Assembly: GCA_037833965.1 (NCBI GenBank)
Contig: AP031355.1
Coordinates: forward strand, 18,377,501-18,441,500
Length of the DNA stretch: 64,000 nucleotides
Direction: 5' to 3'
From: Marchantia polymorpha subsp. ruderalis
Lineage: Eukaryota > Streptophyta > Marchantiopsida > Marchantiales > Marchantiaceae
The position numbers were made by a program, and so were the translations under genes. Positions 1-64,000 of this stretch are shown piece by piece. Each line of letters starts with the position of its first letter. The stretch's first letter is position 1. The notes beneath the pieces are model-generated. The model was not told the DNA's origin. It did not search any database and saw nothing but the letters and a program-made list of their open reading frames with translations.

Positions 1-79
1 CGGTTGAGAACGACTCCAAGATTCTATAGTAGACGGTGCAATGATAATCTTACAGGGTTTGTTGCCACAGACTATTCCC

Positions 80-285
80 TATGTCTGCAAACGGTTTACA
101 GCTCTTTGTCTCTAGAACCAACTGGCGAACAGCTGGTTCTAGACACAGCAGCTGCTATGGCCTCAACTACACACCTGCGCTGGTGTAGACTACAACAAGG
201 ATCAAATTTCCGCAGAACTGGAGGGAACGCTTTGTTACCTTGAAGACAATAATACAGAAGAGCGCTGACTTTGCCGGAGAGTGCT
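80..285 (-). pseudogene. Decayed relic of a GAT1-like permease last exon
   Basis: Read on the - strand, this stretch resembles the C-terminal coding part of the two intact permeases in the window. Matching pieces include a GNLI-like start, a VVEAIAAAV-like stretch and an RQLVLE...FADI-like end. The pieces fall in different frames and are broken by stops, and an extra inverted segment (111-143) sits inside, so it cannot encode a protein. The residues that survive look nearer to the 11463-14431 gene than to the 21580-24903 gene. Similarity fades leftward toward the window edge and rightward after about 285. It is clearly older than the pseudo-exon at 5127-5508. The call rests on reading alignment by eye, so the limits are approximate. 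Confidence 0.6.
111..143. repeat. Quasi-palindrome inside the permease relic
   Basis: TCTAGAACCAACTG (111-124) and CAGCTGGTTCTAGA (130-143) are inverted copies with one mismatch and a 5-base loop. The intact permease exons have no such extra segment at the matching place, so it was gained in the relic. Confidence 0.75.
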
Positions 286-2317
286 GCATCGTCAAAACCA
301 GTAGGACCCGGAGAAAAGTTGGCACTTCAGTGAAATGCATATAGGTTCTATGAATGATCAGGTTTCAAACCTATGATGATGTAGATTCGGTGAAAGATTA
401 AGATTGATCGACTCCGAAGGCATGAATATGCATGAATCTCCACCAAAACACTGAGAAAACACTACCGCTATTTGTCTGATCCTGATCCTGAGTCCAGCCC
501 CTGAGGCTCTACGATTCAGTTCTTTGGACGGCTATTCGTCTCATCGATCGTTTCATGTAATATTCCTCGACTTCATCGAACCTTAAACCCCGAGCATCGA
601 GCCATACGAGCTTTGAAAACATGTATTATGTGATTCCATGCTAATATATTCATTTTGACGCTTCAATACATTTTTGCACATAAGAATAATAACAGAGTCA
701 GTCTCTTGCAGTATTCAAACTACCGAGCACATTCAGCGTTACTGTTGAAGTAGGCAGATTGCAGATTTCATTGCATTGTATTGATTCGTAAAATGACGTA
801 GAGAGGGGACGTTTCGAGTTTATTTCGATATAGCTCAATTGGTCATCACCAGACTGCAACATATTTTTCAATATATATTGGTCTAAGATTTCAAAATATA
901 TATGGCTATATTTCTAACATAAATGATTAAAAGTGATAAAAATATTGCTATAATTTGGTTTTTTTCTAACTAATACTATTATATGATAAATATTAATAGT
1001 ATTCTATTTCGAATATGCAAATTTGTTTTCAAAACTGAAATACGCATCGTTCCCATCCCACAGAACGGGAGGTTATTTAGGGTTCGGAGAATTAAAAATT
1101 TAATTTGAATTTCAGAACCTACAACTTGGAACAGATAAGTTACGAAGGTTTGAAAGATATACCACTCTCGGAGCCGGTTCCTCCTGTACTGTGGGATGGG
1201 AGGTTACTTAGGCTTTTCGCTAGAACAACCCCGACCGTATGCTCTCCGGGCTGACGGTATACGTACACCGTTCGTTTGGCACCGTCACCGTCACCCAGTG
1301 TGTTTCACCGTCACCGTCACCCGGGGTATCGCGATTCGCACCCAATACGACTCTGGCCTGCCTTCTCGTCTAGCATTTCTTGTGACTCACTTTCGGATTG
1401 ACGATGGCGGATCAGGCGACCTCGGAGGTGGCGATTTGTCGAATGATTTCTTCATTCTTCTGCATTCTGAGTTACGATTGTCGGGAGAGTTGCGTTTGTA
1501 TGGGCCAGGGTTTTTACTGTCGTCGCGGCTTTGAGAGAACTGGCGGGTTTCGAATTTTGTTTGGTTTCCTTCTTTCTCCTAGTCCTTTCTAAAAGCTCGA
1601 TGTCAGCCTTGCTCTCCGTTTCTCTACCCGTCCCTTCCCAGCACTGAACCTTGCATGCTGTTTTCTCGTACGTCTGGTCTCCGTTCCTCTCCCGTCCCTT
1701 CCCAGCTTTGAACCTTGCACGCTGTTTTTCTCGTCCGTCTGGTCTACCTTTTACCTGCAGTGGCTTTCGGGATCGTCAACCCGGAAGAGTTTCAGGAAAG
1801 CGCAATAGTCCCGACCCTGTCATAAAGCGTGTATGTTTCCCATTATCCACCTCCTCAAATCCGTGCCCACGTCTACATCAAATCAGTGTCGATGAATTGC
1901 TGCAGTAAGTGGTGATGGGTGACTTCCTGCAATTTACTGAAGTGGGCAGTGCCGAAGAAGAAGTTTCCTCGAAGTGCCATGGTGGAAACAGAAAACCTCT
2001 CTCGAATCTTCATCACAGTTTTGTGTTTTGATTTTCTGGGAGTCCATGGCAGACTCGATGATTTTGTTAAAATTGCGAAGCTGAAATGAAAGAACCTGAA
2101 TTATAAAAAAGAGCATGCTGAGTACTCAGATTTCAGACTATTCACCAGTTTAAACCCCACCACATCATCAATCTTGCGACCAGATACAGGACTGCTGCCA
2201 TTCTGCCAATTCTGCACCACCTTGCCAGGCACGCTGATTCCAAGGAATTGCCTAGGTTCAGCGAGCTAAGTGTCTCAAAATGTCCTAAGATATACTTTCC
2301 CCTACCTGATCTCAGCG

Positions 2318-2603
2318 TGGGCATATGTAAGAACTTAAGGAACTATACTACTGCAGCCTCGAGATCGATCCTTTTTTAATAAACAGTTCTTTTAAGTCTT
2401 TCAACTCCCACAGTGAATCGTATTAAGCTATTCTGTCATTGAGAACAAGATCCGGACTTGTGGGCATATGTAAGAACTTAAGGAACTATACTACTGCAGC
2501 CTCGAGATCGATCCTTTTTTAATAAACAGTTCTTTTAAGTCTTTCAACTCCCACAGTGAATCGTATTAAGCTATTCTGTCATTGAGAACAAGATCCGGAC
2601 TTG
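2318..2603. repeat. 143-bp perfect-looking tandem duplication inside the TIR element
   Basis: The stretch beginning TGGGCATATGTAAGAACT at 2318 and ending GATCCGGACTTG at 2460 is repeated immediately at 2461-2603. The second element copy (18688-20090) contains this segment only once, so the duplication arose in this copy. Confidence 0.9.
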
Positions 2604-2902
2604 TACGCGAACTGTGTTGACTCATGAATCTTTCTACTCAGAAGCTCTGATTTCCTTGTTTGGTTTCGTTGGATGGATGCTCTAACGAAGGAGCGTTCCG
2701 AAAATTTTAACAAGCCGCTTCTGTGTCCCGCACACGGAATGCTTTAGTAAAAGGCGAAAGATAGTTCGCTCTGGACAGAACTTCGGCTGGTATTCTCATC
2801 AGCCGAAGATCCAAGAGTATGAACCCCGCAGAAGGCTCTTGTGGCGCGCACATTGTTCCATGCGCCGACACGTGTCCATGTGTATAATTTGAATTCCAGA
2901 GG

Positions 2903-2935
2903 GTCGCGTCAAGAAGTCACCCGTCTTGACGCGAC
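2903..2935. repeat. 12-bp perfect hairpin near the right end of TIR element copy 1
   Basis: GTCGCGTCAAGA (2903-2914) is followed after nine bases by its exact reverse complement (2924-2935). It lies in the subterminal region rich in ACCGTC repeats and is missing from copy 2, which has an internal deletion here. Confidence 0.7.
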
Positions 2936-5126
2936 GGTGTCAAAGGAGAGACCGTCACGACGGTGACCGTATGCCGTCGGCCCACAGTCATACGGTCGGG
3001 GTTGTTCTAGCCTGCAGTTTACTTAGGCTTCGGATAATTTAAGATTTAATTTGAATTTCAGAACCTACAACTTGGAACCGATAAGTTCTGAAGGTTTGAA
3101 ATTTATACCACTCTCGGAGCCAGCTCCTCCTGTACTGTGGGATGGGAGGTTACTTAGTATTCGGAGAATTCAAAATTTAATTTGAATTTCAGAACCTACA
3201 ACTTCAAACAGATAAGCTACAAAGGTTTGAAAGATATACCACTCTCCCAGCCAGCCTCCTCCTGTACTGTGGGATGGGAGGTTACTTAGGGTTCGGAGAA
3301 TTTAAAATTTAATTTGAATTTCAGAACCTACAACTTGGAACAGATAAGTTCTGAAGGTTTGAAATATATACCACTCTCGGAGCGCGGCTACTCCTGTGGG
3401 ATGGGAGGTTACTTAGAGTTCGGAGCATTTAAAATTTTAGTTTGAATTTCAGAACCTACAACTTGAAACAGATAAATGCTCGGTGCTCTTCAGTGCTCGA
3501 CTCATTCTTTCCAGGTACAGTTACTGATCGTGATTGCTAAAGACGTGACTTCAAGAGTGGAAGAGGAAGGCAAAACCTCAGTTTTGATTTATCAAGAGGA
3601 GAGTGCACACACTCACGATCGATGGTTCCTTAGCTGTCACAGTATCTACTATTGCATAGTTTATGACGTTTCTAGTGGTGTCAAGGTGCAGTTTTTTCAG
3701 GAAAAAACCACTATCACAATAAGAGGGAAAGATGAAATTCTGCTCAGGTTCTGCTTCGAAAGGTACATATTCGCATTCCCATCTCCAGCTATGAACAGGG
3801 CCTTAGATTCTAGGTTGGTTTGATGTTTTTTTGTCATCGACAAGTTCTTGTGAAACACAACAAAAAGAACCAACAATAAATTTCCAAACCATTGATTGTA
3901 TCGATGGCGGTTCTATAAAATCAAAGGTTTGAAAATTTATTATTGGTATTTTTTCTTGTGCTTCACAAGAAATTTTAGATGAGAAAGAAACATTAAATCT
4001 AATGAGAATCTTTGGCACAGTTCATAGCTGAAGATGAGAATACAAAAGCGAGTATATATCTTTTGAAAACATTAAATTCAGTTGAATATTAAATTAATTA
4101 CAATGTATTATTGGATGGTATAAAATGATTTGTAAAATTTTTGTCTAAAATACTGTCAGTCTAGATGCAAAATATTTAATTGCTTAACTCGTTATTCAAT
4201 ATAAAAGGAAAAGTCATCTGAGTATTTTAAGATAAATCTAGTTCCTATTATTTTTATGTGAGAAATACGTTCCTCACATACTGAACATCTTTGTTTTATA
4301 TAGCATAGCAAAAAAGTCATATTCTAAATTTATTCTATATATAATAGAAATAACTTTCTTTTTACTCCACTTTTTTTGTTGAAGGTTGCCATGTAGCTCA
4401 TTGTTTTGAAAATTATATTTATTCAAGGATCTGATATTTTTGTTCAAATCAGTGGTTGGAGAAAGTACTCAGTTTTGGTTCGTTGGCCGATTGAGGTTTC
4501 TTCTAAACTTTTTTCTCAATGCTTGATTCAATACTTTCAGTTTTTTGGCTAGTTACTGTGTCTCTAGACCGAGGAGTATGAGTACTACCGAAATACTTTG
4601 CTCCATCTTTCAGATTTTCCCATTTCATCAATTTTAAATTTGAACAATAATGAATGATGAGGGTTCATTGTGTGAGCTTCTTAGGTAATCATTTTCTTGG
4701 AAGTATTGAGAAATGTCAAGACTCTCGGTTCGAGGTTTATAGATATAATATTCCCTACGTATGTTTGTATAAGATATCCAAACTCTTTTTCTATGGCAGG
4801 GAGCTTGTTACAAAATGCTTCTAACCGCAAAAATATCCAAAATTTGTTTGTTGTGTGTGCATAAGCGAATCTACTCTTCCTTTCCTTTGGGGATTTCGCC
4901 CGGAGTTTCTCTTGCTCACCCAATCTCTTGATCACCCAAGGACCTTACCCTCTTCTCATCGATGAAATTATCAGCAACTCGAACGAACAGTCAGAGTTCG
5001 TTGTGCATGTGAGTTCAATCCACTTCAATGATCAGAGGAGCGGCCAAAGGTCGACATATTTTCGGGATGAACAACAACACTTCGTGGTCTTCCCAAGCGA
5101 GGATCTGCTCATCTAAGAGACGTGTG

Positions 5127-5508
5127 TCAAACATCCGCAAACAGTTTGTAGTAGCTCGTGTCCAGAATCAGCTGGCGTACAGCAGCTACAGCCCCGACCA
5201 GGCCCACGAGGCTGTAAACAATGATGATGATCAGATTGCCCCAGAATTTGATGGAGCGTTTGGGCGGCTTGAACACCAGGATGTAAAACGACCATGGGGA
5301 ACACGAAGTCTAGAGGAGTGAACCCGAACGAGCCCACGATCGCGTTCACGTCACCAAAGAATGGGAACATCGCAGCTATCAGAGTCACCAGAGCCAGAAA
5401 AACAACGCGCACTATCACCCGAGGAATCCCGTTCCGAGCTGTGAATCGATCCTTGTCCACATCCGCGACCTTCCGCTCGAAAAGATCAAACGTCGGTTGA
5501 CTGTATAT
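5127..5508 (-). pseudogene. Duplicated last exon of a GAT1-like permease, frameshifted
   Basis: This is an almost identical copy of exon 7 of the 21580-24903 gene, inside the left arm of the inverted duplication, together with intron 6 (5509-5646) and about 15 bases of exon 6. The acceptor AG before the exon is kept. The frame follows QPTFDLFERK...DFVFPMV and then breaks: one extra base at about 5289 shifts the rest, so it is 382 instead of 381 bases. No other exons are near, so it lacks a start codon and the first three quarters of the transporter. It is a pseudogene by truncation as well as by frameshift. Confidence 0.92.
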
Positions 5509-6362
5509 CTGCAAAACCGAATCGAATCGTGGTCATGTCAGACACTTCACATCAAGTTTCGTGGTGTCTCCTGCTCTCACGAATGCATTCAAGCCAGCTC
5601 AGCTCAGACATGTCAAGAGAAGGGAAGAGAAGTTGCAGTGTCTCACAATTGCGGCAGATATTTCCAATCTTTTTCACAATTCCTTTAATGGTTTTTCCAT
5701 CATTCAATTCTCAACAAATCGAATGAAGAGAGAAGCCTAATACGTTTCCGCTCGCCGCTACTAACGGAGTCTCGGTTGATTTCCTTTCCTTTAGCTACTT
5801 AGATGTTTCAGTTCGCTATGTTGTGAAAGTCCAAGGCGTATAAACTGGATGAAGGTGAAATGATTCAGAAATTCATGCTGATGACCGATCACAAACACTC
5901 TCTCCGTCGACAGGATCTGCGATCTGTCATACGAGTGCATGACAGATCGCAATACTGCTGCATCGCTCTTTATTGCCAGTAATCTCGTGAAATGACTTCC
6001 AAATATGAGAGGCGGACGACGCTCAGTGACGTGAGCTTTCTACTCTGAGCTCCCTGGTCCAGTCCTGAACTGAACTTACGACACATGCAGCACTTCCAGG
6101 ATCGCTCCGACAAGCCGCAAGAGGTCATTCCAGGCACGCACGTCGCTTCCGATATTCGACATTCGGAGAAACCATTTCAGAATGGAGGTTGAGACTGCCT
6201 TATGGCATAAAATTTGCCGACCAGAGTTCCTGGGAATTGATAACGTGGAGTTGGATATGCAGCCAGCGAATGTGCAGTTGCTCCCAATTTCACCGGATTC
6301 CTCTCTCCACGATTGAACGCAGCTGTTCCATTTTGCGTAAAAATCATATGATAATATAGTAT

Positions 6363-6550
6363 AGGGGCTGACTAGGGCCACACCCGCCCGCTAAAAGATC
6401 AATAGCACCGTCAGCAGGGGTACACGGAAACAGCGGATGACCTCGGGTTAGCAACTGGGTTTGAGGGGAGTCGTGCTTTGACTCGTAATCAATTCTTTGT
6501 ATGTAGCGGGTGTGCCATAGCAAAAACGAATGTGGCCCTAGTCTGCCCCT
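6363..6550. mobile_element. 188-bp MITE with ~21-bp terminal inverted repeats
   Basis: The left end reads AGGGGCTGACTAGGGCCACA and the right end, in reverse complement, reads AGGGGCAGACTAGGGCCACA: one difference in 20. The flanks are AT-rich (TATAGTAT on the left, CTAATATAATATA on the right), so a short TA-type or AT-rich target duplication cannot be told from chance. Subterminal CACCCGC and GCGGGTGTG also pair. It has no coding capacity. Size and ends fit a non-autonomous DNA transposon; the family is not clear. Confidence 0.75.
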
Positions 6551-6635
6551 CTAATATAATATATAGCATATAAAGGGTAAATAGAATTCGAGATTTCCTT
6601 CCAATAAACTAAAGCTGCAGTACGTCCACTTCAAG

Positions 6636-6685
6636 TAACCACTTTATTCCTCTCTTCAACTAACCACTTTATTCCTCTCTTCAAC
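6636..6685. repeat. 25-bp tandem duplication
   Basis: TAACCACTTTATTCCTCTCT followed by TCAAC occurs twice in direct succession (6636-6660 and 6661-6685). Confidence 0.9.
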
Positions 6686-9600
6686 GGGGAAAATACTTCA
6701 ACCTGTTCGATTTTGACCATGATGCAGGAATCGTCGGCGGGTTTCATGCATTCCGGTGCATATTAAATTAAAAGAGCTCAAATGTTAGATATCACATTAC
6801 TTTGTTCCAATCATATAGGGGACTCAGTCATAGAATAATGCTTTGATTATCTCGAAGGTCATATTTATGTGAAGTATATTTCTTTGTCATGAACAGCTTG
6901 TTAGATTTCACATTTCTTTTCAGAAGCATTTTTGTACTTTCATATCACCTATAGTATAGAGGTAGAGCTCGGGAGCTATTCATCCTAGGTAAGTGAGGGT
7001 TATGATCACGGTAGTCTTCGCATGACTTGTTTGAATGCATCCCAACATCTTCTGTTAACATCCATGAGTCTCATTCGACTGTGGTGATGGAAATTGTTGT
7101 AACATTTGTCTTGTAATATGCTTTTCTGCCAGCTGAGAAACCCTTTGCTGTAGCTCAGATGAGTGACGAGAGCACCTCGTGTCATTTGTGCTGAAACCAA
7201 GCCGTGATTTTTCCTAACTTGACACTCAGATCTCGCAATCAAACTCGATCGTGTATCCGAATGTCATGGATGTCATATCAATCTCTAGAATAGACGAATA
7301 CTATATCTCAGCAGGATCTCCCACAACATCTGAGGATAACCCAGCTGGTACTGTACGTGATCCGAATCTAAAATTCCAACGCCCACCTTCGATCCCCATG
7401 CTCATGCTCATGCTCAGCAAGAAGAAGCGGTCCCGTGAACATGAACTGTTGTTTGGGTTCAGATGACTCAAACGCATTGCAGCCATACGGCAAATCATTC
7501 GAGTCTCTCTACACAATACGGACGGTGGGAAAGTAACTCCCATGTCCTCAGGAAGTGTGGATATCAAATCAGTCCGGAGCATCTTACTGGAAGATCTGGC
7601 AAATCTGTATATCAAGTAACACTGCTCAAAGTTGGATGTATGAGTCTTTGGTGTCGTTTCAACAATCATTGACTCAAACTTTCCTGATCCCATATGCCTT
7701 TTATAAAACTTTTGCTCGAGTGAATCTTTCATGTGAGTTAAAAACTGCCGAATTCAGTTTGTGCAATGAGTCAGCAGGTCCCCACTTTCACTCTTCCACT
7801 CTTCCACTCTTCCACGCGACCATGAAAACTGCTCTTTCTGAAACAAACTTCTCGTGGAACTCATTGAGCTAAGGACATAGAGTACACGATTCATCTCGCG
7901 ATGGAAATGCATGTGCAGGTCTTCGGCGAGAGAGAAAGAGAGTATCTGAGGTGTACGTTTGTACAGTCGAATCATGGGACTCTTTGGGCCAGCTCAATTT
8001 CGTACTGACTTTCATCGATGCTTTCAAGTGGCCTGGTTTGAGCTTCGGGTATTGATTGGCTTTGGGGAATATTTCGAATCAGGCGTCTGTAAGTACCAAG
8101 TGGTCGATAATTTTATTTATTTATGGCGTTCTTGAGGGTCATTGTCCAACCATATGACTGATATTGTTCCAAGGTGACCATGCTGAATATACTGCTTTGA
8201 ACCAAGAGCCTGGCGAAGAGTTGGCGCTAAGAGACCTGGTTGGCTTCTGCTGCTTTACTTATGGGCAACTTCTCTGCATCTCATATGTGCCTCGAGGTCA
8301 CGTTCAGTCCTCACAAATCTACTCGCATATACTGAGTTCAACTTTTGTCTGTAAGGTTTCCAGTAATTCACTTCGTCTATATATTGATTCGTTGTCGTAC
8401 TTAGACCAGAATACCAACAAAAGCTTGAATATAAGAGATATTTATGAAGGGTCCTCGTAGTGTCAAGGAACCATTTGACAATCGATTAATTATGAAGAGT
8501 GAAGTTGGCTTTGATTCTACTGTCTCGTTCACTTTCATATCGCTTGATATTGGCACGTTTGTAAGGGAAGCAAGCAAGTTAGGCTTTTGGGGTTCCACAT
8601 ATTTGAACCTTCAATTTTCCAATGAGGATTCAATTTCCGCTAATTCCAATCCCCCTACTCGAGTGGGATCATTGGCCATTCTTTGTATGTGTCATATCTT
8701 TGAGTATCTATAATTGGATTGTGTGCCAATGTTTCAATGTCATTGCGCAAAAGTAAAGATTTAATCTAAGAAAAATTAATATTTAATAAAATATGTGATA
8801 AATAGATATTTACTTATGCTTCTCTTATTCTGTATGTTCCATAAAGCTTTCGAATTTCTTTTTGAAACGTTCACCTGTAAACATAACGTTTACATATGTG
8901 GGAAAAAGAGTATTAAGAATTCATTCATGTATTAGAAATCGGAAAACTTACGAGCCTTGTTTAAATCTACTGCTAAAGAAGCTTCTTGATAATTTGTACA
9001 TTAGACAAACAAATTGAAATCAATAAACAAGAGATAAAATATTTATTTTAATTGAAAAAAATTAAGAAGAGATAAAGGATTTTGTTTCACTGGAAATTAT
9101 TATCTGCAAACCAGAATATTTAATGAAATCATATAATCTTTTTTTAAAACCTCTGACCAAAAAATAAGAAAGTGCAGGAATAATTTGATCCAGACCACCT
9201 GCATGTACAGTATTACTTTATCTATTTATCTCATAGTTTTGTTGATGTTCGCGAATACTTAATTAGAAATTTCATTTCAGAAGGAAGAAGATGTTGAAGA
9301 AATATCAAAATGAAGATATAATACAATGACAGGTTTATATCTTGATTACTTGAGAACGATTACGAAATTCATGAATATCTAGAAAATAATCATAAAAATA
9401 GGAAAAAATCAAGAAATATTAATATCATAAAGACATCAATTTAAGAAATATTTTTTCCACGAAAAACTTGTTTTAAACTTATTTTGAACAACAACCTAAA
9501 CATTGACTTTTATTCATCATTCTCAAATAATTTTATATTATTGATGATAATTTTATTTTCATCAATGGGTTGTTGTTTTATACTTACATCACTTCAAATA

Positions 9601-11462
9601 TCGTCATTTTGTAATGATAATATTCGTTTCATGCTTGTATATTTTTTATCACGTCTTTCATGGAAAAAAGAAAAACTTAAATACTATTGACCTGCCCAAA
9701 TGGCCCCCTGAGGACGGACTTTGCTTTGTCGGACCCCGAAGCTATAAACCTGTCCGACAGGGTGTCAGACAATGAACCAACTATGCTTGCAACGTTCGAC
9801 ATATCCTGGATCAGATCCTGCCTCATCTATCCGTTGGGGACAATGTTAACGTGTGCTGGACAACACGAAGAGGTCTGCGAACTTTAGGGAGGTGCCGATG
9901 TGGCATCTCCGTCCCTGCACGTGTATCATGGCTTTCATGGCCACAGTTATGCTTTCTGTCACAAGGTTCTCATGGTACTGAATTCCAGACCTTCATGTCT
10001 CTCTCCCTCTGTTTCATCCCAATATTCCGGAAGATGATTAAATTTCTTAACACCACGTTTCTCACGTTCCCTTCACTACAGAAAGGGACTCTGATGAAAC
10101 AGCTCTTGCTTTTTTCCTGAGAAACAATGTCAGTTCTCCTCCTCGAGCAAGAATTTGTGTGTAGACTAGAATTTTACATTCTTGTCTTTTAAAAACGATT
10201 TGCATATCATCAAATTACTTCCAGAAATTATCAAAAACGACGAAAATTTGGACATCGACAAAAATCAAGTCGAGTCTATGTTATAGTTGATTCTATGTTC
10301 TGAAACGGAAAAGTGCATCGTCAATCGAGGAGGAAGAAATATTGATGTTCATAAACCGAAGGCCTCAGTTCTATTCGGCGACAAAAGGAGGAGGAAAAGG
10401 CCACATTTCTGGAAAAGCAAGTCAACTGAGCTAGAAAACGTGCAGTCAGAAATAAAGGCTCGATGATCATCTAGTCGAGGCTCATCTACCCATCTCATCT
10501 CAGGCAGGCCACAGGCAATATCACACCTGTGCACTACTGTACTCAGTGTTGACGACATCTGTTGGACGAGATCATGAGTACCAGAGCGTCGTACCATCGC
10601 CTTTCTGCGTCTGACGTGGCTATGGTGGATTTGTAAACGAGGGCCCTCGAGAGTCTCATCGACTCTCTCTCACGTGAGTGACTGCCTACCAACGACGACG
10701 ACACTGTAAGACTGAATAGTGTGCGAAACTTGTCGTCCTCGCAAGACCATTGGAAATGTGTAGTAGCCTCGAGAGCAGGTCGCAGATCAGAGGTGCTGAA
10801 AAGCGAGACGTGAGGTGACAGACACACAGACCCAAGCTCAAGCAAACCGACAAGATGCTCGTCAACGCAAATTTTCCAGTCGTCCACTGTAAAGCCACCG
10901 ACCCGTACTGCTGGGGTAGGAAAGGAAAGGAAACCTTGACGGCCTCTGCTGACATCTGTTTCCAAGACTCAAGGAGGAGGATCCCTGCTCCGGATACGCC
11001 CTGCCAATGATCCCCCAACCCTCACTCTAGCACGGGTGCCTGGGAATTGCATCATGTGACGAGATGGTCTTGAGAAGTCGCAAACATTTGTCATGCACTG
11101 GTGGAGGAGCTGCATGCTGGTGACAGGAGAACCTCTAGATCTCTTGAGAACCAGTCAGTCAGTCAGGATTTTACGAGCCTTCGAAGCTCTGGCTTCTTCT
11201 CGTGGGTGTCTGTCTGTCTGTCTATCTTCGAAGCTGAGCATTAGAATTCGAGCAGCTCTGCCTGCTTTCAGAGAATTTCTGAGCTCAGTGTCAGCTCATT
11301 TTCTTCTGAGGTTTGAATACTGGTGCTGCAGGAGGAGGTGTTCGAGAGCTGGATTTGTGAACTGGATGACTCTGCGTGTAGGTAGGTAGGAAGGTAGGTA
11401 GTCAGTGACTGGACATCGATTGCAGTGCAGCTTGTATATAGAAGGTGTCGAAATTCGACGAA

Positions 11463-14431
11463 ATGGTAGCGGATGAGACAGTTCCCAGCGCACTGGAATT
11501 GGGAAACGGAACCTTGAAGCAAAGGCATCATCAAGCAGATCCGGACGCTGCCAATAAGGATGCAGGGGCCTTGTTCGTCTTGGAATCCAAAGGTGCTCCT
11601 CCTAAACTTCCTTCCTTCACTCGAACGAAGTCAGAAGTAAACGCAACGCACAGAGAGAGAGAGAGAGTTCAGCTTTTGATTTCCTGATTCTGTGACAGAT
11701 TCTGGTCCATATGATAATTTCTTCATACCACACAGATTCGTAACAGCCGCAACCATTTGTGAGATCTCACAAATGGTCATACTTAATTTCTGCTTCCTGA
11801 ATGCTCAACTACTAATTTCCTGCCATGACTGCGAGGCTCCAAACGTTGTGATCTTACTCCACTCTGACATAATCTTGTACATCCTTGCCTCCTCACTGTG
11901 GGGGCTGGACCTGTTGAGCAAGCTAGTGCCGATCAGTTCTCCCGAATTTGTTCTCGATTGTTTGTCAGCAAAGTGGTCTGAATTCTGAGGGTCGAAATTC
12001 CCTCATTGAACACAGAGATGGATGATTAGTCATTTGTTTCGCCATTCCTGGACAGGACATGGGCTGTCTGACATGGGTGGCTTTCATCATACTGCAGGGA
12101 CGTGGAAGCACGCAGGATTTCATCTGTCGTCGTCGATTGCCGCGCCGCCGCTGCTGACGCTGCCATTCGCCTTTGTGGCCTTGGGCTGGGAGTATGGAGT
12201 GCTGATGCTCGTGCTGGGCGCCGCTGTCACATTCTACGCCTACAACTTACTGTCCAAGGTGTTGGAGCATCTGGCCGAGCAAGGTCGCCGTCACCTTCGA
12301 TTCCGTGACTTGGCCACCGACGTTCTCGGTTCGTTTCAGCCTGCAATCAGTCGAATCTCATTCAGTAATTCGAGAATTGCCCCACAAAAAGCTCGATGAA
12401 TGTTGTCCAGAGTTTGACGTCAGCTGGTTGGTTGGCGCTCATGTACCTTCATGAAATTCGACGTTTCTTCGTTTCAGAGCTTCGACGTGTTTGATGATGA
12501 TGATGATGATGACAATTGCAGGACCTACTCTCTCGAAATGGATCGTTTATCCGACGCAGCTCGTAGTCTGTATAGGGGTGGTAATTGCAAGTCCCCTTCT
12601 GGGAGGAATCAGTATCAAAGTACGTACCAATTGAAACCCCCAAACCCTCCAATTTGATTTGATGACCTTCGAACGTGAACATCTGGCAATTGATTCGCTC
12701 GCTCTGCTTGCAACAACACTGCTGCTTGCTGGCTTGCTTGATAGCCGAAACCCTCAAGTTTCAGAACCGCATGTGCTGGTTTTATTTTCAATCCAGTGTG
12801 TCCTCCCACAGCTTCCCAAACGTCTGAAGAAGTTGCAGCAGTTTTTTTTTGTGTTGGGTACGAGGCAGAGAAGTTTGGCACTGAATGAATGAATGGTCGA
12901 TTGTAATTGTAATGTATCTAATTGAGAGCGTTCGACCTTGTTCTGACAGATTATATACAAACTGTATGCTCCTGATGGAGATCTCAAGCTCTATCATTTC
13001 ATCATCATATTTGGAATCGGATTGATATTCGTCGGCCAGATGCCATCATTCCATTCCTTACGTTATATCAACTTCGTGTCTCTCGTTATGACTCTCTGCT
13101 ACAGCTTCACAGTTTCCGGAGCTTGCATTTATCTAGGTCAGCCTTCTCCACCATTCTCACTCATTTGTTCATTGCCACTGCTACAAGAAATATCACAACG
13201 AACCTCATCGAAGTTCATGGCGTACCGAACATTACATAATTGGGCTGACACTAGTTTTGATTCTGTTGCTTCAGTTCGTTATTATATAAATATATATTAA
13301 TATAATATATCATAATAAATAATGTGTGAGAGACATTTCACCTCATTTCAGTGGTGGTGAATTCATTTTGTGGCAGGTAAATCGGACAGAGCTCCTGCTA
13401 AGGATTACAATCTACCGGGAAGTGAAACTCAGAAAGTTTTTGGAGCGTTCAACTCCTTGGCCATCATTGCAACGTCGTATGGAAATGGAATCATTCCGGA
13501 AATACAGGTGCAATTTGATCACCCTCTGATGGTGCTCTGTGATTGAAACTTCATGCCATCGTGTGGGACATGAGGATGACTCGCACAGGATGATGAAATA
13601 TAAACTCCATGAGTAACCTGTCTGAACTCAGAATGCTTGTTCTTGAGAATCAAGGTTGTCTGTCATGTTTGATCCAAATGTATCTCAGAGACTCGTACTG
13701 GACCTTGAATGGCAGGCAACTCTGGAGCCGCCTGTGACAGGCAAAATGTTCAAGGGTTTGACAGTGGCTTATGCCGTGGTCATCTCCACCTTCTTCACCG
13801 TCGCCATTTCCGGGTACTGGGCTTTCGGAAATTCTGCAGCAGGCAGCATCTTCACCAATTTCCTTGAAGCCGATGGAACGCCACTTGTTCCCAAATGGCT
13901 CATTGTCATGCCCAACGTCCTATGCATCATCCAGCTTCTGTCTGTCTCCATTGTAAGTGCATCCATTGTCTGCACTGCACTCTTCACGAGCTTTTTTTCT
14001 TCATCATCATCCGTGAGCTTCAATGGTCTGACAATTGCACCTCTGTGCAGATATACTGCCAACCGACATTCGATTTGTTGGAGGGCAAGAGTGCAGACGT
14101 AGAGAAAGGACGATTTTCTGCTCGGAATTGGATCCCTCGTCTGATTCTGCGCACGACATTTCTGTGCGCGTGTACTCTGATCGGCGCCATGTTTCCCTTC
14201 TTCGGCGATGTGAACGCCATAATCGGGGCCTTCGGGTTCACTCCGCTGGACTTCGTGTTCCCAATGCTGTTCTACATCCTGGTCTTCAAGCCGCCCAAGC
14301 GCTCCATCAAATTCTGGGGCAACCTCATCCTCCTCGTTGCTTACACTGGGGTCGGTGTGGTGGGCGCCATCGCTGCCATCCGCCAGCTCGTTCTGGACAC
14401 CAGCTATTATAAGCTTTTTGCCGATATTTAG
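11463..14431 (+). CDS. GAT1: GABA/amino-acid permease, GAT1-like (AAAP family), first tandem copy
   Basis: Predicted exons are 11463-11592, 12098-12328, 12522-12619, 12950-13136, 13377-13507, 13716-13952 and 14051-14431, giving 464 residues. The protein fits the plant GAT1 branch of the amino acid/auxin permease family, proton-coupled importers of GABA and related amino acids usually at the plasma membrane. A hydrophilic N-tail is followed by the first membrane segment region (HLSSSIAAPPLLTLPFAFV), the RFRDLATDVLG loop, MPSFHSLRYINF, the GYWAFGN motif, and the C-terminal FPFFGDVNAIIGAFGFTPLD region ending in KLFADI. About 10-11 membrane segments are expected. The ATG at 11463 is preferred because MVA...DAGALFVLESKG aligns with the second copy. 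Exon phases match the other gene exactly. GABA specificity is inferred from family; lysine/histidine-type relatives cannot be fully excluded. Confidence 0.9.
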
Positions 14432-17400
14432 AAGTCCATATTTCTTGCACATGAGTAAAATTTTGTCCACACGGAGTTCATTCAAATGCATGTGTATGAC
14501 ATTTTCTGTTCCATGCTTGGCATCACGCTCTCGGTGGACATTTGGGTTCACACCAGAGTCCTGCAATGGGTAAATGGTTGGATAATATAATGGATATGGG
14601 CTAGGATGCATGGGTGGGTATTGGATACTCATAAGCACAACCTTTTCACAACTTTTTACGCCCCATAAATGGAGTCAATCGTAGACTCCACCAGAAAATC
14701 ATGAGACATTTTGTGTGGACAATGATCATTTCACGTGTTGGAAGAGCTCACTTGCATGAAGTGACATCAATCAAAAATTGTCACTCTGTCACCTCTTTAT
14801 GCTCAACACAACACAATTTCGCAGCTTGAAGTGAAATTTTATATGAATACTCATGGGTATTGAAAAGGTGACCCAGTCATGGGTATGGGTAAAGTTCTGA
14901 AACTCAAAGCAGCACTTTGCATACTACTTAGAAGCAGTAGCGTACTCTAATAGCTTGAAACCAGTCAATGAGTGAAGTGATGCGCACGATGGTGGTCGGT
15001 CATGGTTGAAGTTGGGCGAAAATGAACTTCTTCTAAACGAACAAATTATTATTTTAATATAGCGAATTATATTCCTCTGATTTGTATGGACTTTGTTGCA
15101 AGAAAACCAAGAATGACATAAAAAGCAAGTTTCTGACTTGATAATCAAACTGGGGACATCGTTAGATTGTAGGTCTCAAAAATCTCGTCTCATGCCAAAG
15201 GTGATAATACTGAACTTAAGTCGTACACATGGAGATCTTCAGCACAGTGCAAGCTAATAATAATGTTGATATGTTTCCAATACGAGGATGCAACCAGTCT
15301 ACATGTTTAATGCGTACACTTTGAAATTCTCCTATATAAAAGTTAGGTTAAAAGAAAATTAAAATAAAATGTAGCGAGGGAATTTCTATGAATATTAGTT
15401 TTCAAATAAAATATGATCTTAAAAAGGGTAATGTAAATACTTTTGCGTAAGTTTTAATAACACTTAGTAAATATGCAAAAAATGGGTGAATACAAGTTAT
15501 CATCAATTTTCTCTTATTTTCTACTGAATAAAAGGTGATATATAATCCTCCTAAATGGAGAACGGAGAGGAAGAAGAAGTCAAGACATATGAGAATTTAT
15601 ATACATCTCAGTTGCGTGTAAAATGTGTCCAGTGCACATTTATTGCACTGCTTACTTACACTGTGATAAGGTAGTAATCTTTGAGGAAAACTTTGAGGAG
15701 TGGTTTTGCATGACAATAAAATGACACTTTATGGCTGGTCTTGAAAAAGAATGTAGCTACGTCTAGTTTATCCTCAAAATATAACTATAGTTTCATCAAA
15801 TGCCAATTTTCGAAAGGGGGTTTCAGAGCCATTGCTTGAAGGTTTTGATTAAAATTCTCTTGTGCTTATGGGAGGGGATTTTCATTCTTGAAACCTCCCT
15901 CCTAAACGTTCATTACCCCATTAATCTCATGGGCAGATGAGCGTTCGCTCACATATGTATTTAAGTGTCGACATTTCGAAGCCTATGGTATGCCGAACCT
16001 CAAGTGTCGTTTGGCAATGAAGATTTGAAAACAGAAAATTGAAGAACTTTATACTATGTGTCCTCTCGAAGCTTTTTCAAGTGTCGGTAGCGGAGCGTTC
16101 TGGAAATCGTCGAAGGCTGCTGATGACAACAACTGGAGATATCCGAAGTGATTATGCTGACATGAGTAGCGGACATTTTATGTTACACCGATAGCTTCAA
16201 GCTGTTCCTCTCTTTCTACTTCAGGACCACATTTTTTTATGGAAATATAAGGAAGAAACATCCTTGTAAGATTGGAGTGGCACAAAAATACATTTTATGC
16301 TTAATTCTTTTAGATCATAATGCAAATTATCTAGATTCCGAACTAAGAAATGCGCATATTTATCCAACATAGTACCGTTCACACTTCTTATTGGAATTTT
16401 CATTGTCAAATTTAGTTTAATAGAGTTTTTGGACACAATATTGGTTTCTAAAAAGCGATTTGATTATAAAACTATGGTTTCCATATAAAACTCTTGAAAC
16501 TTCTCTGCCTTTTGATTTCTACGCATTCTTGCCATCTGTAGGTGCTATGATCAATAAATGTTTCAAACGAATGAGTAGTTCCATATCATGGAATTTCATT
16601 TGCTTTGTATACAAAATTTTGTTCATATCTTTCAAATTTTTGTATATGATTCGCCTACTTTTACTAGCATTAAGACACAGCGCAACGGTTGAAGGTTAAA
16701 ATAATCCTGTTCATAGGTGGACATCTGCTATGTGATTGAAGGTCTTCATTCGTAGAGAATCTAAGTTTTGGTAAGATTTATGTATATAACTATTAGTCTA
16801 TATATTGAATAAAGAAATGAGTGCAAGAGTTCTAGATGACGAACGCAACATGTAAATCACTTCAGATTCATTCATATGGATTTTTGAACCATTTGATGAA
16901 GATTCATTCAGAAAATCCTTGCTATGTTCATTCAATACTTTATTGATGCAGAAATTAGAAATTTTTTTTTTTTCTCAAATCACTTTAGATCTAACTTGAT
17001 ATAGGTTAATCATGTAAGAGAACATAGTTAACCTATAGAACATAGAAAAATGTCATCATGTACACATGAGAAATCTTAATGTTCTAGATTACGAGTAATA
17101 TAAATGTAAATCACATTTTGATTTAGCATCTTAACACATCAGAGCCATTACTAGAATTTTCTCCCAAATACACTAACTCTCCTGACGGTGCCTTCCTGAT
17201 TTCATCTTCCGACCTAGCTCTCGGTTGTAGAGTTTATCTCCTTCAACTTTGCAATGATTTCACATAGATCAAAGTGAGTTGTCCCATGTTCTGATGTTCA
17301 TATCAGCACGTCAAGAAAGAAAAACGAGTGAAGTACAAATCTCACCAAAAGCTCAATTCCAAGTGGGTACTTAAATTGGTGGATCAATGTACATTATAAA

Positions 17401-18687
17401 AATGTACATTATCGTGAGTGGAGTTCTAGCGCATTATAAAAAAGTTCGAAATTTATCTCACAAGAAGAAGAAGAAGATTGACTCGGTCTTCTTTTTTTTT
17501 GCATTGTATTGTTCAAGCCATCTTTTTATCTGAGTCTATGGAAAGTGAATCCGGACAAAGATTACCTGAACAGAGTGAAAACTATTCGCTTTTTTTCATT
17601 CCACTGGATATTGTTTGACTCACAATCAAAATAATTAGAAAATGTGCATCGGTGGAATTGTATTACGGCCAGGTGTAAAACAAATGAGTCAAGCCCTACG
17701 ATCTAAAAGATTTCCACCTTTTACCAGAGTTGACTGGTGCTTCATAAACCTCTCCCCATAAAGTTGATCCACTGGTCAAAGACAGAAGCAAGGATGAGAT
17801 TGTGTCATACATTTTTATAGCCAGTACGGATCTAAGAGCCCATCCCCAACCCGGAACCAACGTCTTTTATTAGCCTCCGACTTTCTTCCTAGTTTGACTC
17901 AGGCGCCCTAAATTGCGGGACCGGGTGCTCTAATGGGGCTGGTAACTGTAGACCCCGAGATCTGGGAGAGGGCACGGGAGAAACGGTTCTACCTTGATCC
18001 ACTCTACCCGAACTTTGTGGAGGCCGGTCCGCTGCCATCATGAAGATTTGTGCACATCCGGTGAGACAGGTCAAAGTCTAACACCCATTTCTGCGCAGAA
18101 CCACGGTGATCTTTATAATATAAGGATAGCTTTCTATATTTGACATACAGAGCACATTATATTGGCATGAATTCGACCTTTTACAGTACTCTTTAGTGCC
18201 CTTATTCCATATACTCTATCATGCAATCTTCAATGATTGACAGGCAAAATTACTGAAAATTTGTAGATATTCTCTAAACACGGAACTATTTTAATAACCA
18301 AAGTCCACTCCTAATGATATATCATTGTGAAATAATACTTTAGAATGTATGACTAACTCGGGACAATTAATTTTTGAATAAAATTGAGACTTCAAGACAT
18401 TTCATAACTCAACCCAATTTTTTTGGAAATAAATGATGCAGCTCTAAATCACATCTAGAGATAATATCTCAAGTTAAAGGAAACAAGTGAAGTCAACAAG
18501 TTGGAATCCACAATGCTCGTGCTGACCCTAGTGCCGACCACATGCGTGTATAGTTACATTAACGGTATCGTGTCAAGCTGGACAAATGACTGAGGCTGAG
18601 TCGCTGATCAACTTTTGTGCCTTCTCTCTCAGAATGTAAGGCCAGGGGAAGAAAAACATGTTGAGGTCAGCCATAGTCGCTTCTAAG
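14432..18687. other. 4.3 kb AT-rich intergenic DNA between permease copy 1 and TIR element copy 2
   Basis: No supported gene. It will contain the 3' end of the first permease transcript. Most is AT-rich with frequent stops in all frames; the longest frames (71-79 codons near 16221-16699) show nothing recognisable. A more GC-rich block at 17820-18080 stands out and is listed separately. Confidence 0.6.
17820..18080. other. GC-rich island of unknown origin in AT-rich spacer
   Basis: About 260 bases with clearly higher GC than either flank, including GGGACCGGGTGCTCTAATGG and CATCCGGTGAGACAGG. No frame looks conserved. The style (non-coding, GC-rich, sharply bounded) could fit an insertion of organelle DNA or a repeat fragment, but I cannot identify it. 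Confidence 0.3.
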
Positions 18688-20090
18688 ACTGCAGGCTAGA
18701 ACAACCCCGACCGTATGACTGTGGGCTGACGGCATACGGTCACCGTCGTGACAGAAGCGGCTTGTTCAAATTTTTGGAACGCTCCTTTGTTGGAGCACCC
18801 ATCCAACCAAACCAAACAAGGATATCAGAGCTTCTGATTCATGAGTCATAAGATTCATGAGTCAACACAGTTCGCGTACAAGTCCGGATCTTGTTCTCAA
18901 TGACACAATAGGTTAATACGAACTACTCTGGGAGCTGAAAAACGCAAAACACATGTTTATAAAAAAAGGATCGATCTCGAGGGTGCAGTAGTAGAGTTCC
19001 ATAAGTTCTTACATATGCCCACACTTGGATCAGGTAAGGGAAACTCTTCATTAGTACATTTTGAGACATTTAGCTCGCTGAACCTGGGCAATTCCTTGGA
19101 ATCGACGTGCATGGCAAGGTGATGCAGAATTGCAAAAACGGCAGCAGACCTGTTTCTGGTGGCAAGATTGATGATGTGATGGGCTTTGAACAGGTGAATA
19201 GTCTGTAATCTGAGTAACACGAACTCAGCATGCTCTTTCTTGATTCAGGTTCTTTCATTTCAGGTTTGCAAATTTAAGAGAATCATCCAGTCTGCCATGG
19301 AGAGAGGTTTTCTGTTTCCAGAATGGCACTTCGAGGAAACCACTTCTTCGGCACTGCGGACTTCAGTAAATTGCAGGAAGTCACCCATCACCACTTACTG
19401 CAGCAATTCATGAAACTCATTTGATTGTAGACATGGGCACGGTTTGAGAAAGTGGGTAATGGGAAACATACACGTATTATGACAGGGTCGAGACTATTGC
19501 GCTTTCCTGAAACTCTTCCGGGTTGACAATCCTGAAAGCCACTGCAGGTAAAAAGGTAGACCAGACGGACGAGAAATACAGCGTGCAAGGTTCCGTGTTG
19601 GGAAGGGACGGGGAGAGAAACGGAGACCAGACGGACGAGAAAAACTGCATGCAAGGTTCAGTGCCGGGGAGAGAAAAGGAGAGCAAGGCTGACATCGAGC
19701 TTTTAGAGAGCACTAGGAGAAAGAAGGAAACCAAGCAAATTCGAAACCCCGTCAGTTCTCTCAAAGCCGCGACGAGAATAAAATCCCTGGCCCCATACAA
19801 ACGCAACTGCCCTGGCAATCGTAACTCGCTAGAATGCAGAAATCATTTGACAAATGATTTCTGCATTCTAGCGGATGGCCACCTCCGAGCTCGCCTGATC
19901 CGCCATCGCCAATCCCAGAGAAAGAAATGCTAGACGAAAGTGTCGGCAGGAGTCGTCTTGAGGGCGAAACGTGAAACCCCTGGTTGACGGTGACAGTGAA
20001 ACCCGAAGGGTGACGGTGACGGTGAAACCCGAACGGTGTACGTATGCCGTCATCCCGGAGAGCATACAGTCGGGATTGTTCTAGCCAGAA
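18688..20090. mobile_element. Non-autonomous TIR element, probably Mutator-like (copy 2, opposite orientation)
   Basis: It begins ACTGCAGGCTAGAACAACCC and ends with the inverted counterpart (GGGATTGTTCTAGCC at about 20072-20086). Its left end corresponds to the right end of the element at 1216-3018 and its right end to that element's left end, so the two lie in opposite orientation. It shares interior sequence but has lost roughly 200-250 bases next to its left end, lacks the 143-bp duplication, and has gained a palindrome (19827-19873). Subterminal GGTGACGGTGA repeats are present. No target-site duplication is visible and no transposase is encoded. The interior has exon-like patches (an ATGGCGGATCAGG start-like context in copy 1; FRIVNPEEFQESAI frame in both). 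Confidence 0.75.
19827..19873. repeat. Perfect 23-bp palindrome with 1-base centre
   Basis: CGCTAGAATGCAGAAATCAT continues to 19849 and is followed, after one base, by its exact reverse complement at 19851-19873. Copy 1 of the TIR element has only a single non-palindromic version of this stretch near 1420-1480. Confidence 0.9.
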
Positions 20091-21579
20091 GAGCTGTGTC
20101 GGTTTTAGGTATGGTTGCCTTGAACGTGTTCATGGCAAAGTCGGCTTCCAGAAACAAAAGTTATGCCGCTGTCTCAATTTATGGATTGAGAGAAATTCCA
20201 AATATCCCCAAAGCAAAAGCGTCGAACTTTTTGTTCTTAATGAAGCTCAGTCGACGCACTTTACAACAAGTCTTGAGCAGCATGGTCTCATGGCTCTACT
20301 TACGGCTCCAGAAGATTAGCTCACCACTGCGCACCTGCGCCAAGTGGATTTTCAGAAAGGATTCCGTCAAACGCTAGAGCTAGAGTCATGGGTATCCTGG
20401 GTGCACCTAACACTCACTGCTCCACAAATTGAAGAAGAAACGTGTTTAGGGTAAATGGTTGAAGAAACTCGACAGTTCTCAACTGAGGAGGCAAAAGCTG
20501 CGACACTGCCTAGGCCGTATTTAGAATGTAAGTGCTGTACATCCACACATCAAATTTGTTGGATCACATACGATTACTTCAGCATGTGGAACAATCGAAG
20601 CGACATAAAATTCAAGAACAAGCAAAGACATCTTGGAGTTTAGCTGGCTGCTGACCTCCGTACACCTTGAATCGAATTCAAAGCATTGATATCATTTCAA
20701 TTTATTATTCTCTTGACCCAAATTATCATCAGGCAGATTAGTTACAGCTGTCGAGGACCAAGTCAATAGGAAAGAACCCCTTCAGCACACAACCCAACCA
20801 CATCAAACCGTTCTAGGAGGAGCTGTGGTGAAGAAAATCATGTCTAGAGTTCATAGGTTCAGAAGGAGAGTCCCCCACGCCTCGGGCTCTGGGCTCTAGG
20901 CCCCGGTGCGTTCTTCTGTGCTCATCAACTGGCTGGGCTCCAGGTGTAGGCAATCATTACCTACTTCCTTGACTGCCACCTTGACTGCGCTGGACAAAAG
21001 TCAACCTTTTAGAGGTGAAGGTGGTTCCCCATTCGGCTTTTGACAACACCTGAACAGCGCCCACGTAGACCATCAGTTATTGATCGGCTCGACCAAAAAG
21101 CAAACTCCTGAATCGGTCACGTCTGTCCCAGAGAGTCGAGGGCGAGTTGTACTCTTACAGGGATCCGACAATTTCTGCAAGAAAAGAGCAGGACATATCA
21201 CCGCCTTTCTCTCGCTCTGCTCCCACCGATTTCCACCCGGGGGCGGTGGTCATTCTATGTTCTCCGTTGCGTTGACCGATATTTTATTCAGCTGACAAAC
21301 ATGATTGGCTCTGGCCACTTCTCCAGTCAACAGAGGAAGTACCCAAAACTCGGGAATCGTTGGGCGAGCGATTCTGGCCTTGGAGAATCGAGAAACATGC
21401 GTCATGTGCATCGAGAGACGAGTGCCAAAGTGAGTGAGGTCCGAGTGAGGCGAGCACCTGTGCATATTCACAGGGCTCTTGGAACATTCGTCAACCGCGA
21501 CCGTTGTCGGTGGCAGGAGGAGGAGCAGGAGGGGCACTAGCGGGACGAGCGGCGCATAGCGGCATCGATCGAGGCGAAG
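20091..21579. other. Spacer upstream of the second permease gene
   Basis: No supported gene. Two overlapping + frames at 20036-20377 look organised but read in competing frames and match nothing I recognise. GC content rises toward 21300-21579, where the promoter and leader of the permease starting at 21580 should lie. Confidence 0.5.
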
Positions 21580-23004
21580 ATGGTGGCGCTCGAGACGGAG
21601 GAATCGGGCAGCGGATCTCTGAAGCATGGGGCGCTGGAGTCGCGGGAGCAGTGGGAGCCGAAGAGAGACGCCGGTGCGCTGGTCGTCCTCGAATCCAAAG
21701 GTGGGGACTCACTTCCCCCTACTCTCGATTCGGGCTCCATCGCCCCACCGATGAAAGCCCATCGTTACCCATTCCTCCCTGCTCCCTGTCGGATCTTCCT
21801 GCCGACCATCGACGTGTTCTTCGGGCCCGATGTTTCCCGCGAGCTCAGGCTGCTTCTGCCAGTTCTTGTGAATTGAGGATTACTCAGGCGGTCACGGGGT
21901 GCAATTCACGATTCTCTTCCGGGAGAATCGCGAGGAAGAAAGTATGAGCACACCCACTCTGACATTCGAGCCTGAATCCTGCAGAGATTTTCCTCTTGCC
22001 TGCTCTTCAGAAACCACCAGAATGGTCGAGTCTTTGTCGGAGAACTTCCACATCCGAATGTGCGTGTGCCTGATGAGTAGAAGCTTGTCCTCAAAGCTCG
22101 TGCAGAGCCCACCGTAATCGCGGTATGTGCATCACTTTGATGATCGTTTCTGAGTGCTTGGGTTCCAAGCCGGAGGTGAATGAATGCCAGGAAGTTTGAT
22201 CATCAGTCATGGCGATCGATGGAGGTAGGAGCATGGAATCCCTTGTGCACCGGAGCGTTCAGGACCGGACCTCCATCCCGACTGATCGACTGATAGACCA
22301 CCGTGCGAAGTGCCATGCGAGACGTACCAGAGAGTTGAGGGCTGGTTCTTTGATGCCTCCCTCGTCTTCGTTTGCTCGCTGACAAATTATGGCTGTGTGC
22401 AATTGCAGGGAGCTGGCAACACGTCGGGTTCCATTTGACGGCTTCAATCGCTGGACCTCCGATTCTCACGTTCCCATTCGCATTTGCGGCATTGGGCTGG
22501 GCATGGGGAATGATCGCGCTCGTGTCCGCCGGCGTCGTCACCTTCTACTCCTACAACTTGCTTTCGCTGATCTTGGAGCACCGCGCTGCCCAAGGTCGTC
22601 GCCACGTCCGATTCCGCGACTTGGCCACAGACATTTTGGGTGAGACCCTGCACTCGCAAAACTCATGGCCAGCCTCAATGGGCCCTCTGATGCTTTGGCG
22701 GATCGAGGTCGCGCGCGATTCCTTCCTGATTATCAGTAACGGATTACAGTGATTGACTGCTCAGCTTCCTGCCAGAAATTGCTTACGCCCGCGAGCTGAT
22801 TCGAGCACAATCTGTGCCTTGTGTTCCTCAGTAGAAGGCTGCCATGGCCCAAGCTAATTCGATGTTGGCTTGTGCGCTGATGCAGGGCCGAAACTCTCAT
22901 ATGGGCTTGTTTATCCGATGCAGTTTGTTGTGTGTCTAGGCGCAGTGATTTCCATTGTCTTGGTTGGAGGAATCAGTGCCAAAGTAAGCAAGTCACAACT
23001 GAGT

Positions 23005-23039
<35 letters not shown>

Positions 23040-24903
23040 CCAACGCCTTCTTCAAATTTGACCACTGAACCCTGCTCGCTCACATCCACATTCACCGAGG
23101 GTGGGACACATGCAGACATTCCAGCTCAAATGTAGCTCGAATCCGATTCATTTCACAGTCTCCTCCTCCCCATGTGGTTCACAGAACCATTGAATTCGAT
23201 TGAAGAACGAAGCTCGAGAAGCAGCGAATGAAGAATGTGAAGCTGACGTCGCAAGCCCTCGCGTGCAGGTTGTGTACAAAGTATACTACCCGGATGGAGA
23301 TCTGCAGCTGTATCAATTCGTCGTCTTCTTCGGGGCGGCCACGATGATCATGGGCCAACTCCCGTCGTTCCACTCGCTGCGCTACGTCAACCTTCTGTCG
23401 CTGCTGATGTGTCTGACCTACAGCTTCACCATAACCGGGGCCTGCATCCAGTTAGGTCAGCTCTGACTGCGTTCCATCGATTCTCAACTTTCCTTTCCGA
23501 CCTCCGCCGCAGTTGCCGCTGAATTTGTAAGAATCTGTGACGTAGTTTGATTGCTTCACCGGGTAAACCTCATCCGGACGGACGTCGACGCAGTTCTAAA
23601 ATGTTCTAAAATGCGCTTCCGCAGGATACTCCGACCGAGCTCCCCCGAGAGACTACAGTTTACCGGGGAGTGAGAAACAGCAAGCATTCGCGGCGTTCAA
23701 CGCCTTGGCGCTGATCGCTACGGCGTACGGGAATTCGATCATTCCCGAAACTCAGGTACATCGACGACGTCCTGGCGTTACGTAGTCGTAGTAGGATTCG
23801 AATCTTTATAAGGAATCTTTAGGTGCTTTAGTCCTAGAGAATGGGAAATTATGCTTGTTGTTGAGGCTGCATGGTACTGAAACTTCTCTTGGAACTCAAG
23901 GATTTGCCAAGCATATGCAATGCTTTTTTTGTGTTGGTACGTGAGATGTAGACAGGTCCTCCGTCTTGTTGATTGGTTCTCCTTCTTCTAAGAGTGCTAT
24001 ATAATCATAAAAATATATTTTCTGATACATCAAATATATGTATTGTAATAAGGGCATGGGGCATGCCTTTTGACGTTGAAAGGGGGCATGGGCATCCCTC
24101 GAAAAATTTTGTTGTGCCTCCAACCCTACTGCTGACGCCGTCTCGCGCAGGCAACTCTGGCGCCTCCGGTCGAGGGGAAGATGTTCAAAGGACTGGCGAT
24201 GGCGTACTCGGTCATAGTGGTGACGTTTCTGCCTGTGGCCATCGCCGGATACTGGACGTTCGGAAACCTCTCGGCCCCCAGCGTGTTCACCAACTTCCAA
24301 ACAGCGGACGGAACACTGCTCGTTTCGAAATGGCTGATCGTTATGCCCAGCTCCATGTGCGTCATCCAGCTTATATCTGCCGCAATTGTGAGACACTGCA
24401 ACTTCTCTTCCCTTGTCTTGTCTGAGCTGAGCTGACTTGAATGCATTCGTGAGAGCAGGAGACACCACGAAACTTGATGTGAAGTGTGTCTGACATGACC
24501 ACGATTCGATTCGGTTTTGCAGATATATAGTCAACCGACGTTTGATCTTTTCGAGCGGAAGATCGCGGATGTGGACAAGGATCGATTCACAGCTCGGAAC
24601 GGGATTCCTCGGGTGATAGTGCGCGTTGTTTTTCTGGCTCTGGTGACTCTGATAGCTGCGATGTTCCCATTCTTTGGTGACGTGAACGCGATCGTGGGCT
24701 CGTTCGGATTCACTCCTCTAGACTTCGTGTTCCCCATGGTCTTTTACATCCTGGTGTTCAAGCCGCCCAAACGTTCCATCAAATTCTGGGGCAATCTGAT
24801 CATCATCATTGTTTACAGCCTCGTGGGCCTGGCCGGGGCTGTAGCTGCTGTACGCCAGCTGATTCTGGACACGAGCTACTACAAACTGTTTGCGGATGTT
24901 TGA
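21580..24903 (+). CDS. GAT1: GABA/amino-acid permease, GAT1-like (AAAP family), second tandem copy
   Basis: Predicted exons are 21580-21700, 22409-22639, 22886-22983, 23269-23455, 23625-23755, 24151-24387 and 24523-24903, giving 461 residues. Apart from the variable first exon, every exon has the same length and phase as in the first copy, which proves tandem duplication of a seven-exon gene. Family landmarks: GSWQHVGFHLTASIAGPP, RHVRFRDLATDILG, MPSFHSLRYVNLLS, GYWTFGN, FPFFGDVNAIVGSFGFTPLD and a KLFADV end. The expected role is proton-driven uptake of GABA or other small amino acids across the plasma membrane. Coding GC is higher than in copy 1. Its last exon and downstream DNA were the source of the inverted copy at 470-5661. 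Confidence 0.92.
23009..23036. repeat. (CT)n microsatellite in permease intron 3
   Basis: About 14 CT units just downstream of the exon 3 donor of the second permease. Confidence 0.95.
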
Positions 24904-27115
24904 CACACGTCTCTTAGATGAGCAGATCCTCGCTTGGGAAGACCACGAAGTGTTGTTGTTGATCCCGAAAATATGTCGACCTTTGGCCGCTCCTCTGATC
25001 ATTGAAGTGGATTGAACTCACATGCACCACGAACTCTGACTGTTCGTTCGAGTTGCTGATAATTTCATCGATGAGAAGAGGGTAAGGACCTTGGGTGATC
25101 AAGTGATTGGGTGAGCAAGAGAAACTCCGGGCGAAATCCCCAAAAAAAGAAAGGAAGAGTAGATTCGCTTATGAACACACAACAAACAACAATCTCCTAG
25201 AAAATAAAATTTTGGATAATTTTGCGGTTAGAAGCATTTTGTAACAAGCTCCCTGCTATAGAATAAGAGTTTGGATATCTTTTACAAACATACGTAAGAA
25301 ATACTATATCTATAAACCTCGAACGGAGAGTCTTGACATTTCTCAATACTTCCAAGAAAATGATTACCTAAGAAGCTCACACAATGAACCCTCATCATTC
25401 ATTATTGTTCAGATTTAAAATTGATGAAATGGGAAAATCTGAAAGATGGAGCAAAGTATTTCGGTAGTACTCATACTACTCGGTCTAGAGACACAGTAAT
25501 TAACCAAAAAACTGAATGTATTGAAACAAGCATTGAGAAAAAAGTTTAGAAGAAACCCCAGTGGGCCAACTAACCAAAACTGATTACCTTATATCATTTT
25601 ATACTGTCCAATAATTTCCATTGTAATTTATTTGATATTCAATTGAATTTAATGTTTTCAAAAGATATATACTCGTTTTTGTATTCTCATCTTCAGCTAT
25701 GAACTGGGCCGAAGATTCCCATTAGATTTGATGTTTCTTTCTCATCTAAATTCTTTTGTGAAGCACAAGACAAAATACCGATAATAAATATTCAAACCCT
25801 TGATTTTATAGATTCGCAATAGAGACAATCAATGGTTTGGAAATTTATTGTTGGTTTTTTTTATTGTGTTTCACACGAACTTATAGATGACAAAGAAACA
25901 TCAAACCAACCTAGAATCTAAGGACCTGTTCATAGCTGGAGATGGGAATACGAATGCAAATATGTACCTTTCGAAACAGAACCTGAGCAGAATTTCATCT
26001 TTCCCTCTTATTGTGATTGTGGTTTTTTCCTTAAAAAACTGCACCTTGACACCACTAGAAACGTCATAAACCATCGATCATGAGCGTGTACACTCTCCTC
26101 TTGATAAATCAAAACTGAGTTTTTGCCTTCCTCTTCCACTCTTGAAGTCACGTCCTTAGCGATCACGATCAGTACTGTACCTGGAAAGAATGAGTCGAGC
26201 ACTGAAGAGCACCGAGCATTTATCTGTTCCAAGTTGTAGGTTCTGAAATTCAAACTAAAATTTTAAATGCTCCGAACTCTAAGTAACCTCCCATCCCACA
26301 GGAGGAGCCGCGTTCCGAGAGTGGTATATATTTCAAACCTTCAGAACTTATCTGTTCCAAGTTGTAGGTTCTGAAATTCAAATTCTCCGAACCCTAAGTA
26401 ACCTCCCATCCCACAGTACAGGAGGAGCTGGCTCCGAGAGTGGTACAAATTTCAAACCTTCAGAACTTATATGTTCCAAGTTGTAGGTTCTGAAATTCAA
26501 ATCAAATTTTAAATTCTCCGAACCCTAAATAACCTCCCGTTCTGTGGGATGGGAACGATGCGTATTTCAGTTTTGAAAACAATTTTTCATATTCGAAATA
26601 TAATTTATTAATATTTTATTTTATTTATCATATAGCAATATTTTTATCACTTTTAATTATTTATGTTAAAAATATAGCCATATATATGCTGAATATCTTA
26701 GACCAATATATATTGAAAAATACGTTGCAGTCTGGTGATGACCAATTGAGCTATATCGAAATAAACTCGAAACGTCCCCACTCCACGTCATTTTACGAAT
26801 CAATGCAATGCAATGAAATCTACAATCTGCCTACATCAACAGTAACGCTGAATGTGCTCGGTAGTTTGAATACTGCAAGAGACTGACTGTGTTATTATTA
26901 TTATTATGTGCAAATATATTATAGCGTCAAAATGAATATAATAGCATGGAAACACGAAACGCATGTTTTCAAAGCTCGTATGGCTCGATGCTCGATGCTC
27001 GGGGTGTAAGGTTCGAGGAAGTCGAGGAATATACCGTGAAACGATCGATGAAAAGAAGAGGCGTCCGAAGTAACTGAATCGTAGAACGTCAGGGGCTGGA
27101 CTCGAGATCGAGCGG
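24373..27115. repeat. Right arm of the large inverted duplication (partner 470-5661)
   Basis: This arm starts within the last 15 bases of permease exon 6 and runs through exon 7 and about 2.2 kb of AT-rich downstream DNA. It lacks the TIR element, about 340 bases present in the left arm at 4131-4470, and a 30-base stretch matching 3630-3660. Downstream of the stop codon at 24903 no further gene is supported, so 24904-27115 is permease 3' region plus repeat DNA. Confidence 0.9.
26270..26545. repeat. ~128-bp tandem repeat, about three units, reverse orientation
   Basis: TAACCTCCCATCCCACAG and the associated blocks recur near 26281, 26398 and 26527 (spacing about 117 and 129). These are the reverse complement of the repeat array at 1063-3475, with fewer units. 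Confidence 0.85.
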
Positions 27116-28251
27116 TTGTGTGGGTGCAGAGAGCGAACACAGGACACGAGGACATGAATGAACGAAACAAGAGTAGGGAGGAAAGGACGGGACGACGAAG
27201 GAATTTCCTGCAGTTACTCTAATTCCCAACCGCTTTTGTCGATGCGGTCTTTCTAGCACTGTGAGTCAGAATCGGCCTGTCAGAAGCCGGGCAGGAAGTT
27301 GAGCCGCCGATCGATCTCTCGAAAACAGGAGCACCGTGGCGCGAAGAATCCGGACGCGGATAAATCCCACAGCTCGCATCATGTGCAAGCACAGAGCCGT
27401 GGACTGGGTAACGGGATCGAGGTCGAGATCGAGATCGAGATTGAGATTGAGATCGAGCGAGGATCATGTTCTTGGATGCGCGTAATTTCGATGAGGCCAG
27501 GTGAGGGAAATCGAGGCCCCGGTCGGTGTGAGTTAGAGGATTGAAGTGGAATCGGAAGTGGAAGTGGAATTGGAGGAATCGAGATGCGAACGAGGTGCGT
27601 GTGAGAAAAACGCGGGCGGTGCCAGAGCGAGAGGAAGATGCTGGCCGAACGAGGCACTTCGACGGGAAGACGTCGTGGCTTCGAGGACCTGGAGTCAGGG
27701 AAACGGTGCCGCGACGAGGATCGGGACAGAGGGAGGTGTGAAAGCGGCGGACATTTGAAAGCCAGAGAGATCGAGCGAGGGGCGGCGGAGAGACCGGTAT
27801 AAGGCGGTTGTGGGCGACTGGAAGCGCATGCTCGTTCGTTCGGGCACGACGACGACGACGACGAGCAATATTGCCGCCAGTGCACAATTGGTGGTTCGGC
27901 TTCGGGATCAAAGCGGATTTGGGTTGCTTCGGAATCGAGAGAGATGTCGTCGATGGCTAAGGGCAGTTATGCGGCAGTGAGGACGGCGCTCGCTCGTGTC
28001 TGACCTGTTGCGCATGGCGCACTGGCGCCCTTCTCCTGCACGGAGCAGCATCAGCTGAGGCCAGCCGAGAGCAGGGTTATGCTGTGAGAAAGGGCTCGTT
28101 CGGATCCGAGCCACCACGAATTTGGATTTGGAACGCGTTCGTTGGTTGGGATCGATTTCTGTTGGCAGAATTGAATTGAGACTGCGCCACAGGCCGACGC
28201 GGAGGGCATGCACGGGAGCATGAGCAATGTGGCGCAAGCCGGGGGCAGGTT
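27116..28251. promoter_or_regulatory. GC-richer upstream region of SPEF1 with simple repeats
   Basis: This region separates the inverted duplication from SPEF1 and should hold its promoter and 5' leader. It contains a GAGATC-type hexamer run (27416-27459), a GGAAGTGGAA-type purine run (27541-27575) and a CGA run (27848-27866). Long open frames on both strands here are low-complexity (Arg/Ser/His-rich) and I do not accept them as genes. No TATA element could be chosen with confidence. Confidence 0.4.
27416..27459. repeat. GAGATC-like hexanucleotide repeat
   Basis: About seven imperfect copies of GAGATC/GAGATT, giving purine-rich DNA that reads as repeated Glu/Ile or Arg/Ser in shadow frames. 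Confidence 0.85.
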
Positions 28252-31215
28252 ATGATGGATGTGTCGCCTGATGAGCTTCCCCTTTTGTACTCATGGGTAA
28301 GTTCGTCCTTCCTCTGCTCATCCATGCCTGCCCTGTACCGTAGGCCTCCTGGCAACTTCGGCAAGTCCAGATGCAGAGGAACCACGATGGGCTCGTCAGC
28401 TTTGTTGAAAGTTAGTCCAGGGTTCACGAGTGTAGTGCTTCTCTCCGTGCCGGGTGGAGACTGAATTTTGCCTTTCTTAATCGCGCAAGTGTTTTGACAA
28501 CTGGAAGCTGCGCATGTTGCACAGATTGATGGAATCCCGCTGTCGCGACCCAAGCGCAATATCGCCAGGGACTTCAGTGACGCAGGTGCTTCTCGCTTTA
28601 TGTGCTTTTTTGAAGTTGTCTCGTACATTTCGAAGTACGTTTGAGTGGATCGCGTGTCAATCAATCTGCGAAGGTTTGTTGTTTCGTCGAGGACGAACTC
28701 GGTGCGGAACGCCGTTAGGTTAACCTTGCACTACTCAGTAAGCTGCCGCAGATCGAGAGTCCACCTCGAGCTAATGTTCAAGATTTCGAGGTTTTTAGCA
28801 AGCTCAGAAACTCGTTAGCTTCAAGTAGATAACTTCGACTCACGTATGACCGTGTTGTATATCCTGTAAGTTCAGACACTCGTACTGACTCCCAGCTTTT
28901 GTACGCAGTGCTTGTGGCCGAAGTAGTGGCTCACTACTGTCCGAAGCTGGTGGACGCGCACAATTACAGTGCTGCTAATGGCCTGGCTCAAAAGGTTTAC
29001 AACTGGAACACTCTGAATGGTACCAATTCTCCTCATTTTTTATTCAAGTTCTCTGCCTTCAGCTCCACAGCGCAACTTCAGTCTGATCACAAGCACTCTC
29101 TATCTTTGGCAAACATAATCAACAAGTAACTTAGATAGTTGCGATAGAACCCAGCTTGCGATAATTGTATCCCAAAGTGGGTTCTAAGCTCCTTTTTGAA
29201 TATATTTCAATTCTCGCTGACTCGATATGAGCTTTCTGACGCGTATTTTATTTCGGACGTATGGAGCATTAATGCTATATTCGGCTAGGAACCGATTATC
29301 ATTATTGATTCCTGTTAAGTCTTCTTTGAGTGGCAACCTGGCGAGAGTTAGTGCAATTTAGGTCTTGCTTTCCTGTATAGATGACCTTTTACTGAATTGA
29401 GAGCCCTGGCGTATAATGACAGTCAAGGTGTTCCGCCGCCTGCACTTCTCCCTGACAAAGGATGACATCGAAGCTGTTGCGAATTGTGAACCACAGATGA
29501 TTGAGCGCATCTTGAAGCTTCTGAAGTACAAGGTATACACGCAATGCAGACCTCGCCGCCTGATTCCTCTTGATTAGCTTGAGAACCCGTTCAATTCGCA
29601 CTCCAGCATCCCCTAGGGGATGCTGCATGACTGCCTTCGATACCTTGAAATCCGAAACATATGCAAGTGTCTTTGGAGCCTTGCAAAGCTTCGGCATACT
29701 CGACACTTTGCAAATCAGAGATAGATTAGGGCGGGCTCATGTCCTCCCCTTCAATCCATGCGGAAAAGTCAATCGGAGATAACAAATTTTCGTTTGATAA
29801 AGGAAGCGAGTATTGAAATGAACGCACAGTCTGCTACAGGTCTGATGATGTCAACATTGCTTATGGAAGGGAACAAATTCGATTATTGCATTGCAAGTAT
29901 TTCATGGTGCATACATATCTGGACTATCAGATGGCGAAATACAAGCCCAATGGGTTGAGTGGAGAACCAGTGAAACCCCAGAAGCCTGAAGAGCAATATC
30001 CAAGCAATGCCAAAACACGTTGCTTGGGGGCTGCGTCACTCATGAGTACTTCCCTAAAGCTCACTTCGCTCTTTTCTGTGGTAGAGGACCATGTAATAAC
30101 CACGTCGGTATCGCAAGCGTGTGAGGCATAGATATTTTAGAGAAGCCTCTTCAAAATCCAGAGCTCCTACATTCTTCTGCAGTGAAGTAAGTAAAGAACA
30201 AGGAGACGGTGACATTTGCTTAAGCGGGAAATAATAAGTCTGTCAGCCGGTTTTGTGTGCAGGATTGGCCCAAGTAAATCAACCAAAAGAGCAGGAAAAT
30301 CGGGAAAATCTAAGGCCAGTGCAGGGAAGAGAATCAAGGGCCAGACAAGCCACACCATCGAAAGTGTAGAAACTCTTTCTTAGTAAACGTACTTTAATGA
30401 TGGAAAAGTCATTTGTGTATGAACATGTTGAATGAACTTCTTCGTCCTTTCTCCAGAGTCTTCGACGTGGAGAAAGGACGAAGGGAATGAGCTTTACTGA
30501 TGATTGCAGAGTGTCTATGTTCACTTCTTACTGCCAGCTGACGTCTGGGCCTTCGTGCATTCGTCACCTGTTGAGCATTTGAGCTTCCTTGGGCACTCTG
30601 CCAAGAAAACAGAGATACTGAAATGGGTTCTCTTGTGACGAATTGTTGATACAGGCACAGTTCACAAGATCAGTACCCCTCAGCAAGGGCTCCGGTAAAG
30701 TTGATGCACATTCTCACGCCAGTCACGTTGATAATATTGATGTACGTAGAGTAATGTAATCACAAAACATGTTCATTAACTAAAAATGATGGGCCACGAA
30801 CTAAAATTGTTCCGACGGGGAAGAGCTGGAATCAGCAGAGTCCTCGCCGAAGTCAGGAAGTGAACTTTGAGAAGCTCCGGGAAAAGGATGCACACATCCG
30901 AGAACTGGGCGAGACGATTGAGGTACATGCAGCAACAACACACCTAAGTCAGAAACCTTGACGGCAAGATAACCAACAAGTTTAGATGCAGGATTAGCTT
31001 CAGATCGCTGGCTTCGGGAGTACAGGACAGAGCCTTCATGTTTTACGAAAGCATACCAGTGATACAGCAGGTGGCATGGCGCACTAATTGAAAATGGGAT
31101 GGGTGAACAGCTTTTGGAAGCCAAAGTGAAGAAGCTTGAGCAGCTCGTGAGGCTGAAAGAGCACAAAATTCAGGTTTTGAGTGGAAAGCTGACCCTGAAA
31201 GGTGGTCGTCCATGA
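28252..31215 (+). CDS. SPEF1: Sperm flagellar protein 1 homologue (SPEF1/CLAMP), CH-domain protein
   Basis: SPEF1 binds microtubules and works in the central apparatus of motile axonemes. Predicted exons are 28252-28296, 28525-28585, 28909-29019, 29423-29532, 29931-30018, 30263-30363, 30824-30922 and 31111-31215, giving 239 residues, close to the animal protein's length. Residues 1-109 form the calponin-homology domain: LPLLYSW, IPLSRPKRNIARDFSDAVLV, AEVVAHYCPK, LVDAHNYSAANGLAQKVYNW and VFRRLHFSLTKDDIE. A basic low-complexity linker follows, then a C-terminal coiled coil (EKLREKDAHIRELGETIELL, KVKKLEQLVRLKEHKIQ). Exons 1-4 and the last one or two are firm; the linker exons (5-7) are less certain. 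In plants the gene is kept only where sperm are flagellated. Confidence 0.88.
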
Positions 31216-31418
31216 GCACTCAGTCCATTGAAGGTTTCAACTGAACCTGCTCACAACTTCCAAGTCCTAAATCGTGGCCAGTAGTAACCTTCAACTTTTG
31301 CCTTGGAATACAGCGTTGCCAACAAGATTCCACGAATGAAGGAATCAATATTAATATTACATATTAATAATATTACAGAATTTTATATTATTAATATCTC
31401 TGTGCCTCTGTGCATCAA

Positions 31419-31490
31419 GTGGCTGTAGTTTAGTGGTAAGAATTCCACGTTGTGGCCGTGGAGACCTGGGCTCGAATCCCAGCAGCCACA
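31419..31490 (+). tRNA. tRNA-His (anticodon GUG)
   Basis: A 72-base cloverleaf without intron. GTGGCTG (31419-31425) pairs with CAGCCAC (31483-31489) and the discriminator base is A. The anticodon stem is CCACG/CGTGG with loop TTGTGGC and anticodon GTG at 31452-31454. The A-box-like TAGTTTAGTGG and the B box GGGCTCGAATCCC are intact, so RNA polymerase III can transcribe it. The encoded 3' end has no CCA, as expected for a nuclear gene. Histidine tRNA additionally receives a 5' G after transcription. Confidence 0.97.
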
Positions 31491-31495
31491 TTTTT
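31491..31495 (+). terminator. Pol III T-run after tRNA-His
   Basis: Five T residues follow directly on the discriminator base, the usual polymerase III stop. Confidence 0.8.
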
Positions 31496-34433
31496 AAAAC
31501 TTTCGCCTTTTGCACTGCTGTTACGCTCTGTACTGTCGACACAACTTCCTGCAGCCGTAGGTGTAGTGGGCCGTCGTCAGTAGCTTGGATTCTGAACGCC
31601 ATCGGCAGAGTGGAGGTGACGTAGGATGTGCTCAAGGTGATGTGGATAAAGTGGGTTCTGGACTTTTTTTTTCTCTCGACTGACTAGTTACTGCCTTGTG
31701 CTAATATCGCTCAATAATGTTGCTGCGACCTGCAGATGGTGTTGCCGAGTGGAGGCGGCTTTACACCGGCTTTTTAAAATGTAACATGATTCTGTGCACG
31801 ATGGCAGGAGTGACATTCCAAGGCTTCGAGGCCCGCAATCTCATTAGGCTATCAGGTAGTTTTAAGGCAACATAGTAGTGAAGTCAAGAGGAATGTGCTA
31901 AACACGGCCTGTTTGAACCATGGATAGCTGCTGCCATCGGGGTCAGGTTTCGAGCTTGACCAATGTCAGTCTGTGTATATTAACTACCTGGCTATTTATC
32001 CTCAGAGACAAAATGTACAATTCTTTGGTCCTGTTTTGATATCTAGGACATTAAGTCGTTGTCGGATGGATGGCATCCATTCTCTGTTCTTATTATGCCT
32101 CAGCATAATTGGTGGCATCAATTTTACAGTTCTGCTCACCTACATCATTGTAAGTATATCCGCAGATGAAATCCATTATTCTACAATTGCCCTTGTGTTC
32201 ATGTTCAGCTACGTACATATTTCATTTGAACATGGTGCGGCAATACAAGACCAGGAAGTTGACGGAAGTCATCCGCCAAGGTGGAACAAAACTCATATCC
32301 CAGTTGAATATATGGGTTGCAAGCAGGTGAATACATTTTAGCCTTATCAGTGGTCCTGACTCAGTAAGCGCAGCCGAGAATCCGTTGCACAGAGTTCAAA
32401 ACTCCAAAGGTTGGATCACAAGCGACGCAGGACTTGCCACCGTTTTTCGACTTCCTAGTTTATGCGGGATTCTCAGAGTAAATGCTCGAGTTATATCACA
32501 CATCTGCTTGAATGTATCAATGTTTCGAACAAATGTGCAAGGAAGCTGAAGCACAGTACGATCGTCTGCAAAGATGAACATGGGAAATTCCTACCATCCT
32601 CTGCACAACCTGAACAGATAGTTAAAGTCCATTCGGAGCCTTAAACACACACCTTCAAAAGCACTAAATAGCACAAATTTTCGAGCATATGATCTCTGAG
32701 GGCCTGGAACTCGAAACAAATCTTGCACCTACCTAGAGTTTGGAGCACCTATAACTACTCCTGCCATAGACTCGTCGCAACCTTGGGGGCTTGAAGGTGT
32801 CATCCAGAACAAGCAAGTAACATCTTGAGAATCAAGTATCTCGACGGCATTAATTATATGTTGTGAATTAAGCTAAGAACTCGATCATTGCAATAACTGG
32901 TAAAATATAGACTGCATTGAATAGAGGATACAGTTTAGTAGTTAAATTCTTTCAGGTCACCTGAAGAGCTGAATAGTCACCATCCACTGTAATCTTAAGT
33001 TTCAGATTCCTTGTTCGCATGAAAAGCTAAACGAACCGCAAACATTGCTGAAATTCACCTTGCCATTCAGGCTCAGTCCATTACAGCTAGAAACTATCGG
33101 ATGATTCTCATGTGGGGCACAGATCAAACCAATGGAGTGCTTTGTATGTTGACAGTAATAACAAGTAATCTAAACTCGAGTCAGAATTTCGGTCGAGGTG
33201 GTGAGTGCTACGTCATGTCCTAAGCACAACAGCTTTGTTTGAAATCTTTTTGAGGGTTAGATTTGGTGTGAGCAAGCTATGGCAAGAGCGTGAGGACTCA
33301 TCATATCACGCTTGTTGGATTTTTCTGATGTGAGGTAATGATAACAATCTAGCTGAATTCGAATTGGAGTTTGGGTCAAAGTGGGAAGTCGTACATTGGG
33401 AGTTCTGAACCCAACTCTGTTGCTCAAAATGGACTTCGGGGTAAGGTTAGGTATGAGCACGAATGAGAAGAGCAAAACAGTCCTCGGGACCCGCTGTCGT
33501 GAGAGACAACTGCAGAGACTTCATCTAGAATGGATCCATTTAGTTCACAACTATACTCTGAATATGTTGAGTTATATATCAAGAACATTTGAGTTGTCAG
33601 ATTTCAAGTGCTTCAAGCACCCAAAGAAGGGATTTCATCTAGAGAAGTGTGCACCTCTATCGCATCAGAAGCTCCTCACATCAGCGGTGAACTGCTGATT
33701 CAATCTTATATTCAAGCTTCAAGCCCTCCGGATTCTCAAATCTAAGAGAAGAAGGCTCTTATTATCATTTCCTATGGAAGCTACTCACTCTTCTAATGAC
33801 AACAAAAGTCTTAAAAAAATATTATAGACCCGAAGTGGGAGGGATGGATTCGGTCTTCAACCTCTGCAGAGGCTTCATAACATGTACAAAATTCCAGAGC
33901 ATCATATGTTTCATGAGGACCACTTGTACGTCTAAAGATAAAGAGTAACCAAGGGGATTCCAGCTTCAAACTTCACATCATGGTTTTCAATTAACTCATG
34001 ACTTCATGCAAGTTCAAATGGTTGACCTGGCTTTAGAGGCTGCTCAGAATATGAACGTTTGCAAATTGCAAACGTAAGTTTACTTGTCAATATGTACATC
34101 CGTGACAGTGTCGATGACTCAGATGATGTCATCCTCCAGTGGCGCCGTCCATCACCAACCGATCAATCTATGGACCTGTATGATTGTGCATTCTTGCACT
34201 CTATACACAAAGTATCGGAATCCTTTGAAGAAGACAAAACAACCTATCACTATATCAATCATCCCTTACATTATACACAGGAGATACGTCCTAGTTACCT
34301 CGAGTTTTGATAGTGAATAAGTGCACAACAGGGTAGAAAATGTACTTGCAAGCTGCCCCACCAAATGTGAGGGCAGAAGAACGACAACTATGTTCGTTAG
34401 GACCAATTCAATGACAATGTTGAAGAAAGCTCA
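31496..34433. other. 2.9 kb intergenic DNA between tRNA-His and the FYVE gene
   Basis: No supported gene. A 122-codon + frame at 31973-32341 contains a hydrophobic stretch but no recognisable motif. The part nearest 34434 should be the 3' untranslated region of the FYVE gene on the - strand. Confidence 0.55.
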
Positions 34434-37400
34434 TTAGGGCATACTTTGGAGTTGCTTCTCCATCTGCTTCGCACCTCGAAGCACATCCAGTGCTTCTCCT
34501 GTCCGACCAGCTCTTTTCAGTTCCACTGCCCTTACCTTCTCCTGTTTTATTCTGTCCTCCAGCTTCTTCCTCTCTTCCTGTGCTTTGGAAGAAAATAATC
34601 TGGGTGCACCTACACTTGCCGATGGCTTCTTTTCCTCCTGAACCCTGCTAGGCAAGGGCCTGGCTGAGACACCTTCATTAACACGTCTTGTGTCTTGAAT
34701 TTCAGCAGGTGCTGCTGTTGTTGTTGCCTGAGGTGCACGTCTTGCAGGTGGCTGACTGATACTTGCACTTCTGTCTTCAAAAGCATTACTAGAGGTAGAG
34801 CTGACTGGACCCCTTTTTGCAGGTTGCTGATTACTGATGTTAGACCTTCCATCATTAGAGCTGCTTAATGTTGAAATCGATTGCCTGCTTGTTGACATCT
34901 CTGAATTCGAGGATTGAGTGATTCTGGAAACGCTAGGTGGACTGCTAGCTGGTTTAGTAGAATTACCTCCAGCGAAATCCCCATCATTCCAACCAATGCC
35001 CTTCAGAGCTGCCATCAACTGTGGATCGAGCAGGTCTTCTACCAAACCCATGTCCCCTTCATCATGTGCTGGCTTGGATGGATCCAGGTCCTCCATTTGT
35101 TTCTCCAAGGTCTTGGCGAGCTCGAATTCTGCCTCTGCCTCCTCCAGCTTTCCTTCTCGTCTTAGACCTAGAGCTTTCCTCTTGTGAGCCAAAGACTCTC
35201 GTTGGAGCTTCATTCTATCCTTCCCTTGACGGACCTGCTGCTGCATCTGTTGTTTGTGGGTTTGTGAAACAACTGGTGCGGCGGAAGGAGGAGGGGGAGT
35301 CTCATAATGAACTCTCGGTGGAGGTTGAATTGGTGGAACAGGGGCACTAACTGACTTGAAATTCTCATCCGGGATAGAAGTCTGTGTTTCCAACTGTTTT
35401 TCCAGCAATTTCGCTTGCTTCAGCTCCTCCCTTGCTTCTGAGAGTTTTCCTTCCCTTTTATAAGCGACCGCCTTCCGCTTCCGCATCTTGATTTCGTCCT
35501 GCAAGTCAGATGTTTCCGCTTTCGGTGGAGGAGGCCCAGCTATAGGAGCTGCAGCCTCGGCACGGGCCTCACTAATACGAGCCTCACTATTAACAGTTGG
35601 ACGACTAAGCGAAAGGCTCCCACTAGCAACGTTGTCGACCTTAGCTTCAAACATCGGCGACGAGTTTCCCACCATTTCCCTTCGATCGCCTTTTGCAGAA
35701 GGTGCAGGAAACTCATCCTTTACAGACACTATGGGGATAGGCTGTTTTGCAACGGATGACTCCGCTTGTGGTCTTTTTCCTGTTTTCATACTTGGAGGTG
35801 CCATCCCTATACTTTGGAGAGCAGCCAACATGTCTGGATCAAAGAGATCTTCATCTTCATCACTATCACTTTCAACAGGGACCTCCTTAGTCGGTGCACT
35901 CCAAGTCTCACCACTTAGCAGATCCAAGGATCCCTGCCGTGAAGATTTACGATTGCCACTAGTATCTGATGTTGGATGATCGAAAAAGGGTGCGGTAGCA
36001 TCTACTGGTGGACCCATATTCGTTCTAAATGACGTTCCTCTTTGCACCTCCTTCACATGGCTCTCGCTCTTAACCGATTCATTGCGCTCGTTGAGATTTC
36101 TGCTGGAAGAATTCAATATGGATTGCCAAATTGGATCTGGCGCCACATCCACTGTAGGCTCCTTGACATACGGTGGATTCTCGTACTTTCTGCTTCCACT
36201 TCTGCTTGTATCAAAGCGCCCGACTTCTTTCGGGGTTGCTTCAGGCATTCTCCCAGAGTCCAGGACGGATTTGAGTGACACATTATTGTCGAGTCTTGCG
36301 AGGGCAGGCAGAGCTGAAGAAGACGACTTAGAAAATTTGTTGACCTCCTTCGCATCGGGCTCAGGCTTCCAGCCGAAGCCTTTCAAGGCCTCAAGCATCT
36401 CTGGGTCTTGCATGTCTGCATCTGTCACCTCTTCATCGTCTTCATACTCATAAGCTATGGTTTCTGGAAGACTGCTCGTTTTGCTCCTAGACTTCTGGAG
36501 CAACTTCTCATCCGCTGATTCGACCGAGCCAGTTGCCGCATTCTCAATCTCTTCCATCTCCTTTTCCACTAATTTGGCCTGCTTGAGCTCCGCCTTGGCC
36601 TCCTCGACCTTCCCTTCTCGCTTCAAGGTCAGCGCCTTTCGCTTGTGAGAAAGCAGATCTCTCTGTAACTGCAGTTTCCTCTGATGATCCCTCGCTGTGT
36701 ACTTTACTGGCTTGTAAGGTTGCACGGGGGCTGGTGGACTATCTGGTTCTTCTACATTCTCGGGTTCCTTGTCTTTGGCGAAGGTATCTTCCTCTTGCCA
36801 TCCGACGGACTTCAAAGCTGCAACCAATTCAGGGTCCATGAAGTCTTCTGCACTGACCTCAACTTCCTCTTCTTCGTCCGCCGAAACATAACCCATCTGA
36901 GACAACGGCAAGGCTGGAATTTGTGTTGGCTTCCCGAACTTGCTCCCTATTGTGATCGGTTTAGGCAGGCCATCGGCCTCTAACTCTACAGTAAGTTTCT
37001 CCAACCTTTGTTCGAGAACCTTAGACTGGCGAAGCTCCTCCTTGGCTTCTGCGATTCTCCCACTCTTTTTTAAGGCCAGTGCAGATCTTTTGACTGCCAA
37101 AATCTCGTCCTGCAGGCTCTTCTTCTCCTGAGGGCCCGGCTTTACATAGGTCTGCAAAGGCGGTGCAGTTTCATCCTCTACATACCCCATGGCTCTCAGA
37201 GCAGCCAGTATCTCGGGGTCCTTCTCGTCTTCCTCATCAACATCTACAGGATCGTCTTTATCGTCCAGAATGTCTTCTAATTTCATCTGCGTTGCATCCT
37301 TGACGCTTGCCCTCCCAGGAGCTGGTCCTGTGGGTACAGGCGGCTGCCTCCTCAATACTTCCAGCTGTTGCTCGAGGGTTTTGGCCTCCTGGAGTTTGGA

Positions 37401-40095
37401 TTTGGCCTCCGCAATCTTGCCTTCCCGCTTGAGTGCTAAGGCCTGTCGCTTGACCGTCAGGATCTCACTTTGCAAACGCGACTCCGAAGCAACCGATGCA
37501 GCAATGTGCATGGCTTCAGGACCGCTTGTAGAGGGAGCTCGGGATCTTTCCATGGCTGCTGCTTCCTCCTCCCATCCCATTTCTCTAAGGGCTGCGACCA
37601 TGCTGGGATCATGAATATCGTCATCCGTGACATCTACATGGGCGTCGTCATCGTCAGCCAAAAAGGACGGTACCGAGAAGTCGACTGGAACCTGTCCGGA
37701 TTTCCCTTTTCCCAAATCCAGTTTTGCTTCTTTTTCCAAGCTCCGCATCAACTTGGCCAGATCATCGTCATCCGCGTCGTCGTCGTCGTCCTCATCCCCG
37801 AATATTGCCATCTCTTCCAGCTTCTTCTCCAGCAATTTGGCTTTCTTAAGTTCCTCTTTAGCTTCGGCAGGTTTCCCTTCCCGCTTCAAAGCCAGAGCTT
37901 TCCTCTTATGAGCCAAAATTTCAAGTTGAGTTGGACTTTCCTTTGCCGGCTTTTTTGCACTTGCTTCCTTTGGCAAACCGTCGCTGATTTCCGCGAGTAA
38001 GTCGAGGTCAGAAGTTGGACCTTTCTTGGGTTTCTTCTCGACGAGATCCGCGTCGTCCCAGCCAAGATCCTTAAGTGTTTTGAGAAGATCGTCATCTCCG
38101 CTATCCTTGCTGGACAACCTCCCCCTCTTCAAATCCTGTGATTGATCCTTCACATTCGCATCTGATGTACCCATATGTCCCTTGTCCTGAATGCACCAGC
38201 CAAGAACGGAAGCCTTCAGAGCAGCACTCGCATCTTACAAACGAGGCAACCCAAAACAAGTGATTCTGTTGACATGACCAAGTTCAGAACTGGACTTCAT
38301 AGCCTCCGAAACGTCTGTCCTTCGATTCCTGAATAACATTTACCGTCACGTGTTACGACCATGACTTCAGAACCTGTCAGTATGGATGTTAGCATGAGGG
38401 GAGCATACCTTGGCACTTTCAGGAGATTCCTTGAGTTTTTGACTCGCTTCTAAGGTGGCCTTGCGTTGAATCTTCTTGAGAGAAAGTTCGAGAGCGTCTG
38501 CTTCTCGTCCGAGCTCCTTGAAACGCTTGTAAGCTTGTAAGGCTTCTGCGTGTTTACCCTCTTTTTTAAGACCGGTGTACAGCGTTTTCTGCTCAATGGC
38601 TTGATTTCGTAATTCTTCTGGCGTGAAGTGAGTCTCTTCTTGATGTTCTTCTGTTACCTCTTTCGAAGGAGAGACATGTGCACTACTATTTTGGCTGCTA
38701 TGGGCAGATTTAGCAACTGCGCTATTGTCATTGAGTTCATCGTCCCCCGGTTCATGCCTTCCAGACAGAAGGGCGTGTACATCACCACCTAGAACTTCCT
38801 TGAGCAATGAGTCATCCTCTGCAGCGCTGGCTGCTTTGGCACCTGGAAGAAAACCAAAACAGGTCAAACCGGATACTTGCAACTCAATACCTCGGTAAGT
38901 AGGGAACAGATATTGATTGTAGTCTTACCTTTCTTGCCTCTGTTTCGCAGCTGAAATCGAGCAGCTTCTTCCAGCTTCTTGCAAGGATCGCAAATTCGAA
39001 CAGGGGCGTCTCCTTGCCCACGCAAGACTGCTCTCTGACTCGTGCAATTGCCACAGAAAATTCCTCCACATCTGCGACAGTGGTGCTAAAATCACAGTCC
39101 AAGTCAGAACAACAGTCATAGCAAAAGGTCCGAGACTACTGCTAAAAATGTTACGATACAGAATATCGTTATTCACATGAAGATGCAGAAAACCGCTCAG
39201 TCGATCACGAGTCCTTGGCAGCTGTATCCGATACGGACCCAATTTACTGCCTAGTGTTGTAGTTACTACGTGTAGGTCTGCTTTCTCAAGCCATTGAATC
39301 AAATCAAAAACCGTCTTTTGATTCTCAGCATGAATTTCACCATGAATAAAAACCGAAGGTATAAAGGAAGGTGATCCTCGGTCAAAATTATCACAGAATC
39401 TCCAACATTCGCTGACTGGGACCAATAAAATTCATCCGCGGTTGCATCTTCCAATTCATGTAAAGAAACCTACTTTAAAAAAAGGCCACCAAATCCCTCT
39501 GACAACCACCACCATCCAAAACACGAACTGACTCTGGCGAGTCCATACTCGACTTCCGGAGCTTAAGAATTGCTCCAACTGATGGTAGAAGACACTAAGA
39601 TGTTGAAGAACCATATACTATCGCTTCACGCTATACATGAGCTCCGTGGAACCACAAGGTGCACAATGGAGGAGTGCACGAAAATAAAGAATCAAGAGCA
39701 CTGCTGATTCTGAAGTATAAATTACGGCCTCGCGCCCAGAATCAATTGTTTTCTAGACGGTTCGTAATAAGCAAAAAGGGAGCTTTTCCAATCTCCATCG
39801 ACGAAATGGAGAGCGGAAGACTTGGATGTATAATTTTCTACAGTTGAGCTCAACTCTCACATTTCCGGCAAGAGCGTCAGACTGTCGAACCCGTAGCTCA
39901 ACCAACAGATGCATACTGGCAGGGAAACGTAAACGCGGAGTTGGAACCCTGGAATGAGTGAGAAAGACACACGGCGATCACCTTGCGATTGAACATAGTG
40001 AACGCTCCCTGACACGTCTGACATGACGACGCGTCTATGACCCATGTTTTGCCCTTGGCTGACGGCTTCGCCGGCAGCCCGATCTTTTCCAACAT
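34434..40095 (-). CDS. FYVE zinc-finger protein with repeated DM14-like helical motifs
   Basis: Predicted exons are 39982-40095, 38929-39085, 38409-38842 and 34434-38186, giving 1485 residues. Residues 18-75 form a full FYVE finger: WVID, C25/C28, RKHHCRRCG, C49/C52 and RICDPC, with all eight zinc cysteines and the basic HHCR core that binds phosphatidylinositol 3-phosphate, so an endosomal or vacuolar membrane role is likely. The rest is mostly disordered and alternates two motifs: eight copies of a helical unit like KRKALALKREGKPAEAKEEL...LEKKLE, resembling DM14 repeats of CC2D1 proteins, and about seven acidic units like DPELVAALKSVGW. The domain order matches a plant FYVE family represented by Arabidopsis At1g61690, of unknown function. 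The ATG at 40095 starts MLEKIGLPAKPS as in that family. Confidence 0.92.
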
Positions 40096-40918
40096 CTATC
40101 CTCGGCACCGACAAAATTCGCTGCCAGAGTCCGCACAAACACTCTGAGAATCAACCAAGCAAAGCATCCAATCGGCGCTCCGAAACTCTCCAGCAAAATC
40201 CACCTCTCGTCAGCGCGCCGGGCGGAGCTCTCCAATTGCCACGCCTTGCTCCGGCAGATGCCCCGACGCAATCGATCGATCCACGGGCACAGAGACCTCG
40301 AATGCTCCTCCGGCACCACACCCCGGCTTCAAATTCTGCTCGCTCAGCAACAAATGCCACGCAGTAAATGCGCGACAATGCCCCACGCCACAACTGCAGA
40401 ACGCACGAGAAGCGTCGCTGACAAACGCCGGATCTCGACGCACACCTCGTCTCTTCCGGAGACTAAAAAAACGACGCACTCGAGTGCAAATTGAAGGCCC
40501 AAGTTGCCGACATCGAGAGATGACGAGAACGAGAAGGAGCGAGTGCAGGCGCAGCTGAGCCTTCTTTCTCTGCCGCTGCCACTGGCAGTCGTCGCGAGCC
40601 CTGAGCACCAGCAAGAGCGTGGACCCGGTGACAGTCCTAACTCCTGACATGCCGGTCAGTCGGCGTTCCCGACGTCGCGATCTCGCCCGCCCTTACTCTT
40701 CGTGACGTCACTCTCCCCAGCCAGGGATTCGGCACTCTGCTTTCGATTTCCTCGCGTCGATTCTCCGGACGTCGCGGTCCCGCGGTTCATGAAAGACTCC
40801 TCCACTTGAACCCCCATCCCCCTCCTAAACTTCTGACGTGAAGGCGCGGATGCCCACAATGGCTCAATATAACAACTAGATCAAGTGAACTTTTGTGAAT
40901 GGTTTACATTATTTATTT

Positions 40919-40940
40919 TATATATATATATATATATATA
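40919..40940. repeat. (TA)n microsatellite
   Basis: About eleven TA units at the border between GC-rich and AT-rich DNA. Confidence 0.95.
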
Positions 40941-40969
40941 CAAAGTCACTATATTAAACACTCATTGAT

Positions 40970-41108
40970 TCCATATACAATTTTTATCTGTCAATTTTGG
41001 AACAATTAGTAATTTGCCAGCATATTCTGTAAATGAGTGACTCCATATACAATTTTTATCTGTCAAATTTGGAACAATTAGTAATTTTCCAGCATATTCT
41101 GTAAATGG
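40970..41108. repeat. 72-bp tandem duplication
   Basis: TCCATATACAATTTTTATCT and the following bases at 40970-41041 recur at 41042-41108 with a few substitutions. Confidence 0.9.
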
Positions 41109-41299
41109 ATAGGTACTCAAAACTAATTATTTGTTCCGGTTGCTATACATGTTTTGCTTATGAATATTCACATTTATAGAACATCTCGCAAAGTAGCTTC
41201 ATTGATAGCCCTCTGAAATTGCCTTCGAAACTAGTTTCCTCACAACAATATTCTCTTATGTGGAGACTAGAACATGGTGGACCTACCTGAAGATTCCTC

Positions 41300-43600
41300 A
41301 TGACACATGCAAGTTTTCACTGGAGCGGAAAGTATCACGTTCTCCCAGTTTTGCATAAAACATAAATTGATGGATCTTCGACTGATGGCAGCCGAGGCAA
41401 GGGGATCCACTCACACCAGATGGAGTTACTATGGAGGAGCACCTGGATGTTCTAGAATAAACAGACTCTATGTGTCACATGGAGGAAGATGGCTAACTAG
41501 TGCACAACATGTACTACATCATGCGGGCAACACGCTCTCCGATCTCTACGGTCCTAGAACTTGGCACTTTCCAATCCACCCATGGTAGAATTGCACTAGG
41601 AAAATCCCACAACCTTCAAATGGGATATTACACTTCTCTGCAAGAATGGAATCCATGCTTGAATACAGAGCAACGTGGAGCCGTCTGTAAGTAGTGGAGA
41701 TACGTTTATGGTCCAGGATGAAGCACCTAGCACTTGGAGACGCGCCCAGTAAGTACTTCAACATTCATCGACAAAATTCTGCAAGAGCTCAAATTCTGCA
41801 GCTGAAGTTAGATGATGATGTAGAAACACGAGAGCAAGCTCAGATACTTTGTAGGGTATGACAGTTTTACGCTGATCTTTATAGTCTAAAGAGAAAACAC
41901 ATGAAGACCAGATACTACATCAACAACTGATAACTAGGGTGCAAGAAAATATTTTTGATGCCGAAAGAGCAATGCTAGCTACCACATTAACACTTCAAGA
42001 AGTTGAAGAAGTACTTTTCTGGCTACCAAATAACAAAGCGTTTGAAGTAGACAGAGTGTCAATAGAAGCAATGCAAAAACCGTGGACTCTCATGAAACAC
42101 TTCTAAGTCAGAACGTTGTAGAAGTTCTGTACAGACAATGTACTAGCCAAAATTGAAACTTAAGTGAAGGTGTGATTAGACTCATCCTAAAATCAGTCAA
42201 CAAAATGGAGCTCAAAGATTTGAGACCTCTCACAATGCTCAACACGTATCATGAGATAATTGCCAAACTATTAGCAAGTAGACTTCAAATTCTGCTACCA
42301 GCATTGGTGCTTCACTAGACAATGCTGGTCACTATCTTCGATCAAGATAGTGACTGAATTGTGAGGATTCATCCGCTCTTCACGTCGTGCTAATCTTACG
42401 TACGAACAAGTAGTGCACATTCCCGACGTGTTAGATCACAGCTAACGCACATCACCGGCAAGACAACGCACATCACGCGTTGAAGCCATCTGCTGCCGAC
42501 GCTCTATCCGCATCCTTTGTACCTTTCGGAGAATGAAGTATAAGCAGCATTACACAGGTGTTGGTAGCAAATACGGAAAGACTTATTTTGGAATTCACAA
42601 GACGTCTTCATCTCGGACATACTCAGCCTCAAGTATGTAGTCAACTTGATTTTGCGACAACATAATTCAGCATCAGCACTTACGAAGTTGGTGATGGGAG
42701 AATTGAGAAAATTCAATATCATACAAGTAGCAGAATCATGGAAAAAGAAGGAGATACTCAAATTTGCATACATCCAAGACGAATAGAAAACACACGATCA
42801 AGCCTCCCACCTAGTTGAACTCTTTTTGCGTAGATTTTTCACGTCGAAGTGCCCAAGCAGCTGCACACTCAAATCAAATGAGGGATGAAATCTAAGGTAA
42901 AAATCTGTAACAGATAGCTTCTCAATAGCAGCAAAAAGAGTGGTATAGAGGAAAATCACATAACATGCCAACCGCTGAAAGTTTTCAACCACAAATGGGG
43001 CACCTTCAAGTAAGAGGAAGAGTGGAACACGTTCTTTCATCAACTCTAGAAAAGCCACAATGTATACAAATTTTGCGTGGAGGATTCTTCAGCAAGGTTT
43101 CTACACCAACGATCCAGTGCATAAAATTGGACATGGAAACAGATGCTGCCCAAGAGTATGCGCATATCCTGAGATAGTCCAACACATCTTCTTTAATTCT
43201 CCCTTTGCCCACTACTCTACCTCAAGTCGGCGGTAGCACAACTAAGGTGGTGTATCTTAGCATGAGAAAATATCTTCAAGTCGGCTACATCATTGTTACA
43301 TCTCCTTGAACTAGGCGTGCAAAACCAACACAATTCTCATGCTACAGAACAATGGATGTCAACTACATAGTTATGCAAACATCCATGACTTGGTAGAACT
43401 CATTTCCTGTATGAGCAAGAAATATTGCTAGTCAATCTTCATGCTGGGGTTAGGAATACTATAGACAAAGCAATAGCCATATGAAAAGAAAGTTCAGATG
43501 CTACTCCCAACACACATATGCTTAGAACTACAATATTATTAGAGAGTACGCTAGGTAGTGTAGTGCACACAAGGTTAGAACGGTGGCTAAAGAAGAAACT
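41300..43600 (+). mobile_element. 5'-truncated, degenerate LINE (L1-type) retrotransposon
   Basis: Broken frames on the + strand follow the order of a LINE polyprotein. The C-terminal part of an endonuclease lies at 41307-41590 (KLMDLRLMAAEARGS, then CSRINRLYVSHGGRW). A linker/RT lead-in lies at about 41965-42085 (LQEVEEVLFWLPNNKAFEVD). Reverse transcriptase lies at 42170-42310 (RLILKSVNKMELKDLRPLTM, then IIAKLLASRLQ). A zf-RVT-like zinc motif lies at about 43100-43215 (GHGNRCCP, then EIVQHIFFNSPFAH). Stops and frameshifts between the blocks show it is dead. The endonuclease N-terminus and any ORF1 are missing, the usual result of incomplete target-primed reverse transcription. The 3' limit is vague and no poly-A tail or target duplication was found. 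Confidence 0.8.
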
Positions 43601-46047
43601 AGACAAATTAGATGTATCAACGGAATGTTAGGAAGCCCTCCACACGACGGGAGCAGCAAATGTATTGGACACAACACAGCACTCTCACATGAGAGGGACA
43701 AACCAAGCTTGAATTACAACTCAACGATGTCACAGTCAAACTAAGACAGGTTGTGGACTTCAGCATGGTACATTTCTGAATTGATATGTTCATCGGCTGG
43801 CGTACGTGCGGCCGTCGGCTCGTTTTTGCTGTCTTGCAGTATTCGAGTAAGACCACTGATAAGATGACTATAATGTTTGTACTATATCTCCCTGTTCGTT
43901 ACAGTTTGATTTATATTCTTAGCATGTGGCGCACAAAACACGAAATCATGCATTTTTCTGCAGTTTCAATCAAGTAGCTTCATTCATATCAAAATATTCA
44001 TCAATTTATGATTTCTAAAAAATCTCATTGTACATATGTCGTTAAGAAAACACCATCCATAGAATAAACATAAACATTTTTGTACGGGCGCTGACATAGT
44101 TGTTATAGTCCAAAATTTTAAGTTTAAGAAAACTGCCTTTGTTAATACTCCTTAACATCTCACTTTAGTTGATGATTTTTTTTATGGTTATGAAGCTCTT
44201 AGAACTCTACCGCGTAAAAACCTCATGCGCATTGTGATATGTAAACCATTGTGATGTTCACGAAACTGATCACAATCTACCTTTAGATTCCACATGTGAA
44301 TATATCATTTTTCAACATTATTTCATATATAGTTTCTACAAGATAATTGTGTAATTTTATCATAATCATCATGGAATTTTAATGTGAGTCATTTGTGATT
44401 TTAAAACTATCATCTATTTACACATAGAGATATTATATATTTGCTCAAATGAACATTCAAAAGAAAAAGAAGATGAATATTTAATTAAGGATGTTTAAGC
44501 TATATTGTTCCAGCAAATTTAAATGTAATTAAGTAAGAAAATATATGTTACTACAAATACTTGGATGAAATAAAATGAATTTTCTAGATAATATAAATTA
44601 CATAGTCAATTATAGAATATCTGCATTATAGATTTGTACTAATATCACATGTTTTAAGAATGAGGAGAATCTAGAATTTGAGAAAATATGGTCTTATAGA
44701 ACTGACATTCAGTTTGTTTCAAAAAATTTGTATATAGTTGATATTGTTATGTAACTTATTTTTTTAATTGTGAAAATACATTAAAAAATGAATTTGTATC
44801 AAATTTTTATAATATTAAATGTTTTAAGTATAAGGCACATCCAAAAATATCGTACTTGTAATTGAATCATCAATGTTATTTCATAATCACATTAATTCAT
44901 TGGAGATATATTTTCACTTCGTTAGTAATCAAACATGAAGTAATATAAATATAAATATATATATTTTGTCCAGTTTGAAGTAAAATAAGATAGTTTACAC
45001 ATCAATTTCCATATTGAACTATATATACCCATAAATATAACATTGTAGCAATTTTGAGAGACATGATGATTTTTCCATGCAAGGTAAGCTATTTACTACT
45101 TTTTTTCGAGCTACTACATGTAAAATTTTCTTTGCAATCGAGTATATGATATTTCAAGTCAATCACTAATTTAAAACTTGTTTTAATTAAATTTTTGGAA
45201 ATCTGAAAGTAATTTATTTTTTGATGTACAATTTCTTTCAAACGAGAGTGTATTATATTTAAATTTTCATAACTTTTTTGAAGATAAATTACATGAATGC
45301 ATGTAATGAAATTTTAGTACCATACAACTAAAGGGCATGAGAATCCAAACATCCACAAAAAGCCAAAAAGTATCTTTGTCTGTTTGTAGCACTCGGGCGG
45401 AGAGCGGGCTCGGGTCTAGTACTAGCTTCGACGGTAAGGCGGCTTCTTCCCGCCATTTCTCGGTTTGAATACGAAGCGCCTCTCCCCTCGGAAACTGCGA
45501 GAAAGAGTTGAAGGCGACCGCACGTTGCCGATGGTTCCAGCGATCGCACAGGAAGGCAATGGAATTGCGATCGGGCAATCGAATAGCGGAAATCTTACGT
45601 TCGACTCTGATTTGATGATCTGTGTGTGACAGGAGGAAGTGCCAAGTTCGCGAGGGGGGATTTGGGATTTGGAATTTGGAATTTTGGATGATCGATGCGG
45701 TCACAGGGTTTTGTTGTTCCACTACTTTCTCGTGTCCCAATCCGAGAATCGAGAAGCATTATGTGAGAATTGGTCAAAGTGGGCCGTCCTTCCGGTGACA
45801 GTGGGTTCTATCGTTGAATTGCAAACTTCGCGTTTGGAGCTGGCGTAGAATCTTGTCGACGAGTCGGTTGTGGTTGTGCATCGAGAAGGAAGCAGGGTTT
45901 TTCGGCTGCTGGGATGTTTCCGAATATGTTCGATTCTGTCCATTTTGGGTCCATTTTTAGGAGAAGGTGATAGTGTGTCGTTCATGCGTGCATTCTCTAC
46001 ACGGAAAGGGAACCTCGCAGATATTGTTACAGAGAGCTGGACGGAAA
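43601..46047. other. AT-rich spacer and CAP-G 5' region
   Basis: Bases 43980-45340 are very AT-rich with no plausible frame. From about 45390 the composition becomes richer in GC, with a GGATTTGG/GGAATTTGG run at 45657-45690; this should be the promoter and 5' leader of the condensin gene. I see no separate gene. Confidence 0.5.
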
Positions 46048-46062
46048 ATGTGTCCCGGGACA

Positions 46063-49000
46063 ATGGGGAAGCTGAAAGAGCAAAGTATGGGAGCTAACAA
46101 GCCAGATGTCGTAGTACCTCGTGTCCTAAACGAGTGCCAGCATTCTCAGGCCACTCATCCGAGGGGGATAAAGAAACTCGTCGAGTGTCGTGCGATGGAT
46201 AGAGATGGATTCTTTAAAATTTGGATACAGTGTATGGAGCCGCTCTTTTTGGTGTCGAAGAGGGAGCCGGTTGTCGAACGGATGCTAAAATTTGCAGCCT
46301 CCTTCACAGCGTACTGGGATGAAGCTCACGAAGATGATTGCGAGCATTTTGTGGAGGAATATTTGGGTTTATTACTCAAATGGGCGGACGCCTCTCACAA
46401 GTCAGTCAGATTTCGAGCCTGTCAGATGATTTCTGAGGCCAGTTTCTACTCATCAACGAATTGGCGATCTAGCAGTTTTTAGTCATGAAGTGATCTTTTT
46501 CCTGGCGTCATATTTAGATAACATATACTGTTGATGGGCAAATCCGAAGCTAAAACTGCCACACAAAGTCCGTAGAAGATCATATGATCAAATCTTGTTG
46601 AATTGTATCGATTTTCTCAACGAATTTGATTCAGAAAAATTTGATTCGCTTCCTTGTTTTATACTTTCTACAGGCTGGAAGAGTTATATTTCTTCGTAGG
46701 ACCTGAAATTCTGAAATCCGAGGTTCATTATGGGCTGCAGGTAATATTGAAACTACCAGAGGACATACCAGTGGTTGACGAACTGTGGGATAACATAATA
46801 TCAAGTATGCAGAGACGCATGCAGGACAAGCTAACCTCGGTGCGAGTATATGCGGCACGGGCCCTATCACGCCTTGTCATTACGGACGATATAGAAAACG
46901 ATAGAACTGTAACAGCATACCGTCAAGCATTGGATTTTGATCAAAGTGCGGTAAGTGTGCACTCCTTCACTTGCGAGGGAACTCATGGTTGATTATCTGT
47001 CTCTTTCTATCATTGGGATAGAGAATCAAGAAGCAAAAGTTTATATATCTGAAGCCAGTGCATGAAACCACCCAATATAGCTCGTCCTAGTAGGTTCCTC
47101 ATCACGCTCTATTCTACTCTTAGAGGTATGAACGGCTTTTGCGAGTTACAATCTTACGATGTTCGACTCATGAATTGATGCGCTGTAACTGAATCACTCA
47201 TCAGGAAGTTAGAAAGATGGTTGTCATGTCTATGCCTGCCATGAACGTCACAGTTGCCGACATGGTGGAACGCACTGCTGATATCAGTGAAGTCGTGCGG
47301 AAAGCAGCTTACCATATACTCGGAACCAAGTTCCGGATCCAGAGCTTGAGGTTAGTAGTCACGAGGAAGCCATGACGACTCTTTATTTGAGACCTTTCTG
47401 AAAACATCTGAGATTCGACATACGGGTCCAAGTTGTGGAAGCCGGTGATTGTTACAACAAGGTTTTACTGCTGACGAATCCGACGATTGGTTTGCAGCAT
47501 TATGCAGCGTGCTCTTATTCTTCAGAGGGGATTAGCTGAAAGAGTTCCCGGTGTACGAGCTGAGTGTGTCGAGATGTTGAAATCAAACTGGCTGGAAAGA
47601 GATTGCGAGGGAAAAATGATTTCCTTGTTACGATACTTGGATGTTGAGACTCACGAAAAGGTTGGTGAGAATGTAATGTTGGAGCTGCTGAAGCAAGATC
47701 TTGATGTCGCGGCCATCTGTAGCGGAGGTCTTCGACAGTTTCTTCCCAGTGACAGTGCAGCAGGTACTGGCTTCTAAAACATACTCAGCTGAGATGATGT
47801 ACTTTTGCCAAACTTATGGTCTCTACTTCGGGCAACGTTTGACGTTTAGAAGCTCAAGTAATTTGTTCTGTAATCCACTGATATTTCGATCCTACATACG
47901 TTGGCAGGCGATGAACTTCGTACATATAAAATTCTAGACGCAGAATCAGCCCTCTATTGGCGTATGTTATGCTCGCATCTCCATACCGAAGCAGAGGTGA
48001 TTAAACTCATTGATCCTAAAACTCTGAATACATTGTACTCTATTCTCTTGCTTCATGTAAGACTGCTATGGGTTGTTTAGTGTTGCTTTTTAATTAGTTC
48101 GAATTTTGTATCGTAAGCAAACGAGGCAGTCAGTATTCTGTTGAAACTATGATACTCGAGGCACTAGCTTGAGAGATGCAATATGTGGGGTCATTGAAGG
48201 CAAAAGGATGCGATGCTGCCACTACAGGAGGTGCAGAAGCGGTTGTGAAAGCTGCTGCTGCAGCGGATAGCAACGACTATCTTGAGAGCATCTTACCTCC
48301 GACCGTAGCTGATTATGTGCGTCTCGTAGAAGCTCATGTGCACGGAGGTATTATCCAGGAGTTACTAAATCCGATAATTAGGTTCCAAGTGTTCAACTAA
48401 AGTTTGTTCAACACACACTTCGCCCTCTCAAGTGGTTTCGTTCATTCACTTCGTGTTCATGTTCGTTGTAACCGCAACTTCCATCTCATCTCATAGAGTT
48501 ACGGTGTGAGGGGTTGCATTTGGTCACTGAACATACTGCAAACATGTCCATATCTGGTGATTCTCACAGAGCTCCTGTAGTTGACAGACGTGATAAATTC
48601 CTGCTAAAGTTCAATAGGTTTCCGTATGAAGAATACGTCACAAGCGAGCAGACTGTTTTGTTGGCTTCTGATGTCCTAAGCCGAGCCTAAGAAGATCGTT
48701 TATGGTCTCTGTTTCAAGCTTTGCTGCCAAAGTTGCTTGCATCTCTGCCCGCATTAGCTTCATGCTGTCATAAAAAACAACAAACCGGGTACCTGTCTCG
48801 CTTGTAAATCCACCATATTCTTACTCCTCGCAGGCCCGGCCACTCGGTTTGCCGCACGGCAGTTGCTCCTAATCTCGAAATTGATGAACTTCATCGATAA
48901 TACAAGTCGCAGAGAGGCTGCTCTGCTCTTACAATTCCTTCTCGAGCGATCGGCGGTATCTGAAAGAAGTTTGGATGAAGTGGTCGGAGATGGCTTGAGT

Positions 49001-52000
49001 CTTGGCGGTGAAGAGTTGTGGGCAAGCGCTGTGGCAGAGCTGGCACACCATGTGCATGCTTCCCCTGGAGAATTTGCTCAAGTCGTGTCTGCATCTCTCG
49101 CGCAACATGCTCGTCCTTGTCGAGAAGGCGGAGCAAACATTATGCAGTGGTTGCATTGTTTGGCTATGACTGCTCTTCTGCTGGAAAACATAGACTCTCT
49201 GCATCAACTTGATGGTCAAGCGATCGAGCCTCAAGAAATTCAGGATTCTCTGCTGCTACCAGCTGTAAGTTTGCGTTCGCATTGATCTGTAAAACCCTGG
49301 CAAAGTATCGCTGAAAATTCAAGCATGAAGGCCAAGTTTCGAGATAGACTATCGATTCAAGCTTAGTGACAGGGTATTCATCAGCCTCTACAAACAGCGG
49401 AAATCGTAGTACGTTGGACGTCTTTATTATATTTATCGTGATCATGACTGCCAAATCATGCCTAACCTCGTACCTCCTCCTGTTTTTTGAATTTAGTCAA
49501 ATTCTGAGATTTGTTTTTGTGCCCCAGGTAAAGCACTTACATCCAGAAGTACAAAGAGCCGGAGTTAGATGCTTGGGCATCTTCTGTGGGCTTGAAAAAG
49601 TTCCCAGCTCACGAGGAGTGGAGCAACTTAGACTGTGCCTAAGTTTGAGTGACCGTTATTATGTACAAGAGATGGCCTTGAGGGCTCTGTTTGATCTCAT
49701 CCTTCAGCATGGGGCCACAGGATTAGACCATGCTCTTGGAATACTACCTGATATTTCAGGAGTCCCTCACCCACCAGGGCCTCAAACTTCGCATAAATTC
49801 CGCTCAGCAGATGATAACTCTGAAAGAGAGCAAAGCATGATCTTGCGCCTACCGTTACTTGAGCTACTTGCAGGGTCGTTCGACCATGATGATTTGACGA
49901 GAGAAGAAGATGAGATACCTCTGAAAACTTGCATTGCTGCGGAGGGATTCGCGAAAGTGCTCTTGCAAAGCAAACGATTTCCGGAAATCGGGGTTATTCA
50001 GGATGGTGTCTTGGCGAAGCTGGTTTGCTTGTACTTCAGCTTTAGTACCCAAAATTTTGCTAGGTACGTTCACCTAACCTGGACCGTTATTAATTGCTTC
50101 TTTTTGCAAACTTCTTCGTTTTTCACGAACTAAGGCGAAAATTTGCACTTGCAGACTCAGGCAATGTTTGAACGTTTTTTTCCGCTCCTACTGTTCTCAA
50201 TCGGTCAACAATAAGGTAACCAATGTCCCGCATGTACTGCTGTCTTCTGGTGAAGTACTCCTTGAAGTCTGAAATGCCACACATTTGTCATGGTAACTAT
50301 TCTTCGTCGAAGTTTTGTGGTGACAGGTTTGGGATCTGGTTGTCAATACTGTAACTAACTAGTTGCTGTCCTGGCAGAGAGCAATTTCGAAAGTTTTTGT
50401 TCCGGTTATGCGCAAGGAATGGCCTGGTATTTACGGAAATCGAGAGAAGTCGGGAACAGTCTTAGCAGCGAGAAAGCATGCAGCTGACATAGGACGCTTC
50501 ATGCTGCTTCTACTTCAGCTCCCTATATTGGTCAAAGAAGCTCAACACGTCGGTAATACAACAACTGTTGCACCTCGTGATGAGAATGTGATACAAGATG
50601 GCGATGAAGCAATCAATGAAGGGCATGAAGAACTTGCGATCCGGATTTGTTCTGAGGTATTCGATTGTGAACTTTCGAAAGAAGTAAATTCGGTCTTTGG
50701 ACATAAATATGGACGATGTTATAACTTTTAGAATAACTCGTAGGTGACCTTTTTTGGCTATGAAGACAGGCAAGATCTGCTTTTCCTATTGGAAATCTTA
50801 AGGCAGGTCAGCTTTACGGGGCAACCCTTCTATTAAGAAAACATTGACTACCAAGTAGAGATATCTCAACTTGGTTAATCTCTCACTGTTCTGGTCGACT
50901 TTGAATTTGCAGGTGATTTCTCTCAACGCAAAGAAGTCTATGGCAGGCAAAACTTATATTGCAACCCTATGCCGATTCATCCCTTTACTACGTTACCGTG
51001 CTTCCCAACATGAGGAAATCAAGTGCTTGTATCAGATCCTTCCAAGGTAAAGTTCACGCCATGCTAGTTACTTTCTTCTGTCAGCAGATTATTTGATGTA
51101 CTGTATCTGCCTTTGTGGATGCAAATGAGGGTTTCATGCGTGCCTTCTGTGCTTTATCTGAAAGATGTCCAGGTATCTCAACATCCGGCAGCAGAAATTT
51201 ATTCCCTATCACAGACATTACTTCCAGATCTCAGGTGGAGACTCCATATGTTATGTACTGTAAGACTGCGCCATTCAAGGTACTAGATACCTTTGGTATA
51301 TATGTTTTCTGAATCCATATGGTTTGAGTGACGTGAATGATGGGTGCGCAGTGTATTCGAGAATCTTCCTCCAGGAGAGAAGACATTGCTGAAAGAACTG
51401 AAAGAGACCCGAGAACGCCTAAAGGCATTGGATAAATCACCTGACAATGTTCTGACTGACGAGCAGATGTATCAAATTATTGGTGAGAACCTGGTGTTGA
51501 ATGAGCTTTGATTTGCTTTCGTTACGACCTTTATGTGGGAGCAATACATTTGAAGTAAGTAATTATATTCTGTGCAAGGAACCGGGTCTTTTTCTAGCAG
51601 TACATTAGCAGACTTTGAGCAATATATCATATGCGACCCTGTCTAACTTGGGATCCCATTTTAGAGAAAATCGGCGGCCAGAATGCTGGAGACGGAACGA
51701 AGGTACCTGCGGTCGAAAGCACCCCTCTAAAGGCTCGTACAGGTACAGACTCGTAGTTCCTTCTGAACATGGATTGCGGTGTCCAAAAACTTTCAAACGG
51801 CTACTAAAAGCTACCATACATTCTTGCCTTTCTTGCCATCTCTATACGTTTGTTAATGTTTTCATCAGTTCACTTCTTCTGAATATCTGCAGGGAGGAGA
51901 AGAGCATCAAATAATTCTCGAAATTCCTCACGTACTTTAACTCCAGTCCCTCCTTCTACCCGAACACTGCGAACGAGACCGGAAACGCTCTCGCGCCTCG

Positions 52001-52839
52001 CAAAGACACAGGCTCTTAAAAACCAGTCTGCAGCAAAAGTCTCCAGGAAGGATCTAGATTCCTTGTACGAGAGTGCTAGTTCAGACCTTTACTCGGATAC
52101 CACAACTGCGTCAAGCTCCGGTAGTGAGTTCGAGGTACGTAAAGATAGTCGTTCGAAAGCTAAAGCCTCGTCAAAAGACAGTGGAGGACTAGCAGCATCA
52201 AATCGGATGCCACGAGCTTCTATAGATTCAGATTCAGCTACAAGCGCTTGTTATAATGGTTATCAATCGAAGCCGGCGGGCTTTACCAGTGTAGACAGAA
52301 TTGTTAGTGAAGGCGAAGAAGGGGAGGACGAAGCAAGCCCTCTACAAGCGGAAAAGAGGATTCGACAACCTGGTGGAGTCTCACGGATGAGGAAGCTTGA
52401 AATGGAGAGAGATTCGCCCCCTATTCTCTCACATACTGGTATCGAAGGCGCATCACGGGAGCAGTTACCCGGTGGATCTGGTGCCGTCTCTGAGCGACCC
52501 CGAGACATTAGGAGCGACGAAGCAGCACACGCTTGCACCAAACATGAGTCAGTGCCCACAAGACGAGGGAAAAGTAGCAAGCCTCGGAACTCTGTCGAAT
52601 GTGCTGAAATGGGGGCATGTAATGCAGCAGTTGCCACATCCAGTCTTCCCATGGCTAAGACCATACCGGGCAAATGGAATAGCTCAGCTCAAAGGAATAT
52701 GCGCCAAACTCCCAGAAATGGACCTTTGGCACCCAATATTACGAACAAGTCAAGCGTATTGAGCAGCTCCTTCGAAACAGACGACGGTTCCTCCGAGTTC
52801 GAGGCTGTGACTCCCAAAAGGCTTTCACAGGTTCTTTAG
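46063..52839 (+). CDS. CAPG: Condensin I subunit CAP-G (subunit 3, YCG1/Cnd3 family)
   Basis: CAP-G is the HEAT-repeat subunit that anchors condensin I on DNA during mitotic and meiotic chromosome compaction. Predicted exons: 46063-46437, 46741-46950, 47205-47350, 47498-47763, 47908-47996, 48200-48347, 48834-49264, 49528-50063, 50155-50215, 50378-50656, 50744-50806, 50913-51046, 51352-51482, 51665-51742 and 51893-52839, summing to 1297 residues. Landmarks include KSVRFRACQMISE, VRVYAARALSRLV, EVRKMVVMSMP, VRAECVEMLKSNWL, ALYWRMLCSHLHTEAE, RFAARQLLLISKLM and VQRAGVRCLGIFCGLE. An in-frame ATG also lies at 46048. The first intron uses a GC donor if the conserved protein is to be made; a GT alternative adds 15 residues (46438-46441 plus 46700-46740). 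The last exon adds a Ser-rich, charged tail beyond the family core, making the protein longer than the Arabidopsis one. Confidence 0.92.
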
Positions 52840-55800
52840 AGGTGTCTCATTATCCTTAGCTTGGTCTTATCTGACTAAAGCGAGTGTACATCATTGTCTA
52901 CCAAATCTACGTCTAGTCTCGGATGAGCCGACAGGAAGGTGGTCATATGAGTAGATGTTGTCCTCAGGTCTAGATCCTAATCCAGGCAATTTCTGCAAAC
53001 TCTCAGTAGCTTCCTTCGCAGGTGTTCTGTATGGTTGGATATCCTAGTGCGGAATGGTGTGGCCCGCCTAAAGCTTTAGCCTATAGAGTGTGCAGACTTT
53101 CCCCCTCATGTCGCCTTTGACTTAGAAGTGTAATATACTTGCCTTTTCTTTCTGGTATTTACATCTTGTACGGTCCCGTGTCCTCAAATGAATGAACTGG
53201 GTTTGTTTACAAAAGGAATTATGTAGCGTGTGTTGCATGCTGTCTATGAAACTCGAATTACGGCATGCAGACTGCAGCAAGCTCTTAGATGTGAGATCTG
53301 GATAACATCTCGTGCAAGGCGAGAGTGAGATGATTGTGACGACAAGAATGTCTGGGAAGCTGAATCATTTAGTTTACAGTGAATATATGAAGTAATCATG
53401 ATTTCCAAGTCAGTGAAAGACAACCATATACTGATTCACAGTGTGTACATTGCATCCATTTCACGTGAACTTGGTGTCAGAGTCCTCGATGTCTTTCCCA
53501 AGCTACAGAATTATTTATGCAATGTGGTTTCCCACTAGTCCGCTCACGGTTTTGGTGTCAAAACTGTGGGTACTTAGAACAAATGCGTACTGACGCTCTA
53601 GCCTTTCAGAACCCATCTGAATAAGGGCCGGTTTTCAGTAAGCAGAAACTGTGGGCTCTTGAAGACTAGGCTTTAGCCCGAGTAGTCTGTAAGCTCAACC
53701 TCCGGAGCCCAACTACCAATGACAGGTTACCACCGTAAGGTATTTTTGCCTGGTCTGAATTCGAAAGCTCTGCATCGATCTTCTGAAGGTAGTAGGTGCC
53801 ATGGGTATACATATAATATGCCCTGCTAATTTCAGCCTGCAAACTTTTCTGTTATGGTTGTCATGGATACGACGTGAATAGCCGTCCGAGAGTTGCTTTT
53901 TCAACTCTCGGACGACGGGTTTTACCATTCCGAAAAGTCTGTGATCATGGCCAAAGGTAACTGTAAAACGGTAAAATTTTAAGGTGCTGCATTCCGGCCC
54001 TGAGTTCCATGATGATGTGCATTTACTGACTCGTAGTTTCTTGCATCAGAAAAGACATCAGCGTCCAGTTTCAAGCGTTTGGAGGAGTCTCTTACAGCAG
54101 TCTTGGCAGTTCTTTAGCCTGAAGGAGTTTGATCTCGAGTTAGACTACAGGTAGACAGTCAGGTCATAGGCCGTCCATATCCTTGAATCTTGGATGTCCG
54201 TGTCATAGACTAGCTTTACTGTCACTCCCTGTCTTCCTGTCTACGATTTCGTGGATCTCTTTTAGCCAAGTACTCCATTGTAATCAGAATGGATTATTGG
54301 AGCAACTGGAGGACGCTGTACGGCCTTGTTCTGCACGAGTGGCGTAGATTTCTGGACGAGAGAAGAATTTTTATTATAACCTGGGAGACTACAGGTGACT
54401 CCATACTTCCTGGATAGAAGGATTTGGTACGTACCCCGAGCCCACCTAAGCATTCCAATTCTCCAAAGCGCTCGAGCTCAGAATCTGCCTCCTTCCTCAG
54501 ACATTTCTCCGGAATTTCAATTCCAATACCTTTTTGTAACTGAACTCTCTCACCGTTTCCACCATATCTGGCTCTTGCCTCGATTGCTTCACAAAGTCCA
54601 AGTAGCTCCTTTGGTACTTGTGGCATCTGTAGAGCGAACTTTGTACCTTGACGAGGCCGAAGAGAAGTGTTTATAATGAGTGTCGAGAGGCTCTCGTGCA
54701 GTCCAGCCGTCTCTGTGCAAATACTTGTAAGTTCAGGAAAGTGGAAAGGGAAAAGTGGTGCAGGTGTCAACTCTAATCGGACTCAGTAAGGTAGAAATTA
54801 CCGTGGACTTGTTCCGGAGTACGTCACAGATTGTTAGCTTTCGCCCCATGCAAGGCATGACGGAGGTACCTGGTACTAGCCTTGTCCGTAGACCCCTTTA
54901 CAGTGTTCGACTTATGAATGAACTCTATCTTCTCTGCTGTCGCCACTCACTTTCATTGAGAACTGTTGCACATCTTTAGTAAGCAGTCTACACTTTGTAG
55001 ATTGCCATGTCTAGTAGCTATCTAGCCCTGGCTGCCAGAGATCTGATCACCTCGTCGTTGTTCAGCGGCTGCCACTCTGTGAGGCAATGGTCGAAGTTCC
55101 GCTCCAGAAGGCCTATCTACTGAGATCTCAGGACATGGTACGATCTCTTTCTGATTTGTTCCATATATGTTTATATACTTCGATGTGTGGGTGCCACGTT
55201 CCTTCCATGCCAACCCAATCCACTTCGTAATGCTCCACCAGGGTCGGTGGCCGTAGTAAAGTGCTTTCCATACTTCACTCTGACGACAAATTTGTCGGAT
55301 TGAGATCATCTTACCGTAGTAACAAGCTGTCGTTCATCTTCCCTCGAGCAGTGAAGTTGCAACGGACAACACAAACCATGGATAAGGTGATTACGCTGCA
55401 ATTACAAAGATGTTCCATGGCTTCCTTGGTTTTGATCTTTGAGTACTTTGGATGATCACCTTCTCTGCCATGTTTGGAAATAGTCAAATCGATTTGCAGA
55501 AACTTTCCTGGGCTTGCATGAATTGCCTGGTTTCAAAAGAACAATTCCGCAACTTTCTGAGTGGTCGTGATTTTTCCAGTCTGTTCAAATGCCGCCTGAT
55601 TCCATGAGGTCATAGATGGGCAAGCAAGCACTTCACGAGTCTAAGAGTTCTCCAAAGACTTGGTCGTTGGTTAATCTGTACCGTTATTTCAAGCACAAGG
55701 TTGTCGGCCTTTTGACACCCGAAGTTGCCGCGAGAGTACGGCGTGACAAGCAGTGCACAATTGAGATACACTCCCAGCGACTGGGCACAAGCGTCCAACC

Positions 55801-57108
55801 CTGCCACAACGTCTTGTCTTATTGGCGTAGGATCTCTCCAAAGCAGTGTGGGAAATTTCTGTTCCCTCGGATGCCTGTACGACCAACAATCGGAGAGTAC
55901 CGGTCTGCGATTGTCGTACTCCATGACTTTGCTGCGTTAAGGTTGTGGAGAGAATACATTCATAACACTTAGAAATCATTGTAAGTCTGCTTGTGACTTT
56001 ACAGAAAACAGGATGGACTCAGTTATGAAGTCATGCCCATGCATGAAACCAAGGTCTTATAGTACGCAGAGTAACGTATGTGTTCTTCGTGCAGTCATTA
56101 GCTTGCGTTCTGATCGTACCGGAGAAGTCTATTTTCTTCAATGTCCACATACGTGATTCTCTTATTCTTGTCCGGTGATGGTAGTTTCTCAATTGAATCC
56201 ATTCCCAGACATAAGTGCGATTGGTACGCGTAATATGGGCCACTCATCTTCAGTTCTGTCCACATAGATGAAACCCATGAAGACACCTCCTACTCGTTGC
56301 GAATTAGAGACTTGTGCATTTCAAGGAAAGTATCGTACGCGGTAATGATCCATTTGAAGTCCTAACATATGAGCTGGTGCCTGCAATGACGAGTACAGTC
56401 GCCACCCACAATCGGAATCATTTCTCATCGATTAAACCACTCAATTCACTTCTGGAGTAGTTATGATCAAAATTGACCCAGACAGTGGTTAAACAGACGA
56501 TACTTCCATATTTCATATGATAATTACATCGTGTGCTCGGTGGCAACATGGCGCATATTCCCACAGCTCTGGAATGGTAAGATTCTTCTGACTGTGGAAG
56601 TCAAGAGGGATAACAGATAAGCACACTGATAGCATGCGATGAATTACTACGTCAACACCATCAGCGTACAAGGGGAGGAATCGCCATACTCTGAGGTGTG
56701 CTATAGCACACGCTTACTTCGTAAAACCACGTAGGCAGAAGATGACTTTTATTTTGTCTGGTCTGTCAACAAGGTTTTCAGGAGTATGAACGTATCATAT
56801 TTTGAAGTAGAACTCTAAAATACGTTCTTGTCTACACAAAAGTTCGACTACGAACCATAGATTGATACGATCTCCTGAAGAAACACAGAGTATCATCCAG
56901 TCTATCACAATTCCACGCTATAAATTGTACATGAATGCTGCTCTTCGGTGCTTTATTTCAATTCTTCTCTTAATAAACTATTTCATCTACCACACGGTTT
57001 CATGTAGCTATGAAATCAATTGTCGTGAACTGTCAATAATGACGGCCAAAATTGTAGCTCATCTCTGCTTTTCTTGAGCTGCTCGTGGTATGACTACAAA
57101 GAATTACT
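52840..57108. other. 4.3 kb between CAP-G and DRE2, no supported gene
   Basis: Beyond the CAP-G 3' untranslated region I find no recognisable gene. The best open frame is 54294-54770 on the - strand (158 codons). Its stretch from MPQVPKELLGLCEAIEARAR to ELERFGELECLGG looks like normal protein sequence and a GTACGT donor-like site follows, but I recognise no family. Frames at 55610-55972 on both strands compete with each other and look like decayed repeat DNA. A 13-bp hairpin lies at 53883-53914. Confidence 0.4.
53883..53914. repeat. Perfect 13-bp hairpin
   Basis: CGTCCGAGAGTTG (53883-53895), a six-base loop CTTTTT, and the exact reverse complement CAACTCTCGGACG (53902-53914). It lies about 1 kb beyond the CAP-G stop codon. 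Confidence 0.9.
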
Positions 57109-59967
57109 TCACACATCCGCAACGAGCAGAGAGCTTGTAAGAGATATCTGCATCCAACGACCACCATTGAAAATCAGATCCAGCTGCGACAGTCTACGAA
57201 GAAGTAGGTCTCCTCTGTTTCCGGCAATCAAGGAAGAAGAAAGACTGCTCAAAGAATCAGGTCAAGGGTTACTTTTTAATTTATTTTATTTTAAATCCTG
57301 ATGTTGGACTTCAATCATGTGTGCAGGATACTCAACAGGATAATAATGCAAGAAAGACGTAACTAACCTTCTCGCCGAGCTTGAATGGAGGTAATCCTTT
57401 GTAGGGACAAGAATTACAGCGGAAAGCGTCACCTAGTCCACACTGCAGCAAATAGCATGATCTCATAGTCAGATATTTGTTCCACCTTCAACTCTCAACA
57501 TGAGCACACGTCTGGCGCTATCTCCCTACGCCAAATCACACAAGAAACAGCCTGGAAAGAGAGCAGGAGTGTCTCAAGAAGAGGATGATACAGCCAGGAG
57601 CACGAAAGTACGATCTACTCGAACTCCGGCCAAGTACATTAGTTTCAAGGTGATTACATAGCACCACGCTGAAGTTCTAAGAAAAAAATAGAGATTTTTT
57701 ATTTATTTTCAGCTAAGCTCTGTGAAAGCAATAATGCTAGATCAAATACTTACGCTTCCACAAGCTGATTCCGGGTTGTTGATTTGGCCAAGAGTAAGCT
57801 TGGTCTCCGGCTGGGCTTCTTGAGCTTCTTCAATTTCGGCTCGGCCACAAGTGCAGTTCTTGCATGCCTTCTTTCCGGTAGTCCCTACTTCGCAATCGTC
57901 ATCTGAAACACGAACCCATATCGATCAGGACAGTATTCTCCAGAGGAACTTATGGTGCAAAAGGCATTATCGAAACACTGCTCCTGCTAAACGAGGGCAC
58001 AATCTACCAAGTAACTTCATGAAATTATCGTCACGCTAACCAACCTGCTGAAGGTTCTGGCTTCTTCAAATCTTCTTCAGTGAGCAGAGCGTCCTCATCA
58101 ACCAACTCGTCATTATCCAAATCCAAAGCTGGATCCTTCCAAGACACTACTCCATTCACTGCCGGAGTAACATTGATATTGAAGTCATTAACATCTGAAA
58201 TCGTCACCTTCGGAGAGCCATTCATGTGAGCGCCATTTTCTGCAAATAAGAAAGTAGTTTAGCTAAGCAAACTCCCCTGAACACCCCCACCCCGCGCGAT
58301 CACCTGTACGGGCTCGGCAGTGTAGTAAAGACTTGGGCAAGGAGTCATGACTTACCTTGCTTAACTACTGCCTTTTTCTTCAGAGAAAATGACGATCCAG
58401 TTTCCCATGTGGGCTTTTGTACTTGGAACTGCAAGAAAGTGACACCTACACGGGTTAGTTGGAGAAGATTGGTCAGGACGAGGTCATGTGCTTTGGAGCC
58501 TTGGCAAATCACATCAGAATAGACGACTCTCGCCTAGAGCTATATCTTTTCTTCCCACTTTGTTCGCGAAAGCAAATGAAGAGGGGCAACATTGTGACCC
58601 GAGAGCTCAGCTCCTTATAAAAGATACATACCGCTACTGGATTGAATAGAGGTCCAAGGCTAGCAAATGTTGATGCCAATCCGACTCCTTCAACGCACTC
58701 CACTGTAGTGGATCCGACAAAACCAGCGAGCAAAAGACTCCTTTGTAGCGCAGCCTGCGTCTGAACGACCACAGAGGACAGACCAAACTCCTGCAAGAGA
58801 AACAAATATGACGTCAAGTTTGTCAACGCTAATGAGAGAAGACGTGGAAACAGTTCGACTACTGAATCTTGGAATTCCTGTGGCAAGGCATGCCATGTCT
58901 ACCAAAGATCAGGTCTAGCTACATAATTTCGACTGGGTTGTCGGTCCCGAAGAGTGCTTCAGCTCATTCTATGCCTTTCATTCGGCATTCAAACTGAAGA
59001 CTGATCAGCGGGCCTGAAGAACGACAGCCACCGGCCTTGCGATTTGGAAATCCATAAGCCTTCCACTTGTCATCGACATTCTTAAACGCATCCAGCGAAT
59101 TGTGCAAGGAAGGATGACCACAACTCAAATCAAAGATCCATCCAGAAGATTTTAAAAATATGAACATCTGAGCTGTGATTGAAGACGTTCACATTCATGT
59201 TGACATACGCAAGGCAGTGTGCTTGTAGCCACCGGCACACAGAGTCATGTCAGCACGAAGATCTAGGATAGTGACCGCGAAGATCAATGTACCGAACAGG
59301 TGGACTATGTGACTCGCATTCTTAGTAACATTGACAGAACGTCATCCTCCTACCTGCGCTTCCTCCGCTAATAGCTCCCTCGTTGCAAGTGGTTCCTGAA
59401 CGATCAAAGTGCCTCCAGGCTTCAAAATTCGAGAAACCTCTCCGAGGCACAAGGACGAGTGGTGACCAGGAGTCTCAGCAAGGGAGACTACGACATCGAC
59501 AGATGCAGAGTCGACCTGGAGCTTACCACCTGAAAAAAGGAAAACACGTAGAACAATCCACAGGGTTAGCATCGATGTCGTCCAGGAAATTCAAGCACAT
59601 CTACTTCAAAAAAACCGAACGCGTGATGTGAACTACGTTCGGCCACCGCTTGCGCGCTGCTTCGAAAATCACAGGCCTCGACCGGAGCTGTGATGCGACG
59701 AGCAGAAACCCGAAGTCCGACACGAATGCTCGCGACCCATTCCGCAAGAATTCGACAACAGATCTCATTGCGTGAAGCTGAAAGGGGGGAAAATTATTTC
59801 CACGAGAAAGAGAGCGACGGACCGGCAGCAGCTGCCTGCGTGAGAATCGCCAAACCCTTGCCGGATGCGGTTTTCTCAGGAAACGCTTGCAGAGCCCAGA
59901 CGACGACAGTGGCCGGCAGCACAGCTACATCCGTAACCAACACAACGGCTGCTGCGTCTCCACCCAT
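57109..59967 (-). CDS. DRE2: Anamorsin/DRE2, cytosolic Fe-S cluster assembly electron-transfer protein
   Basis: DRE2 passes electrons from the diflavin reductase (ATR3/TAH18) to the cytosolic iron-sulfur assembly machinery. Predicted exons are 59823-59967, 59354-59529, 58632-58790, 58356-58428, 58045-58239, 57754-57902, 57368-57442 and a 39-base last exon 57109-57147, giving 336 residues. The N-terminal half is the methyltransferase-like fold ([38 protein letters not shown]). The linker carries the acidic [14 protein letters not shown] motif. The C-terminal half has cluster site A (DDCEVG...[14 protein letters not shown]) and cluster site B ([19 protein letters not shown], twin CX2C), then [10 protein letters not shown] and an [12 protein letters not shown] end. 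All cluster cysteines are present. The start at 59967 gives [18 protein letters not shown], matching the family's N-terminus. Confidence 0.95.
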
Positions 59968-60230
59968 GGCGCCAAATCTCAGCCCCGCGTCCACCACACA
60001 CGATCGAACCCTGTGATACGCAAACCTGCCAAGGCCGCGACGAGGCCCGGACCACCACCACACCTCTCGATCAACAACAAACCTCTCGACGACAACGAGC
60101 ACGACGATAGGGTACAGAGAAAAATCCGCCCGCCACACTTCTTCCTCTTCTTCTCCACAAAAGCACCACAATGGAACACCTCCAACAATGAGATCTCCGC
60201 GTCGTCGAAAATTCTGCGCCCGAGTTTTAT

Positions 60231-60264
60231 CCTCTCCCTTCCCTTCCCTTCCCTTCCCTTCCCT
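60231..60264. repeat. TTCCC pentanucleotide repeat
   Basis: About six consecutive CCCTT/TTCCC units some 270 bases upstream of the DRE2 start codon. Confidence 0.95.
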
Positions 60265-60347
60265 GGGCTTCGTTCGCTTTCTCTTCGTCTTCGTGGGCAC
60301 TGCCTGCTGCTTCTACACAGAACTGGCGACAAAATCGTACAGGCAGC

Positions 60348-60391
60348 GGGAGGGGGGGCGGAGGGGGGCGCGGGGGGCGCGGGTGGGGGCC
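60348..60391 (+). promoter_or_regulatory. Dense G-runs with G-quadruplex potential
   Basis: Six runs of three to seven G on the + strand, separated by one to four bases, about 380 bases upstream of the DRE2 start. The pattern fits G-quadruplex rules; any effect on transcription is inference. Confidence 0.6.
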
Positions 60392-61270
60392 GGACAGGAC
60401 ACGCTCCAAACCTCGTCTTCCTTTCCGCTCGGTGTCCAGTGCCTATGAGCCGAAATCGCCTTTTATACTCCCGCCCTCGCTCCCGCTCCTCCGTCTCGGC
60501 CACCGATGCTTCCGGTGCCCCGTCTGTCCTGCCCTCGTGTTCGGCGTGCGTCCGGTGCTCCGTCGTCCCCAGCCTAGGGTTATCGCACTGAATGATGACC
60601 GTGATCCGGTTGTCTCCGTCCCCTCTCCGGTACTCGGTACTCCGATCCGACTCATCTCTGTCGGAGACGTACGTCCTCCTCCTGCTCCTGCTCCTCCTCC
60701 TCCGTCCGCGCCGACCGGAACCTGCTGCCTCCGTCGGGGTCGACACCATTCTCGCATTCCTCGGCGCTTTTGCCGGTTCGGGTCCGGGTCCGGGATCGGG
60801 CACGGGCTGGCGGGGACTGGAGAGCGACGTGCGAGAGGAGGAGCGTCGCGGTGGCTGGCGCCGACCCGTGCTCGCAGCCCGCCAATTGTACGTCGTAGGC
60901 TCTGGCTGTTTAATGTCCGGCTACCGCACCCGTGATTTCGCCCGCGATTCCTGCTAATTATTTCTGCTTTGGCGCGTCTCTCGAGCCTTGCTCCGCTCCT
61001 CCGGCGTGAGATTCTCCCGCACTGCGCTCTCTGCGAAGCTCGTTCCTCGTTCACGTCTGCGCTTTTCCCTTCGGTCCGCGCTCGCTGTCCTAAAGTCAGT
61101 TACAGAAGATTCATGGGCAGTCGTTCTTTATTTCCCTGGAGACAGTACCATTCTCTAGGCCGATGTCATTATGAAGTCCTCATCATCTTTTCTCGGTTCC
61201 TTCGACCTCCTCGTACGTGCGCCTATCTCTCATGCACCTTGTTGTCCCTTCCATCCACAACTCTATAAGT

Positions 61271-64000
61271 GTGCTCTTTAATTCTTCCTTTTCTTTGTCA
61301 GATTTTATCGTTTAATCATTGTTTCTAAGTTTCCTTCCAAAGTTCCGAAGAATGGAATGATACCAGGCCAGCACTTTCCGATTGTCTGGTCAATCATCGT
61401 TAGGTACGTACTACGTAAAGATCAAGTGGACAAGAGGGATCTTCGTTTTGCGAAACACAGAATTGGGCCAGTTTGGACCCGAGACCTAATGCAATTGCAG
61501 ACAATAATATGAATTCGTAATACGAAGAAGTCGCCGAAAACCATTTTGTAAAAGTGTCTCACTTTTTATCAGGTCCAATCTATAGAGTTGATAAAATCAT
61601 AAAACTACAAATGTGTCATACCGCATCTTGAGTCATCATAAAAATGGACTAAATTTAATGATATATATATATATATATAAATAATGTGTTTATTTTGGAC
61701 TAAAAGTTGTTGTGTAGACAGTCGATACATTGAGCTAGTGTAATTTACAAAACTGTACTCAAGAGATTATATATTATGATTATTTGAAGCATTTTTAAAT
61801 CATATTATTTAAAACTATTATTTTTTATTTTCACATGTCCATTAAAATAAATGAATTAAACAAAGATAATAGACATTCATATTTCGTTTCCTGTATTTGA
61901 AGAAAAGTTGTAATATGTGAAAGAATCACAAATTAAAGTTCTAAAAATGATATACATTACATTATTTTCTATTCAACATCAAACCCATGACACTCGACTT
62001 AGATAATTTGGATTTGCTGCTTGGTCTATTGTATAGTGAGTGTAAAACCATTGGATACTGACCCATGTTTAATCCGCGTGCGTTCGTACAATTTTCTGTA
62101 TCTAATTTGTACCCTGGTATCGCGATGATCACCGATGTCAAGATGCCACGTCAGACAAAGACATCGGGCATATTGATCTCGGAAACCGTCACCAAGAGAT
62201 CGGCGCTCCTGCTCCTTCGACAGTCGACACCTGCAGCATCCGTCGATCCACTTCCGAAAACGGCCCGATCGACGGTCCGAACTACTCTCTCTGACCTCCT
62301 CCCTTCAGAGTGACACCTGTCCAGATAACTTCCGACAATACCTGCAGCCTGAATCGACCGGGACATTCTACGATACAACTGTCAGTGACTGCGCGCAGTC
62401 GGAAGCCGGGTTACGCAGTTCCCTCGATGGTCGAGGGGGGCGGACGCGGTCGGGGCTTTACCCGAGTCAGGATAGAGTTCGATAGACCCCTATCAGCAAG
62501 TCCAGCAGAGATCGGGGGCAAACCAATGGGTTGGAGGGAGTGCGGGTTGGGAGATAACCGAAGACCGGGTGAGGAGAGATAACGGAACGGGTGGCCGTGA
62601 GCGAAAAGACGGGGCTTTAGGAACGTCGGGCTCTTACAAGATTAGGTACAGAGAGGCCAAGAAAGAGGTAGGGTTGAGGGTAGGTGAAGGCAGGCACGTA
62701 GTGGCCGCGCGTCGACCTGCGCCAGACGTATGCGCAGAGGGCTCTTGACTGCCACTTGGAGGTTTGCAGGCTAGATGGCACTCTGACATGTCTGCCACTA
62801 CGATCGGCAGGGACTACGTGGAGATTCCACGTCAGAATCCACGCGCAAAGAGCCATTCCACCACGCCGGAGGCGTATGCCTACCACGAATGCCAGTTCAT
62901 GGGACCGGCTCATGATTATTCCGGCTTCTCCCTCACATGATGCATGAGCTCCCATGTCATGTGCGCCCTCTCACCGGGAACCCTCCCAAGTCTTCCCGGG
63001 CTGATCCAGATACTCCCCGCCGTCGGCCCCCTTCCGACCATCCCCGTCACGGGACCTCTTAACTCGACGTCGCCGAGGCGGCGCCACAGCCTCGGGCCCA
63101 GGCGCTCACAGAGGGAACGGAGCAGTTCGCACGTCGACCACAAGTCCAGGCCCGACCATTTCCGGGTTCGGGCCAGCTCCCAGCCTTGCTATGGAGACCG
63201 GAAGGCGGGTCCCAAGGCCGAGGAATGTTGAAGCGACCACCGGAGTACCGCAGTCGATCATCGAAGATCAACTTTGTCTTGTCTGTGGAATTTCATCTGT
63301 AGAATGCTCACATGAAATAATAAAATTCACAAATATAATTAAAGGATTTCTTGACGTACGAGCGGGTCACGGGGGACCAGTGTCGATCGAATATATTTGC
63401 ATGTTGTCCGGTTTGGAGTTGGACCGGAGCGCACATCCGGACTCGCTAAATCGCGCGATTATGGCACCATTATGCCTACGATTAGTTTGTATTAGGCCTT
63501 CGCAATTAACGGCTTTCATCCTTTATCTCATCTGGGGAATTTATGCAACGAATCCCTCCTCTTCTCGAACTGCTTTGTCGAATGGATGCCGAAGGGTGGC
63601 GAAGTTGGAATGATTAAGACTCGCTAATCTGGTCGTTAATCCGTCGGGAATGATCTACACGGGTGAACTGGGAAACCCATCATTGGCCTGGGAAATCAAG
63701 AGCCCAAGAGACCGAGTCCGCGGCTGAGTCAGCGTTCGCAACGTCCTCCTCCTACTTCTTGGGAGCAGTACTATCCTCTTACTTCTGTCGTGGGCGACGG
63801 GCTCCGGCCTCACTTCGTCCGCCCCTGCTCCTGCTTCGGTGAAGGTGCCGCCACTCTTCAGATTCTGGACACCGATTTTTGGCATACCTTGGGAGGATTT
63901 GGTCTGCGCGTTGCGCCTCTCGCCACATCTTGACAGCTTTTCAGGTCTGCGATGAGACTCACCCCGCCAAAAGGTCGATCGGTTCTACAAAACCTGACCT
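61271..64000. other. Right end of window, no supported gene
   Basis: Bases 61560-62060 are AT-rich with a TA microsatellite (61660-61680). From about 62060 to the end the DNA is more GC-rich and complex. Frames of 75-140 codons (62617-62955 -, 63191-63613 +, 63655-63885 -) match nothing I recognise. The change in composition suggests a repeat or the edge of a long retroelement continuing out of the window, but I found no terminal repeats or polymerase motifs. Confidence 0.4.

Follow-up and report, generated by a model that had tools for sequence, protein, structure and literature searches.

An inverted partial gene copy with organellar DNA at its inner seam beside a transporter gene pair in Marchantia polymorpha

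The analysed stretch of DNA (64,000 nucleotides of Marchantia polymorpha subsp. ruderalis, C6:18377501-18441500, hereafter the window) carries two amino-acid transporter genes on the plus strand. Gene 1 (11463-14431) comprises seven exons in its splice model and encodes 464 amino acids; gene 2 (21580-24903), likewise of seven exons, encodes 461. For the exon structure of gene 2 four splice models passed, and we picked one for its likeness to gene 1. Both proteins belong to the Aa_trans family, scoring above the PF01490 cut-off of 25.6 bits: 234.7 bits (E 2e-69) for gene 1, with one residue of the query protein wrong, and 209.8 bits (E 7.2e-62) for gene 2. An open frame is kept in both genes, intact throughout gene 2. 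With dN 0.22 and dS 1.53 between them, the pair is old. Genome-wide searches were performed in the organism's own assembly (241 Mb in nine contigs, of which eight measure 24-33 Mb and the ninth, perhaps a small sex chromosome, 5.6 Mb). The window also contains a tRNA gene according to Rfam (31419-31490, plus strand, 64.4 bits) and an open frame of 1266 codons between stops (34434-38234, minus strand), which by eye is acidic and contains recurring stretches rich in lysine and glutamate.

The 3' end of gene 2 is present in the window a second time, as a partial inverted copy. The right arm (24373 to an outer end at about 27103, plus strand) begins with the final 15 bp of gene 2 exon 6, continues through intron 6 and exon 7 and extends some 2.2 kb into the 3' flank beyond the stop codon. 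Its counterpart, the left arm (490-5661, minus strand), is broken by a transposon and probably by a second insertion. Self-BLAST detected four inverted matches, all with an E-value of 0.0: 4465-5661 with 24373-25587 (95.0% identity), 3659-4129 with 25593-26071 (91.2%), 3144-3627 with 26069-26538 (91.7%) and 490-1215 with 26390-27103 (88.5%). The arms were also aligned base by base, and the inverted homology runs over mostly non-repeat sequence, as in a segmental duplication. The inverted segmental duplication is therefore real. This confirms an earlier note, made from the sequence alone, which had described arms that are near-identical in the exon and the immediate 3' region and lie about 19 kb apart. 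The inner edges given there (5661 and 24373) hold, but the outer ones shift from 470 to 490 and from 27115 to about 27103. The spacer measures 18.7 kb and encloses gene 1, a transposon (18684-20085) and exons 1-6 of gene 2.

When 24373-27115 was searched against the own genome, 18 candidates were scored and 24 matches obtained, so that repeat counts are lower bounds. The top three non-self matches were all to the left arm (1929, 1294 and 929 bits). Weaker ones fell again within both arms, on gene 1 exon 7 (246 bits) or, with at most 91.5 bits, on short repeats elsewhere; among the 18 scored candidates there was no third copy of the arm segment. Misassembly is a known hazard where near-identical sequence lies inverted, and one might suspect an assembly artefact or a haplotype duplication. 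However, the arms differ at 122 of the 2500 sites compared in total, by indels and by arm-specific insertions, and the junction with organellar DNA described below is resolved. Such an artefact is therefore highly improbable.

The outer flanks of the two arms are mutually unrelated. Sequence spanning either outer edge, which could have marked the ancestral one, was found nowhere else in the genome by a search that skips simple repeats. Gene 2 runs intact across the right inner edge, which we therefore took as ancestral.

One of the two insertions in the left arm (1212-3018) is a short, non-autonomous transposon of hAT type. It has terminal inverted repeats and is flanked by an 8-bp target duplication, TTACTTAG, at 1204-1211 and 3019-3026 (read by eye), which moves its start to 1212 from the 1216 of the earlier note. 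Since the element has no counterpart in the right arm, it is younger than the duplication. Elsewhere in the genome the nearest copies of it are 98-99% alike, and the spacer transposon at 18684-20085 is a second member of the same family. Inverted ends were present at all ten transposon loci compared (L024-L033). Target duplications, judged by eye, were exact in the window copy (L024) and in L026, L029, L031 and L033, contained one mismatch in L025 and two in L028, and were not recognisable in L027, L030 and L032.

Within this element, positions 2677-2789 on the minus strand resemble U5 snRNA (RF00020, 57.5 bits). The genome holds at least 44 U5 matches (47 of 17367 first-look candidates were scored), ten of which overlap listed transposon copies. 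Eight of the ten loci L024-L033 have kept most of the U5-like stretch; in L027 and L030 just the 3' part is left. The loop-1 motif GCCTTTTAC is exact in six of those eight and one base off in L026 and L031. A consensus Sm site, identified by eye, is kept in L027, L028 and L030 and altered in the other seven loci. We rejected the U5-like sequence as a working gene: no USE-like motif occurred at up to two mismatches in the aligned stretches. The family is best described as a hAT-type family with an snRNA-like passenger. A limited literature search for hAT elements with captured U5 returned nothing on point, and we do not claim that they are absent from print.

The earlier note mentions neither the other insertion nor the unequal tandem repeats described next. 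This second insertion, a 335-bp block found in the left arm only (4130-4464), is probably a repeat that inserted after the duplication, because parts of it match five other places (66-82% identity) and all of these matches begin within 1 base of its low edge; none reaches the other edge. Alternatively, the block could have been deleted from the right arm. The arms also differ in the copy number of a tandem repeat with a unit of about 130 bp, which occupies 26220-26538 in the right arm (plus strand) and has more units in the left (1067-1215 and 3016-3475). An internally palindromic, MITE-like block is common to both arms (3775-4068 and 25683-25976) and must thus be older than the duplication. 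A further MITE-like element with inverted ends lies outside the arms at 6351-6562, and many of the 56 matches listed in the genome search are further copies.

Mismatches between the arms are unevenly distributed. We counted 9 among the 713 inner sites (from intron 6 through exon 7 into the beginning of the 3' flank) versus 113 among the 1787 sites beyond, with the hAT element and the left-only block excluded, together with most of the tandem array and positions 4835-4849, 3628-3661 and 25191-25214. A change-point of such strength arose in 0 of 2000 permutations. Without the exon, the change-point was located at 25478 (2.5% versus 7.0%) and was matched in 1 of 2000 permutations. Assuming an unchanged gene 2, the left branch predicts 22.5 inner differences against the 9 seen (Poisson P=0.001, an optimistic value because the split between inner and outer part was chosen on the same data). 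In the outermost block, 22 transitions stand against 25 transversions; transitions thus do not dominate, which is evidence against methylation-driven decay.

Our preferred reason for this pattern is that the inner part was probably homogenised by later gene conversion between the arms. A lower regional mutation rate in the inner part could imitate conversion, and a clean division into two steps of divergence is at odds with the outer part, which is itself uneven (blocks span 3/132 to 47/579). This bears on the age of the duplication, which had been called recent in the earlier note. That term is borne out only in part. Set against the divergence between genes 1 and 2, the duplication is far younger than the gene pair. 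But given the contrast between inner and outer sites, the near-identity of the arms may reflect later homogenisation and not youth.

The left arm contains a copy of the last exon (5127-5508, minus strand), opposite in strand to both genes and frameshifted by one extra base near 5288. Going upstream from it, one meets intron 6, the partial exon 6 of 15 bp and finally organellar rRNA sequence. The suggestion that the left arm donates a free-standing last exon is accordingly not borne out: the exon is out of frame, faces the other way and has organellar rRNA sequence in front of it, and no relic of exons 1-5 was found above chance in the window or in 30 kb to its left. With gene 1 as outgroup, four of five exon-7 substitutions fall on the gene 2 side, and one, together with the extra base, on the left copy. 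The left exon is therefore not visibly faster-decaying, although so few substitutions allow no further conclusion.

Relic B, at 80-262 on the minus strand and close outside the left arm, is what remains of another last exon: its decayed 3' half, with two in-frame TAG codons. Searches detected it with E 5.7e-7 and E 1.2e-10, and it fits both genes about equally well (score 208 with gene 1, shuffle maximum 78; score 212 with gene 2, shuffle maximum 82). Within it, 107-147 is a short palindromic stretch of the kind that a local template switch would leave. An extension of relic B into 263-489 as the 5' half of the exon was unsupported (p 0.168-0.998 over 18 alignment tests). This interval, between relic B and the arm, has no match elsewhere in the genome and is not recognisable as exon.

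At its inner edge the left arm abuts a 179-bp fragment of an organellar LSU rRNA gene (5662-5840, minus strand). RF02540 matched with 60.3 bits at 5741-5822 and RF02541 with 55.5 bits at 5573-5837, the latter match extending into the arm as well. By its resemblance, we take the fragment to be probably of mitochondrial rather than plastid origin. Parts of it occur at 13 other genomic places, ten of which were compared (L054, L059 and L061 were left out). Beyond the arm seam, L047, L048 and L052 continue together for 20 bases with non-arm sequence, at the point where the window switches to the arm. L047 and L048 do not count as independent, because both stem from a single insertion that was itself duplicated on C7 (1983 bases, 99% alike). 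At the 5840 seam the window changes to other sequence, while L057 and L060 run on in common for about 42 bases. Since copies elsewhere continue past both seams, the fragment has two located ends, and with nuclear DNA on either side it qualifies as a nuclear organellar insert.

At the arm seam, arm and organellar sequence overlap by about 1-5 bases, by eye. End joining at a break that captures organellar DNA usually leaves a seam like this. We consider it very probable that the inner left junction is a break-repair join. Filler or short shared sequence, as expected of a repair-mediated duplication, was present at the inner left seam only; at the outer seams no filler was recognisable. A limited literature search for organellar insertions at plant inversion breakpoints or in Marchantia returned nothing on point, from which we claim no absence.

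The same junction could have arisen in another way. If gene 2 had once been duplicated as a whole in inverted orientation, the left arm would be the remnant of that duplicate after its upstream exons were deleted and the deletion was sealed with organellar DNA. The abrupt edge in exon 6, joined to organellar DNA, could equally be read as a deletion junction. Against such a history, with the proteins and exons of both genes as queries, no relic of exons 1-5 rose above chance in the 30 kb of left flank and the window (E 0.07 or worse), and exon 6 was represented there by only the 15 bp at the arm edge. We regard a remnant of a whole duplicate as improbable. Two short matches that turned up in this search were dismissed as chance: the best one outside the arms and relic B, a 14-base stretch with E 0.078, and a 14-base exon-7 match at 5712-5725 (E 0.35), which falls inside the organellar fragment.

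The earlier note proposed that the arms could promote inversion of the interval or hairpin-mediated instability; the evidence points rather to arms that are themselves a product of earlier break repair. We tentatively favour the explanation that an old double-strand break, repaired by inverted copying, produced the left arm as its scar, the organellar scrap in the seam being what suggests break repair. A 2.7-kb stretch of the gene 2 3' end would have been copied in inverted orientation to fill a break, some 19 kb distant, that adjoined the already decayed last-exon relic, and one seam would have been closed by end joining with the organellar, probably mitochondrial, LSU rRNA piece. Gene conversion would later probably have homogenised the inner parts of the arms, and the left copy would have decayed through the frameshift, the hAT insertion and probably the second repeat insertion, whereas gene 2 stayed in frame. 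In this account we infer the break, the joining, the direction of copying and the conversion; the inverted copy with its edges, the organellar insert with both ends, the hAT insertion, the frameshift and the uneven divergence are direct observations. All of this is ordinary genome evolution. The capture of organellar or nearby DNA in break repair is already in print (PMC2671141, PMC6215612, PMC2567098).

Several observations count against this explanation, besides the unevenness of the outer part noted above. Copying of 2.7 kb over 19 kb exceeds the proximal class delimited in the consulted part of PMC2671141. The minus strand of relic B is left unexplained and needs a separate event. And the exon-7 substitutions, most of which fall on the gene 2 side, do not favour a faster decay of the left copy.

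The orientation of relic B would be accounted for by an inversion with staggered breaks, which we consider a real if somewhat doubtful possibility. The ancestral order would have been gene 1, gene 2 and relic B, all in one orientation, until two breaks, a staggered one cutting through the 3' end of gene 2 and another on the far side of gene 1, let the 19-kb block flip. Filling in of the staggered ends would have left the 2.7-kb segment inverted at each end of the block, with organellar DNA trapped at one seam; the left outer edge would be ancestral and the right outer edge new. Inverted arms at both ends of the block are indeed what this mechanism requires, and the minus strand of relic B then needs no separate event. 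However, the supposed earlier order rests on no outgroup, and no genomic match spans either outer edge to mark the ancestral side. Moreover, the 5' half of relic B's exon and the exons upstream are missing, though the inversion would have left that flank undisturbed. We think it unlikely, in the fuller version of this account, that a small and now fixed inversion flipped the transporter pair through staggered breaks with trapped organellar DNA, that the arms are still converting and that the block could flip again.

Read as a break-repair scar, the locus is a base-resolved example of how break repair that captures organellar DNA can make partial gene copies and inverted repeats in a plant. It also warns that near-identity between such arms need not mean youth. 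Were the inversion true, it would be the plant counterpart of a mechanism known best from Drosophila.

Among known systems, the left-arm transposon resembles the Pack-TYPE hAT elements in the excerpted text of PMC8903248 in being non-autonomous, in its terminal inverted repeats and 8-bp target duplication and in carrying host-derived sequence, but its passenger is U5 snRNA-like and not a protein gene fragment. With Dada, as presented in part of PMC3706591, it shares the association of a DNA transposon with snRNA genes; Dada, however, inserts into snRNA genes with 6-7 bp duplications, whereas here the U5-like sequence lies inside the element. The organellar fragment is like the plant numts and mosaic organellar insertions of PMC6215612 and PMC7037861, where short organellar pieces are joined to nuclear DNA with little shared sequence, but unlike them it borders a segmental duplication.

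The duplication itself is comparable to the repair-mediated duplications of Pace et al. 2009 (PMC2671141, in excerpt), which are partial chromosomal copies left where a break was repaired, with filler or short stretches of shared sequence in the seam. Their proximal class has its donor within 5 kb and measures at most 619 bp, and many of the more distant duplications look like retrotransposition; here, in contrast, the copy is 2.7 kb long, 19 kb away and inverted. Inversions are also the subject of a herring paper. The staggered-break inversions of Drosophila, according to the portion of PMC5080602 consulted, likewise carry an inverted duplicate at both block ends that derives from one breakpoint. 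The Marchantia locus differs from them in that its prior orientation is hypothetical, in the organellar filler at one seam and in a block of only about 19 kb.
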